From positions 1,245,225 to 1,309,224 of the forward strand of contig NZ_CP020991.1 in assembly GCF_002874775.1 (NCBI RefSeq): a stretch of DNA of 64,000 nucleotides. Direction: 5' to 3'. The stretch's first letter is position 1; the number at the start of each line of letters is the position of its first letter. The notes beneath the pieces are model-generated. The model had not been told where the DNA came from. It made no database searches and saw nothing but the letters and a program-made list of their open reading frames with translations. A program made the translations under genes and the position numbers. This stretch comes from Monoglobus pectinilyticus (GTDB taxonomy: Bacteria; Bacillota; Clostridia; Monoglobales; Monoglobaceae). This document shows, one piece after another, positions 1 to 64,000 of this stretch.

Positions 1-283
1 AGTTGTTGATTGGGCCGGCTTCTTCTTCTGTCGGAGTACAGATAAATGTTCTGTCCTCAACACGGGCAACGTCGTTTTCAGCTGTTCTGTGGTAGTAACA
101 GCCCGGAAGTTTTTCCTCGTTAAGCTTAATAAGCTCGCCTGTTGATACTGCCTCAGCGCGGAGAGCCTCAAGCTGGCTTTCGCTTCCGTCAATCCATACA
201 ACACTTTCAGGCTGGCACATAGCAATTTGCTCTTCCAGCCACTTGTTTACTTTTTCATTACTGCACTTTGTAAATTCAGCCAT
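1..283 (-). CDS. pckG: Phosphoenolpyruvate carboxykinase (GTP), N-terminal part, cut by window edge
   Basis: The visible 94 codons are the N-terminus of a GTP-dependent PEP carboxykinase, which interconverts oxaloacetate and PEP. Recognisable family segments are WIDGSESQLEAL (around residues 25-36), LIKLNEEKLPGCYYHRT and NDVARVEDRTFICTPTE. The start at 283 is chosen because an AGGAGG lies six bases upstream; an in-frame ATG two codons earlier directly abuts that AGGAGG and is less likely. The catalytic core lies outside the window. The family call rests on recalled N-terminal similarity and is fairly secure. Confidence 0.85.
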   Translation of the reverse strand, partial: MAEFTKCSNEKVNKWLEEQIAMCQPESVVWIDGSESQLEALRAEAVSTGELIKLNEEKLPGCYYHRTAENDVARVEDRTFICTPTEEEAGPINN

Positions 284-588
284 ATTCATCCTCCTAAAAT
301 TCATACTAGTAATTTAAAAATTTAAACAAATTTCTAGTTAGTTTATTTTATCACAATTCTACCTCAAATATTTGGCTCTGTCAAATAGATTTTTACAACC
401 ATTGATACATCTTTCACAATATCTACAGTCGTGATAGTTCTTGAAAAAAATAGCTGAAAATTTTGTGAACTTTGCTTAAAAGAAAATGCTACAAATTTAG
501 TAGGAAATCATATGATATGAAATTTATCTTCATAAACACTTTGTTTAAATATTTTTTTGTGAAATAACAATTTTGATAAATTCAATTT
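284..588. other. AT-rich intergenic region upstream of pckG
   Basis: This stretch separates the minus-strand pckG from the tandem repeat. It is very AT-rich and holds the ribosome binding site and presumably the promoter of pckG. I see no open reading frame or stable hairpin that I can support. Confidence 0.5.
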
Positions 589-1162
589 ACATATAAATTA
601 AAAAATAAATAGAGCTGTATATAACAAACATCGGCAGGGTGACCGAAGGTCACCGCGTTAGGTGCGTAGCCGCGGAATAGCAGCTAACAAATTAAAATCA
701 CCGTTAACCTATGTCCATATAGTTTGCCTTATAAACTAAAAAATACGGACCGACGGAATTTGTCAAGAGTGGTTTCGCGAGAATGGTATGAATAATATTT
801 TAAATAATAAAAGAAAGATAAATATAAAATACATATAAATTAAAAAGTAAATAGAGCTGTATTTAACAAACATCGGCAGGGCGACCGAAGGTTACCGCGT
901 TAGGTGCGTAGGTGCGGAATAGCAGCTAACAAATTAAAGTCACCGTTAACCTATGTCCGTATAGTTTGCCTTATAAACTGAAAAATACGGACCGACGGAA
1001 TTTGCCAAGAGCAGTTTCGCGAAAGTGGTATGGATAATATTTTAAATAATAAAAGAAAGATAAATATAAAAAATATATAAATAAAAAAAATAAATAGAGC
1101 TGTATATAACAAACATCGGCAGGGTGACCGAAGGTCACCGCGTTAGGTGCGTAGCCGCGGAG
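589..1162 (+). repeat. Tandem repeat, about 241-bp unit, 2.4 copies
   Basis: Copies begin near 589, 831 and 1072; the third stops near 1160 inside the unit. Each starts with an AT-rich stretch ending in TAAATAGAGCTGTAT, then AACAAACATCGGCAGG, a short hairpin (638-654 in copy 1) and CGCGTTAGGTGCG. The first two continue with a tail containing CACCGTTAACCTATGTCC and ATACGGACCGACGGAATTTG. Copy 2 has a few point differences, including changes within the stem. The hairpin section belongs to a family of intergenic repeats found elsewhere in the window. No plausible protein is encoded. Confidence 0.85.
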
Positions 1163-1370
1163 ATGCAAAAAATAAATAAAAATAATTTTAAATTAACACA
1201 AATCAATTGAATTCATTAACCAAATAGATGTGTTATGCTGTAAAACACAAAATTTGATTTATAGGTTTATAGTTATTATTTTATTAAGAGTTTTATGAAC
1301 TCATAAGTTATTTAAACTAAATGTATAACAGAAAAACATGACATTTATAGATATATAAATTATTGTTTAA
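1163..1370. other. AT-rich intergenic region without recognised features
   Basis: This lies between the tandem repeat and the fabZ terminator. I see no gene, tRNA or hairpin in it. Confidence 0.5.
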
Positions 1371-1402
1371 GTAAAAAACAGACCGAAACGATTTCGGTCT
1401 GT
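1371..1402 (-). terminator. Rho-independent terminator of fabZ
   Basis: An 11-bp perfect stem (1378-1388 with 1392-1402) with a three-base loop lies six bases past the fabZ stop. On the minus strand it is followed by a run of five T. Confidence 0.9.
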
Positions 1403-1408
1403 ATCTAA

Positions 1409-1843
1409 TTAATCTTTATCTATTAAAGCAAAGGAAATTTCGCCTTTTGCCGCTACTTCATCGCCGACATAAGCGCAGACGTCAGCTTTGCCCATTACTG
1501 AACGGAACTTTGTGAGTTCTACCTCAAGTCTTAACGTCTCGCCTGGCACCACTTGATGTTTAAATTTAAAATTATTTATTCCGGTAAACACAGCCAGCTT
1601 GTTTTTAAATTCCGGTTTGCTCAGTATAACAACAGCGCCAACCTGGGCGAGAGCCTCGCAAATCAAAACTCCGGGCATAATTGGATTTCCGGGAAAATGT
1701 CCCTGAAAGAACGGCTCGTTCATAGTAACATTTTTAAGTCCAACAGCTCGGGAACCTTCCTCAAACTCTACTATTTTGTCAATAAGCAAAAATGGATATC
1801 TATGTGGGATTATATCCATTATTTCTTTAATATTAAGTTCCAT
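1409..1843 (-). CDS. fabZ: 3-hydroxyacyl-[acyl-carrier-protein] dehydratase FabZ
   Basis: This 144-residue protein dehydrates 3-hydroxyacyl-ACP to trans-2-enoyl-ACP in cytoplasmic type II fatty acid synthesis. It has the normal family length, the N-terminal HRYPFLLID segment and the hot-dog active-site region [13 protein letters not shown] with the catalytic His, followed by CEALAQ with the catalytic Glu. The ATG is preceded by GGAGG about nine bases upstream. It stands alone, not inside a fab operon, with its own strong terminator. Confidence 0.95.
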
Positions 1844-1951
1844 ATAATAATACCTCCAGAAATTTTTATGCTAATATTATAACTCAACAAAAAATATTTT
1901 ACAATAAGTATTTTGGTATAGAAATATAAAAATAAAATAACATTTTAATAT

Positions 1952-2015
1952 ACCGACCGCGCAGCTTGCCTTACGAGCCGCAAAGCGGACTGCCGAAGCT
2001 CGCCTTTGTGTTAGG
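1952..2015 (-). repeat. Dispersed hairpin element (minus-strand orientation)
   Basis: Read on the minus strand this has TTCGGCAG, a stem CCGC-TTT-GCGG (1978-1988) and then CTCGTAAGGCAAGC. This matches the plan of the elements at 629, 7215, 27331, 28238 and 41445, but with its own stem sequence. The remainder of the 1860-2220 gap is AT-rich with nothing else recognised. Confidence 0.65.
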
Positions 2016-2224
2016 ATAAGAAAATACTATTAAATCACCTTATAAAATTTAATATAAATAGTGACTTAAATTATATGTAGATAAATTAAATACCTTGGAA
2101 AATATTTTTTATATTTAATATGATGTAGAGTTTTATGCACAGTTGATAGTTGCAGAAAATATCTGTCAAATGTTATAAGATATGTAAATTTTTTAATTTT
2201 TAAAAAAATTTTTTCAAAAAAGTA

Positions 2225-2253
2225 TTGACAAGCTATTCTAAATATGTTATCAT
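2225..2253 (+). promoter_or_regulatory. Promoter of tRNA-Tyr
   Basis: TTGACA at 2225-2230 and TATCAT at 2248-2253 are separated by 17 bases. They lie about 48 bases upstream of the tRNA. Confidence 0.8.
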
Positions 2254-2300
2254 AGTCAGGTCGTTAACGCGAGACAGCATAAACGGCGCTAATTAAACAT

Positions 2301-2385
2301 GGAGGGGTTCCCGAGTGGCCAAAGGGGGCAGACTGTAAATCTGTTGCATCTTGCTTCGATGGTTCGAATCCATCTCCCTCCACCA
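2301..2385 (+). tRNA. tRNA-Tyr (anticodon GTA)
   Basis: This is an 85-nt class II tRNA with an encoded CCA end. The acceptor stem pairs GGAGGGG with TCCCTCC, with one G-U pair. The anticodon loop CTGTAAA carries GTA at 2335-2337, there is an extended variable arm, and the T-loop is GGTTCGAATCC. It stands alone between its own promoter and terminator. Confidence 0.96.
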
Positions 2386-2386
2386 C

Positions 2387-2418
2387 AACGGAGCAAAGTT
2401 CGCTTTGCTCCGTTTTTG
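2387..2418 (+). terminator. Terminator after tRNA-Tyr
   Basis: An 11-bp stem (2388-2398 with 2403-2413) around a TTCG tetraloop is followed by a T-run. Confidence 0.92.
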
Positions 2419-2450
2419 TATAGAAAAAATAAGAAATGTCTTATATATTT

Positions 2451-3218
2451 TTAAGTGAAACTGTCTCTGTCACCGTTATTTTTCTCAGTTGTGGCTATTG
2501 CCGCGCAATACACAGCTTTGGCGCCGGAAAGTTTTAACACTCTTGCACATTCATTGAATGTTGCGCCTGTGGTCGTAACATCATCAATAACCAGGATAGT
2601 TTTGCCTTGAATATTATCGCTGTTTCCTTTGAGACCGAAAGCTCCGTTCAGATTTTGCTGTCTTTCAAAGCTAGAAAGATCTGTTTGTTTACTGGTTTGT
2701 CTGATTCGTTTAAAAAGGTTTGGATAATATTTTACACTGAGCAGTTTGGCAGTCTTTTTTGCCAGCGCACCGCTTTGGTCAAACCCTATTTCTTTCATAC
2801 GCTGGCGCCGCGGCGGTATAGCTGTGATATAGTCAAAGTTGACGCCGCCAAAATCATTTTTAACCATTGCTGTTATTAAATTTGAAAATGTGTTCACTGA
2901 ACTTAGGCTTCGGGCGTGTTTGAGATTAAGTATTCCTCTTTTGGAATTTCGGTCATATTCCACAGCAGCAGTAATACCATTATAATAGGTGCATATATTT
3001 GACTTAGCTTTTCTAAAACAACTTTGGCAGAAGCGGTAACGAGGGTTTCCAAGCGGCGTGCCGCAGACTTTGCAGCGCTTGCGGCTGGCACAGAATTTTA
3101 TCTTATCCATACATTCACTGCATATATTAATGCCGGATTTTTGAAAACTTATTAACTTTCCGCAGAAGCTGCATTTAGATGGATAAACAAGATTTACAAG
3201 GCGGCTCAAAATATTCAT
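2451..3218 (-). CDS. comFC: ComF family phosphoribosyltransferase-like protein
   Basis: This 255-residue cytoplasmic protein has the two-part ComFC design. An N-terminal zinc-ribbon-like region has CSFC (residues 16-19), CSEC, CKVC and CQSC pairs. A C-terminal phosphoribosyltransferase domain has the PRPP-binding motif TILVIDDVTTTGAT from residue 207. Family members are needed for DNA uptake during natural transformation in Bacillus, but their biochemical role is not settled. No helicase partner (ComFA) lies beside it. The ribosome binding site is weak (AAGG about 11 bases upstream). It is divergent from the PAP2 gene. Confidence 0.85.
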   Translation of the reverse strand: MNILSRLVNLVYPSKCSFCGKLISFQKSGINICSECMDKIKFCASRKRCKVCGTPLGNPRYRFCQSCFRKAKSNICTYYNGITAAVEYDRNSKRGILNLKHARSLSSVNTFSNLITAMVKNDFGGVNFDYITAIPPRRQRMKEIGFDQSGALAKKTAKLLSVKYYPNLFKRIRQTSKQTDLSSFERQQNLNGAFGLKGNSDNIQGKTILVIDDVTTTGATFNECARVLKLSGAKAVYCAAIATTEKNNGDRDSFT

Positions 3219-3343
3219 AGACTATGATACCTTTCGCATATAATAATTAATTTTACATTATATAACATAATTTTGCAAGATATATCAAAAATTTGGCGTT
3301 AAACTAATCTAGGCGTGATTTATTTATGACAGGAGGACGGGAT

Positions 3344-3901
3344 TTGATAGAATTTATTACAAAAATAGATTTTGCGGTTTTGGAATTTATTCGAAACACA
3401 TTAAACAGTTCTTTTATGGATTACATCATGCCTATCATAACCGATTTTGGTTCCGGAGGACTGCTTTGGATTGCGGTGGGAGTCATAATGTTATGCACTG
3501 AAAAATATCGAAGATGCGGGGCTTCGGTTTTGATCGGACTGCTGCTGTGCTTGGTTTTGGGAAACATCATTTTAAAACCGCTTATCGGCAGAATGAGACC
3601 CTGCTGGATAAATGACAGTATAGATATGCTTGTTAGGATTCCCAGGGACTACTCCTTCCCGTCAGGACATACCCTGGCTGTTTTTACAACAGCGTTTATA
3701 ATTTTTGGATATTCAAAAAAGATAGGAATACCGCTTGTAGTTTTAGCGTGCTTAATTGGATTTTCAAGAATGTATTTATATGTCCATTACCCTACTGATG
3801 TATTGGGTGGCATAGCATTAGCCGCTCTCATTGCGTGGGCAGTTAGAAAATTTGTTAACGGGACAGTATTCAGCCGGATGTTTCGGAGGTTTGAAGACTA
3901 G
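3344..3901 (+). CDS. PAP2-family membrane phosphatase
   Basis: This is a multi-pass membrane phosphatase of the PAP2 superfamily, which includes undecaprenyl-diphosphate and lipid phosphatases. The three signature blocks are present: KPLIGRMRP, PSGHT, and SRMYLYVHYPTDVLGG carrying the catalytic His and Asp. The frame is open from an ATG at 3326, but a perfect AGGAGG (3331-3336) lies inside that stretch seven bases before an in-frame TTG at 3344. I therefore take TTG as the start, giving 185 residues. The substrate cannot be told from sequence; undecaprenyl diphosphate recycling is the usual guess. Confidence 0.85.
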   Translation: MIEFITKIDFAVLEFIRNTLNSSFMDYIMPIITDFGSGGLLWIAVGVIMLCTEKYRRCGASVLIGLLLCLVLGNIILKPLIGRMRPCWINDSIDMLVRIPRDYSFPSGHTLAVFTTAFIIFGYSKKIGIPLVVLACLIGFSRMYLYVHYPTDVLGGIALAALIAWAVRKFVNGTVFSRMFRRFED

Positions 3902-3967
3902 AAGTTTCGGTTATAAAAACTTAATAATTTTTTTATATATTATTTATAAAATCATGACAGAACAGAG

Positions 3968-3996
3968 TTGTTTTTTAAAATCTTATATAATATAAT
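3968..3996 (+). promoter_or_regulatory. Probable promoter of the flippase-mazG-rqcP operon
   Basis: TTGTTT (3968-3973) and TATAAT (3991-3996) are 17 bases apart, about 70 bases before the flippase start. Confidence 0.6.
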
Positions 3997-4068
3997 AAAA
4001 AGAGTGACTTTTTGAAGTTTATAATTTACAGATAAAGCGGTTTAACTTACGATTGAGGAGAGGATTTT

Positions 4069-5853
4069 TTGGAAAAAACAGAAGCAACTAAAGTTGAAAC
4101 AAAAGGCGGTTCAAAAGGAAGCCATTTTATGCAGGGGGCTTTAGTTTTGGGTATAGCCAGCCTGATTGTAAAAATAATAGGCGCAGTATTCAAAATACCT
4201 CTTATTAATTTGATTGGCGATGACGGAAGCGGTTATTTTAATGTGGCATATCAAATATACACGTTTATGTTTATAGTCGCTACGGCCGGATTTCCGATAG
4301 CTATATCAAAAATGGTTGCAGAGAGTATGGCTAGAAATGATGAAACTGATGCCAAAAGAGTATTTCAGACGGCGATTTCATTTTTGGCTGTTATAGGATT
4401 GGTCGGCAGTATAATTCTATTTGTTTTTGCAAAACAGCTGGCAGGTTTGGTTGGAATTCCGGATGCAGAGCTTGGTATAAAAGCTATTTCGCCGGCAGTT
4501 TTCTTTGTATCTTTGGCGTCGTCAATGAGAGGCTATTTTCAAGGCAGACAAAATATGTTCCCAACCGCAGGTTCTGAAGTAATAGAGTCCAGCGGTAAGA
4601 TGGTTATAGGCTTGCTCATGGCGTCGTTCTTTATGGGGATGACTATTGTTCCGAATTTGGACAAGGTGATAGATTTTGTAACACGCCAGGTAGACACCGC
4701 CCATATGCGTACAGTTTATGCGTCTGCCGGAGCCATTTTTGGTGTGACTGCCGGAACTCTTTTATCGTTCCTGTTACTGTCAGTAATATACATATGCTTG
4801 GCTATAGGTGCAAAGCGGCATGCTAAAAATATTGCGCCGATGACAGCGGCCCAGGAAAAGCTGAGACCGAAAAGAACCATTTTAAAAGAACTGATAATGA
4901 TAGCAATACCAATAACTATAGGGGCGTCTGTTTCAAGTCTTACAACTCTTATAGATATGACAACAATAAGCCGTAGGCTGGTTACTAATCCGAACGTGTT
5001 TAACGAGTACGCATTTATGTTTGAACAAGGGACGTCATTCTATGATAAGGCCGTTGGAGCAGGGTGGACCGGTGCGGTGCTTGATTCACAGAAAGCCTCA
5101 ACTCTTTATGGAATGTACACGGGAAAAGCTCTGACTATGTTTAACCTGCCGTTAACCTTGGTTGTGGCTCTGGGAATGAGTATAGTTCCCGCAATTTCAT
5201 CAGCTTTGGCTAGAGCCAGAAAAGGCGAGGCAGGAAGCATCACTGAGAGCGCTATAAGAATTGCCATGCTGTTCGGTGCGCCGTGCGCTATAGGAATGTC
5301 GGTGCTGTCCAGCGGTGTTTTAGGTCTGTTGTTTAGTGACGACAATGCGCATGTGGTTTTAAGCATTTTGTCAATAGCAATAATACCGGTTGCCGTAGTA
5401 CAAGTCACAAATGCAATACTGCAGTCATACGGAAAAGTCTATTATCCGGTTGTAAATATGTTGATAGGCGGAGCCGCCAAGGTAATTTTCAACTATATAG
5501 CAATCCCGTACTTAGGTATTGACGGAGCGCCTATAGGAACTTTTATCTGTTATTTAATCATAGCGGTGCTTAATACCGTTCAGATAGTACGTATTGCAAA
5601 CATAAGGTTTAAACCTCTTGATATACTTATAAAACCATTGATTGCGGCCGGCGTTATGGGTGTATGCGGATACTTTTTATCCGGTATTCTGCCAACTTCA
5701 AGAGTTCTCACTGTTTTAGAAATTCTTATTTGCGGAATAATATATGTAATAATGATTTTCGCTGTTCGAGCTATAAAACGTGAGGATATTATGAATATGC
5801 CTAAGGGCGAAAAAATAGCCGGTATACTAGAAAAGTTTAAACTGATAAAATAA
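4069..5853 (+). CDS. MurJ/SpoVB-type polysaccharide flippase (YabM-like)
   Basis: This 594-residue integral membrane protein of the MOP/MATE-like polysaccharide transport family begins at a TTG preceded by GAGGAGAGG. The first membrane segment follows a short charged N-terminus (GALVLGIASLIVKIIGAVFK). About 14 hydrophobic segments follow, including an RGYFQGRQNMFPTA loop typical of the SpoVB/MurJ/YabM group. Members flip lipid-linked cell-wall or spore-cortex precursors across the membrane. Synteny with mazG and rqcP matches the Bacillus yabM-yabN-yabO order, so YabM is the closest assignment. The substrate is inferred only. Confidence 0.85.
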   Translation: MEKTEATKVETKGGSKGSHFMQGALVLGIASLIVKIIGAVFKIPLINLIGDDGSGYFNVAYQIYTFMFIVATAGFPIAISKMVAESMARNDETDAKRVFQTAISFLAVIGLVGSIILFVFAKQLAGLVGIPDAELGIKAISPAVFFVSLASSMRGYFQGRQNMFPTAGSEVIESSGKMVIGLLMASFFMGMTIVPNLDKVIDFVTRQVDTAHMRTVYASAGAIFGVTAGTLLSFLLLSVIYICLAIGAKRHAKNIAPMTAAQEKLRPKRTILKELIMIAIPITIGASVSSLTTLIDMTTISRRLVTNPNVFNEYAFMFEQGTSFYDKAVGAGWTGAVLDSQKASTLYGMYTGKALTMFNLPLTLVVALGMSIVPAISSALARARKGEAGSITESAIRIAMLFGAPCAIGMSVLSSGVLGLLFSDDNAHVVLSILSIAIIPVAVVQVTNAILQSYGKVYYPVVNMLIGGAAKVIFNYIAIPYLGIDGAPIGTFICYLIIAVLNTVQIVRIANIRFKPLDILIKPLIAAGVMGVCGYFLSGILPTSRVLTVLEILICGIIYVIMIFAVRAIKREDIMNMPKGEKIAGILEKFKLIK

Positions 5854-5869
5854 ATTGGAGCTGAAGAGG

Positions 5870-6565
5870 ATGAATTTTAAAGATACGAAAGATAAATATT
5901 CGTTTGATGACCTGGTTGAAATTGTTTCACTTTTGCGTGCGCCGGGCGGCTGTCCTTGGGATAGGGAGCAGACTCATCAGAGTATAAAGAAAAATCTTAT
6001 TGAAGAAGGGTATGAACTGATTGAGGCAATTGACGGCGGGAATCCTGAAAAAATAGCCGACGAGAGCGGGGATTTACTGCTGCAGGTAGTGTTTCATGCA
6101 ATAATCGGGAAAGACAGCGGAGAATATGAAATAAATGACGTTACCGACGCTATCTGCCGAAAACTTATTCACAGACATCCGCATGTGTTTGGTGAAGTCG
6201 AAGTAGCAGACAGCGGAGAGGTTCTTAAAAACTGGGACGCTATAAAACGTGCTGACAGGGAGCAGAGCAGCATTGCTGAGGAACTGCGCGGAGTATCAAA
6301 ATATCTGCCGGCGCTTATGCGAGCTGAGAAAATTCAGAAAAAGGCCGAAAAGGCCGGTTATAAGTTTGAAAATGAGATAAATTTGTCTGTAATTTCGGAT
6401 GATGTAGCTGAAGCTGATAGTGCACCGGAGAAGGATTGCGGTCAGCTCCTGTTTGCGGCGGTAAACTTTTGCCGCAGAGCCGGTGTGGATCCGGAACTGG
6501 CTCTCGCTTCTTATACTGAGAGTTTCACAGATGAATTTGAGAAGTTTGAGAATGGAGAAAATTAA
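5870..6565 (+). CDS. mazG: MazG-type nucleoside triphosphate pyrophosphohydrolase (YabN-like)
   Basis: The enzyme hydrolyses NTPs or dNTPs to monophosphate and pyrophosphate, a house-cleaning role. The N-terminal MazG domain has GGCPWDREQTHQSIKKNL, the metal-binding EEGYE block and the downstream ADESGDLLLQV block. The C-terminal second MazG-like region is degenerate. An upstream in-frame TTG (5855) exists, but its own bases overlap the TGGAG ribosome binding site; the ATG at 5870 is nine bases after that site and gives 231 residues. It lies 16 bases after the flippase, so they are cotranscribed. The N-terminal methylase domain of Bacillus YabN is absent. Confidence 0.88.
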   Translation: MNFKDTKDKYSFDDLVEIVSLLRAPGGCPWDREQTHQSIKKNLIEEGYELIEAIDGGNPEKIADESGDLLLQVVFHAIIGKDSGEYEINDVTDAICRKLIHRHPHVFGEVEVADSGEVLKNWDAIKRADREQSSIAEELRGVSKYLPALMRAEKIQKKAEKAGYKFENEINLSVISDDVAEADSAPEKDCGQLLFAAVNFCRRAGVDPELALASYTESFTDEFEKFENGEN

Positions 6566-6599
6566 ATCTATTTGAAAAAACACTAAGGAGAAAATTGTA

Positions 6600-6839
6600 A
6601 TGCGTTTGGATAAATTTTTAAAGGTGTCCAGGATAATCAAGCGCCGGACGGTGGCTAATGACGCCTGCGACGGAGGCCGCGTTTCCGTAAATGGACGCAC
6701 TGTCAAAGCGTCATATGACGTGAAGCCCGGAGATGAAATAAAAATATTATTTGGTGAAAAGCCTTTGAATATAAGGGTTTTAAATGTAAAAGAGAATGTA
6801 AAAAAGGATGAAGCCAGAGAGCTGTATGAAATAGTTTAA
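6600..6839 (+). CDS. rqcP: S4-domain RNA-binding protein RqcP (YabO)
   Basis: This 79-residue protein is almost entirely an S4 RNA-binding domain: MRLDKFLKVSRIIKRRTVAN, then GGRVSVNGRTVKAS and VKPGDEI. The family (RqcP/YabO/Hsp15-like) binds stalled 50S-peptidyl-tRNA complexes and acts with RqcH in adding alanine tails during ribosome rescue. An AAGGAG lies 12 bases before the ATG. It follows mazG by 34 bases in the conserved yabM-yabN-yabO order. In Bacillus, yabP, yabQ and divIC come next; here the operon ends. Confidence 0.88.
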   Translation: MRLDKFLKVSRIIKRRTVANDACDGGRVSVNGRTVKASYDVKPGDEIKILFGEKPLNIRVLNVKENVKKDEARELYEIV

Positions 6840-7349
6840 ATTTTACATATAATAAATATATTGCGAAAAATAATTCTGTCTGTGTCTGTCGGGCAGTATT
6901 GGGTTTGACGAATTAAAACAACTTGTCGAGTAAATACATGCTGTTTATATACCTAAGCGGCCGCCATTAAAGACCAAAAATTATTAGTTAAAACAGCTGA
7001 TTATAGGATTAAGCTGTATCTAGCAAAAACCTAATGGGTTTAGTTGATACATCTGTTTATAAAACTAAGTAGCAGTTGGCAGAAATATAAATGGACGTTT
7101 TTATGAGTTTTTTCCGTTCTTATACAAGTTGGGTGCACCTTCCGCAGTATGATGAATACCTACAATTTTATGTTTTTTATTTATTTAAAAACTATAGGAC
7201 AGTAATTTAGCGAGCATCGGCAGGCCGCTTTTGCGGCACGTAAGGCGAGCTGAGCGGACAGTATATAAAGATACAATTTTAAAAAGATACTTAAGGCGGA
7301 AATTTATATATCGTTTTAAATAATATGTCCATACTACGGTATGATGTTT
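6840..7349. other. Intergenic region before the glnA leader
   Basis: No gene is visible. It contains one dispersed hairpin element at 7211-7258, listed separately. Otherwise it is AT-rich sequence, including an isolated AAGCGGCCGCCATTA segment near 6955 that I cannot explain. Confidence 0.5.
7211..7258 (+). repeat. Dispersed hairpin element
   Basis: CATCGGCAGG (7215-7224) is followed by a GCCGC-TTTT-GCGGC stem-loop (7224-7237) and ACGTAAGGCGAGC (7238-7250). Flanks match the other family members while the stem sequence is its own. Confidence 0.7.
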
Positions 7350-7400
7350 CTACTTATATACAGCAAATGCGCTGTAATATTTTGCTCGAAGCAGAAGACA
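7350..7400 (+). repeat. Decayed copy of the glnA promoter-leader
   Basis: The segment 7359-7390 repeats the glnA leader hairpin (ACAGC, six-base loop, GCTGT) and the following TATTTTGCTCG. The terminator 3' arm and T-run are lost, and loop position 4 is T instead of G. A TATGAT near 7340-7345 resembles a decayed -10 box. It looks like an old duplication of the regulatory region at 7505-7590. Confidence 0.6.
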
Positions 7401-7504
7401 TATATATTGATAATTAAAACGTTATTATTGCTAAAATCTGATAAACTTTGCAATGTGCATTTCGTTTAGTGTGCTGAAAAAATTGTCGTCAGGCAAAAAA
7501 TTAC

Positions 7505-7533
7505 TTGACAAAGGTCTCACAGCGTAGTATAAT
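7505..7533 (+). promoter_or_regulatory. Consensus promoter of glnA
   Basis: TTGACA (7505-7510) and TATAAT (7528-7533) are both perfect and 17 bases apart. Transcription should begin near 7540, directly before the leader hairpin. Confidence 0.9.
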
Positions 7534-7544
7534 CTATCCCGTAG

Positions 7545-7594
7545 ACAGCAAAGGCGCTGTGAGTATTTTGCTCGCAGCGCCTTATTTTTTATTT
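7545..7594 (+). promoter_or_regulatory. glnA leader: hexaloop antiterminator hairpin overlapping a terminator
   Basis: Two mutually exclusive structures are visible. A small hairpin pairs ACAGC (7545-7549) with GCTGT (7556-7560) around the six-base loop AAAGGC. A 13-bp terminator pairs 7551-7563 with 7571-7583 around a seven-base loop and is followed by a T-rich tract. A six-base loop with A at position 1 and G at position 4 is the recognition mark of ANTAR-domain antiterminators, known to control nitrogen genes in Clostridia. Known sites have two such hairpins; only one is visible here, so the ANTAR assignment is inference. Confidence 0.65.
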
Positions 7595-7636
7595 AGTCAT
7601 TTCTATTTACTTTTAAAAAGAAAGGAATGTTTTGTT

Positions 7637-9733
7637 ATGGATCAAATGAACGAGTTATTCGGCAGTGCCGTATTTGAAGACTCGGTGCAAAAGGTCAGAC
7701 TTCCTGATGGAATTTACAAACAGCTTAGGAAGACCAAAGAGGAGGGCACGCCTCTTACGCGTGAGGTTGCTGATGTTGTTGCCAACGCAATGAAGGACTG
7801 GGCGGTAGAAAATGGTGTAACTCATTTTACTCACTGGTTCCAGCCTATGACTGGCGTTACGGCTGAGAAGCACGACAGCTTTATACAGCCTGACGGTATC
7901 GACAGCGTGATTATGGAGTTCAGCGGAAAAGAATTGATTAAAGGCGAGCCGGACGCTTCCAGTTTTCCATCGGGAGGTCTGCGTTCAACTTTTGAGGCAA
8001 GAGGATATACCGCGTGGGATCCAACATCAAACGCCTTTATTAAAGACGGTATACTGTGTATTCCAACTGTATTCTGTTCTTATACAGGCGAAGCGCTTGA
8101 TAAAAAGACGCCACTTATGCGTTCAATGGAAGCTCTCAGTAACTCGGCTGTCAGGGTTCTTCACCTGATAGGGGAAACTGACGTAAACAGAGTTATAACG
8201 ACAGTCGGTCCTGAACAGGAGTACTTTTTAATAGACCGAAAGGTAGCTTTAAAGAGAAAAGATATTACATATACGGGCAGAACTTTGTTCGGAACTCCGG
8301 CTCCAAAAGGACAGGAGCTTGACGACCATTATTTTGGAGTGGTTAAGAGAAGAGTTTCAGAGTATATGAAGGATCTGGACGAGGAACTCTGGAAGCTGGG
8401 TATACTTGCAAAGACAAAACATAATGAAGTGGCACCGGCACAGCATGAACTCGCTCCTATTTTTACACAAGCTAATATAGCCACTGACCATAATCAGCTT
8501 ACTATGGAGATAATGAAAAAGGTTGCTGAAAGACATGGTATGAAATGCCTGCTCTACGAAAAGCCTTTTGAAGGAATAAACGGAAGCGGCAAGCATAACA
8601 ACTGGTCGATTTCGACAGACAAGGGCGAAAACTTGCTGAAACCCGGCAAGACCCCTCATGACAATCCTAGATTTTTATTGTTCCTGTCCGCTGTGATAGC
8701 GGCTGTGGACGAATATCAGGATCTTTTAAGATCGTCTGTGGCAACGGCAGGAAACGACCACAGACTTGGTGCAAATGAGGCTCCGCCTGCTATTATCTCT
8801 GTATTTATTGGAGATGATCTCAAAGAAGTGCTGGATTCTATTGAAGAGGACAGTGATTTTGAGAACAGATGTAATGAGGTGATGAACTCCGGTATTGATG
8901 CTGTGCCTGATTTTGCGAAGGATACAACCGACAGAAACAGAACGTCGCCGTTTGCATTCACAGGGAATAAGTTTGAGTTTAGAATGCCCGGCTCGGCTCT
9001 TTCAATTTCAGGACCGAACTTTATTATAAACACAGCTGTTGCCGAGATACTTGACCAGTTTGCTGTCAGACTTGAGAAATCGTCAAACCCTAAATGCGAG
9101 ATTTATAACATAGTAAGAGATACTATGAAAGAACATAAAAGGATTATTTTTAACGGTAATAACTATTCAGACGAATGGGTTGCTGAAGCTGAACGCAGAG
9201 GTCTTTGCAATTTAAAAAGCACGCCTGAAGCATTGCCGGCTTTTGTTACTGAAAAGAGTATAGACTTATTTGTTAAGCACGGTATACTCACTCGTGATGA
9301 AATGCTGTCAAGATACGAAATAAATCTTGAGAATTACAGCAAGGCTATCAATATTGAGGCAAAAACGATGCTTGAAATGGCAAGACGTGATATTTCGCCT
9401 GCTGTCGCGAAATATGTTAAAGAACTCAGCGATACTGTTGTTTCTAAGAGACAAATGGGCGGTTCGGTTTCTTGCGTGTTTGAAGAAAAGATGATTAGAT
9501 TGCTTTCTGAGTTAGAACTTAGACTGTTTGAAACGGTTGAAGCTCTTGATTCAAGCGTTCAGGAAGCCCTTGCTATGGAAGAAGGTTTGGAGCAGGCTGT
9601 ATTTTATAATGAAAAAGTGTTGAAAGATATGGCTGAGGTTCGGGAAGTAGCAGACCAAATGGAGATTTATACTCCTGAAGAATACTGGCCGTTCCCAACC
9701 TATGGAGATTTGCTGTTCTCTATCCAGGAGTAA
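7637..9733 (+). CDS. glnN: Glutamine synthetase, type III
   Basis: The enzyme makes glutamine from glutamate, ammonium and ATP in the cytoplasm, the main ammonium-assimilating step. The 698-residue length is that of GSIII, far longer than GSI. The core motifs are present: GPEQEYFLID (Glu ligands), KHNEVAPAQHELAP, NGSGKHNNWSIST and ANEAPPAIISVFIG. The frame stays open upstream to 7505, but that part overlaps the promoter and leader terminator, so the start is the ATG at 7637 with AAAGGA ten bases ahead. The ammonium transporter gene follows. Confidence 0.96.
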   Translation: MDQMNELFGSAVFEDSVQKVRLPDGIYKQLRKTKEEGTPLTREVADVVANAMKDWAVENGVTHFTHWFQPMTGVTAEKHDSFIQPDGIDSVIMEFSGKELIKGEPDASSFPSGGLRSTFEARGYTAWDPTSNAFIKDGILCIPTVFCSYTGEALDKKTPLMRSMEALSNSAVRVLHLIGETDVNRVITTVGPEQEYFLIDRKVALKRKDITYTGRTLFGTPAPKGQELDDHYFGVVKRRVSEYMKDLDEELWKLGILAKTKHNEVAPAQHELAPIFTQANIATDHNQLTMEIMKKVAERHGMKCLLYEKPFEGINGSGKHNNWSISTDKGENLLKPGKTPHDNPRFLLFLSAVIAAVDEYQDLLRSSVATAGNDHRLGANEAPPAIISVFIGDDLKEVLDSIEEDSDFENRCNEVMNSGIDAVPDFAKDTTDRNRTSPFAFTGNKFEFRMPGSALSISGPNFIINTAVAEILDQFAVRLEKSSNPKCEIYNIVRDTMKEHKRIIFNGNNYSDEWVAEAERRGLCNLKSTPEALPAFVTEKSIDLFVKHGILTRDEMLSRYEINLENYSKAINIEAKTMLEMARRDISPAVAKYVKELSDTVVSKRQMGGSVSCVFEEKMIRLLSELELRLFETVEALDSSVQEALAMEEGLEQAVFYNEKVLKDMAEVREVADQMEIYTPEEYWPFPTYGDLLFSIQE

Positions 9734-9794
9734 TATAGCATTCCGGCAAAATATTTCTAAGTTATAGGTTTTAAAAAGTAAATAATAAGATAAT

Positions 9795-9840
9795 AGACAA
9801 TGGGGTCTGAGAGTAATTTTCTCAGGCCCCATTTTCTTTT
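9795..9840 (+). promoter_or_regulatory. amt leader: hexaloop hairpin overlapping a terminator
   Basis: This has the same design as the glnA leader with unrelated sequence. A small hairpin AGAC (9795-9798) / GTCT (9805-9808) holds the loop AATGGG, again A at position 1 and G at position 4. It overlaps the 5' arm of a 13-bp terminator (9800-9812 with 9820-9832, seven-base loop, one internal G-U pair) followed by TTTCTTTT. By default it would terminate the glnA transcript; when antiterminated it would allow amt expression. Confidence 0.65.
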
Positions 9841-9889
9841 ATATATATACGGCGAAACAGCCGGAATTAAAAATAAGGAGGAAAAAGTT

Positions 9890-11611
9890 ATGAACATTAT
9901 GGATTTGGCAACGGGTTTAGATACTGCGTGGGTGCTGCTGGGAGCAGCTTTGGTATTCTTTATGCAGGCAGGGTTCGCTATGGTCGAAACCGGTTTCACA
10001 AGAGCAAAAAACGCGGGTAATATAATTATGAAAAATCTGATGGATTTTAGTTTAGGAACCCCAATTTTTTGGATTTTAGGTTTTGGAATTATGTTTGGCG
10101 CAAATGTCTTTGGCGGCTGGCTGTCGGTTCCGTCATTTTTCCAGGGAGCAAACGCTTTGCCCGGTGATTATAATTTTGCAACTTTAATATTTCAAACAGT
10201 ATTTTGCGCCACCGCGGCGACCATTGTTTCGGGAGCAATGGCAGAGAGAACCAAATTTTCCGCATATATTGTTTACAGTATGGTTATAAGCGCAGTGATT
10301 TATCCTGTTTCAGGACATTGGGTTTGGGGCGGCGGATGGCTCAGTGAATTAGGTTTTCATGACTTTGCGGGTTCCACAGCAGTACATATGGTTGGCGGAG
10401 TGGCCGCTCTGGTAGGCGCAAAAATTCTTGGTCCACGTATAGGAAAATATAAAAAGGACGGGACATCCGTCGCAATACCCGGGCATTCGTTAACTTTGGG
10501 GGCTCTCGGAGTATTTATACTTTGGTTCTGCTGGTTTGGATTTAACGGATGTTCAACAGTAGCTATGTCAGATACAGAGAGTTCGTCGTTGGCGGCTTCG
10601 GTTTTTGTAACGACTAATCTTGCCGCTGCCTGTGCTACAGTTGCTACTATGGTTGTTACATGGGTTAGATATAAAAAGCCTGATGTTTCTATGACTCTAA
10701 ATGGCGCTTTAGCCGGTCTTGTTGCGATTACGGCTGGCTGTGACAGTGTTACGCCGCTCGGAGCGGCCGTAATTGGTACTGTGGCAGGTATTTTGGTTGT
10801 GTTTGCTGTGGAGTTTATTGACAAGAAACTTAAGATAGACGATCCGGTTGGAGCTGTGGCCGTTCATGGGTGCTGCGGAGCTGCCGGGACAATAATGACG
10901 GGTTTGTTTGCAGCAAAAGGCGGTTTATTTTACGGGGGCGGTTTCAGCTTTTTAGGTATTCAGACATTAGGAGTTATAACAGTAATAGCGTGGGTCGCTG
11001 TAACGATGACCATTGTATTTCTAATTATTAAGCATACTATGGGGCTTAGAGCGAGTGCTGAAGAAGAAATAGAAGGGCTTGATATACATGAACATGGCCT
11101 AGCCTCTTCTTATGCGGACTTTATGCTAAATGTGCCGACTATTTTGACAGGAAGATCAGAGACAGTGGGACAGGAAACTCCCGAATCTGCTGTGCCGATA
11201 ATTAGAGTGCCGGATAATACGGAAAAGAAAGTTGATAAGGATGGTCATACTATTACAAAAATAACGGTGGTGTGTAAAGAATCTAAGTTTGAAGCTCTAA
11301 AGCACGCATTAAATGAAATCGGAGTAACAGGAATGACTCTCACGCATGTGCTCGGCTGCGGAATGCAGAAAGGCAGCAGTGAGTATTACCGCGGCGTACC
11401 TGTTGAGGCTACTCTTCTGCCTAAAATAAAAGTGGATATAGTTGTGTGCAGAGTACCTGTATCAGATGTTATTAAAGCCGCTGTTAAAATACTTTATACT
11501 GGACATATCGGAGATGGAAAAATTTTTGTTTATGACGTACGGGATGTGGTCAAAGTCAGAACTGGAGAATCAGGATATGACGCAATGACGGATGATGGAG
11601 AAAATTGTTGA
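9890..11611 (+). CDS. amt: Ammonium transporter fused to a C-terminal PII (GlnB/GlnK) domain
   Basis: This 573-residue protein has two parts. Residues 1 to about 400 are an Amt/Mep/Rh ammonium channel with about 11 membrane segments, the motifs QAGFAMVETGFTRAKN, GHWVWGGGWL and STAVHMVGG, and a pore His in VAVHGCCGAAGT. About residues 455-565 form a PII-like domain: ITKITVVCKESKFEALKHAL, a T-loop region EYYRGVPVEATLLPKIK, and the B-loop signature GHIGDGKIFVYDVRD. PII proteins normally bind Amt in trans to block it, so the fusion suggests built-in gating by ATP/ADP/2-oxoglutarate. The ATG at 9890 follows AAGGAGG; an open frame back to 9800 runs through the leader terminator and is rejected. Confidence 0.93.
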   Translation: MNIMDLATGLDTAWVLLGAALVFFMQAGFAMVETGFTRAKNAGNIIMKNLMDFSLGTPIFWILGFGIMFGANVFGGWLSVPSFFQGANALPGDYNFATLIFQTVFCATAATIVSGAMAERTKFSAYIVYSMVISAVIYPVSGHWVWGGGWLSELGFHDFAGSTAVHMVGGVAALVGAKILGPRIGKYKKDGTSVAIPGHSLTLGALGVFILWFCWFGFNGCSTVAMSDTESSSLAASVFVTTNLAAACATVATMVVTWVRYKKPDVSMTLNGALAGLVAITAGCDSVTPLGAAVIGTVAGILVVFAVEFIDKKLKIDDPVGAVAVHGCCGAAGTIMTGLFAAKGGLFYGGGFSFLGIQTLGVITVIAWVAVTMTIVFLIIKHTMGLRASAEEEIEGLDIHEHGLASSYADFMLNVPTILTGRSETVGQETPESAVPIIRVPDNTEKKVDKDGHTITKITVVCKESKFEALKHALNEIGVTGMTLTHVLGCGMQKGSSEYYRGVPVEATLLPKIKVDIVVCRVPVSDVIKAAVKILYTGHIGDGKIFVYDVRDVVKVRTGESGYDAMTDDGENC

Positions 11612-11644
11612 GTTTAGAATGGGTTTAAGGTTAGGTGAAATAAG

Positions 11645-11676
11645 GAGCGGGCGTAATGCCCGCCCCTCTTTTTATT
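11645..11676 (+). terminator. Terminator of glnA-amt
   Basis: A GC-rich stem (11647-11652 with 11658-11663) with a five-base loop is followed by TCTTTTTATT. Confidence 0.85.
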
Positions 11677-12001
11677 CATCAGACAGCATCTTTTTTCTAT
11701 TCATTCCGTCTATAACTCCCTGACGGTAAGACGCTTTGCATTCTTCAATCATCATAAGGTTATTATTTTCTATAAATTTAATGACGTTTTTACATTCTTC
11801 TTCGCTAAGTTTTTGAGGAATAAAGCGTTCTAATACCTGTCTAACAGCTTCGGAGGAGCTTTTGTAAATCTCCTGCTCGTGGATTAAGTCATTATATTTT
11901 TGACTGTTTTTTTGATGATAGTACAGAATGTCATAGATGTACTCCTGAAGGTCACTATCAAAGTAATTCTCAAAAAATTTAGATGCGTTTTCTTCCGACA
12001 C
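11672..12001 (-). CDS. Small hypothetical protein
   Basis: This 109-residue acidic, helical, soluble protein has no motif I recognise with confidence. The ending SYRQGVIDGMNRK resembles short Clostridia proteins annotated as DUF6809, a weak guess. The frame opens at a TTG at 12019, but the ribosome binding site (AAAAGGGAG, about 12008-12016) lies inside it; a GTG at 12001 sits six bases after that site and is preferred. It is convergent with amt. Confidence 0.6.
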   Translation of the reverse strand: MSEENASKFFENYFDSDLQEYIYDILYYHQKNSQKYNDLIHEQEIYKSSSEAVRQVLERFIPQKLSEEECKNVIKFIENNNLMMIEECKASYRQGVIDGMNRKKMLSDE

Positions 12002-12079
12002 AAAAATCTCCCTTTTCAATTAAAATTCTTTTTATATTATATACAAAGTTTGTCAGGTATATACATCACCCCCAAAAAG

Positions 12080-12097
12080 GAAACACTTGAGTGTTTC
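12080..12097. promoter_or_regulatory. Palindrome upstream of the hypothetical gene
   Basis: GAAACACT-TG-AGTGTTTC is a perfect 8-bp inverted repeat with a two-base centre, about 80 bases upstream of the GTG at 12001. It could be an operator or a short terminator (plus-strand CTTTT follows). The remaining 12098-12325 is AT-rich with nothing recognised. Confidence 0.4.
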
Positions 12098-12311
12098 TTT
12101 TAAATTTATTCCTTGACACATGTATATTTTTTTCACACAATACTTTATTATATAATAAAATAAATAAACATAACAGTAAAATTTAGATATTTAAATAAAA
12201 TGTAAATAATCACCTATGAATATTATTTTATTATAAAAGCTTACTTTATTAAGACGATTTTTATTTAAAAAAGTTTTACATTAAAAAAATAATAAGAAAT
12301 AAATTAAACAA

Positions 12312-12350
12312 AAAAATTGCAATTAAAAACCTGCCGGAAACTCCGGCAGG
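12312..12350 (-). terminator. Terminator of ktrB-ktrA
   Basis: A nine-bp GC-rich stem (12330-12338 with 12342-12350) with a three-base loop is followed on the minus strand by TTTTTAATTG. It lies just past the ktrA stop. Confidence 0.9.
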
Positions 12351-12363
12351 TAATAAAGATCCC

Positions 12364-13014
12364 CTATTTTTTTTGCGTAAGTGCGAAAACATCCTTAGAT
12401 TTGCCTATTACAACAAGATGGTCGCTTGGCTGGAATATATATTCAGGGGTAGGCAATGGCTTTAGAATGTTTTCCTGTTTTATTCCTATTACATTTACTT
12501 CATACTTTTGTCTTATATTAAGCGAATTTATGCTTCTGCCGATCCATGAAGGGACAACAGGTATTTCGTATATTGAGTATTCGCTTGTCAGTTTAATGTA
12601 GTCAAAAATATTATTTGCGTTATAGCGCATAGCCAGTTTTTCTGCAATTTCCTTCTCAGGGTACACTACCTCATTTGCGCCTACCAATTTTAAGAACTTA
12701 GCCTGTCTGTCCTCGCGTGCCTTTGAAACTATATAGTTTGCCCCCAGGTCTTTGAGCATAGATGTTATTTCCAGTGAAGCCTGAAAATCTTCTCCGATAG
12801 CCACAAAACACAGGTCAAAATTGTTTATTCCCAAAGCCCGAAGAACGCCTTCCTGCCGGCAGTCGCCGATTTGTGAATCAGTGAATATTGAAGAAAACTG
12901 CTCGATAGTCGAATCGTCTTTATCAACTATCATAACATCATTACCAAGCGCCAGCATTTTGGTTGCAAAATGCCTGCCTAAACGACCCATTCCAATTACC
13001 AGTATAGATTTCAT
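12364..13014 (-). CDS. ktrA: Potassium uptake regulatory subunit KtrA/TrkA family
   Basis: This 216-residue cytoplasmic RCK protein gates the KtrB channel in response to nucleotides. The Rossmann fold begins at once with ILVIGMGRLGRHFA (GMGRLG, residues 8-13) and the adenine-binding acid VDKDD. The TrkA-C domain occupies the last 75 residues or so. The size fits KtrA rather than the double-length TrkA. GGAGG lies eight bases before the ATG, and 32 bases separate it from ktrB upstream, so the two form an operon. Confidence 0.92.
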   Translation of the reverse strand: MKSILVIGMGRLGRHFATKMLALGNDVMIVDKDDSTIEQFSSIFTDSQIGDCRQEGVLRALGINNFDLCFVAIGEDFQASLEITSMLKDLGANYIVSKAREDRQAKFLKLVGANEVVYPEKEIAEKLAMRYNANNIFDYIKLTSEYSIYEIPVVPSWIGRSINSLNIRQKYEVNVIGIKQENILKPLPTPEYIFQPSDHLVVIGKSKDVFALTQKK

Positions 13015-13046
13015 AATCAGACCTCCAAAACTTATATAAAAACTTA

Positions 13047-14423
13047 TTATCCTATTAATATATCTTCAACAGGCCGCATAAGAGCCACAGGCTCTCTGTT
13101 TTCGGCAAGCACCAGCATGAGAGACAGTCCGCCTACCCTGCCGGCAAACATCAGCACTATCAGTATTGACTGGGACACAACAGACAGCGACGGGGTGAGT
13201 CCCATTGAAAGCCCGACTGTTCCAATTGCGGAACTGACTTCGAACAGTATTTGTCTTATTGTATATGGCTCTATTGAGCAAATAATAAAAGTTGATACCA
13301 AAACAGCCGTTAAATAGATTGATGATATAGCGCTGGCTCTTTTCAGTGTGTCGTCGCTTAGACGGCGTTTAAAGATTACAACGTTATTGTTTTTCCTTGA
13401 TGAAGCAAACGCCATAAGAAATAAAACAACAAAAGTTGTAGTCTTGATACCTCCGGCTGTTGAACCGGGGCTTCCTCCTATCAGCATAAGCACGGTTGTA
13501 AGCAGAGAACTGCTCTCTGAGAGCGAGGATAAGTCAGTAGTGTTAAATCCGGCAGTTCTGGGTGTAACCGCCTGAAAAAATGAGTGCAGCCATTTATCAG
13601 CAGTGGATAATCCTGCAAAATTTTTATTCTTTTCCAAAATAAAGAACAGTACCGTAGAACTGATTAACAAAACCGCAGTTATTGAGAGCACAATTTTTGT
13701 GTGCAGCGAATAGTGTTTAAAGTCGAGCTTAGCCTTTATTATATTATTCCAAACCATAAATCCCAGGCCGCCGATAACAATAAGACCGCAGATTGTCAGA
13801 TTAACAACCGGATCGCTTTGATAATGTATGAGTGAAGAGTTCGGCTCAAATTTTCCCATAAGGTCAAAACCGGCGTTGCAAAATGCCGAGATTGAGTGGA
13901 AGATAGCGTTGTATATACCTTCTAAAAACCCCATCTCAGGACAAAATCTTGTTGCTAATAAAATCGCTCCTGCGCTCTCAAATATTAATGTTCCGAAAAA
14001 AATACGTCTGACAAGCTGTATCATTCCGCTGAGTTTAGTGTTTCCGGCGGACTGCATCAATAATTTTCTCTCGTGAAGAGAAATTCTCCGGCCCATAAAT
14101 ATAGAAACCGTTGTAATAACGGACATAAATCCCAAACCGCCGATTTGTATCATTAAAAGAATAACCAGCTGACCGAAAACAGACCAGTGCGTATATGTGT
14201 CAAATAGAACTAATCCAGTGACGCATGTGGCGCTGGTAGCCGTAAACAGCGAGTCAAAATAAGACGTCCAGGTGTTATCTTTTGAGGAAATAGGCAGTGA
14301 AAGTAATCCTGCCCCGACTACTATGATAACCAAAAAACCAAAAGCAATTATTTGGGTATAGGTTGCCTTATGTTTTTGTAATGTCCTATTGTTAGATGAC
14401 AGCTCAAAATCAGGAGCTTCCAT
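13047..14423 (-). CDS. ktrB: Potassium transporter KtrB/TrkH family
   Basis: This 458-residue membrane protein is the ion-conducting subunit for potassium (sodium-coupled in many Ktr systems). It carries the repeated M-P-M units with selectivity-filter-like glycines in SATCVTGLVLFDT, FCNAGFDLMG, TPRTAGFNTTDLSS and AIGTVGLSMG. The flexible intramembrane-loop region GGSPGSTAGGIKTTT is typical of KtrB. AGGAGG precedes the ATG. The upstream amylase gene ends 42 bases away and may be cotranscribed. Confidence 0.93.
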   Translation of the reverse strand: MEAPDFELSSNNRTLQKHKATYTQIIAFGFLVIIVVGAGLLSLPISSKDNTWTSYFDSLFTATSATCVTGLVLFDTYTHWSVFGQLVILLMIQIGGLGFMSVITTVSIFMGRRISLHERKLLMQSAGNTKLSGMIQLVRRIFFGTLIFESAGAILLATRFCPEMGFLEGIYNAIFHSISAFCNAGFDLMGKFEPNSSLIHYQSDPVVNLTICGLIVIGGLGFMVWNNIIKAKLDFKHYSLHTKIVLSITAVLLISSTVLFFILEKNKNFAGLSTADKWLHSFFQAVTPRTAGFNTTDLSSLSESSSLLTTVLMLIGGSPGSTAGGIKTTTFVVLFLMAFASSRKNNNVVIFKRRLSDDTLKRASAISSIYLTAVLVSTFIICSIEPYTIRQILFEVSSAIGTVGLSMGLTPSLSVVSQSILIVLMFAGRVGGLSLMLVLAENREPVALMRPVEDILIG

Positions 14424-14465
14424 AATATTTTCCTCCTATATTACCAATGCAGCATAAAAATGCTG

Positions 14466-16457
14466 TTAAAATTTGTCGGCGCTTATAAAAAATTCACAGC
14501 CGACGGGAGCAACGTCGATTTCTATTATACTATCTCTGACAGGCACAATTTCAGGATTTGATATGCCGTGAGAGAAAAATGAAAAATCACCGAACTCTGA
14601 AATGTCAATATCAATATGTTTAGATTCAAAGCTCCGGTTTACAGCGCAAATTGCCAAACTGTTTTTACAGCAGTTTCCAAATGCGTTCTTTCCGTTTTTT
14701 GTGAAACGGGCGTATATATATAGGTCGCCGCTTGCATAAACTGTTTTATAATATCCAAGCGTCAAACAGTCGGAATTGTTTCGCAGTGCGCCAAGGTCAG
14801 TATACCACTGTCTGAGGTCAGGGTCAATAGCCCGCCATGGATAAGTTCCTCTGTTAAACGGGTCGCTGCCTCCCTGCATTCCTACTTCGTCACCATAATA
14901 TATACATGGAACGCCCACAAATGTCATCTGTACAAAAGACAGCATTTTTAGCCGATAGGTTGCGAGTTCTTCGTTTCCTGAGGACAATTTCTGTGTTCCG
15001 CAGTCCTGCGAAAGACCGCCGAGCAGAGTTTTTATACGCATTGTGTCGTGAGTTCCGATTATATTCATCAGGGAGTACAGCGTCTCTTTTGGATAATTCT
15101 CAAAAATAGACATAAAATGCGCGTTCAGGCATTCAGCGTCTATGTTTCCTAAGAGAAATGCAATCATATTATCCTTAAACGGATAGTTCATTACACTGTC
15201 AAGCTCTTTTCCCAAAAGATACTCGCGGCGAATACTGTAGGAGACTTTATTAGACGCGTCTTCCCAAACCTCGCCTATTATAACCGCGTCAGGGTCTTGT
15301 TTTTTTACTTCCCGGCGCAGAATTTTAATAAATTCATCCGGCAGTTCATCGGCTACGTCAAGTCTCCAGCCGCTGGCGCCGCGTTTAAGCCAGGTTTTTA
15401 TAACAGAATCCTCATCTCTTAATATATAATCAAGGTATGAAGGAGTCATTTCGTTTACGTTGGGCAGGTTACTGCAGCCCCACCAGCTTTCGTAATTGGG
15501 ATAGTTAGTAAACTGGTACCACTCTTTATATTGACTTTGTGGATTTTTGTATGCTCCGGTATTATTACCATAATTGCCATACTTGTTAAAATATATGCTG
15601 TCGGCACCTGTATGGCTGAATACGCCGTCGAGAATAACTCTAATTCCAAGTTTTTCCGCCTCGTCGCACAGAGCTGTAAATTTTTCATTTGTTCCGAACA
15701 TCGGGTCTATATTCATATAATCTGCAGTATCATACTTGTGGTTGGAATACGCGTCAAATATTGGGTTTAGATATATAACGCCAACGCCCAAACTTTTTAA
15801 GTATTTTAGTTTGTCTATTATACCGTTTAAATTTCCGCCGTAAAAATCGTTGCAGGCAGGCCCCATTTCGAAAGGATGGGCGTTAAATGAGATTGGCTCA
15901 TACCAGTCGCTGTGTATTATATACTCGTTTCGCTTTTTGGGTATAACTCCATTTGTGTCACTGTGGTCTCCGAAAAACCTGTCAGTGAAAATCTGATACA
16001 TTATTTGACCTTTAAACCAGTCAGGTGTTTTGTAGTCCTTATCGTAAACAGTTATCTGAAAGCTGTTATTTGCCGGCTCGGTCTGCGTCTGTCCGACTCC
16101 TCCCAAAGAATCGTTATTATTTATATAGTAAACGGCTTTTCCTCCTGTCTCAACTATAAAATAATACCATACCAAACCTTCTTTTTCAGGCATAGGAACT
16201 GTTGCGGTATAATAGAACTCGTTTTCTGCAGTATTTTCACTGCCTGATGACGAAAGGGACTGTTCTTGGTTTTCCCTGCTGTTCTTAGGCGCCATATCAT
16301 AAAATATTTCTTCCTCGTTTTCCCAAAGCCGAATTTTAACTGCGTCAGGCTGGGTATCAGAAATTATCTTTAAAGCAAGTTTAACTTTACTGCCGGTAGC
16401 TGCGGCGCCAAATGGCATTCTATAAGCTGTATCATGTGAGTTGTGAAAAAGCTGCAT
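14466..16457 (-). CDS. Glycoside hydrolase family 13 alpha-amylase-type enzyme, intracellular
   Basis: This 663-residue GH13 enzyme probably acts on imported maltodextrins, as no signal peptide is present. An N-terminal beta-sandwich of about 140 residues, like that of neopullulanases and cyclomaltodextrinases, precedes the (beta/alpha)8 barrel. Conserved regions are DGVFSH (277-282), GWRLDVADE with nucleophile Asp367, EVWED with acid/base Glu396, and IIGTHD ending at Asp471. The frame extends to 16595, but GGAGG lies ahead of the ATG at 16457, which is taken as the start. Substrate specificity (neopullulanase, maltogenic amylase or alpha-glucosidase) cannot be fixed. Confidence 0.9.
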   Translation of the reverse strand: MQLFHNSHDTAYRMPFGAAATGSKVKLALKIISDTQPDAVKIRLWENEEEIFYDMAPKNSRENQEQSLSSSGSENTAENEFYYTATVPMPEKEGLVWYYFIVETGGKAVYYINNNDSLGGVGQTQTEPANNSFQITVYDKDYKTPDWFKGQIMYQIFTDRFFGDHSDTNGVIPKKRNEYIIHSDWYEPISFNAHPFEMGPACNDFYGGNLNGIIDKLKYLKSLGVGVIYLNPIFDAYSNHKYDTADYMNIDPMFGTNEKFTALCDEAEKLGIRVILDGVFSHTGADSIYFNKYGNYGNNTGAYKNPQSQYKEWYQFTNYPNYESWWGCSNLPNVNEMTPSYLDYILRDEDSVIKTWLKRGASGWRLDVADELPDEFIKILRREVKKQDPDAVIIGEVWEDASNKVSYSIRREYLLGKELDSVMNYPFKDNMIAFLLGNIDAECLNAHFMSIFENYPKETLYSLMNIIGTHDTMRIKTLLGGLSQDCGTQKLSSGNEELATYRLKMLSFVQMTFVGVPCIYYGDEVGMQGGSDPFNRGTYPWRAIDPDLRQWYTDLGALRNNSDCLTLGYYKTVYASGDLYIYARFTKNGKNAFGNCCKNSLAICAVNRSFESKHIDIDISEFGDFSFFSHGISNPEIVPVRDSIIEIDVAPVGCEFFISADKF

Positions 16458-16579
16458 ACTATATTCCTCCAAATTTCTACAATGCTGTTTCCTTAATATA
16501 TTATATATATTATAGGTTACTACACAAACAGGTATTATACAACAGATTCTTTTAAAATTCAAATACAAAAATATAACAA

Positions 16580-16608
16580 TTGAAACTATTGTCACTATGT
16601 GCTATAAT
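16580..16608 (+). promoter_or_regulatory. Promoter of the HAD phosphatase-addB pair
   Basis: TTGAAA (16580-16585) and TATAAT (16603-16608) lie 17 bases apart, about 25 bases upstream of the gene. Confidence 0.8.
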
Positions 16609-16632
16609 TAAGGAAAAAATTTGGAGGTTTTA

Positions 16633-17274
16633 ATGAAATATATTATATTTGATATGGACGGGGTTATAGTGAATTCCGAACCTGTCATTATGAAAGCGGC
16701 GCTTGACGCTCTTAAGACCGGCGGAATAGAAGCGTCTGAAGAAGATTTTATACCTTATATCGGAGCCGGCGAAGAGCATTTTATAATTGAGCCGTGCAAA
16801 AGGGCGAATAAAGCGGAACTGACAGAAAAAATAATGGATGATATGTTTAGAAATTTTGAACAAAACATCAAAGAAATGAAGGTTTTCCCATCAGCAAAGC
16901 CGCTTATCGAAAAACTGAAAAATTTGGGATACACGCTGGCGCTTGTGAGCAGCGCAGCGGAAAGAAAGCTTATGGCCTCGCTAAAAGCCGCCGAGATTGA
17001 CCCGTCGGTTTTTACGGTTATACTTTCAGGCAATGATGTGACAGAGAAGAAACCGTCTCCTGCTCCTTATTTGCTTGCGGCCGATAAGCTGGGCGCTGAC
17101 CCAGCTGAGTGCTTGGTTATCGAGGACGCTTTAAGCGGAGTAAAATCGGCAAAGGCTGCAGGAATGCAGTGCGCCGCGGTCACAACCTCATTTAGTGAAG
17201 AGAAGTTAAAGTCAGCCGGAGCGGATTATGTGACTGGAGATATAATAGATATATTAAGTTTACTGAACGGATAA
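16633..17274 (+). CDS. HAD-superfamily hydrolase, beta-phosphoglucomutase-like
   Basis: This 213-residue HAD subfamily IA protein has the catalytic DMDG motif at its start (nucleophile Asp7, acid/base Asp9). Also present are the cap-type insertion, motif II VSSAA, motif III Lys in EKKPSPAPY and motif IV IEDALSGVKSAKAAGM. The family includes beta-phosphoglucomutases and sugar-phosphate phosphatases. Given the nearby amylase, a maltose-derived sugar phosphate is possible but unproven. The TTG-starting extension at 16621 is itself the TTGGAGG ribosome binding site. addB follows after 12 bases. Confidence 0.85.
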   Translation: MKYIIFDMDGVIVNSEPVIMKAALDALKTGGIEASEEDFIPYIGAGEEHFIIEPCKRANKAELTEKIMDDMFRNFEQNIKEMKVFPSAKPLIEKLKNLGYTLALVSSAAERKLMASLKAAEIDPSVFTVILSGNDVTEKKPSPAPYLLAADKLGADPAECLVIEDALSGVKSAKAAGMQCAAVTTSFSEEKLKSAGADYVTGDIIDILSLLNG

Positions 17275-17286
17275 AAGGGTGATTTT

Positions 17287-20200
17287 GTGTTTAAAACAGT
17301 GTATGGAACGGCTCGTGCGGACAGCGGCGGTTATTTGTTTGAAAGCGTCAGGGCGAATATAAAAAATGGAATAAAGTCATATCTTCTCGTTCCGGAGCAG
17401 TTTTCTGTTTTTACCGAACGCAAAGTTATAGAAACTTTGGGCGTTAAGGCTCAGACTTTGGCAGAAGTGCTAACCTTTTCAAGGCTTTCAAATCTTGTGC
17501 TCAGCAGCCTGGGGCCTCTCAGACTGAGATACATAGACGGAGCAGGCAGAGAAATTCTTGCTGGCAGAGCTTTGCAGCTTATAGAAGATAAACTGCAGTA
17601 TTTTAAATCAAATGTTCATCAGAGAGGATTTTCAAGTCTGATGGCGGGGCTTGTGTCGGAGTTTAAACGGTATGGTCTGAGTTTTGAAAGTCTGCAGACT
17701 GTTTCCGAAAAGGTAGAGAAAGATGAGTTTAAACGAAAGCTGGAAGACTTGGCTTTGTTTTATGATACATACAGCAGATTAATCAACGAAAATAATTCTG
17801 ACGCGGAGGATAATCTGTCAATAATACTCCCTAAAATAAAAGACTTTGAAATTGAAACGGACTCGTGTCTGTTTATAACCGAATTTAAGAGTTTTACGCC
17901 TCTGGAGTGTCAAGTGCTGCAGGAACTGATGAAGAAGATGAGTAACACAGTTCTGTTTTTAAGATGCAATGACCTTGTTCATCCGGACAGTATTTTCAGT
18001 TCGGCGTCTTTGACATACAAACAGCTTGCGGAAACCGCTGAAGCGTGCGGGATTGAGGTCAGCAAGCCTGAGATTTTGCCGGTCAAAGACGGCGGAAAAT
18101 CTGACCTTATATTTTTGCAGGACAACTATTTTAATATAAACCCTGAAAAATATGACGGAAGCCCGGAAAATATCTTTATATATTCACCGGAAAATCATTT
18201 TGACGAGGTGGAACAGACCGCGTCAATTATACATAGACTGTGCAGGATTAAAGGCTATAAGCAAAGCGACTTTTTGATATTGGCAAGGGATACAGATGTG
18301 TATTCCAGAATCATGCCTCTCGTATTTGATAAACTCGGTATAAATGTGTTTTTAGACAAGCGGCGCAGCATTCTTGAAAATCCATATTTAAGATGTATTT
18401 CAAGCATGCTTGAAATACTTGCCTATGGGTTTTCTTATGACAGGGTTATGGAAATAGGGCGGAGCGGATTCGCCGGAGTCAGCAATGAAGAAGAGCTGGA
18501 TGTTTTTGAAAATTATCTGCTTTCTGTCAACCCCAGCCACGCGATGTGGAATGATGAAAATGAGTGGACGTATAATCCAGATAAGCGCGCTTATGACATT
18601 GATAGTATAAACCGAATAAAAAGCGTGATGTTAGCTCCGATTTTTGAGTTGAAACATTCAATAAGGGGACGTAAAAAGGCCAGTGAAATTACCGAAGCGG
18701 TTTTTAAGTATATGGAAAGATGCCGTCATCAAGAGATAATGCGTGATATATGCAAAGAGTATTCGGATAATGGTATGGTATATCTTGCTGAAGAATATAG
18801 GCGCACATGGAACAGCGTGGTGTCGGTGCTTGACAGAATCTCTGAAATTATGGGCGGTGAGCTTATAACGTATGAGAAGTTTTATGATTTGTTTATATCG
18901 GCCTGCGGCGGAATAAAAATAGGAATATCTCCTCAGACGATTGACGGCGCAGTGTTCAGCAAAATAGATATGTTCAGAAACACTGATGCGAAGGTGGTTA
19001 TAGTCCTTGGGGTAACAGACGGTGTTTTCCCTAGAGGTTATGGAAACGAGGGTATACTGACGGATGCGGAGAGAGAAGCGCTGAGGGAATACGGCATTGA
19101 TTTGGCAATGACAGCGTCAGAAAAGTCTCATGACGAGCAGCTTTTGGTATATAATGTTTTATCATCCCCATCTGACGAATTATATTTGCTTGCTCCAAAG
19201 TCCTCTGACGATGGAGAAAGTCTTTTCCCGTCTAAAATTATAACCAAAATTGAGAATGAGCTTTTTGATATGGAAAGAGAAAATGTGAATGACGATAGCG
19301 AAGAGCTGCCGGAGGGTAAAGAACCGGTATTTTTGGCGCTTGAATCCGAATTTATTAGATGCTGCGGAGATGTAGGCAAATTTGCACCAAAGTGGCGTGC
19401 AGTCTATGATTTTTATGCTGAGGATGAAAAGTACGGCGCACGGCTCGCTGACTTTGCAGAGAGGCTGAAAGCCGCCGAAAGCGGTTATGAAATACTGTCC
19501 AAAAATTCGGTCGCAAAACTGTACGGCAGAGAAATAATGCTGAGCGCTTCCAAAATGGAAAAGTATAACAGCTGCGCTTTCTCTTATTTTATGAGATATG
19601 GTCTGCTGGCTAAACCAAGAGACATTGCGGTTTTTGATCCGCTGAGTATGGGCGATATACTCCATAAATCATTAGAACGGTTTTTCTCCTCAAAAAATGA
19701 CGCTGTCTATGAGTCAATAACACGGGAACAGTGCGAGACGGAGATGCGGAACATAGTGGGTGAAATAGCCACGGGAAACGAAGAGGTTATGTATAAAAAC
19801 TCAGCTTACTATAAGTATTTGGTTATGCGTATGACCGGTATCGCCTCAACAACTGCGTGGGAAACGGTGAAATTTTTCAGGGAATCCGAATTCCGTCCAT
19901 ATGGTTTTGAAATAAGAATCGGAGAAAACGGTGATATTCCACCGCTTAAGATAGAGACTAGGAACGGAACCGCTTATGTGGAAGGTTTTATCGACAGAGC
20001 GGACAGTGCGGTAATCGGTGGAAAACGATATATCAGCGTGGTGGATTATAAGTCATCAGCAAAGAAACTGGATAAAGAACTGGCGGACGCCGGTGTGAGA
20101 TTTCAGCCTCTTGTGTATACAAACGCTGTCTGTGAGCAGAGTGAAACCGAGCCTGCGGCTATGCTTTATCTGCAGATGAACGATCCTATAATAGACGAAT

Positions 20201-20517
20201 CCAAAGCAGCGACGGATGAAGCTTTTGAAACCGAGGTCCACAGAAACGTCAGCGCAAACGGTTGGGTTGTGGACGATGGAGAGGTAAATAAAGCGTTTGA
20301 TAAGAACTATGGCAGCAAGAAATGTTATATGTCACCGAAATGCGGAATACCGCCGGATGAAATGCAAAAACGGCTCAAAAGAGCCGAAGAAAAAATTGTA
20401 GAGTCAGCCGAAGGTATACTGGCCGGAGAGATTTCGGTCAGTCCGTACAAAAAAAGAGGGTTTGACCCATGTGCCTATTGCGATTACAGCGGAATATGCG
20501 GAAAAAATAATAGTTAA
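17287..20517 (+). CDS. addB: ATP-dependent nuclease subunit AddB
   Basis: This 1076-residue protein resembles AddB, the partner of AddA in the RecBCD-like AddAB helicase-nuclease that resects double-strand breaks. It has a helicase-like fold with inactive features, the segments FRNTDAKVVIVLGVTDGVFP and RRSILENPYLRC, and a C-terminal RecB-type nuclease with VVDYKSS (Asp920, Lys922). The iron-sulphur cluster cysteines are present: Cys763, then Cys1062, Cys1065 and Cys1071. The usual N-terminal Walker A reads YGTARADSGG, without the GKT/S. addA, normally adjacent, is not in the window. The start is a GTG after AAGGGTG. Confidence 0.88.
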   Translation: MFKTVYGTARADSGGYLFESVRANIKNGIKSYLLVPEQFSVFTERKVIETLGVKAQTLAEVLTFSRLSNLVLSSLGPLRLRYIDGAGREILAGRALQLIEDKLQYFKSNVHQRGFSSLMAGLVSEFKRYGLSFESLQTVSEKVEKDEFKRKLEDLALFYDTYSRLINENNSDAEDNLSIILPKIKDFEIETDSCLFITEFKSFTPLECQVLQELMKKMSNTVLFLRCNDLVHPDSIFSSASLTYKQLAETAEACGIEVSKPEILPVKDGGKSDLIFLQDNYFNINPEKYDGSPENIFIYSPENHFDEVEQTASIIHRLCRIKGYKQSDFLILARDTDVYSRIMPLVFDKLGINVFLDKRRSILENPYLRCISSMLEILAYGFSYDRVMEIGRSGFAGVSNEEELDVFENYLLSVNPSHAMWNDENEWTYNPDKRAYDIDSINRIKSVMLAPIFELKHSIRGRKKASEITEAVFKYMERCRHQEIMRDICKEYSDNGMVYLAEEYRRTWNSVVSVLDRISEIMGGELITYEKFYDLFISACGGIKIGISPQTIDGAVFSKIDMFRNTDAKVVIVLGVTDGVFPRGYGNEGILTDAEREALREYGIDLAMTASEKSHDEQLLVYNVLSSPSDELYLLAPKSSDDGESLFPSKIITKIENELFDMERENVNDDSEELPEGKEPVFLALESEFIRCCGDVGKFAPKWRAVYDFYAEDEKYGARLADFAERLKAAESGYEILSKNSVAKLYGREIMLSASKMEKYNSCAFSYFMRYGLLAKPRDIAVFDPLSMGDILHKSLERFFSSKNDAVYESITREQCETEMRNIVGEIATGNEEVMYKNSAYYKYLVMRMTGIASTTAWETVKFFRESEFRPYGFEIRIGENGDIPPLKIETRNGTAYVEGFIDRADSAVIGGKRYISVVDYKSSAKKLDKELADAGVRFQPLVYTNAVCEQSETEPAAMLYLQMNDPIIDESKAATDEAFETEVHRNVSANGWVVDDGEVNKAFDKNYGSKKCYMSPKCGIPPDEMQKRLKRAEEKIVESAEGILAGEISVSPYKKRGFDPCAYCDYSGICGKNNS

Positions 20518-20778
20518 AATATGCGGGCGGTTTGGCATATCTTTACGAGCCGAATTTGCTCGCTTTTTGCTGAATAATATTTGCAAACTTTATTTCGCTC
20601 AAGTATACCCTGCGGAAACAATTGAGTAATTTCAGTGTAATATACCTGTAATAAATTTAGGGATGTTTCACAAATTTTCAGTAGCGGCATACGTTTTTAC
20701 TGAAGCTTAATGTAAACATTACAAAAATATTGCTAAAATTATTTTTTGCGGACAAATGATTATTGGCTAGAATTAGGA
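20518..20778. other. Intergenic region after addB
   Basis: No gene is visible. A CGAGC...GCTCG-like hairpin near 20546-20562 (read on the minus strand it is followed by GTAAAG) may be a very diverged member of the dispersed hairpin family. The rest is AT-rich. Confidence 0.4.
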
Positions 20779-20807
20779 TTGACTTTTTAATCAAAAGGTT
20801 GTTTAAT
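20779..20807 (+). promoter_or_regulatory. Probable promoter of the HPr-like gene
   Basis: TTGACT (20779-20784) and TTTAAT (20802-20807) are 17 bases apart. A short GACAGG/CCTGTC hairpin lies in the leader around 20841-20856, before the AGGAGGG ribosome binding site. Confidence 0.55.
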
Positions 20808-20883
20808 AGAGATACAAAAAATAAAATCATCAAGTTTGAAAGACAGGCAACCCTGTCAGGATAGTACAGGAGGGAAGACAGTT

Positions 20884-21141
20884 ATGAAAGAATTTTCGTA
20901 CACTATCACAAACGAGTATGATTTAGCTGCTAAGCCGGCGTTTGACTTGATAAAGCTTGCCGGAGAGCATGATTGCCGCACGTATGTCGTAAAGAACGAC
21001 CATGCGACCGATATTAAAAAGCTATTTATTCTGCTCAGTATCGGAACAAAATGCGGAGATACTATAAAGTTTGTGACAGACGGCGTTGACGAGAAGTCCG
21101 CTATTGATAAAATCGGAAAATATGTTTCCTGCAATATGTAG
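20884..21141 (+). CDS. HPr-like protein lacking both phosphorylation sites
   Basis: The 85-residue length and pattern match HPr of the sugar phosphotransferase system, and it aligns without gaps to Bacillus HPr from memory. The catalytic region that should read HARPA at 15-19 is AAKPA, so His15 is Ala. The regulatory Ser46 position is Lys (IKKLF). The later LSIGTKCGDTI matches HPr LSLGI-KGAEI. It cannot carry phosphate in the PTS sense; a regulatory or protein-binding role, loosely like Crh, is possible, although Crh keeps Ser46. AGGAGGG precedes the ATG; an extension to 20836 is rejected. Confidence 0.75.
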   Translation: MKEFSYTITNEYDLAAKPAFDLIKLAGEHDCRTYVVKNDHATDIKKLFILLSIGTKCGDTIKFVTDGVDEKSAIDKIGKYVSCNM

Positions 21142-21180
21142 GTCAATCTTTTAGATAATAAAATCAGCTTAAATCATACT

Positions 21181-21220
21181 AATCTGCCGATTCCGGATTT
21201 CGGGGCCGGCAGATTTTTTA
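21181..21220 (+). terminator. Terminator of the HPr-like gene
   Basis: A nine-bp stem (21181-21189 with 21207-21215) is followed by a T-run on the plus strand. Confidence 0.85.
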
Positions 21221-21222
21221 TG

Positions 21223-21254
21223 TAAAAAAAGACCGCCGCTTAAAGCGGCAGTCT
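21223..21254 (-). terminator. Terminator of the ferredoxin gene
   Basis: A 12-bp stem with one mismatch (21230-21241 with 21243-21254) is followed by a run of T on the minus strand. Confidence 0.85.
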
Positions 21255-21271
21255 GGCAATATTTTATTTAA

Positions 21272-21439
21272 TTATGCCTGAGGAGCGTCAACCGGACATA
21301 CGTTTGCGCAGTTACCGCAGTCAATACATTCGTCAGCATTGATTTCATATTTTGCATCGCCTTCAGAGATACATGAAACCGGACATTCGCTAGCACATAC
21401 ACCGCATTTTATGCAGTCATCATTGATTTGATAAGCCAT
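21272..21439 (-). CDS. 2[4Fe-4S] ferredoxin, clostridial type
   Basis: This 55-residue protein is a classical clostridial ferredoxin. Two CxxCxxCxxxCP motifs are present: Cys9, 12, 15, 19 and Cys38, 41, 44, 48. It shuttles low-potential electrons, for example from pyruvate oxidation to hydrogenases. It lies directly downstream of the hydrogenase block but has its own consensus promoter and terminator. AGAGGTG precedes the ATG. Confidence 0.95.
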   Translation of the reverse strand: MAYQINDDCIKCGVCASECPVSCISEGDAKYEINADECIDCGNCANVCPVDAPQA

Positions 21440-21485
21440 TATAGTCACCTCTCTATGTAAAATTCAAATTTATTCTTACTCTTGC

Positions 21486-21514
21486 ATTATATATCATCAA
21501 AGGTTTTTTGTCAA
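21486..21514 (-). promoter_or_regulatory. Consensus promoter of the ferredoxin gene
   Basis: On the minus strand a TTGACA (21514-21509) and a TATAAT (21491-21486) are 17 bases apart, about 45 bases ahead of the ATG. Confidence 0.88.
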
Positions 21515-21541
21515 GATTTAATTAAGATTTAAGACATTATT

Positions 21542-22993
21542 TTACAGGTTTTTTATAGCGTCTGTAATGCTCTTTTCCATTGCTAACTTTCCATATTTGT
21601 CAACTTCTGTTTTATTCTTAGGTCCGTGAGTCAGACAGCCAGCTCCGCCGATACAGCCCCCCACGCAGGCCATACCCTCAATAAAGTTGATGTTTCCTAT
21701 TCCCTTTGACGCTTTAAGCAGCGCTGTGCGGCATTCGTCAATACCGTCGCATGAAACGGCGTGGAGTTCAAAGTCTCCGTTGCCCTGCTCCTTGAGTGCT
21801 TCCTGAACGGCCTCGGCAAGACCGCCGCAGCGGGCAAATATTCTGCCGTAGTATGACGCGTTGTTGAGCTCTGATTCCTCAAGTTCAGTCAGGTCTATCT
21901 CACGCGCGTCAAATAACGCCTGCAGTTCTTCGAATGTCAGAGCGCTGTCAACATACTCTTTTATACCGTCTTTTCTGATTTCCGCTTTCTTTGCAGTGCA
22001 TGGGCCAATAAATACAACCTTGCAGTCAGGGTCGTTCTTTTTGATATACTTGGCTATAGCCGCCATAGGCGACGGATTGTGTGAAATGTTCTCTTTAAGC
22101 ATCGGGAAGTTTTTCTCCACAAATTCCACAAAGGCCGGACAGCAGGAACTTGTTAAAAATCCCTTCTCCGCTAATTCTTTAGCTTCATCATAAGCTACCA
22201 TATCAGCGCCCAAAGCTGCTTCTACAACATTATGGAAGCCCAGCCTCTTGATTCCGGTAACCACTTGACCAAGCTTAATATTAGCATATGAGAACTGACC
22301 CGAAATAGAAGGGGCCACAACCGCATAAAGCTTTACCTTGTCGTCGTTGGCGTATTTTTTCAGCATCTCCACAACTTCAACTATGTAGGATTTGTCAGTT
22401 ATCGCGCCCCATGGACATTGATATACGCAGGCTCCGCAGTTGATACATTTGCTGTCGTCAATAACAGCGGCGTGATCTTCGTTCATGCTTATTGCCTTAA
22501 CCTTGCAGGCTTTAACGCATGGTCTTTCGGTGTGTATAATAGCGCTGTACGGGCAAACTTTAGCGCACATTCCGCACTGCACACATTTGTCTTTGTCGAT
22601 ATGCGCTTTCTGATTTTCGTCAAAGGTGATAGCTCCGCGTTTGCACACGTCCTCGCACCTATGAGCCAAACAGCCGCGGCACATGTGTGTAACTTCGTAG
22701 CCGGCAACAGGACACTCGTCGCAGGCAATGTCCAGAACCTCAATTATGTTGTCAACATTTTTATGTCCGCCTCCGGCCATACCGATTCTCTCGCCCACTA
22801 TAGCTCTTTCCTTGTAAATACAGCAGCGCATTGTGGCTTTGTCCTTTACAATAGTTTTGGCTATGTCGTTAAAGCTGGTGACTAGGTTGTCGTCGTCATA
22901 TGTATGTCTTGCCACCTCTCGAAGAACCTTATATTTTAAGTATTGAACCTTAGTATCAAATTTTTTGAGTATAGGTTTGTTTTGGTTGTTCAT
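21542..22993 (-). CDS. [FeFe]-hydrogenase, monomeric, group B-like
   Basis: This 483-residue enzyme couples ferredoxin to H2 production or uptake. The N-terminal half has many cysteines for [4Fe-4S] clusters: CDECP, CRGCLAHRCEDVC, CVQCGMCAKVCP and CINCGACVYQCP. The H-cluster domain follows with TSSCCPAFVEFV (motif 1), FIGPCTAKKAEI (motif 2) and EGMACVGGCIGGAGC (motif 3). The motif 1 and 2 wording is closer to group B enzymes than to the common group A; this subgroup call is from memory. It follows the phosphatase gene by 62 bases, consistent with cotranscription. Confidence 0.9.
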   Translation of the reverse strand: MNNQNKPILKKFDTKVQYLKYKVLREVARHTYDDDNLVTSFNDIAKTIVKDKATMRCCIYKERAIVGERIGMAGGGHKNVDNIIEVLDIACDECPVAGYEVTHMCRGCLAHRCEDVCKRGAITFDENQKAHIDKDKCVQCGMCAKVCPYSAIIHTERPCVKACKVKAISMNEDHAAVIDDSKCINCGACVYQCPWGAITDKSYIVEVVEMLKKYANDDKVKLYAVVAPSISGQFSYANIKLGQVVTGIKRLGFHNVVEAALGADMVAYDEAKELAEKGFLTSSCCPAFVEFVEKNFPMLKENISHNPSPMAAIAKYIKKNDPDCKVVFIGPCTAKKAEIRKDGIKEYVDSALTFEELQALFDAREIDLTELEESELNNASYYGRIFARCGGLAEAVQEALKEQGNGDFELHAVSCDGIDECRTALLKASKGIGNINFIEGMACVGGCIGGAGCLTHGPKNKTEVDKYGKLAMEKSITDAIKNL

Positions 22994-23055
22994 ATATAAT
23001 CCTCCCGTTTTTACTCGGCTGATACTGATTTTAGCCGGATAATAAATCTATATAT

Positions 23056-24225
23056 CTAAAAATAATTAACAGTCACGGTTTTTCCCATGTCTTCTAAACA
23101 TTGTCTCAGTTCGTCGACTATTTTAAGTTTTATGCTGAAAGAAATATTTAAATTCGCGTCCTGATGGGCGTCGTTCTGAGCCTTGCCGACAAACAGGTTT
23201 ATGTCGGTTGCTTCTTTAAACAGGAGCCGGGCTATTTCACTCGCTCCGTCCTTTTGTTTTCCCCACTTTTCAAATAGGGAATTGTCTTCAAGATAATTTT
23301 TTGCGTAATCCAAAACCCTGGCTATCGTTATAACCCCTTCAGTCACTAAGTCCACACCCTCGATTGAGGCTGTCGGTGGAATAGAAGGATCGCTGTAGTC
23401 AGGAGCGGCCACTATTTCTTTACCCAAATATCGGGCCGTAATTTTAGAGGTCGTGCCGCCGCATACCACATGACGCCCCTGTTTTGAGAAGAACAGAGCC
23501 ATCACCTTATTGTCGTCTTCCGGGTGCTCCGGAGGTCCGAACAAAAGGTTGCAGGTCTTGCGCTTCCGAATCTGAACTGCGGCAACAGTTGTGTCGTCTC
23601 CTGGCTCTGAAGCGTAAAGACGGTTGCATTCGTCCGCTATTTCGGAAGCTATAATCTTTGCGGTCTGCTTGTAGTTGTAGTTCGCCTCAACATAGGCTAT
23701 GATGTTTTCCCTCTGCCAGCCATAGTTTAAGACGCGCTCAACCCCGGCGTATATTGCACCGTCGCTCATCATTATAAAAACGTCGTCAAGCTCAACGGGT
23801 ATTTTAGTCTCATAAATCTTTTTCCCCTCAATAATCCTTTCAGTCATGGGATATTCGCAGTTCTTCCCTTTTCTGAGCAGTATAACAAGCGGATTGTCAA
23901 ATTGGATTATCTCGGCTTCAGTGTTCCCGGTGAACCTCATAATAGTAAAGGTCGAATAGGCCACGCCGCGTTTTTTGCAGACAGGCAGTGTAGCGGCAAC
24001 GGTCGAAACACATTCATCAATACTCATATTCTCCGCCATCATGGTGGAGATTATTTTAGAGGTAAGCGTTGAGAGAATATTGGCCTTTACTCCGCTGCCC
24101 AAACCGTCTGCGAGCACCACAATCAACTCGTCCTCATGGCGCACGATTTCAACCATATCGCCGCAAAGTTCCTCTCCAACATGGTTAAGGCTGACATAGC
24201 CGACATCGGCAAATAAATCATTCAT
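23056..24225 (-). CDS. SpoIIE/PP2C-type serine phosphatase
   Basis: This 389-residue soluble phosphatase has a PP2C-like SpoIIE catalytic fold in the first 220 residues, with metal-binding Asp in VVLADGLGSGVKAN and IMMSDGAIYAG and in EPGDDTTVAAV. A C-terminal region of about 170 residues is specific to proteins found next to sensory hydrogenases. Its start overlaps the end of the hydS-like gene by eight bases, so translation is coupled. The context suggests it relays a hydrogen or redox signal by dephosphorylating a Ser/Thr protein. The target is unknown. Confidence 0.85.
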   Translation of the reverse strand: MNDLFADVGYVSLNHVGEELCGDMVEIVRHEDELIVVLADGLGSGVKANILSTLTSKIISTMMAENMSIDECVSTVAATLPVCKKRGVAYSTFTIMRFTGNTEAEIIQFDNPLVILLRKGKNCEYPMTERIIEGKKIYETKIPVELDDVFIMMSDGAIYAGVERVLNYGWQRENIIAYVEANYNYKQTAKIIASEIADECNRLYASEPGDDTTVAAVQIRKRKTCNLLFGPPEHPEDDNKVMALFFSKQGRHVVCGGTTSKITARYLGKEIVAAPDYSDPSIPPTASIEGVDLVTEGVITIARVLDYAKNYLEDNSLFEKWGKQKDGASEIARLLFKEATDINLFVGKAQNDAHQDANLNISFSIKLKIVDELRQCLEDMGKTVTVNYF

Positions 24226-25900
24226 CTTTATTCAAAGTCTCCTTAAGCTTGGTTAAAGCGATTTTGGTTTCGGCGGTAGTCTCGCCGAGGAGAGAGGCTA
24301 TTTCCTGAGCGACTCGCATCTGTTTTTCAACAACCTTATCAGTAATTTCAATGGCGCTCATGCTTTGCTCGGCCTTTTTCTCCCTCATAATCTCCTCTTC
24401 TGTAACATCCTTCATTATGCTCATTATAATGTTATATTCAGGGTCATATATTATAGTCTCGTCAACGTATTTTTTGTACTCGCTCAGATATTTCCGTTTG
24501 GGTTCAGAATCCTTTTTGTTTTCAGTCATTGCTATCATATAATCTGTCGGATTCAGTATCCTTACAACAGGCTCGCCCATAATATCATTTGCGTTTTTTA
24601 TATTCATTATTTCTAACGCTGATTTGTTTATCTGCTGTATCTCTAAACTGTCATTTAAAACAACAATGCCGTTCGGCGTATTGTTGATTATGGTGTCTGA
24701 GAAAGACTCGGCCTTTTCCTTCAAAAATGGCAGACACATATTCATGTCAGCCTTGCCGTTCAGCACGGCTACGGCCTTTTCACGGCAGGTGGGGTAACCG
24801 CAGCTGCCGCAGTTAAGTTCCTGCTCTTTTGTTTTCTTTCCCATTTGGTGCAGAATTTCCTCAATAGCAGAACTTCCCGGCATTACTTTTTTTATGTATT
24901 CCGCGTCAAACACTTTCTTGATTCCGTTCTCGGGCTGCTTAACATCAAAATCTGTTCTGCCGGCAGTCTTTCCGATAGTGAGACAACTGCTGACATGGAA
25001 AATGTTGTCATGTTTCATAACCGGTCCGCCTATACAGCTGCTGTCACAGGCGCTCATTTCAACAAAGCAGTTCTCAATATTACCGTCGCGTATATCCTCA
25101 AGCGCGTTCATGCAGTCTTCTATTCCGTCAACGCTGAAATATGAAAAATCATCGTCTATATCCATGCTTTCAATAATTCCGCCCCTGGTGGGGAACCAGC
25201 GCGCGCGTCCGCCCCCGGTCAAGTCTTCTTGTGAAAAGTCGAACTCAACTCCGCTTTCAGCCATCCAGTCGTTAAGCTCGTCAAAAGTCAGGGCGCAGTC
25301 CACATAGTCAGGGTATTTATCAACCTCATCCTTTTTAGAAATACAAGGGCCGATAAAAACCACTTTTGCGCCTGGATGCTGATTTTTAATAAGCTGTCCG
25401 TGCGCCTGCATCGGTGATATAACGTTAGCTAGGTATGGCAGAACATCGGGATAGTGCTTTTGTATAAGAGTGTTAACGCTGTGGCAGCACGAGGAGATTA
25501 TAACGCTCTGCTTTCTGTTTTCTATAAGCTTTTCATATTCTCTCTTGACAATGGTTGCACCTACAGCGGTTTCCCCAGCGTCTTTAAAGCCGAGTTTTTT
25601 TAATGCGCTTCTCATTATCTCTATGTTAATGCCCTTATAATTTGCTATATATGACGGCGCGACTGAGGCGTATACTTCATCGCCTCTGTCGATAAACCCT
25701 TTTGCGGACGGAGTATCTTCTCGAAGTCTTTTGGCGTTCTGAGGGCAGTTAACATAACACCGTCCGCAGAGAATACATTCATTGGGAATAATCTCGGCGT
25801 GCCCTTCCACGACCTTTATTGACTTCATCGGACAGAATCTAACGCATTTATAACAATTTTTACAGTTTGATTTTTCAAGCTGTATACAATTTTTTTGCAT
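24218..25900 (-). CDS. Sensory [FeFe]-hydrogenase with PAS domain (HydS-like)
   Basis: The 560-residue protein begins with two [4Fe-4S] motifs (CKNCYKCVRFCP, CILCGRCYVNCP). An H-cluster domain has SSCCHSVNTL, FIGPCISKKDEV and FVEMSACDSSCIGGP. An Fe-S segment CGSCGYPTC follows (about residues 375-385), and then a PAS domain (about 400-510) with NTPNGIVVLND. The H-cluster motifs differ from catalytic enzymes (His after SSCC, MSAC in motif 3). This is the design of group C/D hydrogenases proposed to sense H2 or redox state. It is followed by the phosphatase that could pass the signal on. Confidence 0.88.
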   Translation of the reverse strand: MQKNCIQLEKSNCKNCYKCVRFCPMKSIKVVEGHAEIIPNECILCGRCYVNCPQNAKRLREDTPSAKGFIDRGDEVYASVAPSYIANYKGINIEIMRSALKKLGFKDAGETAVGATIVKREYEKLIENRKQSVIISSCCHSVNTLIQKHYPDVLPYLANVISPMQAHGQLIKNQHPGAKVVFIGPCISKKDEVDKYPDYVDCALTFDELNDWMAESGVEFDFSQEDLTGGGRARWFPTRGGIIESMDIDDDFSYFSVDGIEDCMNALEDIRDGNIENCFVEMSACDSSCIGGPVMKHDNIFHVSSCLTIGKTAGRTDFDVKQPENGIKKVFDAEYIKKVMPGSSAIEEILHQMGKKTKEQELNCGSCGYPTCREKAVAVLNGKADMNMCLPFLKEKAESFSDTIINNTPNGIVVLNDSLEIQQINKSALEIMNIKNANDIMGEPVVRILNPTDYMIAMTENKKDSEPKRKYLSEYKKYVDETIIYDPEYNIIMSIMKDVTEEEIMREKKAEQSMSAIEITDKVVEKQMRVAQEIASLLGETTAETKIALTKLKETLNKDE

Positions 25901-25912
25901 GATTACACATCC

Positions 25913-26158
25913 TTAGTTAACTGTGTTTAAAACATATCTGGAAAAAATCTCGTTAAAGTTTTCTTTGGTCACTCCGCTGATAACCTGGTCGTCAACCTTG
26001 ATGCTGACCCCGTCGCCGCAGTGGCCGAGGCAGAATGCAGCGGACATACCGACCGTTTCATCCAGTCCGTTTTCTTTGAGGGCGTCTTTCATAAGGTTAA
26101 TAATATCGTAGGAGCCGCGGAGATGGCAGGAGCTTCCTATGCAAACTTTGATATCCAT
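25913..26158 (-). CDS. NuoE-like [2Fe-2S] thioredoxin-fold ferredoxin
   Basis: This 81-residue protein has the thioredoxin-like [2Fe-2S] pattern: CIGSSCHLRGS near residues 6-16, then AFCLGHCGDGVSIKVDD at 42-58, giving four cysteines (6, 11, 43, 47). Such small subunits often accompany [FeFe]-hydrogenases and move electrons. The open frame continues upstream through a tRNA-Pro gene, but AAGGAG lies just ahead of the ATG at 26158, which is the start. It is the first gene of the hydrogenase operon. Confidence 0.88.
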   Translation of the reverse strand: MDIKVCIGSSCHLRGSYDIINLMKDALKENGLDETVGMSAAFCLGHCGDGVSIKVDDQVISGVTKENFNEIFSRYVLNTVN

Positions 26159-26249
26159 TATGTACTCCTTTCGGGCGGATAATATTCCGAAAATAATTAT
26201 CGCCAAAAATATAGAGCCGGCAAAAATCCGCTCTGTTTCATATACCTTG

Positions 26250-26278
26250 ATTATAAAGGAAACACGGTATATTGTCAA
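26250..26278 (-). promoter_or_regulatory. Consensus promoter of the hydrogenase operon
   Basis: On the minus strand TTGACA (26278-26273) and TATAAT (26255-26250) are 17 bases apart. The leader is about 85 bases. I see no clear Rex-type operator. Confidence 0.88.
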
Positions 26279-26402
26279 TGATTTAACAACTATATTTTTA
26301 TAAAATTTATGGAAAATTAGGATAAAGAAAAGGTAAGATAATTTTGGGCAAAATAAAAACGCCGCAGACCACGCACCTCTCGTAATCCACAGCGTTTCCT
26401 TA

Positions 26403-26479
26403 TGGTCGGGGTGACAGGATTCGAACCTGCGGCCCCTTGGTCCCAAACCAAGTGCGCTACCAAACTGCGCCACACCCCG
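26403..26479 (-). tRNA. tRNA-Pro (anticodon TGG)
   Basis: This 77-nt tRNA has an encoded CCA end. The acceptor pairs CGGGGTG with CACCCCG, the anticodon loop TTTGGGA carries TGG, and the T-arm contains GGTTCGAATCC. Confidence 0.96.
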
Positions 26480-26678
26480 ACAGAACTTGTACATTATATA
26501 TCTTTAATCGGGATTTGTCAAGTATTTTATCAAAATTTTTTGAAAAAATTTTAAGTAAAATTGATTTTTTTCTTTATTGCTAAAAAAATTTTATGCGTAC
26601 GTTTATGTAACGTTAGATTTTAAAAAATTTGTGTTACTATTTATAAAAGCTAAAGATTACTTATAGGGAGTTTAAATA

Positions 26679-26975
26679 ATGCATAAAGAAGTTCAGTTTA
26701 AGAATCGGGATAAATTTGTTGAATTAGGTATAATTATATCGGCAATAAGGAAGTCAAAAGGAATGACACAGAGAGAACTTGCGGAAAAGGCTCTTATCAG
26801 CCGTTCGCATTTAAGCAATATAGAAGCACCTAATATTATTAGTTCGTTCGCTTTGGAAACGTTGTTTAATATTGCGGATGCGTTGGAAATAAGCGCAGGG
26901 GATTTGCTTAATATTAAACTTCCGTCTCCTCAATATATTAATGAGGATAGTGAATTTGATAATGATAAATATTAA
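26679..26975 (+). CDS. XRE-family DNA-binding regulator
   Basis: This 98-residue protein has a Cro/C1-type helix-turn-helix over residues 15-75: IISAIRKSKGMTQRELAEKA, then LISRSHLSNIEAP and LFNIADALEISAGDLL. An acidic C-terminal tail follows. AGGGAG lies ten bases before the ATG. It is the first gene of an accessory patch of repeats and small regulators. Its target is not evident. Confidence 0.85.
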   Translation: MHKEVQFKNRDKFVELGIIISAIRKSKGMTQRELAEKALISRSHLSNIEAPNIISSFALETLFNIADALEISAGDLLNIKLPSPQYINEDSEFDNDKY

Positions 26976-27017
26976 TTCTTTATACAATAGTAATTTTATT
27001 CAGTTATTTTTAACTAT

Positions 27018-27403
27018 GTATATGACCCCATATAAAAAATTTTATTATTACATAATAGGGTGTTTGAACCATTTCTTTTTCTCGCAAGAAAAAGAAACGC
27101 TTCACCAAAGAAAAAGTGCTTGCTCGCTTAGGTCGCCTAACGGCTCCAAGGGGCGCTCGCCCCCGCTAATTTCTTTTGCGCTCTACGCACAAAAGAAAAA
27201 GCCCTGTAACTTTCCCGTTGACTTTGTGTGCTACCGTGAAAAAAGATATTCCGAGTTCATATTTATTTCTTATCAAAAAAACTGAGTTTTAGTTTAAATT
27301 ATTACACAAAAAAGCAGGTTTTTAAGTGAACATCGGTAGGGCGCATTTATGCGCCGCGTAAGGTGAGCCAACATCTGAACACGCAGTGTTCAATATATAA
27401 TAT
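27018..27403 (+). repeat. 385-bp direct repeat, copy 1, with several hairpins
   Basis: It starts at TATATGACCCCATAT and ends with GCAGTGTTCAATATATAAT. In order it has a pyrimidine/purine hairpin (27071-27096), a block with GGGGCGCTCGCCCC, a variable hairpin (27170-27198, TTTCTTTTG pairing with CAAAAGAAA) and CCCGTTGACTTTGTGT. It ends with the dispersed element CATCGGTAGG, a GGCGCAT-TT-ATGCGCC stem-loop (27340-27355), GCGTAAGGTGAGC and a GAACAC-GCA-GTGTTC hairpin. A 114-codon frame inside (26941-27285) is not credible as a gene. Confidence 0.85.
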
Positions 27404-27459
27404 AAAATATTTTGTTTATTAAGGTTAATTATAAAAATTGTATTAGGAGATGAAAAATA

Positions 27460-27681
27460 ATGATGAAAACACGTCTGAAAGATTTACGTATTTCCGCAGG
27501 TCTTACACAAAAGGAAGTTGCAAACGCATTCGGTTTAAAAACTGTCACTTATTCTCGTTATGAAAATGGTGTACATAAAATTCCAGTAAAAGTAATATTA
27601 AATATTGCAGACTTTTATGATACATCTGTTGATTACATTTTGTATCGTACTGATGATTCTAAACCATACCCAATTAATTAA
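27460..27681 (+). CDS. XRE-family DNA-binding regulator, small
   Basis: This 73-residue protein is one Cro/C1 helix-turn-helix: LKDLRISAGLTQKEVANAFG, TVTYSRYENGVHKIP, and VILNIADFYDTSVDYILYR. AGGAG lies ten bases before a doubled ATG (27460 or 27463). It sits between the two 385-bp direct repeats and may have moved with them. Confidence 0.85.
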   Translation: MMKTRLKDLRISAGLTQKEVANAFGLKTVTYSRYENGVHKIPVKVILNIADFYDTSVDYILYRTDDSKPYPIN

Positions 27682-27711
27682 GTATAAAATATTATTAATA
27701 AATTAAATTAT

Positions 27712-27917
27712 AAATTGCAAAAATTGAAGGAGGTTTGACCCAAAGTGAGTTAGCCACTAAAATGCAAATTATGAATGTTAATATTGACCAGCAAATGATT
27801 AGTAAGATAGAGAATAATGATAGAATAGTAACAGACTATGAATTAGCGTGTTTCTGTATTATTTTAAAGATTGACGAAAAGAAGCTATTGAAAGATTTCT
27901 ATGATAGTTTAGATTAG
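27712..27917 (+). pseudogene. Decayed XRE-like regulator
   Basis: The frame reading GLTQSELATKMQI, IDQQMISKIENNDRIVTDYELACF and LKIDEKKLLKDF is clearly the second half of a helix-turn-helix protein. The expected first helix (like KLQKLKE) appears just upstream but in another frame, implying a one- or two-base indel near 27731. No proper start remains: a TTG at 27735 is only one base from GGAGG. I regard it as a frameshifted remnant, although expression from the TTG cannot be excluded. Confidence 0.6.
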
Positions 27918-27923
27918 TTTTTT

Positions 27924-28308
27924 TGTATATGACCCCATATAATATTTATAATTTTACTTATAATAGGTGTTTGAACCATTTCTTTTTCTCGTAAGAAAAA
28001 GAAACGCTTCACCAAAGAAAAAGTACTGCTCGCTTAGGTCGCCTACGGCTCCAAGGGGCGCTCGCCCCCGCTCATTTCACCATGAAGCATGGCTTCATGA
28101 TGAAAAAAGCCCTGTAATTTTCCCGTTGACTTTGTGTTCTACCGTGAAAAAAGACGCTCCGAGTTCCAATTGATTTACTTATCAAAAAACTGAGTTTTAT
28201 TTAATTATTACACAAAAAAGCAGGTTTTTCAGTGAACATCGGTAGGGCGCATTTATGCGCCGCGTTAGGTGAGCCAACATCTGAACACGCAGTGTTCAAT
28301 ATATAATT
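27924..28308 (+). repeat. 385-bp direct repeat, copy 2
   Basis: It matches copy 1 (27018-27403) nearly throughout. The striking difference is the variable hairpin: TTTCA / TGAAA and ATGAAGC / GCTTCAT (28076-28106) replace the unrelated stem of copy 1. Pairing is kept while sequence is not. The tail carries CATCGGTAGG (28238-28247), the same GGCGCAT stem and GCGTTAGGTGAGC. Confidence 0.85.
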
Positions 28309-28333
28309 AACAATTTATAAATAAAAAACAATC

Positions 28334-28362
28334 TTGACAAACAAAGAAAAAGAGAATATAAT
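28334..28362 (+). promoter_or_regulatory. Perfect consensus promoter of the antitoxin RNA
   Basis: TTGACA (28334-28339) and TATAAT (28357-28362) are separated by exactly 17 bases. No protein is encoded downstream on this strand, which points to an RNA product. Confidence 0.85.
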
Positions 28363-28368
28363 AAAAGC

Positions 28369-28455
28369 AGATAAAAGGTAACCGTTAAACGGTTGTCATA
28401 GTGGTTTATAAATTATATGACCGTCCTATGCCGAGGGCGGTCATATTGCTTTTGT
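28369..28455 (+). ncRNA. Probable antisense RNA antitoxin
   Basis: The predicted transcript starts near 28369 and should end at the hairpin 28415-28427 / 28434-28446, followed by TTGCTTTT. It contains a short palindrome AACCGTT-A-AACGGTT near its 5' end. Its 3' end is complementary to the last codons and terminator of the toxin gene on the other strand, the usual arrangement of type I toxin-antitoxin loci. Function is inferred from layout alone. Confidence 0.6.
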
Positions 28456-28515
28456 AGTGACTATTATAAAAAATATTATAATAGATACAAATACTTTAAT
28501 TAAGTATTTCCACAT
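28441..28515 (-). CDS. 24-residue hydrophobic peptide, probable type I toxin
   Basis: The peptide begins MWKYLIKVFVSIII, continues with a run of F, I and V, and ends TTKAI: one membrane-spanning helix with Lys at 3, 7 and 22. AAAGGAGGT lies seven bases before the ATG, so the frame is very likely translated. The gene has a consensus-like promoter (28597-28625) and a 5' leader with a TGCTGT/ACAGCA hairpin just before the ribosome binding site. An opposing transcript overlaps its 3' end. I do not recognise the peptide as a named toxin family; membrane disruption is inferred from its form. Confidence 0.65.
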   Translation of the reverse strand: MWKYLIKVFVSIIIFFIIVTTKAI

Positions 28516-28596
28516 AAGCGACACCTCCTTTCTGCTGTAAGTAACAGCATATGGAGATGACAACCGTCCTACAATTCCCTTTTACCTGCTAAAAAC

Positions 28597-28625
28597 ATTA
28601 TATGGGAAATATCGAATAAAGTCAA
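28597..28625 (-). promoter_or_regulatory. Promoter of the small hydrophobic peptide gene
   Basis: On the minus strand TTGACT (28625-28620) and TATAAT (28602-28597) are 17 bases apart. The first transcribed bases resemble those of the opposing antitoxin RNA (AGCAGRTAAAAGG, later ACGGTTGTCAT). Confidence 0.8.
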
Positions 28626-28667
28626 ATTAAAAATTCTTTACATAAATTCACATTTTTTATAACTACC

Positions 28668-28925
28668 TTGACAAATGAAGAAAAAGATACTATAATAAAA
28701 ACACTTTAAAGGAAGCTCTCTTCGACAGGCTCAGAGTCTGCTTTGAACCCGCAAGCAAGCTTGCTGATTAAAGATAAAAGGTAACCGTTTAACGGTTGTC
28801 ACAGAAATAAGTAATATTGCTTTTATAGTGACTATTATAATAAATGTTATAATAGATATAACCGTCCGTGCCAAGGTCAGTTATATTGCTTTTATGGACA
28901 CTATTATAAAAAATATTATAATAGT
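28668..28925. pseudogene. Two decayed copies of the toxin-antitoxin cassette
   Basis: A second perfect promoter (TTGACA 28668-28673, TATAAT 28691-28696, plus strand) precedes an insertion and then GATAAAAGGTAACCGTTTAACGGTTGTCAC, split here as GATAAAAGGTAACC and GTTTAACGGTTGTCAC, matching the antitoxin start. Two stretches (28812-28857 and 28881-28924) match the 3' half of the toxin gene, separated by a degenerate terminator hairpin (28858-28884). Neither toxin copy has a start codon or ribosome binding site, so at most the RNA part still works. Confidence 0.65.
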
Positions 28926-28961
28926 AAAAAGATAGGAAGAATTGCTCTTCCTATCTTTTTT
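28926..28961 (-). terminator. Bidirectional terminator of the carboxypeptidase gene
   Basis: AAAAAGATAGGAAGA pairs with TCTTCCTATCTTTTT around ATTGC, giving T-runs on either strand. Confidence 0.9.
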
Positions 28962-28962
28962 A

Positions 28963-30327
28963 TTAATATCTTGTAACCACTACTGTTATGTTGTACTTCT
29001 CGTTCCAAACCACTGTTCCCATATGCCAAAGCTCATCTATTGATATAGCTCCGCTTCCGTTTATATCAAAGGTTCTTTCTGCATAAACTCCTGGGTCGTC
29101 AGGGCCGTTCTTAAGCAGTATGTTAGCCGGCTCCCAATCGCTGAGCTCCAGTTTCTCCTCATCGTCATACTGTGACTGCTCTCCGTAATTCGGTCCCGCC
29201 GTCAAATCCTTGTCAACATTGTTTACTATTGTGACGGTGTCTGTGGCTAAATCATAGCTCACATCAAATCCATAATCTTTTAAATCCCTGAGCATTACAA
29301 CAGCACAGTCCTGATAATTCGTTTCAGCTGTTCCATAGTGAATAAATGTCGGTATTTCCCAATCGTTGATGAAACATCTCAGGTCGGTCGCTACTATGTA
29401 ATCCTTAGGCGTGCTGTCAAAATATGTCTGACCGTTGGCCGCTCTGCTTGACAGCAAGTCCCAGCTGTAGTCCATCATCTTTATCGTGTCAACATAACGC
29501 ATGTTTGTTGAACTCTCACCCATTACAACCGATACAAGACGCTTTCCGTTTCTTACCGCCGTTCCGGTAAAACAGCATCCTGCGGCTGAGGTCGTTCCTG
29601 TTTTTAAGCCGTCCGCACCCTCATATTCGTATGCTCCGCCCGGAAGCATTTTGTTTGTCGGATAATATGTATAACCACGGAAGTTAAGAAATGTCAAACT
29701 CGTATAATTTAATACATCGGGATAGTCGCTTATAAGCCTGTTGGCTACTGTTGCCATTCCTCTCGGCGATATTTTGTTTCTGCTCGACACTCCGGTGCAG
29801 TCAACAAAATAACCGTTAACGCCCCACGCTGATAACCAATTGTTCATCTCATCAACAAAATTCGCTTCGCTTCCGCATAAATAATCACCGATTGCCATAA
29901 CCGCCGCGTTTGCTGAAACAACACATATCGCCCCCAAAAGTTCGTCTACGCTGTAAGTGGCACCGGCATCCAGGTACACATTTGAATATCCCGGGTCTCT
30001 TGAATAATTAGCCAGGGCACGCCCTACGGGTATTTGTGTGTCTTTTGAAAGGCTTCCGTCTGCCAAATGACTGTATATTACATATAAAGATAAAATCTTA
30101 GTCATGCTTGCCGGCGGTATCGGTGTGTCAGGATTATGTACGAATAATGCTTCACCTGTTTCGGAATCCAATACAAATGCTCCGCGGGCAGATATACTTA
30201 CCGCATAAGCTGAAACGGAGCTTAACAGCACAGTTAACGCTATTGTCAGCGGCAGAAAACACCTCAGTATTTTTGCGGCAAAACTTTTCTTTACACTGGT
30301 TGATTTATAATTCAAAACTTTATGCAC
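28963..30327 (-). CDS. D-alanyl-D-alanine carboxypeptidase (peptidase S11)
   Basis: This 454-residue secreted penicillin-binding enzyme trims the terminal D-Ala of peptidoglycan stem peptides. A signal peptide ends near ALTVLLSSVSAYA. Catalytic motifs are ASMTK (Ser74, Lys77), SAN and LKTGTT. Beyond the catalytic domain, a second domain of about 150 residues ends in FDINGSGAISIDELWHM, a single calcium-loop/dockerin-like motif unusual for this family. The GTG at 30327 overlaps its GAGGGG; a TTG at 30315, 11 bases after it, is an alternative start. Confidence 0.9.
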   Translation of the reverse strand: MHKVLNYKSTSVKKSFAAKILRCFLPLTIALTVLLSSVSAYAVSISARGAFVLDSETGEALFVHNPDTPIPPASMTKILSLYVIYSHLADGSLSKDTQIPVGRALANYSRDPGYSNVYLDAGATYSVDELLGAICVVSANAAVMAIGDYLCGSEANFVDEMNNWLSAWGVNGYFVDCTGVSSRNKISPRGMATVANRLISDYPDVLNYTSLTFLNFRGYTYYPTNKMLPGGAYEYEGADGLKTGTTSAAGCCFTGTAVRNGKRLVSVVMGESSTNMRYVDTIKMMDYSWDLLSSRAANGQTYFDSTPKDYIVATDLRCFINDWEIPTFIHYGTAETNYQDCAVVMLRDLKDYGFDVSYDLATDTVTIVNNVDKDLTAGPNYGEQSQYDDEEKLELSDWEPANILLKNGPDDPGVYAERTFDINGSGAISIDELWHMGTVVWNEKYNITVVVTRY

Positions 30328-30357
30328 CCCTCAAATTGTAATCTTAATGTAACACAA

Positions 30358-30371
30358 TTGTAACATTACAA
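30358..30371. promoter_or_regulatory. Inverted repeat at the carboxypeptidase start site
   Basis: TTGTAA-CA-TTACAA lies at the expected transcription start of the promoter at 30378-30406. This is a likely operator for an unidentified regulator. Confidence 0.45.
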
Positions 30372-30377
30372 GTTAAG

Positions 30378-30406
30378 AGTATACAACATATCCCGGTATA
30401 TGTCAA
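30378..30406 (-). promoter_or_regulatory. Promoter of the carboxypeptidase gene
   Basis: On the minus strand TTGACA (30406-30401) and TATACT (30383-30378) are 17 bases apart. Confidence 0.85.
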
Positions 30407-30957
30407 GATAATTGGTTCCTAAATAAGCAAATTTTGTATAAATAGTCTGCTGAAATAGGTGCGGGAGCGTAAGTATTTTGGGCGTTTCTATAAAATATTA
30501 ACAGTTTGTAAATAATTCGAATAAACCATAATGATTATAAAAACATCAAAAAGGGCAGTAAAAAAGCAAAGCCGTGATAGCAAATCACACAAAGGAAACT
30601 CTATGACTACGCAAAAACAGCGCTGTCCTCAGACTTTTAGCCATTAAAAGAGCACTGTTTTTGTGTAATAAATTTGGAAAAATAACTTTTTACAGTATCT
30701 GTGTCTAGCGAAAAGCGGTTTTGAGAAAAAAGGTTATAAAACAAAGTAAGCGTACTCAGACGAATGACCATTGCTGAACTGAGAAATGGTTAGGAAACGC
30801 TGTTTGTTCTTCTTGAGACTGCAAAGCTGCTATTTACTCCTATAGATTGTCAAAAGCATTGGCATTTGTGAATATTGTTAAACGCTTCATACTTTATTGA
30901 TAGTTTAAATGATATGTTTAGCATACCTTGAGTGTAACGAAAATTAGGTGTTTTATT
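30407..30957. other. Intergenic region with a long imperfect hairpin
   Basis: No gene is visible. A GTGAT-AGCAA-ATCAC hairpin (30573-30587) and a 13-bp inverted repeat with one mismatch (30612-30624 with 30651-30663, ending in T-rich sequence) suggest a terminated small RNA or a remnant. I found no promoter to support a transcript. Confidence 0.4.
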
Positions 30958-31057
30958 CCTTTCAGCAAAATTTTGCTTTGATTTTACTGTAAAAAATCAT
31001 CGTTCCGCCTTTTGAGTTCGGCGGCAATGAAACAGAATTTTGCTGAAAGGGTTTATT
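30952..31057. mobile_element. Possible 93-bp MITE-like element
   Basis: Perfect 15-bp inverted ends (30958-30972, CCTTTCAGCAAAATT, with 31036-31050) enclose a nested CCGCC/GGCGG palindrome (31005-31009 with 31020-31024). The sequence TTTATT occurs on both sides (30952-30957 and 31052-31057), as a target duplication would. It encodes nothing. Confidence 0.55.
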
Positions 31058-31103
31058 GCCAGTCTTAAGATATGTTTGGGATATCCCTAGATATAATTCT
31101 AAT

Positions 31104-31508
31104 TTATTTAGTCTCTAAAGCGTTTTGCAAATCGGATATATACTTTTTTTGGAACCGCTTTAAATATGGTTTGGCAAGAAGTTTCATCATAGATTTTTTC
31201 GGCTCAACGGCTTCTGTAAAACATACCTCTGTTTTTCCGCCGTCTTTTTCGGTGAATATTCCTATCCAGTGCCCTGATAGATTGCCGTTCTCCATGTTTA
31301 GTTCATATCTTTTATATGGTTTAAATTCTGTTATTTCAAAGGTTGTGGCGTATCCGCTTTTATCAAATTCGACAAATCTTTCGCCCTCTTTCATAACCGT
31401 GAGTTTGCTCAGGTCGCTGCGCCAGCTGTAGTTTTCAAGAGAAGTTACTATATCCCATACTGTTTTTATTTCAAAATCAAGCACTGTTGATTGTGTTACC
31501 TCAATCAT
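31104..31508 (-). CDS. SRPBCC-family protein
   Basis: This 134-residue protein has the START/SRPBCC pattern: an opening strand IEVTQSTVLDFEIKTVWDIV with helix, LENYSWRSDLSKLTVM, a beta-sheet core with FEITEFKPYKRYELN and HWIGIFTEKDGG, and a long C-terminal helix LLAKPYLKRFQKKYISDL. Members bind hydrophobic ligands; many short bacterial ones have unknown roles. It starts six bases after the NlpC-like gene and is probably cotranscribed. Confidence 0.8.
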   Translation of the reverse strand: MIEVTQSTVLDFEIKTVWDIVTSLENYSWRSDLSKLTVMKEGERFVEFDKSGYATTFEITEFKPYKRYELNMENGNLSGHWIGIFTEKDGGKTEVCFTEAVEPKKSMMKLLAKPYLKRFQKKYISDLQNALETK

Positions 31509-31514
31509 TTTGTA

Positions 31515-32222
31515 TCATCCTTTGCGCAAAATTATTTCTAATATCTCTCCGGGAGTTTTTAAATATAATTCATCAGTGTCGGGCATTATTTCAGGATACC
31601 AACGAAATCTTGAAAAGTCAGTTAAATAACTCATACCGCGACGGCAGTTCGAAAATTTTTTATACCACTCCGGAAAGCATTTTTGAGTGTACTTTTTAGC
31701 CAATTCTACGGCACAGCTGCAATAAAGCCCTGATTTTGCCGGTGTTCCGCATATTTGAACTCCGGGCGGGCTGGAATGAACAAATAATATGCTTCCGTCG
31801 GTACACTCTCCTATTACTATGTAAACATGGTCGTTTGAAGTCATTATATCGCCGGGTTTGACCTCTGAAAATTCTTTTGAGTGTTTACCGAGACCCATTT
31901 CAGCAAATAATTTCCCCTGGTTTTTTGCGTTTGTAACATAGTCTGAGCCTGCGCCGTTTTTATCTTCAAAAAAGTTATACATAACCCAGCCTACATATCC
32001 GCTGCAATCCAGCCCGTTTCTATGCTCATATCTGTGTTCTTTATAATCGTAATCGCTGCCTTGTGACATAAAGAATTTTTTCCAATTTGGGTTTACTCCA
32101 ATTATTTTGGCGTCCTTTCCGGCGCCGCTGTCCTCGCTGTTCCAGCCGCCGCCCCATATATACATCGTGGAACCGACAGGCTCCATTGCGGTTCGCAGAA
32201 AATCTGTTAAGCTTTTATTCAT
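31515..32222 (-). CDS. NlpC/P60-type (C40) peptidase-like protein without signal peptide
   Basis: This 235-residue protein carries the catalytic pattern of NlpC/P60 cysteine peptidases: Cys in GLDCSGYVGWVMYN, His in TSNDHVYIVIG and a second polar His in FVHSSP. These enzymes usually cleave cell-wall peptides outside the cell, yet no signal peptide or wall-binding domain is present, so it may act inside or use another substrate. GAGGTG precedes the ATG. It is paired with the SRPBCC gene. Confidence 0.82.
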   Translation of the reverse strand: MNKSLTDFLRTAMEPVGSTMYIWGGGWNSEDSGAGKDAKIIGVNPNWKKFFMSQGSDYDYKEHRYEHRNGLDCSGYVGWVMYNFFEDKNGAGSDYVTNAKNQGKLFAEMGLGKHSKEFSEVKPGDIMTSNDHVYIVIGECTDGSILFVHSSPPGVQICGTPAKSGLYCSCAVELAKKYTQKCFPEWYKKFSNCRRGMSYLTDFSRFRWYPEIMPDTDELYLKTPGEILEIILRKG

Positions 32223-32381
32223 ATCCGCACCTCTGAATTACTTTATATTCAGAAAAATATGCCGGCGGCTGATGTAATATTCCAAGAAATAATAATCAGG
32301 GAATAAAATTCTGAGAAACAGTATGCCGAGAGTAATAATTAGGGAAAACATTCTGAGAACAATATTATAGGAAATAGTATT

Positions 32382-32822
32382 TTACTGTTTCTTCTCTAAA
32401 GCCATTATTTTTTCTACACGTCTGCTGTGGCGTCCGCCTAAGTGTTTTGAATCAAAATATGCTTTTACAATTTCCAATGCTAAACCGGGTCCGGTTATCC
32501 TCTCGCCTAAACATATTATCTGGGCGTCATTGTGTTCCTTTGCCATTTTTGCTGAAAACACGTCAGTTACATGAGCCGCTCTTATCCCGTCTATTTTGTT
32601 TGCGGCAATGCTCATTCCTATACCGGTTCCGCAGACCAATACTCCTGAAGAGCACTCGCCGTTTAGAATACCGCCGCATACAATTTCCGCTATATCAGGG
32701 TAATCTGCAGGAACGTCTTTTTGAGTTCCATAATCTTTGTACTCTATGCCGTTTTCGTCAAAATATTCTTTTATAGTATCTTTAAGCGCCACGCCTCCGT
32801 GGTCACTGCCTATAGCTATCAT
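32382..32822 (-). CDS. rpiB: Ribose-5-phosphate isomerase B
   Basis: This 146-residue enzyme of the pentose phosphate pathway interconverts ribose 5-phosphate and ribulose 5-phosphate. Family marks are IGSDHGGVALKD at the start, the active-site Cys in LVCGTGIGMSIAANK, and EHNDAQIICLGERITG. The catalytic His lies in GGRHSRRV. GGAGG precedes the ATG. The gap 32223-32381 downstream holds only imperfect AT-rich repeats of an ATTCTGAGAA type. Confidence 0.94.
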   Translation of the reverse strand: MIAIGSDHGGVALKDTIKEYFDENGIEYKDYGTQKDVPADYPDIAEIVCGGILNGECSSGVLVCGTGIGMSIAANKIDGIRAAHVTDVFSAKMAKEHNDAQIICLGERITGPGLALEIVKAYFDSKHLGGRHSRRVEKIMALEKKQ

Positions 32823-32861
32823 AACAAAGCCTCCTTAACAGCATTATTTTCTATATACTTG

Positions 32862-32890
32862 ATTATATCATAAGCATATTTTAATCACAA
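32862..32890 (-). promoter_or_regulatory. Promoter of rpiB
   Basis: On the minus strand TTGTGA (32890-32885) and TATAAT (32867-32862) are 17 bases apart. Confidence 0.75.
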
Positions 32891-33122
32891 GACAAAAGTA
32901 TTAACAAATATATTTATTTTTCGAAATTCGTTTAATGAATCAGCATAATCCAAAAAAATTTACATATAATTAACTAATAATACAAGAATTTTCTAATAAA
33001 TTAATGTATACTATATATGAAAACTTAAAAAATAAAATAAGTACGCTTGTCCGTTTTATTGTACACCTAACCTGTTATAATAATAGCATAGAGTAAGGAT
33101 AGAACCAGAAAGGAGTAATAAT

Positions 33123-33242
33123 ATGGCAGCAGTAAAATCGTTTTTACAAAGTTTGTTTCAAAAGGAACCAAGAAAATCCGCTTCTGCTGTTAAACCGCTC
33201 AAGGACAGCGTGAGGATGATAATAATAAAAAGTCCGCGCTGA
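33123..33242 (+). CDS. 39-residue basic peptide, unknown
   Basis: The frame reads MAAVKSFLQSLFQ, then a Lys/Arg-rich middle, and ends VRMIIIKSPR. AAAGGAG is well placed seven bases before the ATG, a TATAAT lies at 33076-33081, and a strong terminator follows, so it looks like a complete one-gene unit. I do not recognise the peptide. A basic amphipathic nature suggests membrane or nucleic acid contact, but that is speculation. Confidence 0.6.
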   Translation: MAAVKSFLQSLFQKEPRKSASAVKPLKDSVRMIIIKSPR

Positions 33243-33286
33243 TTGTGCGGCATAAATGTGTAAAACTCTCTCCTTAAAATATTGGG

Positions 33287-33317
33287 GCTGCGCCATAGGC
33301 GCAGCTTCTTTTTTTAT
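33287..33317 (+). terminator. Terminator of the small peptide gene
   Basis: GCTGCGCC (33287-33294) pairs with GGCGCAGC (33298-33305) around ATA and is followed by TTCTTTTTTT. Confidence 0.93.
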
Positions 33318-33518
33318 TAAAATTTATTTTTTACATGGCAAATTTTTGTATATTTAATATAAGCTTAGAATCTTATATTTCGTTTATTTTATAGTGTAGA
33401 AACGTTTGCAAAGTCCGAAATACTGTTCGTAGCCTGATTTTTATAATTGTTAAATTTAACAGATTATTTCTGCCGCGCATTACAGAAATATTGGCAAAAA
33501 TTAACTAAGTGCAAATGA

Positions 33519-33543
33519 TATAATATTATGATACACGTATCAT
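33519..33543 (+). promoter_or_regulatory. -10 box and operator-like palindrome before pectate lyase 1
   Basis: TATAAT (33519-33524) is followed at the expected start point by ATGATAC-AC-GTATCAT (33528-33543), a 7-bp inverted repeat. No good -35 box sits 17 bases upstream (TTGGCA is 22 away), which would fit an activated or repressed sugar-responsive promoter. The gap 33318-33518 shows nothing else. Confidence 0.45.
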
Positions 33544-33659
33544 TGACATTATTTAATTATAATTATATATTTACGGAAATAAGGGTTATATTGGTTTGGC
33601 GACAAGTAAGCGGACAAGTCTTCAGGCTTATATAATCTAATAGAAATGGAGGAACAATC

Positions 33660-36600
33660 ATGAAAAAAAGTCAATTTTTCCGCAAAATGTTTGCGGCGGC
33701 TCTCTCGGCAGCAATGGTATTATGTACGCTGACCGGGTATACCGCCGCTCCGGAACCGATGTTCAGCACGGGCAGCAGGATTCGTGTGGACCTAAACGCA
33801 AATGACGGCAGGCAGAATTCTTACACGAATAATGCTTACAATTGGATTGTATCGGGAACCGCACCAACAGCTGCTTTTAACGGTGTTACATTTAAACTCA
33901 GCAACGGCGGGAACACAGGTTCAGGCATTAGGTCAGCCAGTTATAAGAGTTTGACAAAGTCTGACGGTACGACCCCAACTCTTACAATGGATGGCGTGAC
34001 GATTAAGGACGCGGATAAGGGCGGAGCTATTAAGCTTGAAATTTCCGGTCTTTCCTCAGGAACGCACACTCTTACGACCTGGCACAGTTATTTTGACAAT
34101 TGGCCGAACGGCAGTCCGGTGACTGTTACTGTGAATGGTTCAAAATCAAGTACGGTTACAGTCCCCACTCGTGTAACAAACGACGAGAATGCGGGTAAGT
34201 CATTTACGACCTTTAATGCTTCAGGCGGCACGGTTACGGTTTTAATTCAGCCAACAGACACAAGCAAAAACGGAGCCGTGCTGAATGCGTTTGAAATTGA
34301 CGGCGCTGACCCGTTTAAGTCTATTTCAGGAATGAATCCTAAAGACGGAGAAAGACATTTAGAAATAGATAAGGGTCTTTCTTGGACTGCGGGCTCCGGC
34401 GCAAAGAGTCATGATGTTTATATTGGAACAGATTATAACAGCGTGTATAACGCGACTAAAAATTCGGCGGAGTATAAAGGAAACAGAACATCTCCGAATT
34501 ATGCTTTGGACGACAGCTATTCTTCGCTCAACACTTACTATTGGAGAGTTGATGAGGTCGGAAGCAGCGGAGTTACCAAGGGTGCTGTGTACAGTTTTCA
34601 GGTAGCCCGTCTTGCGTTTCCTACAGCTGAGGGTTACGGCCGTTTCGCCAGAGGCGGACAGGGCGGACGTATTGTTGAGGTGACAAATCTCAATGACTCC
34701 GGCTCGGGCAGTTTGCGTCAGGCTCTTGAGGTGGAAAAGGGTCCTCGTATTGTTGTCTTCCGTGTCGGAGGCGTTATTCAGCTGAAAAGCGCACTGGTTA
34801 TTCCGAATGACGGCGGCGAAGTATATGTGGCAGGTCAGACAGCGCCGGGAGACGGTATAACTTTGATAAATTATGATTTTGGTGCTATGGGCTCATCAGA
34901 CGTTATTATTCGTAATATCCGTGTAAGAGTCGGGGATATGGACGGCAAATCAACAGGCGGTATGGGTTTAGGCAGCTGCGATTATAGTATTATTGACCAT
35001 TCTTCAGTATCATGGGCAACAGACGAGGGATTCAGCTCAAGGTCAGCTAAAAATATCACTTTTCAGTGGAATATAATCGGCGAGTCACTGCATGATTCTG
35101 TGCATTATAACGGTGATGACCGTACAGACACAGAACCTCATGCTTTTGCGGCTTCAATCAGCGGTTATGTTGGAAGCTTTCACCATAATCTGCTTATAAA
35201 CTGCACCGGCAGAAACTGGTCATTGGCAGGAGGTATGGAACAAGACGCTCTCACATACGGCGGCAATGTGGATATTAGAAACAACGTTGTTTATAACTGG
35301 AGAGACAGAACAACAGATGGCGGCGTAAGACGACTTAACTTCGTAAACAACTATTACAAAGCAGGAGCGGAAAGCAACACTAATATGCACATAGTCTCAA
35401 TCGACGGCAACGAGCTGAATACTTATGATATGCAGAAGGCATATGTTTCAGGTAATAAAATGGTTGCTCTCGGCGGCTCCGTGTTGCTGAATCCAAGCGA
35501 CGACGCCTGGAGCAAAGGAAAAGCGGTAACGGCAGGCAAGGGCAATAATTCATCAGGAAATAAGGTTTCTGTTTCCGATGTAAGAAGCAACTCGCCTTTC
35601 TTTGAATCTTATGTTAACACCCAATCGGCAGACGAGGCCTATAACAGTGTTGTAAACGGTGTAGGCGCAAACGCTCAGGGCTGGGATTATATAGATTCAC
35701 GCTATATAAAAGAAGTTACAACAGGAACCTATACTTATAAAGGCAGCAAACAAGGGTTGAAAGGTATTATAGACAGTCAGAATGACGCAGGCGGCTATCC
35801 AAATTCATCTAACTTTAAAGGCGGAACGGCGCCTGTAGATTCAGACCATGACGGCATGCCTGACAATTGGGAAAACAGTCATGGGCTCAATCCTAACGAT
35901 TCCGGAGACGGAAGTGCGGTAAGTCTGTCAGCTGACGGTTATACAAATGTTGAAATGTATCTAAATGAACTTGCCGGCGACCCAGTAGTCTTTAACGGTG
36001 GGGGCGGCGAACCTCTTGAGGGCAATATGATTAAATCACTGGTTGTAAAGGATACCGCAAATGCTGCAGACTGGTCAATCCAGTACAATCTGCAGACAGG
36101 TGATGTAATCTACGGCGACAGAGCCAATACTTTTACCAATGTATCTAATTATCTCAAAGGCGCTGAATGGATAAGAATAGCGTGCGATTCAAAGAATCTT
36201 CAGTCTGATGTAGCCGAGTTCACTGCTGGAAGCGCAGTCACAGTGTATGTAGGGTTGGATACCCGAGTATCCAATTTGCCGTCGTGGCTGAGTGGATGGA
36301 CAGCTAACGACTATATACTGCAGGCGTCAAATGATGTGACCTATAAAATATATCAGAAAAACTTTAATCAAGGCGATAAGGTAACTCTGGGAACAAACGG
36401 ACCGCCGTCAGGAGTGGTTATGTATACGGCGTTTGTTAAGCAGGCTGTAACTCCAACGCCGGAACCGGCTCCTGTAACCGGTGATGTGACATATATTGCA
36501 GAGGACTTTGCCAATGGAAGACAAAACGAGCAGAGCGGAACGTTTACATTAAAACCTTCTTATGCAGGAACGGGCATACAGGCTTTGTTCAGTTCTGACG

Positions 36601-37442
36601 GGACAACAATTGATAATGAGTACGTTAAGGGTTATAAGGACTTTATTGGAAACTCAGGCTCAAGCAGCACAAAAGGGGACCCGTATGTGAGCGGAGTGAA
36701 TCTGTCAGCCGGAACATATACAATGTATTACCTGGGAAGCAACAACAGGGGAATAACAATGAATCTAGCAAGCGGTTCGGGAACAGTGGTGTCAGAGGCA
36801 AGAACTCAGACACCTGTTGTAATAACGGAGGACGGAAGCGTCAGGGAATTATGGCTGAGCGCAATAACATTTACACTGCCGCAGGATTTGACAGAAGGAT
36901 CTTTAACATTTACAAACAGTTCAACATGGCTGCCGGATTTATATGCGGTTAAGTTTGTGAAACAGCTGAGTTATATAGCTGAAGATTTTTCGAAAGGCAG
37001 ACAGAATGAGCAGGCGGGAACGTTTGTAATAAGTGATGATTTTATCGGAACAGAGGTTCAGTATATGTTCTGCTCAAATGGAACGACGATTGATAATGAA
37101 TATGTAAAAGGATATAAAAATTTTATAGGAAATCCAAATGCTTCAAATACTTTGGGAGACCCATATGTGGACGGAATAAACCTGTCAGCCGGAACCCATA
37201 CGGTATACTTTATCGGAGCGTATAACAGAGGAATAACAATGAGCCTGTCAGACGGTTCAGGAGTGGTGGCAACAGCAGAGAGAACAGAAAGCCCTGTAAC
37301 ATTGACTCCGGCAGGAGCAGAAAAAGAGCTGCAGCTGAGCAAGATAACATTTACGCTGCCGCAGGACCTGACAAACGGTACCTTAACATTTACAAATTTA
37401 TCAACATGGCTGCCGGATTTATATGCGGTTAAGATAGTATAA
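33660..37442 (+). CDS. Secreted multidomain pectate lyase (PL1-like)
   Basis: This 1260-residue extracellular enzyme should cleave pectate by beta-elimination. A signal peptide (about 1-29) precedes a malectin/CBM-like sandwich (about 35-215) and an Fn3-like segment ending YYWRVDEV. The PL1-type beta-helix (about 318-720) has GGRGG-like ARGGQGGRIVEVTNLNDSG, read here as ARGGQGG and VEVTNLNDSGSGS, and VYVAGQTAPGDG. A calcium-loop motif DSDHDGMPDNWE lies near 730. Three C-terminal modules follow: one at about 789-935, then two homologous repeats (941-1100, 1102-1260), each opening YIAEDF..GRQNEQ and closing STWLPDLYAVK. They are probably carbohydrate-binding. GGAGG precedes the ATG. Confidence 0.9.
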   Translation: MKKSQFFRKMFAAALSAAMVLCTLTGYTAAPEPMFSTGSRIRVDLNANDGRQNSYTNNAYNWIVSGTAPTAAFNGVTFKLSNGGNTGSGIRSASYKSLTKSDGTTPTLTMDGVTIKDADKGGAIKLEISGLSSGTHTLTTWHSYFDNWPNGSPVTVTVNGSKSSTVTVPTRVTNDENAGKSFTTFNASGGTVTVLIQPTDTSKNGAVLNAFEIDGADPFKSISGMNPKDGERHLEIDKGLSWTAGSGAKSHDVYIGTDYNSVYNATKNSAEYKGNRTSPNYALDDSYSSLNTYYWRVDEVGSSGVTKGAVYSFQVARLAFPTAEGYGRFARGGQGGRIVEVTNLNDSGSGSLRQALEVEKGPRIVVFRVGGVIQLKSALVIPNDGGEVYVAGQTAPGDGITLINYDFGAMGSSDVIIRNIRVRVGDMDGKSTGGMGLGSCDYSIIDHSSVSWATDEGFSSRSAKNITFQWNIIGESLHDSVHYNGDDRTDTEPHAFAASISGYVGSFHHNLLINCTGRNWSLAGGMEQDALTYGGNVDIRNNVVYNWRDRTTDGGVRRLNFVNNYYKAGAESNTNMHIVSIDGNELNTYDMQKAYVSGNKMVALGGSVLLNPSDDAWSKGKAVTAGKGNNSSGNKVSVSDVRSNSPFFESYVNTQSADEAYNSVVNGVGANAQGWDYIDSRYIKEVTTGTYTYKGSKQGLKGIIDSQNDAGGYPNSSNFKGGTAPVDSDHDGMPDNWENSHGLNPNDSGDGSAVSLSADGYTNVEMYLNELAGDPVVFNGGGGEPLEGNMIKSLVVKDTANAADWSIQYNLQTGDVIYGDRANTFTNVSNYLKGAEWIRIACDSKNLQSDVAEFTAGSAVTVYVGLDTRVSNLPSWLSGWTANDYILQASNDVTYKIYQKNFNQGDKVTLGTNGPPSGVVMYTAFVKQAVTPTPEPAPVTGDVTYIAEDFANGRQNEQSGTFTLKPSYAGTGIQALFSSDGTTIDNEYVKGYKDFIGNSGSSSTKGDPYVSGVNLSAGTYTMYYLGSNNRGITMNLASGSGTVVSEARTQTPVVITEDGSVRELWLSAITFTLPQDLTEGSLTFTNSSTWLPDLYAVKFVKQLSYIAEDFSKGRQNEQAGTFVISDDFIGTEVQYMFCSNGTTIDNEYVKGYKNFIGNPNASNTLGDPYVDGINLSAGTHTVYFIGAYNRGITMSLSDGSGVVATAERTESPVTLTPAGAEKELQLSKITFTLPQDLTNGTLTFTNLSTWLPDLYAVKIV
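36034..37442 (+). repeat. 1.4-kb near-identical segment, copy 1
   Basis: This region encodes the three C-terminal modules of pectate lyase 1 and matches 39374-40782 at a constant offset of 3340 bases. I saw no indel and only scattered substitutions, many of them synonymous. Confidence 0.9.
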
Positions 37443-37842
37443 AAGACGTTAAAAAGTTTTTTACAGTCTATATAATCGTTAAACGGAAACAATTAGGGGG
37501 ATAGATATCTATCCCCCTAGGGCTGCATTAAAAATTTTAGTCAGTACTCTATAATTTTATTTTATTTTCCTATTATATAGCTGTTTAAATTTTTTATTGA
37601 TAGCTTGAAACAAAAATTTGTTTCTTACCTAATTTATTCATAGTCGGGCTGTGCGTTTATTTTGAATGCACATCTTTAATTTTTAACAAAGAAAAAGAAA
37701 CAAAATAAAAAATTATTAATTAGAAAGGAGGGCAGAAAAAATATAATAGTAAAGGAGGAGTACAAAATAGTATTATTGTATTTGTGGTATAAGTTGTGTT
37801 TGTGGTATTAAATAAAATATAAAGTTAAAGGAGAAAACAATA
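37443..37842. other. Region between the two pectate lyase genes
   Basis: A perfect inverted repeat AGGGGGATAG-ATAT-CTATCCCCCT (37495-37518) lies past the first stop and may act as a terminator, although no T-run follows. A GAAACAAA/TTTGTTTC hairpin is near 37608-37624. Several purine-rich AGGAGG-like runs (37725-37760) precede the second gene. I see no extra gene. Confidence 0.5.
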
Positions 37843-40782
37843 ATGTTAAAAAAGATTGTGTGTATGGTAATATCGGCGTTTATGTTAGTCTCTTTAATAA
37901 CAGTATTTGATACAAGCGAGGTTAGCGCGGCTAATACTCTTCCGGCTTTCCCTGGTGCAGAGGGAGGCGGTATGTATGCAACCGGCGGTCGTGGCGGACA
38001 GGTGGTTCATGTAACAAATTTAAATGACAGCGGCTCAGGCTCTTTTAGGGATGCTGTCGGTACATCAAACAGAATCGTTGTATTTGACGTTGGCGGAACA
38101 ATAACGCTTAAGAGCGATGTTGTTGTAAAAGGCAACGTCACTATTTTGGGACAAACTGCTCCCGGAGGAGCAGGCATAACCCTGAAAAACGGCAAGATTG
38201 GTATGGGCGGAGATAATATTATCGTTCGCTATATTTCATCTAGACCTGGTGAAAAAGGCAGCGGTGATTATGACGCCTGGGGCGGTTCAAATGGCTCTAA
38301 TTCTATTATTGACCACTGTTCGATAGGCTGGGCAAATGACGAGCAGTTTGGATTGTATTCCAATAATATGAACCAAACGGTTCAATATACCATTATCGGG
38401 CCTTCTGACTGTGTATCATATCATTCCAAGGGTGCTCATGGATTTGGGGTTATGTTTGGAAAGGGCGAAAATTCCTGGCATCATAACTTGATTTGTCATA
38501 GCTTGTCAAGAAACTTCAGAGGCAAGGTTGTCGGAACTTATGCAATGGATTTTGTTAATAACGTAATCTATGACTGGGGCAGTCAGACCGCGTATGGAAC
38601 ATTCGGACATGAGAACTATGTAAACAATTACTTAAAAGCCGGCCCATCCACAAAGGGCGGGTATAACTTTATTAACATTTCAAGCGGGACCGCGCCTGAG
38701 AATTATAAGTTTTACTTAACAGGCAATAAAATGGTTAATCCGGATAATTCAGTTATGAGTAAACAAACAAACAATAACTGGAGCGGATTCAATTTTGGAA
38801 GCGCCGGATATGACGAAGCATACTATCGTTCTAATTCCCATTATCCGATTAATGTAAATGGGGTTAACGTATCAGTTGCCCAAAATCCCGAAAGCGCTGA
38901 CGCGGCTTATTCAAATGTGCTTGCTTATGCAGGTTCGGGAATAAATGCGGCGTCACGTCCTAAGATTGACAAGCAGGTTATTGAAGAGACAAGAACAGGC
39001 ACCGGATCACTTACAGGCGGACGTGATTTTTCAACAGTGACAGACAGTGCTGTTTTGGACGCTATAACTAAATATGGCATTAAACATATGGATTATAATT
39101 CTTATTATCCATCGTCGTCATCAAAACAGATCGTTGATTCTGATAACGACGGTATGCCCGACAGCTGGGAGACTGCCCGCGGTCTTAATCCTAACAGCGC
39201 CAGCGATGCAACCGGTGATTACCAGGGTAAAGGATATAACAATATTGAGTATTACAGCCATGATTTAACAATTGATTCGTTCCCGAAAGGAACCGTTACA
39301 TTGTCGCCCGAACTGACACCAACAGCAACACCGAAACCAACCGCAGCGCCAATTCTTAATGGAAATTTGATTAAGTCATTGACAATAAAAGACGCTGCAA
39401 ATGCTGCGGACTGGTCAATACAGAATAATCTGCAGACAGGCGATGTAATCTACGGCGACAGAGCCAATACTTTTACAAATGTATCTAATTATCTCAAAGG
39501 TGCTGAATGGATAAGAATGGCGTGCGATTCAAAGAATCTTCAGTCTGATGTTGCCGAGTTCACTGCTGGCAGTGCAATCACAGTGTATATAGGGTTGGAT
39601 ACCCGAGTATCCAATCTGCCGTCGTGGCTGAGTGGATGGACAGCTAACGACTATATACTGCAGGCGTCAAATGATGTGACCTATAAAATATATCAGAAAA
39701 ACTTTAATCAAGGCGATAAGGTAACTCTGGGAACAAACGGACCGCCGTCAGGAGTGGTTATGTATACGGCGTTTGTTAAGCAGGCTGTAACTCCAACGCC
39801 GGAACCGGCTCCTGTAACCGGTGATGTGACATATATTGCAGAGGACTTTGCCAATGGAAGACAAAACGAGCAGAGCGGAACGTTTACATTAAAACCTTCT
39901 TATGCAGGAACGGGCATACAGGATTTGTTCAGTTCTGACGGGACAACAATTGATAATGAGTACGTTAAGGGTTATAAGGACTTTATTGGAAACTCAAGCT
40001 CAAGCAGCACAAAAGGAGACCCGTATGTGAGCGGAGTAAATCTGTCAGCCGGAACATATACAATGTATTACCTGGGAAGCAACAACAGGGGAATAACAAT
40101 GAATCTGGCAAGCGGTTCTGGAACAGTGGCGTCAGAGACAAGAACTCAGACACCTGTTGTAATAACGGAGGACGGAAGCGCCAGGGAACTATGGCTGAGC
40201 GCGATAACATTTACACTGCCGCAGGATTTGACAGAAGGATCTTTAACATTTACAAACAGTTCAACATGGCTGCCGGATTTATATGCGGTTAAGTTTGTGA
40301 AACAGCTGAGTTATATAGCTGAAGATTTTTCGAAAGGCAGACAGAATGAGCAGGCGGGAACGTTTGTAATAAGTGATGATTTTATCGGAACAGAGGTTCA
40401 GTATATGTTCTGCTCAAATGGAACGACGATTGATAATGAATATGTAAAAGGATATAAAAATTTTATAGGAAATCCAAATGCTTCAAATACTTTGGGAGAC
40501 CCATATGTGGACGGAATAAACCTGTCAGCCGGAACCCATACGGTATACTTTATCGGAGCGTATAACAGAGGAATAACAATGAGCCTGTCAGACGGTTCAG
40601 GAGTGGTGGCAACAGCGGAGAGAACAGAAAGCCCTGTAACATTGACTCCGGCAGGAGCAGAGAAGGAGCTGCAGCTGAGCAAGATAACATTTACGCTGTC
40701 ACAGGACTTGACAAACGGAACATTGACATTTACAAATCTATCAACATGGCTGCCGGATTTGTATGCGGTTAAGATAGTATAA
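37843..40782 (+). CDS. Secreted multidomain pectate lyase (PL1-like), second copy
   Basis: This 979-residue extracellular lyase lacks the N-terminal sandwich domains of its neighbour. A signal peptide (about 1-29) leads directly into the beta-helix: AFPGAEGGGMYATGGRGG, VVHVTNLNDSGSGSFRDAV, and TILGQTAPGGAGIT. Later come NFRGKVVGTYAMDFVNNVIY and a calcium-loop DSDNDGMPDSWE near residue 432. A TPTATPKPTAAP linker joins it to the same three C-terminal modules as in pectate lyase 1. AAGGAG precedes the ATG. The catalytic halves are divergent while the tails are nearly identical. Confidence 0.9.
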   Translation: MLKKIVCMVISAFMLVSLITVFDTSEVSAANTLPAFPGAEGGGMYATGGRGGQVVHVTNLNDSGSGSFRDAVGTSNRIVVFDVGGTITLKSDVVVKGNVTILGQTAPGGAGITLKNGKIGMGGDNIIVRYISSRPGEKGSGDYDAWGGSNGSNSIIDHCSIGWANDEQFGLYSNNMNQTVQYTIIGPSDCVSYHSKGAHGFGVMFGKGENSWHHNLICHSLSRNFRGKVVGTYAMDFVNNVIYDWGSQTAYGTFGHENYVNNYLKAGPSTKGGYNFINISSGTAPENYKFYLTGNKMVNPDNSVMSKQTNNNWSGFNFGSAGYDEAYYRSNSHYPINVNGVNVSVAQNPESADAAYSNVLAYAGSGINAASRPKIDKQVIEETRTGTGSLTGGRDFSTVTDSAVLDAITKYGIKHMDYNSYYPSSSSKQIVDSDNDGMPDSWETARGLNPNSASDATGDYQGKGYNNIEYYSHDLTIDSFPKGTVTLSPELTPTATPKPTAAPILNGNLIKSLTIKDAANAADWSIQNNLQTGDVIYGDRANTFTNVSNYLKGAEWIRMACDSKNLQSDVAEFTAGSAITVYIGLDTRVSNLPSWLSGWTANDYILQASNDVTYKIYQKNFNQGDKVTLGTNGPPSGVVMYTAFVKQAVTPTPEPAPVTGDVTYIAEDFANGRQNEQSGTFTLKPSYAGTGIQDLFSSDGTTIDNEYVKGYKDFIGNSSSSSTKGDPYVSGVNLSAGTYTMYYLGSNNRGITMNLASGSGTVASETRTQTPVVITEDGSARELWLSAITFTLPQDLTEGSLTFTNSSTWLPDLYAVKFVKQLSYIAEDFSKGRQNEQAGTFVISDDFIGTEVQYMFCSNGTTIDNEYVKGYKNFIGNPNASNTLGDPYVDGINLSAGTHTVYFIGAYNRGITMSLSDGSGVVATAERTESPVTLTPAGAEKELQLSKITFTLSQDLTNGTLTFTNLSTWLPDLYAVKIV
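39374..40782 (+). repeat. 1.4-kb near-identical segment, copy 2
   Basis: This is the partner of 36034-37442. The conservation stops close to the start of the modules and at the stop codon, suggesting gene conversion or recent domain duplication. Confidence 0.9.
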
Positions 40783-40813
40783 TATAATTCAAGATTTGGA
40801 GCATATATAGTAT

Positions 40814-40856
40814 AAACCCCATAAAACATATGTTTTTATGGGGTTTGTTTTATTTT
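40814..40856 (+). terminator. Terminator of pectate lyase 2
   Basis: AAACCCCATAAAA pairs with TTTTATGGGGTTT around a short AT loop and is followed by GTTTTATTTT. Confidence 0.92.
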
Positions 40857-41106
40857 GATTCTTGTTTAATAAGCTGATTATGCCGGTATAAAATATATCT
40901 GTGTAAGTTACAATATTCTTATAGTAAGTCAGAAATAATAATAAATTATAAATATTATTTTTATAAATTGCTAATAGTTTTTCAATATAGCTTCCTTGCG
41001 AATAAAATATAGGACACAATAGACTGAACAAAAAAATAAGAATGTTAATAGTGCCGCCGGAAGGTATGATACAGGTGGGCACACCTTCCGAAGTTTGCAG
41101 AATCAT

Positions 41107-41960
41107 ATTATTTTATAATATTTTAGATTAATATCATCAATACAGTGTTCTTTAGTGGTGTGCCCCCACCTCTGGTGGGTGTGATACAAAATAACTTGTT
41201 TTGATTAACCTGCAAGGTCAATTGTGGCTACACTTTTAAATAAAAGTGTATATTATATAAACTAAATAATGTGATATAAACTATAGATGCCAATAATTAA
41301 CTTAGTTGTCATATAATAAATTACTCAGTTGTGATGTATCGCGCGTTTGCGTGTCTCGTTAGGTGAATTGTCAAATCACGCAAAGTGTGAACATACTAAA
41401 AAATTTTTGTAATAATCATTTTTAATAATAAATTTTCCGCAACTGCGCGCCTTACGCGGCAAACTGCGTTTGCCCTCCGATGCTTGCAAAGCCATATCTT
41501 TATAATATTTTAGATTAATGTTCACAATACAGTGTCTTTTAGTGAACATCGGTAGGTATCATCATACCTGTAGGGTGGGGCGATACAAAGTGCCTTGTTT
41601 TGATTAACCTATAATGTCAATTGTGGCTATACTTTTAAATAAAAGTGTATATTATATAAACTATAGATGTCAACAACTACCTTAGTTGTGATATATTGCG
41701 CGCTTGCGTGTCTCGTTAGGTGAGTTGTCAAATCACGCAAAGTGTGAACATACTAAAAAATTTTGTAATAATCATTTTTAATAATAAATTTTCCGCAACT
41801 GCGCGCCTTACGCGGCAAACTGCGTTTGCCCTCCGATGCTTGCAAAACCATATCTTTATATTATTTTTAGATTAATATTCACAATACAGTGTCTTTTAGT
41901 GAACATTGATAGGTATTATCACACCTGTAGGGTGGTGGCGATACAAAGTGATTTTTATTA
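41107..41960. repeat. Tandem repeat of 387 and 357 bp plus a partial third copy
   Basis: Units begin near AATACAGTGT at 41139, 41526 and 41883. Shared blocks include GATTAACCT, CAATTGTGGCTA, CACTTTTAAATAAAAGTGTA, TCTCGTTAGGTGA, a minus-strand dispersed hairpin element (41445-41482, repeated at about 41805-41842) and ATTTTAGATTAAT. Each unit head carries a different small hairpin: CCACC/GGTGG near 41170, GGTAT-CATC-ATACC at 41555-41568, and GGTAT/ACACC in the third. No gene is supported. The 40857-41106 stretch before it shows nothing further apart from a TGCCGCCGGAAGGTATG segment near 41050. Confidence 0.75.
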
Positions 41961-42202
41961 CACACTAAAAAAAGTGTGGTCACAGCCCTTCCGAAGCTTG
42001 CTAACCACATTTTTTATTATATTTTAATATTTTTTTTACGATATATAACCTTAACATTTCCGTTCAATTTATTGTGGCCTATCAATATAAAATTTCTTAG
42101 TAATTTATATGCCGCTGAGAGTGAAAGACGGCGGCAAATAGATACTATGAATTCTATTGAATCTAAAAATAATATATTGAATTATAATACGATATAAAAA
42201 AG
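41961..42202. other. Intergenic region downstream of the MBL-fold gene
   Basis: A CACACT-AAAAAA-AGTGTG hairpin lies near 41960-41978 and could end minus-strand transcripts. The remainder is AT-rich without a gene. Confidence 0.4.
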
Positions 42203-43054
42203 TTAAAGTATAATCTGACAGCCCGGCGTCAAGCGCCTTAAGTTTTCTCCGAGGGTTTGTTTTAGTAGTTTATATGAAGCGCTTCCCGTGCAATGACATG
42301 TATAACGTATAGTTTCGCTTTCTCTGAGATGGTTAGCCGCTTTTTGTACAAAGTCGGGCGGCTCGCTCTGACCGCTTCCCGGTATGGACATATGAAAGCC
42401 TGATATAGTGAAATCCGGAGCGGTACCCATGATTTCCTGTGCTTTTTTTTCAATATTAATTATTCCGTTATGTGCGCAGCCTCCGACAAGTATATACCTA
42501 TTGTCTGATTTTATTATCAGATTCTGTTCGTGCTCAAAGTTGTCGTTGACAAGCCCGTGCTCTGTCATTTTCCAAAGTACATTGTTTGAATTGGGGCATA
42601 GTTCTTTACTTTTCACGCTTGAAAATAAAGTTAGATTGCTGCTGATTTGGGTTATTCCCGGTGCTGTTAATATAAGTCTGTCATTTGTTTTTAGTTTTTT
42701 GTCAAGCCCTATATATCGCGCTTTCCCCTGTGAGGTAGAATAATAATCTCCGAAAGCGTTTTCCCTAATATATATTTTTCCATTTTTGTTCTTGTCTAAA
42801 AATGTTGAAAGCCCTCCACCGTGGTCATAGTGCCCGTGGGATATAACAGCAGTGTCCACAGTATTTAAATCTATTCCAAGGAATTCAGCATTTTCCCAAA
42901 ATAGTTCATTCGGTCCCATGTCAAACAGAATTTTATTTTCAGGCGTCTCAATATATAAACTCAATCCATGGGCTGAAGGAAGGTTTTCGTTTTTAGTGTC
43001 TTCAACCAAGACGGTAATTTTTATTTGTTCAATATTTTTGTCTTTAAACTGCAT
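42203..43054 (-). CDS. MBL-fold metallo-hydrolase
   Basis: This 283-residue cytoplasmic metallo-beta-lactamase-fold protein has the metal-binding motif SHGHYDHGGGL near residue 73, ILFDMGP before it, and later ILVGGCAHNGIINI and ISGFHMSIPG. The order resembles the subgroup annotated as dihydropteroate-like or ribofuranosylaminobenzene phosphate synthases, but the substrate is unknown. A GTG at 43063 abuts the GGAG; the ATG at 43054, eight bases after it, is preferred. It is probably cotranscribed with the radical SAM gene upstream. Confidence 0.85.
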   Translation of the reverse strand: MQFKDKNIEQIKITVLVEDTKNENLPSAHGLSLYIETPENKILFDMGPNELFWENAEFLGIDLNTVDTAVISHGHYDHGGGLSTFLDKNKNGKIYIRENAFGDYYSTSQGKARYIGLDKKLKTNDRLILTAPGITQISSNLTLFSSVKSKELCPNSNNVLWKMTEHGLVNDNFEHEQNLIIKSDNRYILVGGCAHNGIINIEKKAQEIMGTAPDFTISGFHMSIPGSGQSEPPDFVQKAANHLRESETIRYTCHCTGSASYKLLKQTLGENLRRLTPGCQIIL

Positions 43055-43080
43055 AGTCAACACTCCGTTCAGCTAGATAT

Positions 43081-43944
43081 TTAAAATCTCAGCTGTTCAA
43101 AATTCTTATCTTCGTAGGCGCTCAAATATTTAAAAATGCTTTTTACGTCGGTCATTATATCATGTTTACGGCAAACATTTAAAAATATGTCGGTGAGTTT
43201 TTGGTTGTTGGGGCTAGTGACTATGTACGAGTCACCAAAGTCTCTTATATATCGCTCTTTTAATCCCGGGAAATGTTTGTCCAATTTTTGATAAAAATAT
43301 TCTCTGCTGCCGTCACGCAGGGTCATACCAAAACCGTAGCAGATTATACCTTTTACCCCGGCTCGTACACAGTAATCCAAAATGCAGATCAGATTTTCTT
43401 CACTGTCGTTTATATATGGAAGAATAGGGCAAAGCCACACAATGGTGGGTATATTTGCGTCGTGCATTGCTTCTAGTGTCTTAAACCTCTCATATGTTGA
43501 TGATGTATTTGGTTCGAGTATTTTACACAGTTTCTCATCAAAGGTTGTCAGGGTCATTTGAACGACGCATTTAGAGTTTTTATTTATATTCTTCAAAATA
43601 TCTAAATCTCTTAAAATTAAAGAAGATTTTGTAAGTATTGTGAGTCCGAAATTCATTTCATCTATAATTTCAATACACTTTCTGGTATAGCGCAGCTCTT
43701 TCTCTATAGGAATATATGGGTCTGTCATAGACCCGGTTCCAATCATACATTTTTGCCGCTTTTTTATTAGAGCGTTTCTTAAAAGCTCAGGGGCGTTTTC
43801 CTTAACTTCAATATCTTCAAAACTGTGGCTCATGTTATAGCATATACTGCGGGAATCGCAGTATATACAGCCGTGGCTGCAGCCCCTATAGATATTAATC
43901 CCGTTTTTGGAAGACAGAATGGATTTAGCTTTAACAAAGTGCAT
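43081..43944 (-). CDS. Radical SAM protein of the SPL/photolyase-like group
   Basis: This 287-residue protein has a radical SAM cluster motif in YRGCSHGCIYCDSRS (CxxxCxxC). MIGTGSMTDPYIPIEKEL and LTILTKSSLILRDLDIL, then QMTLTTFDEKLCKILEP, are typical of the spore photoproduct lyase-like (Rv2578c-type) family. Members are often annotated as DNA repair photolyases without proof of activity. TTGGAGGTG lies ahead of the ATG at 43944; the extension to 43989 lacks a binding site. Confidence 0.85.
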   Translation of the reverse strand: MHFVKAKSILSSKNGINIYRGCSHGCIYCDSRSICYNMSHSFEDIEVKENAPELLRNALIKKRQKCMIGTGSMTDPYIPIEKELRYTRKCIEIIDEMNFGLTILTKSSLILRDLDILKNINKNSKCVVQMTLTTFDEKLCKILEPNTSSTYERFKTLEAMHDANIPTIVWLCPILPYINDSEENLICILDYCVRAGVKGIICYGFGMTLRDGSREYFYQKLDKHFPGLKERYIRDFGDSYIVTSPNNQKLTDIFLNVCRKHDIMTDVKSIFKYLSAYEDKNFEQLRF

Positions 43945-44135
43945 GATTTTCACCTCCAAAGCTGATGATATTAAACAGTATTTTAACACAGCCGCATGTT
44001 TTATTCAATAGCGAAAATTTTGCTGTAAAAAATATTATATGTGAGTTTACGAAATTTGTCATAATGTCTGCACTTTACAAAGTTTTACAGCATATTATTA
44101 AATGCGCCCGATAATTTAAAAAGTAGGTGATTATA

Positions 44136-46988
44136 TTGGCAATTGTTAATAATCAGAGTGAACTGCAGGCTGCAATAGCTGCACATGACAGTTTCATACA
44201 AGTGGATACTGATATAACTCTGACAGCACGGCTGGTAATCAGATATGCTGTTGTTATAAGCAGTATTGATTCAGCCAATGTTCGTACTATTTTCAAGGGT
44301 GAATCTTTCTTTGGAAATATGTTCAGTATTACAAACTGCGGTGCTTTAACTCTCCGAAATATTATACTTGATGGAAATGCAGGGAAACATCCAAACGATA
44401 ACAGCACAAACAGGTCTGCCGTATTATTAGCCGGCGGAACACTGACCCTGGAGACAGGCGCGGTTATTCAAAATAATAACGCTTATACTGAGGGCGGAGC
44501 TGTATATATGTCAGGAAACGCAAACTACGCCAACGCTTTGGTGATGCGGGATAATGCCAAGGTGACCGGATGTTATTCCAAAACCACTGGCGGCGGGATT
44601 ATGGCGGCGCTGAGAAATAACAGCGACAGCGTTTTTATTACAGGACGGTCGGTCATAAGCAATAACGGAGCTTCTTCAGGGGCAGGATTATATTTCCGCT
44701 CATATTTGGAGGGGGTAAATGGAAACCTTACTTTGGGTGATAACGTTCAGTTCATCGGAAATCAAGCGGAAGGAGATGGCGGAGGGGTTTACTGTTCTAA
44801 TTTTATAAATGGAAATACAGTGCCATTAACTCTGACAATAAATAACGAGGTGAAATTTACAAATAATACGGCCGGCGGGTATGGCGGCGGATTTTATTAT
44901 ATGGGCACCTTTAATGGCGACTCGGTCAGTTTGTCAGGCGGAGCAGAATTCGCGCAGAATTCGGCTGTTAAGGCTGGGGGAGGAGTATATATGATATTCC
45001 AGGACGAAAGCTCGGCTGATGCGGAGATTTTAGATATTACGCTAAAGGACAACAGTGCCGGAAGCGGCGGCGGTCTTTATTTACAGACTCAGAACGGAGG
45101 AAATATAAATTTAACAGGGACGCAAATTGATTTTAATACTTCCACCAATATGTCAAACGGACACGGCGGAGGAGTTTATATTATAAATAACAGTACCGAC
45201 AAAATTCTGACTGAAAAAATAAACAATGTAAATTTTGAAAATAATTCCTCCGCATATCAGGGCGGAGCTATATATATTAATGACAAAGCAAAGTCGGATT
45301 TAACTTTCAGTGAAAATACAATAAATGAGAATACAGCAGGTTCCGCAGGCGGAGGAATAAGCATTGCCGGAGACGGCGGGAAAATAAGCTTTAATAATAA
45401 TACTATCAGCAATAACAGTGCGGCCGTCAGCGGAGGCGGAGCAATCTGCACTAATAGCGGCACAACGCCCATGGTTCTAAACTTTATTGGAGATACGGTG
45501 ATTGATAATAAATCAGGCAGTGAAGGCGGAGGACTGCGTTTATCCGGCGGTTCAGGAGAGCTAAACGCTGTTATTCAGGACGCGGATATATCTGGCAATA
45601 TTGCTGATAATGTCGGGGGCGGCGTTTGGGCCGCAGGAACCAACAGCAGTTTGACGGTCAATGGAACAACAAGCATATATGGCAACGAGACAATCAATGG
45701 CAATGGAGGAGGAATATACTTTAATATTCCGGCAGGAACGCTAAATTTGTGTGAGAGTGCAAAAGTGAATCGGAATTCTGCTGTTGGCGGAAATGGATTA
45801 ATAAATAACGGTGGCGGTGGTGTGTATCTCGCATATGGTACAATGAATCTATCAGACTCTGTTGAGGTCAGAGATAATAAAGCTCACAGAAACGGCGGAG
45901 GAATAAATGCTAGGGACGGCGCCGTTATAAATATGCAGGGAGGAACCATAGACGGTAATGTTTCGGGTCAATTCGGAGGGGGAGTATATTTAAAAAACTC
46001 TTCGGTATTTAATTTCAAAAACGGCAGTATAAATGGAAATAAGGCAAATGCAGGAGGAGGTATATACAATGAAAGCAATTCTGTTGTATATTTAAGCGAG
46101 AGCGTCTCTTTAGGTGATGAAGATCCAAATTCTGCCGCAACAGCTCCGGGTATTTACAATTCCGCAGAACTCAACATTATGGGAACAAGAAATATTGAAA
46201 ACGGAGTGTATATTGGATCTGATGTTTCATCAGTTCCAATTCTGAACAGCACGATTCTGCCCGACTCCAAGATACAGTTAAACAACTCGCCTTATCTTAC
46301 GCCAAACGATGAGGGGAATTCTATAGCGGCGGCGGTGGCGTCAGAAGATTCATACCCGGTTTTGTCACAGCAAGACGCTGACGCGTTTATAAAGCCGCCT
46401 GATAGTTTCGATGACTGGAAAGTTCGGCTGAGCAGTGATAAAACTCAAATAATTCTTGATCAGGCTGTTCACACGATAACCTATTTAAACACTCTTGGCG
46501 CATATAACCCAAATCCTGCAACCTTTACGGGGACTTCTCCTGATATAATTTTGCAGCCGCTTGACGGGCCTCCGGGATACCAATTTGTCGGATGGTTTAC
46601 TGAGGAGTCGGGCGGAACTCAGGTAACCGTAATACCGTCAGGAACTTCTGAGGATATAACGCTGTATGCTCATTGGGCAATTATTATTCCTTGGCGTGTT
46701 TTAATATTTGAACCAAACGACGCGGGTGGTCCGCCTGCAGAAAATATACCGTCACCGATACAGATTCCTGACGCCAGTGAGGTTTGGATTCCTGATGATA
46801 TGCCTGTTCGAACAGGATATACCTTCGTCGGCTGGAATATTTATGCTGACGGCAGCGGCGTTATGTACCAGCCCGGACAGTATTTAGGACCTTTGACAAT
46901 GGATGTGGTTCTATATGCAATTTGGCAGCCGAATTCATCATCATGCTGTTGCTGCAAGTGCTGCTGCAAGAAGGAAAAAGTGCGTTAG
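44136..46988 (+). CDS. Leaderless right-handed beta-helix protein with InlB-type repeats and Cys-rich tail
   Basis: This 950-residue protein starts AIVNNQSELQAAIAAHDSFI with no signal peptide. Residues of about 90-620 hold some twenty irregular repeats of about 25 residues around the pattern GGGVYxxNN, the signature of parallel beta-helix (Pmp-like) folds. Two InlB B-repeat-like units follow (about 785-850 with GYQFVGWFTE; 860-930 with GYTFVGWNIYADGSG). It ends with the odd tail CCCCKCCCKKEKVR. The start is a TTG placed seven bases after AGGTGA; a GTG at 44127 lies in that site. The role may be adhesion or carbohydrate contact, but no export signal is seen. Confidence 0.8.
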   Translation: MAIVNNQSELQAAIAAHDSFIQVDTDITLTARLVIRYAVVISSIDSANVRTIFKGESFFGNMFSITNCGALTLRNIILDGNAGKHPNDNSTNRSAVLLAGGTLTLETGAVIQNNNAYTEGGAVYMSGNANYANALVMRDNAKVTGCYSKTTGGGIMAALRNNSDSVFITGRSVISNNGASSGAGLYFRSYLEGVNGNLTLGDNVQFIGNQAEGDGGGVYCSNFINGNTVPLTLTINNEVKFTNNTAGGYGGGFYYMGTFNGDSVSLSGGAEFAQNSAVKAGGGVYMIFQDESSADAEILDITLKDNSAGSGGGLYLQTQNGGNINLTGTQIDFNTSTNMSNGHGGGVYIINNSTDKILTEKINNVNFENNSSAYQGGAIYINDKAKSDLTFSENTINENTAGSAGGGISIAGDGGKISFNNNTISNNSAAVSGGGAICTNSGTTPMVLNFIGDTVIDNKSGSEGGGLRLSGGSGELNAVIQDADISGNIADNVGGGVWAAGTNSSLTVNGTTSIYGNETINGNGGGIYFNIPAGTLNLCESAKVNRNSAVGGNGLINNGGGGVYLAYGTMNLSDSVEVRDNKAHRNGGGINARDGAVINMQGGTIDGNVSGQFGGGVYLKNSSVFNFKNGSINGNKANAGGGIYNESNSVVYLSESVSLGDEDPNSAATAPGIYNSAELNIMGTRNIENGVYIGSDVSSVPILNSTILPDSKIQLNNSPYLTPNDEGNSIAAAVASEDSYPVLSQQDADAFIKPPDSFDDWKVRLSSDKTQIILDQAVHTITYLNTLGAYNPNPATFTGTSPDIILQPLDGPPGYQFVGWFTEESGGTQVTVIPSGTSEDITLYAHWAIIIPWRVLIFEPNDAGGPPAENIPSPIQIPDASEVWIPDDMPVRTGYTFVGWNIYADGSGVMYQPGQYLGPLTMDVVLYAIWQPNSSSCCCCKCCCKKEKVR

Positions 46989-47055
46989 TATGTAAGTGTT
47001 TGGAAACTGCCGCTTTAGCGGCAGTTTCCAATAAAGTTTTTAAAATAAATTTATA

Positions 47056-47084
47056 TTGACAAATAATTTCCTCTCTGATATAAT
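47056..47084 (+). promoter_or_regulatory. Perfect consensus promoter of the TetR gene
   Basis: TTGACA (47056-47061) and TATAAT (47079-47084) are 17 bases apart. Confidence 0.9.
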
Positions 47085-47086
47085 AT

Positions 47087-47103
47087 ACAGACCGTTAGTC
47101 TGT
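47087..47103. promoter_or_regulatory. TetR operator 1
   Basis: ACAGAC-CGTTA-GTCTGT lies at the transcription start point of the TetR gene. The same palindrome recurs before the MFS gene. Confidence 0.82.
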
Positions 47104-47118
47104 AAGTGGGGTGAAAAA

Positions 47119-47775
47119 ATGTCAAGAAATAAATATCCGGAGGAGACCGTAAAATTAATATTAGATACAGCGGCAAAGCTTTTTGCTGAAAAGGGATATG
47201 ATGAAACATCGCTTCAGGATATAATAGATAGAACAAATCTGTCCAAGGGCGCTATATACCATCATTTTTCCTCTAAAGAAGAAATATTTTTGAGAGTGTG
47301 TGACAGAGTCGGTCAGGAAAGTGAGAGAGTGCTGCGGAAAATAGTCTCTAGAGAAGACCTTTCAGGGGTCGAAAAGCTTAAGGAGATTTTTAGAGTCTCT
47401 TTGCTTTGTCCTAGTCAGAAGCGGATAATGGATATTGTGCCATACTTGCTTGATAATCCCAAGTTTTTATCAATTGAAATACAAAGTGTGTTTAACGAGG
47501 TTGCTCCATTATATATAAAACCAATCTTAGAGCAGGGAATAAAAGACGGTTCAATTAAGACAGAGCATCCAAACGAACTCGCAGAGGCTCTTTTAATATT
47601 GGCAAACGTTTGGCTTCATCCTCTTATAAAGCCCACAACTCCTGAGGAGGTTAAGGCAAGATGCGCTGTATACAATGAAATAACGTCAGGATATGGTTTT
47701 GAGATTCTTGATGAAGAGTTAATTGACACTTTAGTTGAATATAGTAAATCAATAAATAAAAAAGAAAAAGAATAA
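47119..47775 (+). CDS. TetR-family transcriptional repressor
   Basis: This 218-residue regulator has a TetR helix-turn-helix in the first 55 residues: ILDTAAKLFAEKGYDETSLQ, DIIDRTNLSKGAIYHHFSSK. The C-terminal ligand domain is helical and unassigned. GGGGTG precedes the ATG; an open frame back to 47056 runs through the promoter. Identical operators in front of itself and of the MFS gene indicate autorepression and control of the efflux pump. Confidence 0.92.
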   Translation: MSRNKYPEETVKLILDTAAKLFAEKGYDETSLQDIIDRTNLSKGAIYHHFSSKEEIFLRVCDRVGQESERVLRKIVSREDLSGVEKLKEIFRVSLLCPSQKRIMDIVPYLLDNPKFLSIEIQSVFNEVAPLYIKPILEQGIKDGSIKTEHPNELAEALLILANVWLHPLIKPTTPEEVKARCAVYNEITSGYGFEILDEELIDTLVEYSKSINKKEKE

Positions 47776-47816
47776 AATAAGCTGCCCAATATAGAGCAGT
47801 TTTATATAAAATTTAT

Positions 47817-47833
47817 ACAGACTGTTGGTCTGT
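47817..47833. promoter_or_regulatory. TetR operator 2
   Basis: ACAGAC-TGTTG-GTCTGT sits 19 bases before the MFS start, with the same arms and spacing as operator 1. Confidence 0.82.
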
Positions 47834-47851
47834 TTGTAAAAGGAGAGAAAT

Positions 47852-49096
47852 ATGAAAAAACAGATTTTGTTTCAAAAGGATTTTACATTGGTGGTTATAG
47901 GGCAAATTATATCACTGTTTGGGAACGCTATACTGCGTTTTGCGCTGCCGCTGTATTTGCTGAGAGAAACCGGATCGCCGTCTTTGTTTGGCGCGGTCAC
48001 GGCGTGTTCATTTATACCAATGATAATTTTCTCATTGTTTGGAGGAGTGCTGGCGGATCGGGTCAACAAGAGAAATATAATGGTGATTCTAGACTTTGGA
48101 ACGGCGGCTATCATTGCAGTATTCTATTTGATACACGGTATACTGCCGATTGTGCCTATTATGATTGTATGCCTTATGCTGCTCTACAGTATATCCGGCG
48201 CATATCAGCCTGCCGTTCAGGCAAGTATTCCGGCACTGCTTGAAAATGAGCAGATTATGAGGGGAAATGCTGTTATAAACATGGTAAATACTCTGGCAAG
48301 TCTTTTGGGTCCTATAATCGGAGGTATCTTGTTCGGCGCCTGGGGGCTTGTTCCAATATTGCTGGTAAGTACAGCGTGTTTCCTTAGTTCGGCAGTAATG
48401 GAGATTTTTATACATATTCCGTTTAAAAAGAGAAAGTCAGAAAAAAGTATGGCGTCAATAGTTTTGGATGACTTAAAAGAAAGCGGCAGATATATCAAAA
48501 ATGAAAAACCTGAGTTTGTACCGGTTATTGTTATTCTGGCGCTTTTTAATTTAATTTTCTCTTCCGTTATGATTGTAGGAATACCTATTATGGTTGTAAA
48601 TATACTTCAAATGAGCGATATAAGTTTGGGTATAACTCAGGGGGCGCTTGGTCTTGGAGGTTTGGCAGGAGGGCTGCTCGGAGGAATTATCGGAGGAAGA
48701 CTAAAACTTAAAAATGGTTATCTGTTGCTTGCCGGGTGTTCTGTTTCGGCTCTTGTTATGGGAATCGGACTGTTTTCATTTGTTCCGCCATTGGTCGGAT
48801 ACTGGCTTATCACCGGTATGAGTTTTGCGGCAATGGCGCTGTCGACAATGTTTACTATTCAAATGTGCTCTATGGTTCAGCAGCAGACGCCGTCCCATTT
48901 GATTGGAAAAATAATGGCGCTTATTATGGCGGTTGCTAATTGCGCTGCTCCTGCAGGTCAGGCGATGTATGGATTATTATTTGACGTATGTTCTATGGTT
49001 CCGTGGGCGATTATGCTGGGAGCGGCTGTTGTATCTATAGGAATATCTCTATATTCTAAAAAAGTGTTTTTTAAACTTGAGAGCGCAAACGGATAA
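47852..49096 (+). CDS. MFS efflux transporter
   Basis: This 414-residue membrane protein has 12 predicted helices of the major facilitator superfamily, similar to MFS_3/enterobactin-exporter-like and macrolide efflux pumps. The loop between helices 2 and 3 reads FGGVLADRVNKRNIM. Helix 5 has NTLASLLGPIIGGILFGAWG. AAAAGGAGAG precedes the ATG. Regulation by the adjacent TetR protein suggests drug or metabolite export. The substrate is unknown. Confidence 0.9.
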   Translation: MKKQILFQKDFTLVVIGQIISLFGNAILRFALPLYLLRETGSPSLFGAVTACSFIPMIIFSLFGGVLADRVNKRNIMVILDFGTAAIIAVFYLIHGILPIVPIMIVCLMLLYSISGAYQPAVQASIPALLENEQIMRGNAVINMVNTLASLLGPIIGGILFGAWGLVPILLVSTACFLSSAVMEIFIHIPFKKRKSEKSMASIVLDDLKESGRYIKNEKPEFVPVIVILALFNLIFSSVMIVGIPIMVVNILQMSDISLGITQGALGLGGLAGGLLGGIIGGRLKLKNGYLLLAGCSVSALVMGIGLFSFVPPLVGYWLITGMSFAAMALSTMFTIQMCSMVQQQTPSHLIGKIMALIMAVANCAAPAGQAMYGLLFDVCSMVPWAIMLGAAVVSIGISLYSKKVFFKLESANG

Positions 49097-49155
49097 TATT
49101 AAGCAGAGTTGTAATAAAGTCAAATGAAATGGAATTAAATCCAAAATTATATAAC

Positions 49156-49200
49156 AAAAATGACGCTGTATACATTTATGAAACAGCGTCATTTTTGTTT
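49156..49200 (+). terminator. Terminator of tetR-MFS
   Basis: AAATGACGCTGT pairs with ACAGCGTCATTT over a 13-base loop, followed by TTGTTT. Confidence 0.88.
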
Positions 49201-49592
49201 ATAAATTAATAAAATATGCTATGCAAGTTATATCTTTTTGCGGCGTAACTCTGTAAACCCGCATGGAATAAGGTTTTCTAAAATTCCAACTCAACCCGCC
49301 GGGGGCTTTGGGGTTGGGTTTTCCAATAAGCGAATTTACTCAATTTAAATAATACAAATTGAGTAAAGCGTATGAGTATATACATTCATATACTGCTGCC
49401 GCAATAGTATTACTTTTATCTTATCTGCACATTCTATCTAAAAGTCACTATATACCAAATACTTATTTTATAAATAGTTTGATATAATTTTTTGGTGCTT
49501 TCTGTATGATATGACTGTAATGCAAATAAAATACATCTTCACCGGTTCTGTCAAAATTAGTTACAAGCCGATAAAACTAAAACAAGAGAATT
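49201..49592. other. Intergenic region downstream of hybrid kinase 1
   Basis: An imperfect structure around 49287-49340 (TGGAAT/ATTCCA arms and CAACCC/GGGTTG arms) may be a terminator or repeat remnant. I see no gene here. Confidence 0.4.
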
Positions 49593-52500
49593 TTAATCCG
49601 CGCTGTTACCGTTTAATACATTTATCAGAGTGGACTTTAATTTTTCTATATTTACTGGTTTAGAAAGGTGCCCGTTCATGCCTGCTCTCCGCGCCGCCCA
49701 TATATCCTCTTCAAAGGCATTTGCCGTCATGGCGATTATGGGAATCCCGGAAGCGTCAGCCCTGTCTAACAGTCGGATAGCTTTTGTTGCGCTGTAACCA
49801 TCCATCTTTGGCATTTGTATATCCATTAAAATTAAATCATAGTATCCAATTTCTGATTCAGATACTATTTTAACAGCTTCTTCTCCGTCTTTTGCCTCAT
49901 CTGTTTGTATACCCATTTCATTAATTATTGTGCGTGCAATCTCGCGGTTAATTTCGTTATCCTCAACCAGCAGCACATGTTTGTCGGACAAATTTGTAAT
50001 GTCTAATATGTTATTTGACTCTTCTGAAGTGTTATCTCCGCTTAGCTCATTCAACAAGTAACATAACTTTGAGCGATAGAACGGTTTGGAGATGAAAGAC
50101 GTTACGCCTGACTTTTTTGCCTCATGTTCTATTTCCGACCAGTCATATGCGGTGAGAATGATTACAGGAATTTCAGAACCTATTTTCTGTCTTAACTGCC
50201 TGGTGGTTTCAATACCGTCCATATCAGGCATTTTCCAGTCAACGATTACAAGGCGGAATGGGTCTGATGTATCTTTTTCTCGGATTACGGTTTCCACCGC
50301 AGTCTTTCCCTCTGTTGTATATTCTGCTCTCAACCCTATTTCCTCTAAAAGTTCCGCCGCGTCTTTGCATGACTGTATGTCATCGTCAATTATCAAACAG
50401 CGTATTCCCTTCCATTCATGAGGAATTTCATCTTTTGGGGCGTCTTGAAGCTGCAGCGGAAATGTGACTGTGAAGACGGAACCTTTTCCGAGAGTGCTTT
50501 CAACCTGAATATCTCCGTTCATCAAATCAATTATATTTTTAGTTATTGCCATACCAAGGCCGGTTCCGTTTATTTTGTCAGCAGATGAATCGTTTGACCT
50601 TTCAAACGGCTGAAATAATTTTTCAATAAAATCAGGACTCATTCCTATTCCTGTATCAGAGCAAACAAATATATAGTTCTGATATCCTTTATGTATACTC
50701 TTCCTTTGTTTTACTTCAATACTTACTGTGCCTCCGGGTTTGGTATACTTAACCGCGTTGCTTAAAATATTAATATATACTTGGCGTATTCTGAGAGGAT
50801 CGCCGATAACGTTTTCGTTTTTCATTACATCAAAACGCACATTGAGTTTGAGTTGATTAGCAATGGCTTGTGAACGTACCAATTCAATAGAATCGGCAAC
50901 AAGTTCAGCAAAGTTAAAAGGCTCGTTTCTAAGAGAAAGTTTGCCGCTTTCAATTTTAGACATATCAAGCACATCGTTAATAAGACTGAGCAAGTGGTTG
51001 CTGGAAAGCCCAATTTTTTTCAGGCAGTCTAATACGCGTTCACGGTCGTCTATATGCGTGGTGGCAATGGCGGTCATTCCTAAAATAGCGTTCATAGGCG
51101 TCCTTATATCATGGCTCATATTTGACAGGAACTGGCTTTTTGCCTCGCTTGCTGATTTAGCGCTGTCTAGCGCGCTTTGAAGCGCTTGCCGCCTCTGTTC
51201 TTCTTCATACCGCTGTTCATCTATACGCCGTGAAATAAGTATAGCTAGTTTATCTTTGGAATATGGATTGTCTACATATATTATTTGTGTAGAAATCCAA
51301 TGGTATTTTTTGTCCGAAAGGATTTGTTTGCATTCGATAAATATTTCATTTTTTTCTTTCCCTAAAGCGGCCGTCAGCGTTTCGGGTGCAAACCTTTCTT
51401 TAAATTCTTCAATACTGTCAGTGTGAATGGTAGAAACAATTTGATTATACAGTTCGGTATATGTCTTTTGTTTTCCGAGCCCAATCATGAGTCCCTCTTT
51501 CATATAAATGAAATTGAGTGTGTCTTTGGAAAGGTTTATACTGATAATAACAGGGTAGGCGTTGGAGATCGCTTTAACAAGAGTAATTCTTTCCTGGAGT
51601 TTTTCCCTCTCTGCGGCTTCCTCGGCTAATTTTTCTTTTGTTATATCATGAAACGCAGCGATTAACACCGGTTCTCCATTTTCACTGATTGTCTTCTCGA
51701 CAATAACTGAGGCCCAGAAAAAGCTTCCGTCAGTTCTGACAATTCTGTGTTCAAAAGTGTTTCTCTGACTGTTTAGAGATACATTTGTAAAATCTTTGAT
51801 AATTCTGTCAGCGTCTTCATGATAAATGAAATCTTTTAACTCTTTCCCCTTTGGCGCATCATTCAGCGAGCCATCGGGATAATGCAGAAGCCGAAGTCCC
51901 TCTTGATTGAGCTGTATCAGCTTAAACGGCTGGTTTACGGTTATGAGTGCAACCCCTTCCGGGAGGGCGTTATACAGGTGACCAATATAATTTGTTTGGT
52001 TGGTTATTTTTTTATTTGTCTTATTAGCATGATGGAAATAAAATAATGCCAAGAGAATTATTCCTAAAAGTATACAGCCTATAAGAAGCATGGAACGAAT
52101 CAATATATCATTTGTTTGAGCGTCCACAACATCTTTAGGTATTATCGAAATTAAAAACCAGTCAGACTCCAGCTGTAACGGTGTGAAACAGAATACAGTT
52201 TTTTCATTTTGGTATGTAAATATAGCCCAGCCGGTGTCGTTGTTTTCTAATGACTGTGCAAATTGTTTAATATTGTTTGCGTCATTTTTGCCAGTAGGAA
52301 GCATGTCAAAAAGATTTTTAACTGTTTTGTTGCTGTTTGGATGCGGAGGACGGATTAAAACGTCTCCTTTGGTGTTGATGACATAAGAAAAGCCGGCGTC
52401 GTTATAAAAAGAGAGACTAAAACTTTCAACTATATTTTCTATCTCATATTCTTTGACCAAATAGGCTTTTGTTCCATCATTCATAGTGGTTCTTATAAAT

Positions 52501-52949
52501 ATATTAAAAACGTTTACCCCGGTTATGCTGCTGATGTGCGGGTCAATAATTCCGTTTGTAATATCAGAGTTCAGAACCGTCTCCTGCACTGTTTTGTCAA
52601 TTTGGTTTCCTTTTGGGAAATAACTGCCGTCTTCAGTATACATACTTATATTTTCTTCTACATGGCCGTAGTTATTAATAATTGTTTCTATTTCATTTGT
52701 TTGGCTTAGGGAATATTTTTTTATATCTTTAGAGAGTACACTCATTGACTCATAATCGTTTTTGAGTTGGATCCGAAGAGTGTTGCAGCCTTGCTGAGTG
52801 TTTTCCATAATAGCTGTAATAGATTCTTCCCATAATTGATCTTGAACTCCCCGTATAAAAAGAAGTGTAAGGGAAACTAAAACAATACCTATAAGAATTG
52901 CGGCGAAAGCAATTTTCTTTTTAATATTGCCTGAAATGTTACGTTTCAT
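49593..52949 (-). CDS. Hybrid sensor histidine kinase, membrane-bound, two receiver domains
   Basis: This 1118-residue protein is anchored by helices near residues 10-28 and 285-308 that flank an extracellular Cache-like sensor. PAS domains follow (about 325-440 and a second to 590). A HisKA box with the phospho-acceptor His in SNMSHDIRTPMNAILGM and a HATPase with GIGMSPDFIEKLFQPF and GTGLGMAITKNI come next. Two receivers then have phospho-acceptor Asp in IVDWKMPDMDG and LMDIQMPKMDG. No output domain is present. The ATG at 52949 is chosen eight bases after GGGG; it overlaps the solute-binding gene, implying coupled translation. Confidence 0.92.
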   Translation of the reverse strand: MKRNISGNIKKKIAFAAILIGIVLVSLTLLFIRGVQDQLWEESITAIMENTQQGCNTLRIQLKNDYESMSVLSKDIKKYSLSQTNEIETIINNYGHVEENISMYTEDGSYFPKGNQIDKTVQETVLNSDITNGIIDPHISSITGVNVFNIFIRTTMNDGTKAYLVKEYEIENIVESFSLSFYNDAGFSYVINTKGDVLIRPPHPNSNKTVKNLFDMLPTGKNDANNIKQFAQSLENNDTGWAIFTYQNEKTVFCFTPLQLESDWFLISIIPKDVVDAQTNDILIRSMLLIGCILLGIILLALFYFHHANKTNKKITNQTNYIGHLYNALPEGVALITVNQPFKLIQLNQEGLRLLHYPDGSLNDAPKGKELKDFIYHEDADRIIKDFTNVSLNSQRNTFEHRIVRTDGSFFWASVIVEKTISENGEPVLIAAFHDITKEKLAEEAAEREKLQERITLVKAISNAYPVIISINLSKDTLNFIYMKEGLMIGLGKQKTYTELYNQIVSTIHTDSIEEFKERFAPETLTAALGKEKNEIFIECKQILSDKKYHWISTQIIYVDNPYSKDKLAILISRRIDEQRYEEEQRRQALQSALDSAKSASEAKSQFLSNMSHDIRTPMNAILGMTAIATTHIDDRERVLDCLKKIGLSSNHLLSLINDVLDMSKIESGKLSLRNEPFNFAELVADSIELVRSQAIANQLKLNVRFDVMKNENVIGDPLRIRQVYINILSNAVKYTKPGGTVSIEVKQRKSIHKGYQNYIFVCSDTGIGMSPDFIEKLFQPFERSNDSSADKINGTGLGMAITKNIIDLMNGDIQVESTLGKGSVFTVTFPLQLQDAPKDEIPHEWKGIRCLIIDDDIQSCKDAAELLEEIGLRAEYTTEGKTAVETVIREKDTSDPFRLVIVDWKMPDMDGIETTRQLRQKIGSEIPVIILTAYDWSEIEHEAKKSGVTSFISKPFYRSKLCYLLNELSGDNTSEESNNILDITNLSDKHVLLVEDNEINREIARTIINEMGIQTDEAKDGEEAVKIVSESEIGYYDLILMDIQMPKMDGYSATKAIRLLDRADASGIPIIAMTANAFEEDIWAARRAGMNGHLSKPVNIEKLKSTLINVLNGNSAD

Positions 52950-54222
52950 TAGGAGCACCCCTTTCCGAACCGGCTTGTTCGTCTATCCATTGCATTGTGG
53001 ATTCAAAAGACTCGCCTGAAAGCAATTTTTTAGTTGCGTCGGCTGTTAAATCCCAAATCGGCAAATCAAGCATAGAGTCTGTTCCTATTACTGTTCTTGA
53101 TGATTGATAACAAGAAACAAGCGGTTGAATTTCTTTAACAGCAGATGGAGAACCGTTTTTAAGCGGACTGAACGATGATTGCTGGTCAGCGAACTTTTGT
53201 ATGTTCTCATCTCGGGTAAAATATTCAACAAATTTTATTGCCTCGTCAAGATTTGCGGTTTCTGAGTTTATACTAAGCCTAGTATCAGCATTAATGACTT
53301 CTAAGGAACCGTCGTCCAATGCGGGATAGGGAACAACCTGAAATTCAAAGTCGGGAGACATTTCAGCAACGCGTCCTGCTGCCCAAGCTCCTGTCAGCAT
53401 AAACGGCGTGTTTCCTTTTACAAACTCCGTCAAATCATCTGAAGTTTTTTTAGTGTTAAGGGTTTTAGCGGCGTCAATATAGCCCTTGTCAATGAATTCA
53501 TTGACAAGAGAGAACCCGGATCCTAAGTAATCACTTAGAACTTTATCACCGGAACTTAAACTCTCAAAGATTTCTTGCTGGTTTTTGTTTTGATAAGCTG
53601 AGTAGAACCCTTTTCCTATAGCTAGGGTCTTTAATGAAATATCATTGTTGGCTATTATCGGCGTTGTTCCTTGCTCTAAAAAGTAATCGCATACTGTTCT
53701 CCATTCTCCTAAATTTTCGGGGACTTTTTGTTTATGTTTTTTCAGCAAGTCGGTGTTGCAATATAATCCAAAAACAGAAACAGTAGTAGGAACCCAGTAT
53801 ATACTGCCGTTGTCGTTCATCTGACTGAGCATACTGTCAGTATAGTTTGGGATTGTGCTGAGACCGGATAAGTCAGTCACTTTGCCCCGGGATTTAAGCT
53901 CAAGAAGAATGTCATGATTCACCATAAAAACATCGTCAGCTTTTCCTGTTTGAATACGCTTTTCCAATGCTTCATAGTATTCGTTTCCTTTAAGACTTTC
54001 ATAAGAAACTCTGATTTCAGGATTTTCTTTCATAAAGTTTGATATTATTTCTTCTATAACTCTAACATTCTCTGTCTCGTATTTATTGCCGAAAAAAGTT
54101 ATTGTTGTTGTATCGGGATTATTTTGATAACTCACAACCTTACTTTTTTCTGTGCACCCTGAGAGAAGAAAAATAGATGTCAAAATTATAATGAGCTGAA
54201 AAAACACTATTTTTCTAAACAT
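52939..54222 (-). CDS. Extracellular solute-binding lipoprotein (sugar-type family 1)
   Basis: This 427-residue protein has a lipoprotein signal ending in LLSGC (lipid-bearing Cys23) and the fold of ABC sugar-binding proteins: ITFFGNKYETENVRVIEEII, then VPTTVSVFGLYCNTDLLKK, PFMLTGAWAAGRVAEM and INSETANLDEAIKFVEYFTR. No permease or ATPase gene is nearby. Its stop codon overlaps the start of hybrid kinase 1, so it probably presents a ligand to that kinase's extracellular domain rather than serving uptake. GGAGG precedes the ATG. Confidence 0.88.
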   Translation of the reverse strand: MFRKIVFFQLIIILTSIFLLSGCTEKSKVVSYQNNPDTTTITFFGNKYETENVRVIEEIISNFMKENPEIRVSYESLKGNEYYEALEKRIQTGKADDVFMVNHDILLELKSRGKVTDLSGLSTIPNYTDSMLSQMNDNGSIYWVPTTVSVFGLYCNTDLLKKHKQKVPENLGEWRTVCDYFLEQGTTPIIANNDISLKTLAIGKGFYSAYQNKNQQEIFESLSSGDKVLSDYLGSGFSLVNEFIDKGYIDAAKTLNTKKTSDDLTEFVKGNTPFMLTGAWAAGRVAEMSPDFEFQVVPYPALDDGSLEVINADTRLSINSETANLDEAIKFVEYFTRDENIQKFADQQSSFSPLKNGSPSAVKEIQPLVSCYQSSRTVIGTDSMLDLPIWDLTADATKKLLSGESFESTMQWIDEQAGSERGAPNET

Positions 54223-54246
54223 ATAGAATATCCTCCAATTATTTTT

Positions 54247-57200
54247 TTAGCCGTCCTTGTTGTTTTTTAATAATCTATTTAAAGTGTTCAGCAGTATGCT
54301 TACGTCAACAGGTTTAGATATATGGGCGTTCATTCCGGAGTCTAATGCAGACTGTATGTCCTCAGCAAAGGCGTTTGCGGTCATTGCGATAATCGGTATA
54401 GTTTTAGACTCTGGGTTTCCGATGTTCCTTATGGCGCGGGTTGCCTCATATCCATTCATTTTTGGCATTTGGATATCCATTATGATGGCGTCATAAGTTC
54501 CGGGAGCCGCGGAGGAAAATGCAGAAACCGCCTTTTCTCCGTTCTCTTCAACGGTATATTCAGCGCCGTATAAATCTAGCAGGCCGCAGAGTATTTCTGC
54601 GTTTATGTCATTATCTTCGGCGATTAAGAAACGCCGTCCTAAAAATAGGTTTTTGTCTTTTGGTATCGAATCTTCAGTATTGTTTTTGGAGATTGTTTTT
54701 TCTATGTTATTGTTTATTTTATATTCGAGTTCAACTTTGAAGGTGCTGCCGATATCAGGTTTGCTGTCTACAGAGATTTTTCCGTTCATTAGTTCAACAA
54801 GCCCTTTAGTAATACTAAGACCGAGACCGGTGCCTTCAATCTTGGCGGCTGAACTGTCACGCGCAAACGGATCAAAAATATGCTTTAAAAACTCCTCAGA
54901 CATTCCGACGCCGGTATCAGAGACCGTAAAACAAAAACGAACATTATTTGTCTTTAATGCCGGGATTTCTTCAACTGTAAAATCAATTTTTCCTCCGAAC
55001 GGGTTAAACTTTACGGCGTTGTTTAAAATGTTAATAAGTATTTGGTTAATACGCAGAGAATCGCCCAAAAAATAATTATGTTTGATTTCTTTTAGCTTGT
55101 AATTAAATTTAAGCCCGGCTTCCTTCGCCTGAGGTTCGATAATGACGGCTATTTGGTTTATTAAATCAGGAAGATATACCGGAACTATGTTCATGGCTAT
55201 CTTTGAACGTTCAATTTTACTCATATCTAAGATATCATTTACCAAACTTAATAGATGTTTTGAGGAAACAGATATTTTTTTAAGACAGTCTAATACTTTT
55301 TCACGGTTGTCAAGATGAACTTCAGCTAAAGTGGTCATTCCGATAATTGCATTCATAGGGGTGCGTATATCATGGCTCATTGTGGATAGAAAGTCACTTT
55401 TTGCTTTATTTGCTTCTTCAGCAAGCTCGAGAGCTCTTTCTAAGGTTTCTTTAGTGTGCCTTTCGGCGGCGAGCATATCTGTCACATCCGCCCTTACCAT
55501 ACAGATTGTTCGGTGGTTTTCATCGCCCCAAAGCACGTTGATTTGTTTGTATCTGAGACCGTCTTCTGTCTTCTGCGGATACACAAAGTCATAACCGGAC
55601 GGCTTTTTTGAAAGATTTTTAATCATCGATGAGATTGTAAACCGCATTTTTAATTCGGCTTTTTCTTTTTCAGTATCCTGTTGGTTTGCAAAAATATTTA
55701 ATTTTTTATCGTAATCATCTATAATGTACGGAGTCAGATTTTCAAGCACGATTTGACGTGTATACAGCGTTAAGCGTGAATCATCAATGTTAAAAAGACA
55801 CGCCAGGTCAAAGGTATATGCTATCATATTGAGAAGGCCTTGCTGTTCCCTGACAGAGTCAGTAATATCTGAACACACCAGGCTGACACGGTCAAGCCTT
55901 AAATCTATAGCTGAAACAGTCATGTTTTTACTCCGGATGTCTCCTTTTTCGTCTGAAATAGCATAGGCAAATGTATATGAACCTTCTTTTTTTAATCTTT
56001 GGCGTATCTCATCCGGTTCAAGTAATTTTGAATACTGAGCTTTGTCTTTGGGTACTATAGCTGTGCTGACCATATCAAGAACCCTTTGTGAATGACGGCC
56101 ATACTTTGGCGGCGCACAATGGGCGTTCTTATTGCATGAAAGGACAGTGAAAGAATCGTTTGAAAGATTTAAATCAATGACATAGTCATAGCTGGTGATT
56201 GAAAGCTGATGAAGTATGCGGTCGGATATTGTCTGTTCAGTAATGTCAGTCACTGTCAGTATTCCGGTAATATCTCCGCTGTCCGGCGCCTCAATCATAT
56301 TTACTTTAAACTGTACGTAACGTCCTTTTTCTTCTTTCGGCAGCTTCACAAAGCATTTTAATATCTTTTCAGTATCATGGTTTAAATAAGCCTCTAAAGA
56401 CGGTTTGTTTAAATAAGTATCAAGAAACTGCTGATGTTCGTTTTCATCTGTTACCAAACCGGCTATGCCGGAAAAGAATTCATTGCGTACATAGCCGAAA
56501 GTCTTTAAGAGATCTGAATCCGTATAATCAATAATTTCAAGTATTTTATTTTTCGTTATGTTGCAGTGTCCCAAAATCAGGGTGTCAGGCCCGGGTGCCT
56601 GATAGTGCTGCAGCAGTATATTTTCGTACTGTTGTCTGAGCTGATCCTTTTCTTCCACGGATTTGCTTATATCAGTATGAACCGTATATAATCTTTTGAC
56701 TCCATCCGAAGAATGTATTAATGAAATAGTGCTCTTTACCCAAATATAACCGCCGTCTTTTAGTTTTAGCCGGCCTGTCAGTTCACAGTGACTGTTTCCG
56801 CTGTTTATTGAATCCAGAACTTTATTTTTTATATTGTCTGAATCATCGGAATGAAAGCTTGCAAATATATCGTTTTTATATACGTTCTCCACTTCCTCGA
56901 CTGTCATATGACACATGGAGGCAAATCCTTCGGATATATATTCAGGGATTAAGCTGTTGTCAGATTCATACCGTATTACGGTTATTCCGCCCGGCAGATT
57001 TTCTACAACGCTTTGAAAATACATAGACAGCCGTTCTTTTTCAAATTTGATTTTAGTTTCTTCCGTAACGTCACGCACATATTTTACATATGCGGATATA
57101 CCGTTCCAGTCGGTTTCATGAAACCGAGTGCTGTAAAACTTGTCTGTTCCGTCAACTAACATATCATGTTCCGAGTTGTCAGGTTTGTGACTTTTCAGAG

Positions 57201-58890
57201 TGCAAAATTCACATGGAGCGCTTTTGCCGAAAAGCGCCTTATAACATTTTTCCCCTATAGTAATATTATCTTTGAGAAAAAGATTTTTCGATTCATTTGT
57301 GTAAAATAATTCATAGGTATCTTTGCTGATAACATATATACCGTCGGCGGTTTCATTTGCAATACTTTGGAACAGTCTGGTTTCAGAAGACATGCCGGTA
57401 ATAACCGCATAAAATCTTGAAGAGTCGGAAAGCGGTCCCATACGGCGCCCGTTTAGGTGAATCCATACCAGGGAACCGTCTTTGTGGTGTACCCTATACG
57501 ATATATCTAAAACCCTTCCGCTTTTTAACGCTGATACAGCTTCATCCGAAACACGTTTTTTATCGGCTTCATATATTACTTCTAATGCGTTGTTTTTAGT
57601 TATTTCTTCTAGTTCTTTACGGGTATGCCCGGATAAAGCCACTATGCCGTCAGAAAAAAATATTGGAATAAATTGTCCGTCTTCAATACGGTAACTGGCA
57701 ATTCCGCCGGGGATAGAGTTAACGAGATGGTCTAGCTCAAGCTGCGTTTCTTTCAGATTTGATATATTATGAAATACGCAGTGTATCAGCGGACAGCCGT
57801 CCTCTTCACCAATTTGTTTCGCCTGAACATGTACCCAAACTATATGTCCGTCACGGTGCTGTTTTCGAAAGTCGAATTCGGTAACGGTGTGATTCTTTAT
57901 AGCTTCCTGTATATTTGATACCACCATTTCGGTGTCTTCATAATAAGTCATTTTGGCAGCGTCTTCTTTGATGAGTTCGTGGTATTCTTCGACTGTGTAG
58001 CCTGAAAGTTCCGGTACGCCGTCTGAGAAATAGATAGTTTCAAAAATATCGGATACTTTATAAATTGCCACTCCACCGGGGATTGCATTAATAATATCCT
58101 GCATTTTATCTTTGGCTGCAGTCAATTCTTGTTCAAGAAGTACCCGTTTATTAACGTCAGAATAAACGCCGTACAAAAATTTAGTATTGTCGGCTTGTGT
58201 TTCAACTGATCCATCAAGGCGTATCCAGCGATATTCATTTTTATTATCATTCCAGACGCGGTATATATATTGTACGAGTCCGCCCTTTAAAATAGCGTCT
58301 TGAATTTTAGATTGTAATACAGGAAGGTCGTCGGGGTGAACACCAAGAAAGCTGGTATCATTCTCAATTTCTTTTATATGTTCCTTCGAGTAACCCATGA
58401 TTCCATAGAAAGCGGGATTATGAAACAGCGGCGATATTTTGCCGTTTTCAAATTTATATACGCATAATCCGCATGGAATACAGCTGAAAGTAGTCTGTAG
58501 TTCTTCTTTGACAGCCTTAGATTTGTTCTCTTCCTTTTTTCTCTCAGTAATATCTGTTATGTATTCGATATGGGCTTCTCTGCCGTCCCAATCAATAATT
58601 TTACCGCTAAGCTGATATATGCTCGAATCAATAGGTAGTTGGAATTCACGAACCAAAAATTTATCCCGGCTCATTTTGGACGTCTGACAGAATGAGCAGG
58701 GCTGAGTGAAACCGGCAGCCTCATAGCAGGTTCGTTCCTGACCGGTTGAGTTGCTCGCGAGAATGTCTCTGGCCTTTTCGTTTATGTACAGCAGTTCATA
58801 ATTATCAATGGCCGACACATATATTGCTGTCGGAGAGTTATTAAGTATTGTAATTATTTGTTCTATAGCCGGAGAATTTTTATCGGACAC
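54247..58890 (-). CDS. Giant soluble multi-PAS hybrid histidine kinase
   Basis: This 1547-residue cytoplasmic kinase has no membrane helix. About eight PAS-type sensor units fill residues 1-1100. The first and fifth carry a cysteine motif (CYEAAGFTQPCSFC; CYKALFGKSAPCEFC) that could bind metal or sense redox. HisKA has STMSHDIRTPMNAIIGM, the HATPase GVGMSEEFLKHIFDPF and GTGLGLSITKGL, and a single C-terminal receiver has IIMDIQMPKMNGYEA. The frame opens with a GTG at 58899 that overlaps GGAGG; a second GTG at 58890, eight bases downstream, is taken. The lipoprotein gene follows after 24 bases. Confidence 0.9.
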   Translation of the reverse strand: MSDKNSPAIEQIITILNNSPTAIYVSAIDNYELLYINEKARDILASNSTGQERTCYEAAGFTQPCSFCQTSKMSRDKFLVREFQLPIDSSIYQLSGKIIDWDGREAHIEYITDITERKKEENKSKAVKEELQTTFSCIPCGLCVYKFENGKISPLFHNPAFYGIMGYSKEHIKEIENDTSFLGVHPDDLPVLQSKIQDAILKGGLVQYIYRVWNDNKNEYRWIRLDGSVETQADNTKFLYGVYSDVNKRVLLEQELTAAKDKMQDIINAIPGGVAIYKVSDIFETIYFSDGVPELSGYTVEEYHELIKEDAAKMTYYEDTEMVVSNIQEAIKNHTVTEFDFRKQHRDGHIVWVHVQAKQIGEEDGCPLIHCVFHNISNLKETQLELDHLVNSIPGGIASYRIEDGQFIPIFFSDGIVALSGHTRKELEEITKNNALEVIYEADKKRVSDEAVSALKSGRVLDISYRVHHKDGSLVWIHLNGRRMGPLSDSSRFYAVITGMSSETRLFQSIANETADGIYVISKDTYELFYTNESKNLFLKDNITIGEKCYKALFGKSAPCEFCTLKSHKPDNSEHDMLVDGTDKFYSTRFHETDWNGISAYVKYVRDVTEETKIKFEKERLSMYFQSVVENLPGGITVIRYESDNSLIPEYISEGFASMCHMTVEEVENVYKNDIFASFHSDDSDNIKNKVLDSINSGNSHCELTGRLKLKDGGYIWVKSTISLIHSSDGVKRLYTVHTDISKSVEEKDQLRQQYENILLQHYQAPGPDTLILGHCNITKNKILEIIDYTDSDLLKTFGYVRNEFFSGIAGLVTDENEHQQFLDTYLNKPSLEAYLNHDTEKILKCFVKLPKEEKGRYVQFKVNMIEAPDSGDITGILTVTDITEQTISDRILHQLSITSYDYVIDLNLSNDSFTVLSCNKNAHCAPPKYGRHSQRVLDMVSTAIVPKDKAQYSKLLEPDEIRQRLKKEGSYTFAYAISDEKGDIRSKNMTVSAIDLRLDRVSLVCSDITDSVREQQGLLNMIAYTFDLACLFNIDDSRLTLYTRQIVLENLTPYIIDDYDKKLNIFANQQDTEKEKAELKMRFTISSMIKNLSKKPSGYDFVYPQKTEDGLRYKQINVLWGDENHRTICMVRADVTDMLAAERHTKETLERALELAEEANKAKSDFLSTMSHDIRTPMNAIIGMTTLAEVHLDNREKVLDCLKKISVSSKHLLSLVNDILDMSKIERSKIAMNIVPVYLPDLINQIAVIIEPQAKEAGLKFNYKLKEIKHNYFLGDSLRINQILINILNNAVKFNPFGGKIDFTVEEIPALKTNNVRFCFTVSDTGVGMSEEFLKHIFDPFARDSSAAKIEGTGLGLSITKGLVELMNGKISVDSKPDIGSTFKVELEYKINNNIEKTISKNNTEDSIPKDKNLFLGRRFLIAEDNDINAEILCGLLDLYGAEYTVEENGEKAVSAFSSAAPGTYDAIIMDIQMPKMNGYEATRAIRNIGNPESKTIPIIAMTANAFAEDIQSALDSGMNAHISKPVDVSILLNTLNRLLKNNKDG

Positions 58891-58989
58891 AATATTCACC
58901 TCCTTGTATTTAATGTCGTAAAAATTGTAAAACAGTTTTATATTTCATATTTTAAAATTATTACAGATCCAGTTTATAGTACGTTAATA

Positions 58990-61900
58990 TTATTTATCCT
59001 GTTCAAAAATAAAATCATAAAGCGTTTGATATAATTTGTCGGGTTCAATTGGTTTTGCTAAATGTGCATTCATACCGGCAGCTTTGCTTTTTTCGATATC
59101 ATCGTCAAAAGCATTGGCGGTCATGGCTATTATCGGAATAGTTTTGGCGTCGCCGTTGCTTAAGTGGCGTATATTGCTGGCGGCGGTGAGACCGTCCATT
59201 ATTGGCATGCGTATATCCATTAAGATTGCGTCATAATATCCGTTTTGAGATTTATTAAATATTTCTATAGCGCGCAGACCGTTTTCGGCGGTGTCGACAG
59301 AAAATCCTTTGGATTTAAGCAGCATAACAGCTACTTCAGTGTTTATCATATTATCTTCAACCAGTAAAATATGTTTTCCTGAAAAATCGTATTCCAAGGT
59401 TTTCGCCTGCTGTGATTTCTCTTCCTTTTCACCCATAGCTTTAGAAAAAGCAGAAATAAGAGACGATTTAAACATAGGCTTGCTCATAAGCATATTTACT
59501 CCGGCTAACTTTGCTTCATGCTCTATTGAAGCCCAGTCATAGGCGGTCATAATAATAATTGTAACGTCAGGGCCGACAATTTCTCTTATCTGCCGTGCAG
59601 TTTCGATACCGTTCAATTCCGGCATTTTCCAATCTATCAGTATCATGTCGAAATATTTTTTGTTATTGTAAAGCTCTTTCACTCGTTCAATAGCCTTTAT
59701 GCCGCTGTCCACCCATTCGGCTTTAACTCCCATTTCTTTGAGGGTAACGACAGCGCTTTCACACACCGTCACATCATCATCTACAACCAGCGTCTTTAGA
59801 TGCGAAAAGTTATATGTTATTTTCTTATGTTTATGATGAAGCAATTCCTCATCGCTGATACCCAATTTTACGTCAATTGTAAATTCTGTTCCTATATCTT
59901 TTATAGAGCGAACGGTTATGTTTCCGTCCATCATATCAACAATATTTTTAGAAATTGCCAATCCCAAACCGGTTCCGCCGTAAAGTGAGGTTGTTCCGGT
60001 ATATTCCTGTGAAAACGGTTCGAATATATGAGGAATAAACTTATCGCTCATTCCTATACCGGTGTCATTTACAATAAATCTCAGAACTGCGTCGTTTTTT
60101 AATTTTCTGTGAACTGAAGCAGAAAAAGAAACCTTACCGTTCTCGCTTGTAAACTTTATAGCGTTGCTGAGAATATTTATTAATACCTGTTGAAGTTTCA
60201 TAGCGTCGCCGATGTAATAGTCGTCCAGTATTGGATCAACTATACACTCGTATTCAACATTTTTGGCCGCTGCTTGAGAGTAGCATATCGAATTGATGCC
60301 GTTTAAGAATTCTTCTATAGGTATCTTCTCAGATTTTAAAAGCATTTTACCGCTTTCGATTCTGCTCATGTCAAGAATATCGTTTATAAGCGAGAGCAGA
60401 AAACGTGACGAGATACCAATTTTAGAAATACAGTCTGCCACCTGTTCATCGTTTCCGATAGCCTGTGCCGCAATAGTGCTCATACCTATTATTGCATTCA
60501 TGGGTGTACGGATTTCATGACTCATCCTGGATAGAAAATCAGTTTTGGCGGCGTTCGCCTGTTCTGCAGCAACCAGAGCTGAGGCGAGTTCCTCCTTTTG
60601 ATGTTTTTCTTTCTCCACAATATCTGTTACATCGGTGCGCGCCATACAAACCCGGCCCAGTTCCTTATTGATATAAAACACTTCCAGCCTTTTGGTTTGG
60701 AGCTTGCCATAAATGTTTTTCATTTCTATTATAAATGAATATGTTTTATTTGTTTTAAGTTGTTCTTTTATATAATCGAAATCAAGTTTTGTAAGGTATT
60801 CATTCGTAGATTTCTCATCCATAAATTTATCTGCTATGTTTCTGATTTCCTCTTGAAACTTACCGCTGGGAGGCAAAGTGTTTCCATCTTCTTTATTGAA
60901 TGAAAGGAGTTTGTATTGGTTTTTATTTATGTCTATTTCTGTTATAATATCATAATCTATTTCTGCTATCATCCTGAGCAGTTGTTCCTGAAGCTTTTGC
61001 TCAGTAACGTCCAAAGTATAAAAAAATGCAATTATATTATCATTTTCGGGATTAACGCAGAAGCGAAAGCTTGTAGTTGACCAAAAAACTGAGTTATCAT
61101 TTCCTTGACTGAGAAAGTCAAAATGATAGTTGCTTTTACCTAACGCAAAATTTTGAAGAACAGTTTCTCTGTTTAACGAAGTAAGAATTTTTTCTCCATA
61201 CTCGGAGTCAACAGCGGACTTTGACAAATTCTCTATAATTTTATCGTAGGTATCTCCGACTTTGGCATGAACTAAGTTGAGTGTTGATGTATAGCTTTCC
61301 AAGATATTTTGGGTAACATTCAGACGCCCTTGAATTATACGGTCAGAGGGAGATTGTTCCGCAAAGTGTTTTAACTCGTTCTCATATAACTCCTTAACAC
61401 GCTCCTGAAGACGTTTCTTTTCGGTTATATCTACAAAAACGCAATAGAAACAACTATCTTCATTTTCTTCTTTAAATAACTGAGCCTTAACAGATATCCA
61501 TTTTACTGTTCCGCCCTTACATATAACTCGGTTTTCTTTGTCTATGGTGTTCCCGTTTCTAAGTTGTATACTGAGTTCATCAATAATTTTTTTCATGTCG
61601 TCAGGGTGCAGAATTGAAGCCATACAATTGCCCATTTCTAAAAACTCTTCCCTGGTATATCCTAAAAAGTCATATAATCCGTCATTTGCATCTATAATGG
61701 AGAGTTTCGAGTCAAACCGGCAGCGGAAGACGGCGCCCGGAATATTGTTATATATGTGCAGAATTTCATCTTGTGTTTTCTTTTGAGCGGTTATGTCTAT
61801 ACATACTGATATTATGCCGGGCTTTCCGCTCTCGGTAATAATAGTGCGGCTTAAATCGTGAACCCATATATATGAGCCGTCTTTTTTCTTCATGCGATAT

Positions 61901-62577
61901 TCAACTTCATATTCATTATTTTCTTTAAGTTGTTTATCAATCTCTATTTTTATAGATTTCCTGTCGTCAGGATGCATGCAGTTGGTTATCAATCCGTTTA
62001 TATCTGCTATAAAATCTCCTTCATTATCATATCCCAAATAGTCCAGCATTTGACGGTTTACAAAATAAAAGGGCAGCCCTTCTTCTAAATATCCGCCCAT
62101 CATACCGCCCGCCAGAGAGTCGTTCAAAAGTTTATTCCTAATTTGGGCTGTATTTTTCATAACCAGCGTTTGAGGATAATGCTCTTGCTCCCGTTGGCTG
62201 CTGCTTGGCTCGGCGAAATGCAGATTGTTAATCAGCCAGCGGCCGTTTTCCTTAACTACCAAAAAAAAGGCTCTGAGATGCCATTCATATAGAGAGTTTT
62301 TTAGTATCATTTCGGCTGATGATTTATATACGTCATCAGAAATCTTTTGATCATGGATAAAGACAAGTTCATAATCAAAAGGTTCAGATATTTCCTCGAT
62401 ATCACGCTCAATATAATTTAGCATGTCGGTTTTTCCATTTTCATATTCACTTTGTCCCGTGCCGACAAAGGTGATGTCATCAGATAAATATTCTGCCGCG
62501 CTTTTCGCATCACGATTTTTAAACCAAGTAACGCAAAAATTGTTTAAATTTTCGTGAATTATATTTTTTTGCAACAT
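58990..62577 (-). CDS. Soluble hybrid histidine kinase with NTF2/SnoaL-like N-terminus
   Basis: This 1195-residue protein begins with about 130 residues resembling a SnoaL/NTF2-like pocket domain (FCVTWFKNRDAKSAAEYLSD, later GRWLINNLHFAEPS). PAS domains follow (about 150-280, 285-400) and further PAS-like regions to 650. HisKA has SRMSHEIRTPMNAIIGM, the HATPase GIGMSDKFIPHIFEPF, and two receivers have LIDWKMPELNG and LMDIRMPIMDG. AAGGGAAGAG precedes the ATG. With the next two kinases downstream it forms a same-strand array that may be read as one unit. Confidence 0.9.
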   Translation of the reverse strand: MLQKNIIHENLNNFCVTWFKNRDAKSAAEYLSDDITFVGTGQSEYENGKTDMLNYIERDIEEISEPFDYELVFIHDQKISDDVYKSSAEMILKNSLYEWHLRAFFLVVKENGRWLINNLHFAEPSSSQREQEHYPQTLVMKNTAQIRNKLLNDSLAGGMMGGYLEEGLPFYFVNRQMLDYLGYDNEGDFIADINGLITNCMHPDDRKSIKIEIDKQLKENNEYEVEYRMKKKDGSYIWVHDLSRTIITESGKPGIISVCIDITAQKKTQDEILHIYNNIPGAVFRCRFDSKLSIIDANDGLYDFLGYTREEFLEMGNCMASILHPDDMKKIIDELSIQLRNGNTIDKENRVICKGGTVKWISVKAQLFKEENEDSCFYCVFVDITEKKRLQERVKELYENELKHFAEQSPSDRIIQGRLNVTQNILESYTSTLNLVHAKVGDTYDKIIENLSKSAVDSEYGEKILTSLNRETVLQNFALGKSNYHFDFLSQGNDNSVFWSTTSFRFCVNPENDNIIAFFYTLDVTEQKLQEQLLRMIAEIDYDIITEIDINKNQYKLLSFNKEDGNTLPPSGKFQEEIRNIADKFMDEKSTNEYLTKLDFDYIKEQLKTNKTYSFIIEMKNIYGKLQTKRLEVFYINKELGRVCMARTDVTDIVEKEKHQKEELASALVAAEQANAAKTDFLSRMSHEIRTPMNAIIGMSTIAAQAIGNDEQVADCISKIGISSRFLLSLINDILDMSRIESGKMLLKSEKIPIEEFLNGINSICYSQAAAKNVEYECIVDPILDDYYIGDAMKLQQVLINILSNAIKFTSENGKVSFSASVHRKLKNDAVLRFIVNDTGIGMSDKFIPHIFEPFSQEYTGTTSLYGGTGLGLAISKNIVDMMDGNITVRSIKDIGTEFTIDVKLGISDEELLHHKHKKITYNFSHLKTLVVDDDVTVCESAVVTLKEMGVKAEWVDSGIKAIERVKELYNNKKYFDMILIDWKMPELNGIETARQIREIVGPDVTIIIMTAYDWASIEHEAKLAGVNMLMSKPMFKSSLISAFSKAMGEKEEKSQQAKTLEYDFSGKHILLVEDNMINTEVAVMLLKSKGFSVDTAENGLRAIEIFNKSQNGYYDAILMDIRMPIMDGLTAASNIRHLSNGDAKTIPIIAMTANAFDDDIEKSKAAGMNAHLAKPIEPDKLYQTLYDFIFEQDK

Positions 62578-62890
62578 TCGACTCTTCCCTTCAAGACGAT
62601 TCTCAAATAATTATTTATATTTTACATTTTTATCTTTAAAATTTTTATAAAAAATGTAAATCTATCACATAAACTTTACAAGATTTAATTTATATATTAT
62701 AACATATTGGGTTGAAAAAAGCAATAAATTTTATATGACCGGAGAACTCTATAAAAACTAAGAATATAAATTTTTATGCAATGTTTTTAGAATTTAAAAC
62801 ATGGATTGTCTTATTTATATCTTATTATGATAAAAAAATTTAAATAAAAGTTTCGGTTAGATTCTGTATATTAAAGAGTGGAAAATAAAT
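62578..62890. other. Intergenic region upstream of the kinase array
   Basis: This is AT-rich and must hold the promoter of the kinase array. I could not single out a convincing -35/-10 pair and see no gene. Confidence 0.4.
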
Positions 62891-62891
62891 G

Positions 62892-62918
62892 AAAAAAAGA
62901 CTATACATCTGTATAGTC
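62892..62918 (-). terminator. Terminator of the tRNA pair
   Basis: GACTATAC (62899-62906) pairs with GTATAGTC (62911-62918), with a run of T after it on the minus strand. Confidence 0.9.
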
Positions 62919-62921
62919 TCT

Positions 62922-62997
62922 TGGAGCTACCTAGCGGAGTCGAACCGCCGACCTCTTCCTTACCAAGGAAGTGCTCTGCCAACTGAGCTAAGGCAGC
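62922..62997 (-). tRNA. tRNA-Thr (anticodon GGT)
   Basis: This 76-nt tRNA with encoded CCA pairs acceptor GCTGCCT with AGGTAGC. The loop TTGGTAA carries GGT. It is cotranscribed with tRNA-Asp two bases upstream. Confidence 0.95.
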
Positions 62998-62999
62998 AT

Positions 63000-63076
63000 T
63001 GGCGATCCGGATGGGGTTCGAACCCACGACCTCCAGCGTGACAGGCTGGCATTCTAACCAACTGAACTACCGGACC
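63000..63076 (-). tRNA. tRNA-Asp (anticodon GTC)
   Basis: This 77-nt tRNA with encoded CCA pairs acceptor GGTCCGG with CCGGATC. The loop CTGTCAC carries GTC. It is the first gene of a two-tRNA unit. Confidence 0.95.
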
Positions 63077-63093
63077 ACGTAAACAGCTATATT

Positions 63094-63123
63094 ATAATAG
63101 CATAACCAGCTGTTTATTGTCAA
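63094..63123 (-). promoter_or_regulatory. Promoter of the tRNA-Asp/tRNA-Thr unit
   Basis: On the minus strand TTGACA (63123-63118) and TATTAT (63099-63094) are 18 bases apart. Confidence 0.75.
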
Positions 63124-63157
63124 TAGTTTTTTTATAAAAATATTGTTTAAATAAAAA

Positions 63158-63880
63158 TTATAGAACAGGTTTACTTTGCTGTTTTATTTTCTTTGATGTT
63201 CTGGGGAAAGATTTGGGGGTTGGTTTAACTTTTTTTATAACTATCAGACTTCTGACTATATCAGAATTGGGCAAAGGCGCTTTTATTATTTTGTCAATCC
63301 TGCCGCCTAAATTGCATATCATGGCTCTGGCTGAATCAACTTCCTGTTCTGCGCCTTCAGCTTTCAGTGCGATAAACATTCCGCCGGGTTTGATATAGGG
63401 CAGACAGTATTCTGATAGGGCTGTCATATTAGCCACGGCTCTTGAAATTACATAATCAAATTTTTCCCTGTACTCGGGTTTTCTCGATAAGTCCTCAGCT
63501 CGTCCGTGAACGCATACAGTATTTGACAAATTGAGTTCGTTTGAGACAAGAGTGAGAAAATTAATTCTTTTATTTAAGGAATCAATCAAGGTCAGATTAA
63601 TATCGTCGCGTATAATTTTTATAGGCAGCCCTGGAAAGCCGGCGCCTGTGCCGACGTCTGCAATATTTGCCCCGGTTTTTATTTCAATATGTGCAAGAGG
63701 CAGAATAGAATCAAGAAAGTGCTTGACCGATATACCGTCGTCGTCTGTGATGGCAGTAAGATTAATTTTGTTATTCCATTCCTTCAGAAGTTCTGAGTAT
63801 TTTGAAAAGCGTTCAATCTGTTCCTCCGTTGTTTCCATACCGAGTTTTTTGATTCCTTCGATTAACAATTCCTTATTCAT
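63158..63880 (-). CDS. rsmG: 16S rRNA (guanine-527-N7) methyltransferase RsmG
   Basis: This 240-residue SAM-dependent methyltransferase modifies G527 of 16S rRNA. Family marks are WNNKINLTAITDDDGISVKH, FLDSILPL, the SAM-binding ADVGTGAGFPGLPIKI, VHGRAEDLSR and YVISRAVANMTALSEYCLPY. A basic C-terminal tail of about 20 residues goes beyond the usual end. The ribosome binding site is weak (GGGA). mnmG, its usual upstream partner, is not recognisable in the remaining bases. Confidence 0.94.
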   Translation of the reverse strand: MNKELLIEGIKKLGMETTEEQIERFSKYSELLKEWNNKINLTAITDDDGISVKHFLDSILPLAHIEIKTGANIADVGTGAGFPGLPIKIIRDDINLTLIDSLNKRINFLTLVSNELNLSNTVCVHGRAEDLSRKPEYREKFDYVISRAVANMTALSEYCLPYIKPGGMFIALKAEGAEQEVDSARAMICNLGGRIDKIIKAPLPNSDIVRSLIVIKKVKPTPKSFPRTSKKIKQQSKPVL

Positions 63881-63916
63881 AGTATATCCCGTCCCGGTTA
63901 TTTTTATAGTTTTTTA

Positions 63917-64000
63917 TCAATATTCCAAGTCCTTTTCATAACGGTATGCCTCCAATACAAAAGGCTTATTGTTTCGTATTATTTCAATACTCCCGGTTCT
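63917..64000 (-). CDS. C-terminal end of an unidentified gene, cut by window edge
   Basis: The last 27 codons read RTGSIEIIRNNKPF followed by VLEAYRYEKDLEY and a stop, 36 bases before rsmG. The frame is open to the window edge and uses ordinary codons. The sequence does not look like the MnmG C-terminus that usually precedes rsmG. I do not recognise the family. Confidence 0.5.
   Translation of the reverse strand, partial: RTGSIEIIRNNKPFVLEAYRYEKDLEY

Follow-up and report, generated by a model that had tools for sequence, protein, structure and literature searches.

Several intergenic sites in a 64,000-base stretch of the Monoglobus pectinilyticus genome (the window; bases 1245225-1309224 of the host's single 2757678-base contig, G000) carry similar flanks around a short hairpin whose letters change from site to site. 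This raised the question of what kind of element these sites represent, what keeps the hairpin paired and how the copies came to be dispersed. The first-pass annotation had described a dispersed intergenic element with constant flanks and a self-complementary stem of changing sequence. We found that the observation was real and larger than the 64-kb window.

A dispersed extragenic repeat

Nine cores were recovered from the window at E 0.01 or better with a covariance model, R1. The covariance-model search of the genome and its relatives that had been suggested with the first description returned 178 cores from the host (window plus 53 stretches fetched around matches) and, with a second model, R2, 59 core matches from the sister species G008 of the same genus. 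Across the whole host genome R1 gave at least 150 matches at E 0.01 or better, with scoring limited to 150 out of 637 candidates. The gapped exact pattern CATCGGNAGG-N10-40-CGTWAGGYG occurred at 96 places genome-wide, 46 on one strand and 50 on the other, and its backwards-read control at none. In the window one flank was counted 17 times against a maximum of 15 in 100 shuffles, and the other 14 times against a maximum of 8. By our own ORF calls none of the 178 cores overlapped an ORF of at least 150 aa, though such ORFs cover 56.7% of that sequence. The element is therefore dispersed, extragenic and present in both orientations between genes, as had been claimed.

The 178 cores span 456.7 to 2589.3 kb of the contig, and regions fetched later added copies within this span. 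The remaining fifth of the contig, which starts near 2.589 Mb, crosses the contig end and stops at 0.457 Mb, held none of the best 150 genome-wide matches and none of the 178 matches in fetched DNA.

The cores and related parts in the window were as follows.

622-669, + strand: core, copy one of a tandem triplet (242-243 bp per unit), outer helix ACAAA...GTGCGT; R1 64.1 bits
864-911, + strand: core, copy two of the triplet, with mispairs in part of the apical stem (GGCGACC/GGTTACC); R1 57.1 bits and sequence
1107-1154, + strand: core, third tandem copy; R1 64.1 bits
1962-2005, - strand: degenerate, weak core, CTTCGGCAG...CGTAAGGCAAGC; R1 25.3 bits and sequence
7208-7252, + strand: single core, outer helix GCGAG/GGCGAGC; R1 54.1 bits
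27010-27323, + strand: type B upstream arm, TTTGTATATGACCCC..., approximate limits; other copies in the genome, with sites X and Y free of inserts
27324-27370, + strand: type B core, followed by the TGAACACGCAGTGTTCA hairpin; R1 63.5 bits
27460-27681, + strand: small HTH_3 regulator gene, cargo or neighbour, with a type B element on either side; Pfam HTH_3 8.6e-14
27922-28229, + strand: upstream arm of the second type B element, approximate limits; genome repeats
28230-28276, + strand: type B core; R1 65.4 bits
41443-41489, - strand: type C core, GCAAG...GGCGCGC; R1 58.2 bits
41542-41556, + strand: left module GTGAACATCGGTAGG of an interrupted core; sequence
41557-41697, + strand: second-level insert within the apical stem, approximate limits; sequence
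41698-41726, + strand: rest of the interrupted core's 3' stem, with its right module CGTTAGGTGAG; sequence
41799-41845, - strand: type C core; R1 58.2 bits

Six of the seven stems named at first lie within R1 cores, the one at 1962-2005 being weak. The seventh, GGTAT/ATACC at 41555-41568, proved to be an insertion junction. The left flank GTGAACATCGGTAGG is followed there by an insertion of about 140 bp, and a fitting right flank, CGTTAGGTGAG, occurs only at 41714-41724; since the two flanks are split in this way, the supposed stem is the start of another repeat. The left flank itself, given before as CATCGGYAGG, was corrected to C-NN-CGG-N-AGG. A target duplication at 7208-7252, where GGACAG stands on either side, was considered and rejected because GCGGACAG recurs 3' of a different copy.

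Other features were recorded along the way. The regions 33660-40782 and 49593-58899 of the window hold two large pectate-lyase-like proteins, with matches under the model cut-off, and also two very large hybrid-histidine-kinase-like proteins; a protein similar to Gram-positive AddB scored 652 bits, under the model cut-off of 904, and suggests a Gram-positive host of Clostridia type. A 31-nt stretch at 28740-28770 of the window has exact copies in congeners, at least 14 in G004 and others in G007 and G010, and is another genus-wide repeat.

Two covarying helices

We found covariation in two helices of the core. One is the apical stem, variable in letters; the other, an outer helix, is built from the flanks around a tandem mismatch. 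From the outside inwards, the outer helix leads to a conserved internal loop and then to the apical stem, whose letters are free while its pairing is kept. The outer helix has the form 5'-GYRARC / 5'-GGYGMGC, with the tandem mismatch in mid-helix (G.A or A.C, then A.G). The flanks, taken before as constant, instead covary with each other and form this outer helix, which had gone unseen. Tandem G.A steps can be stable in both DNA and RNA helices.

The coupling between flanks emerged when mutual information was computed with no structure assumed. A looser flank pattern in the first-fetched stretches gave 102 copies, 93 of them distinct; as these copies were selected by their flanks, the fixed pattern letters are invariant by construction. 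Among the 93, L-3/R9 ranked first, L-1/R7 second (99% paired) and L-5/R11 fifteenth (100% paired), and many other top couplings joined right-flank positions to one another, reflecting subfamilies. We then counted pairs in 129 distinct host rows, drawn from the best 150 of the 178 matches with the 28 weakest excluded. The L-3/R9 step was G.A in 76 rows, A.C in 46 and other in 7; the step beside it was A.G in 128 of the 129; and L-4/R10 was CG in 58, TG in 61, TA in 9 and CT in 1. At the outermost position most rows had a G-C pair, but A-T was present in part of the host copies and C-G in part of those from G008, which requires more than one event.

Covariation statistics were obtained on 51 copies that we selected among 80 distinct cores. 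Over both helices 96.6% of pair cells formed standard pairs compared to 73.9% after shuffling, and pairing fell to 22-43% (maximum 42.6%) when the partner was slid by one to three columns. Doubly changed cells numbered 138 against 40.9 in shuffles, with none of 500 shuffles as high; because related copies have changes in common, independent events are fewer than cells. Two coarser measures gave no separation in these 51 copies: pairs with a double change (9 compared to 8.0 shuffled, a count that 105 of 500 shuffles equalled or exceeded) and further pair types (24 compared to 22.1, equalled or exceeded in 49 of 500). A mixed alignment of 35 chosen host and G008 copies behaved similarly, with pairing of 92.8% against 68.4% shuffled, 80 doubly changed cells against 23.6, and both coarse measures again without excess over shuffles. 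These results bear out the claim that the stem varies in letters yet stays paired.

The sister species presented a variant of the same fold. In 11 of 17 chosen G008 rows (alignment A5) the apical stem contained G.A/A.G, which explains why two stem columns of the mixed alignment each had 11 cells without a standard pair, and the other 6 rows were Watson-Crick. In the 44 G008 pattern hits, a few of which are not cores, L-3/R9 was A.C in 43 and thus near-invariant, and some outer pairs were broken: L-1:R7 was A.C in 5, and pairing was lost at L-5:R11 in 4 and at L-4:R10 in 3. The G008 cores (L193-L207) also have an extra free-sequence hairpin upstream, whose mean best stem in the 44 hits was 7.8 pairs compared to 5.2 (SD 1.1) in simple shuffles. 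A further helix of GCGG with CCGC around type C, judged by eye, was inconsistent and was dropped.

Pairing of this kind might also be kept without selection, through templated repair between the arms (quasi-palindrome correction), and the almost perfectly Watson-Crick apical stems with their few wobbles would suit such a process. Copying one arm onto the other, however, cannot yield the G.A to A.C coupling of the outer helix, and uncompensated intermediates exist, as at 864-911 of the window. We regard this explanation as unlikely.

The folding strand

The wobble pairs of the outer helix were one-sided, with 66 G.T against a single A.C, 61 of the G.T falling at one column pair. This excess indicated that the motif-bearing strand is the folding strand. 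The apical stem of the host contained 9 G.T and 6 A.C against 845 Watson-Crick pairs, and 7 G.T and 11 A.C in a second count; wobble there is rare and unbiased, so the pattern leans weakly to folded DNA and is compatible with RNA too. The remaining hairpins gave small samples: 5 G.T and 0 A.C in the type A 3' hairpin (p 0.06), 2 and 3 in the type B hairpin (p 1), 1 and 0 in the insert hairpin (p 1), and 16 and 6 in the G008 upstream hairpin (p 0.05).

These counts bear on whether the repeat is a functional structured RNA selected at the level of transcripts, for instance a regulator, a terminator or a processing signal. The confinement of the C-G/U-G/U-A exchange in the outer helix to one strand speaks for an RNA, as does the lean to G.T in the type A 3' hairpin and the G008 upstream hairpin, and passages in PMC3049150 report that BIMEs and BOX elements alter the expression of neighbouring or co-transcribed genes. 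Against this, half of the cores in alternating arrays would be antisense to any transcript, and the host apical stem shows very little wobble and no excess of G.T over A.C. Only four tRNAs in the window reached the gathering score of an Rfam model, and in permissive scans of 1201 window bases and six loci no core did so. A MIR810 match overlapping cores in L136 was chance-like (25.3 against 170 bits), and an L10_leader above gathering score in L199 was positioned away from the cores. An RNA function as the source of the selection is thus somewhat unlikely in our judgement.

Types, convergent pairs and arrays

Automatic sorting of the 178 cores by right flank gave 47 of type A, 43 of type B, 76 of type C and 12 others. 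Copies occurred singly, as convergent pairs or in arrays, some of them alternating. When intact cores less than 600 bp apart were clustered, 71 clusters were obtained, 31 of which held a single core. There were 27 close convergent pairs, each of 137-171 bp; by eye, 24 of them were A facing C with a short non-coding interior, often with GGATTATRACAAA, and the other three, in L144, were of another type. Tandem units had periods of about 138 to 272 bp. One array, at 996.8-997.9 kb, alternated in strand, and those at 456.7-457.3 kb and 1570.6-1571.1 kb kept one orientation; local duplication explains the latter two equally well.

Upstream of type B cores lies an arm of about 300 bp, which recurs across the genome. 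Small regulator genes recur near type B and F cores (L142, L147, L152, L156, L165, L192 and window 27460-27681). One blastp group comprised 26 small ORFs in 15 loci, and seven small proteins that were scanned matched HTH_3 (three), MazE_antitoxin (two) and YspA/SLOG (one), with one unmatched.

Integron attC sites likewise have a variable stem and a conserved foot and are read as a folded strand. We therefore asked whether the cores could be attC-type or other tyrosine-recombinase sites bounding gene cassettes. The variable stem between conserved flanks, the cargo-like small regulators (HTH and MazE-like) that lie between cores of types B and F, and ten PF00589 matches in the host are in keeping with such sites. 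The cores lie in both orientations, however, and the 27 close pairs enclose just 137-171 bp, too short for a cassette gene. Moreover, a search with the integron integrase model TIGR02249 gave no match above cut-off in any of 12 genus genomes, where only general tyrosine-recombinase similarity was seen. Taken together, this makes recombination sites of that kind highly improbable.

Insertion of a second repeat into the hairpin

In about two dozen cores the apical stem is split by one to about ten 63-bp hairpin units. The flanks of these interrupted cores stand about 104-108, 186-204, 266 or 687 bases apart, compared to the usual 20 or so. The pattern count was 27, from which three likely skips to a neighbouring copy (L132 98, window 22000 and L150 470) were subtracted to leave 24; at 12 more insert starts no right module was found. 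The insert mostly starts with TGTGACC, contains a variable hairpin of its own (23 distinct) and ends in ATACTCAA(A)T or another tail. An array was seen at L250 601-1210 (G000 about 1785400-1786010), where 9.7 tandem 63-bp units have a left module on one side and an altered right module on the other; R1 found no core there, and the length of this array may differ between strains. A 102-base insert had 59 matches in the host, a count that takes in the array units, and none in 11 congeners. No gene was seen in the inserts examined.

The same inserts enter type B arms at two fixed points. Site X (CACC/AAAGAAAAAG) was empty in 20 copies and filled in 6. Site Y (GCGAG/AAAAAG) was filled in 2, and its 36 empty pattern matches correspond to about 18 places, because the pattern is near-palindromic and both strands were counted. 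At filled sites the bordering letters stand once, with no recognisable target duplication; the right border falls in a run of A and shifts by roughly one residue between copies, and the L141 copy has a different end. Among 39 insert signature sites in the fetched DNA, 21 lay directly 3' of a core left module by a strict test, and by eye the other 18 were mostly further insert units, arm sites or degenerate modules. For the cores themselves no empty site was established, none being found at rRNA-operon paralogues, so their mobility rests on copy number and dispersal.

Narrow distribution and enzyme searches

Among 60 genomes (the host and 59 relatives) searched under stricter filters, R1 matched in two only, the host and G008, and the 58 further relatives gave no core match. 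In a class sample of 391 genomes that overlaps the relatives, and whose listed genomes do not include G008, the host was the sole match and the 390 others gave none under stricter limits, with 15 candidates scored per genome. R2 had no match in G003, in two S. suis genomes (L049, L078) or in one S. gallolyticus genome (L083). A database scan with the flank pattern, the host being left out, returned at least 119 stretches spread across many phyla, which we rejected as relatives: by our own arithmetic about 540 matches are expected by chance, only 2 of 120 examined had at least two outer-helix pairs with an apical stem of at least 4, and three streptococcal matches were one identical stretch. 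A tighter flank pattern had no match in viral contigs, and no description of this hairpin repeat family was found in the open-licence literature.

The first-pass annotation had also proposed that selection keeps the strand folded and that the element follows a logic like that of REP/BIME, and had suggested a search for a dedicated REP-type Tyr transposase. The first two fit the covariation, the extragenic position, the two orientations and some alternating arrays; the transposase is not supported, since PF01797 (Y1_Tnp) matched neither the host (99.93% complete) nor G008 (74% complete). The same search was positive in 5 of 14 control genomes, E. coli included, and gave one match each in 2 of 12 genus genomes, G003 and G007. 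A reverse-transcriptase route was also discarded, the single RVT_1 match in the host having no counterpart in G008.

Genuine REP/BIME elements, dispersed by a RAYT that later disappeared, would share many of these traits, as passages in PMC2817692 describe REPs as extragenic hairpins of more than 100 copies that form doublets and alternating arrays. Besides the lack of a Y1_Tnp match in either species, the GT(A/G)G head is not kept here, its second position being C, T, A or G. This origin seems very unlikely to us.

A composite repeat probably spread in folded form

Covariation of the structure, copy number, extragenic position, convergent pairs and arrays, nesting and a narrow distribution among the genomes searched are supported directly. 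They are probably best explained by lineage-specific, non-autonomous composite interspersed repeats of BIME/BOX-like build, spread as folded strands by an enzyme acting in trans. Such an enzyme would recognise the folded strand and copy or insert the elements. It might read the outer helix and the internal loop and require the apical part only as a helix, which would let the stem drift by compensated changes. The second repeat, made of 63-bp units, would use the hairpins as preferred insertion sites and build tandem arrays inside them.

We also consider, more tentatively, a form of transposition that is neither Y1/RAYT nor integron in type, in which a genus enzyme reads the folded single strand and inserts without target duplication, producing a self-nesting hierarchy of hairpins. 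The enzyme would here read the tandem-mismatch outer helix and internal loop and need just a helix above them. This is a possible reading rather than our preferred one, the composite repeat mobilised in trans.

The host genome supplies a large natural collection of copies and the sister species a diverged one, with letter-free stems and coupled non-canonical pairs. How BOX-like repeats without a resident transposase spread thereby becomes directly testable. One hairpin repeat is also seen to be the insertion target of another, and unoccupied and occupied sites can be compared within the same genome.

Comparison with known systems

Passages in PMC3049150 describe BOX elements as having two end modules, which fold with each other, and between them a tandem series of middle modules that differ in number and fold mostly on their own; the elements form clusters, insert into one another and occur in few host species. 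The present repeat resembles the BOX elements of S. pneumoniae and the BOX-type repeats of S. suis, a likeness that the first-pass annotation had not raised, in having end modules around zero to many tandem middle units, A-(B)n-C, but most cores here have no middle module, the stem varies freely and many copies form convergent pairs. As to a relation in sequence, R2 was negative in the two S. suis genomes and the one S. gallolyticus genome.

REP/BIME elements share with this family extragenic hairpins in high copy (178 here), doublets and arrays, though not all of the arrays here alternate. They differ in the GT(A/G)G head, which is not kept here (all four bases stand at the N of GGNAGG among the 96 exact matches), and the host, which lacks a Y1 match, has an additional tandem-mismatch outer helix and apical letters that are not conserved. 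Integron attC sites differ in the integrase, in orientation and in the close pairs without a cassette.

A second mobile repeat that inserts into a hairpin repeat is described in PMC1525189 for IS elements that target REPs, among them ISPpu9 and ISPsy8. The hairpin repeat is likewise the target here, and the inserter consists of 63-bp hairpin units in which no gene was seen. Collectively, the repeat works like a BIME or BOX element, yet as tested belongs to neither, BOX homology having been tested in three streptococcal genomes. Its build is closest to BOX and BIMEs, and its nested insertion to the IS elements that hit REPs.
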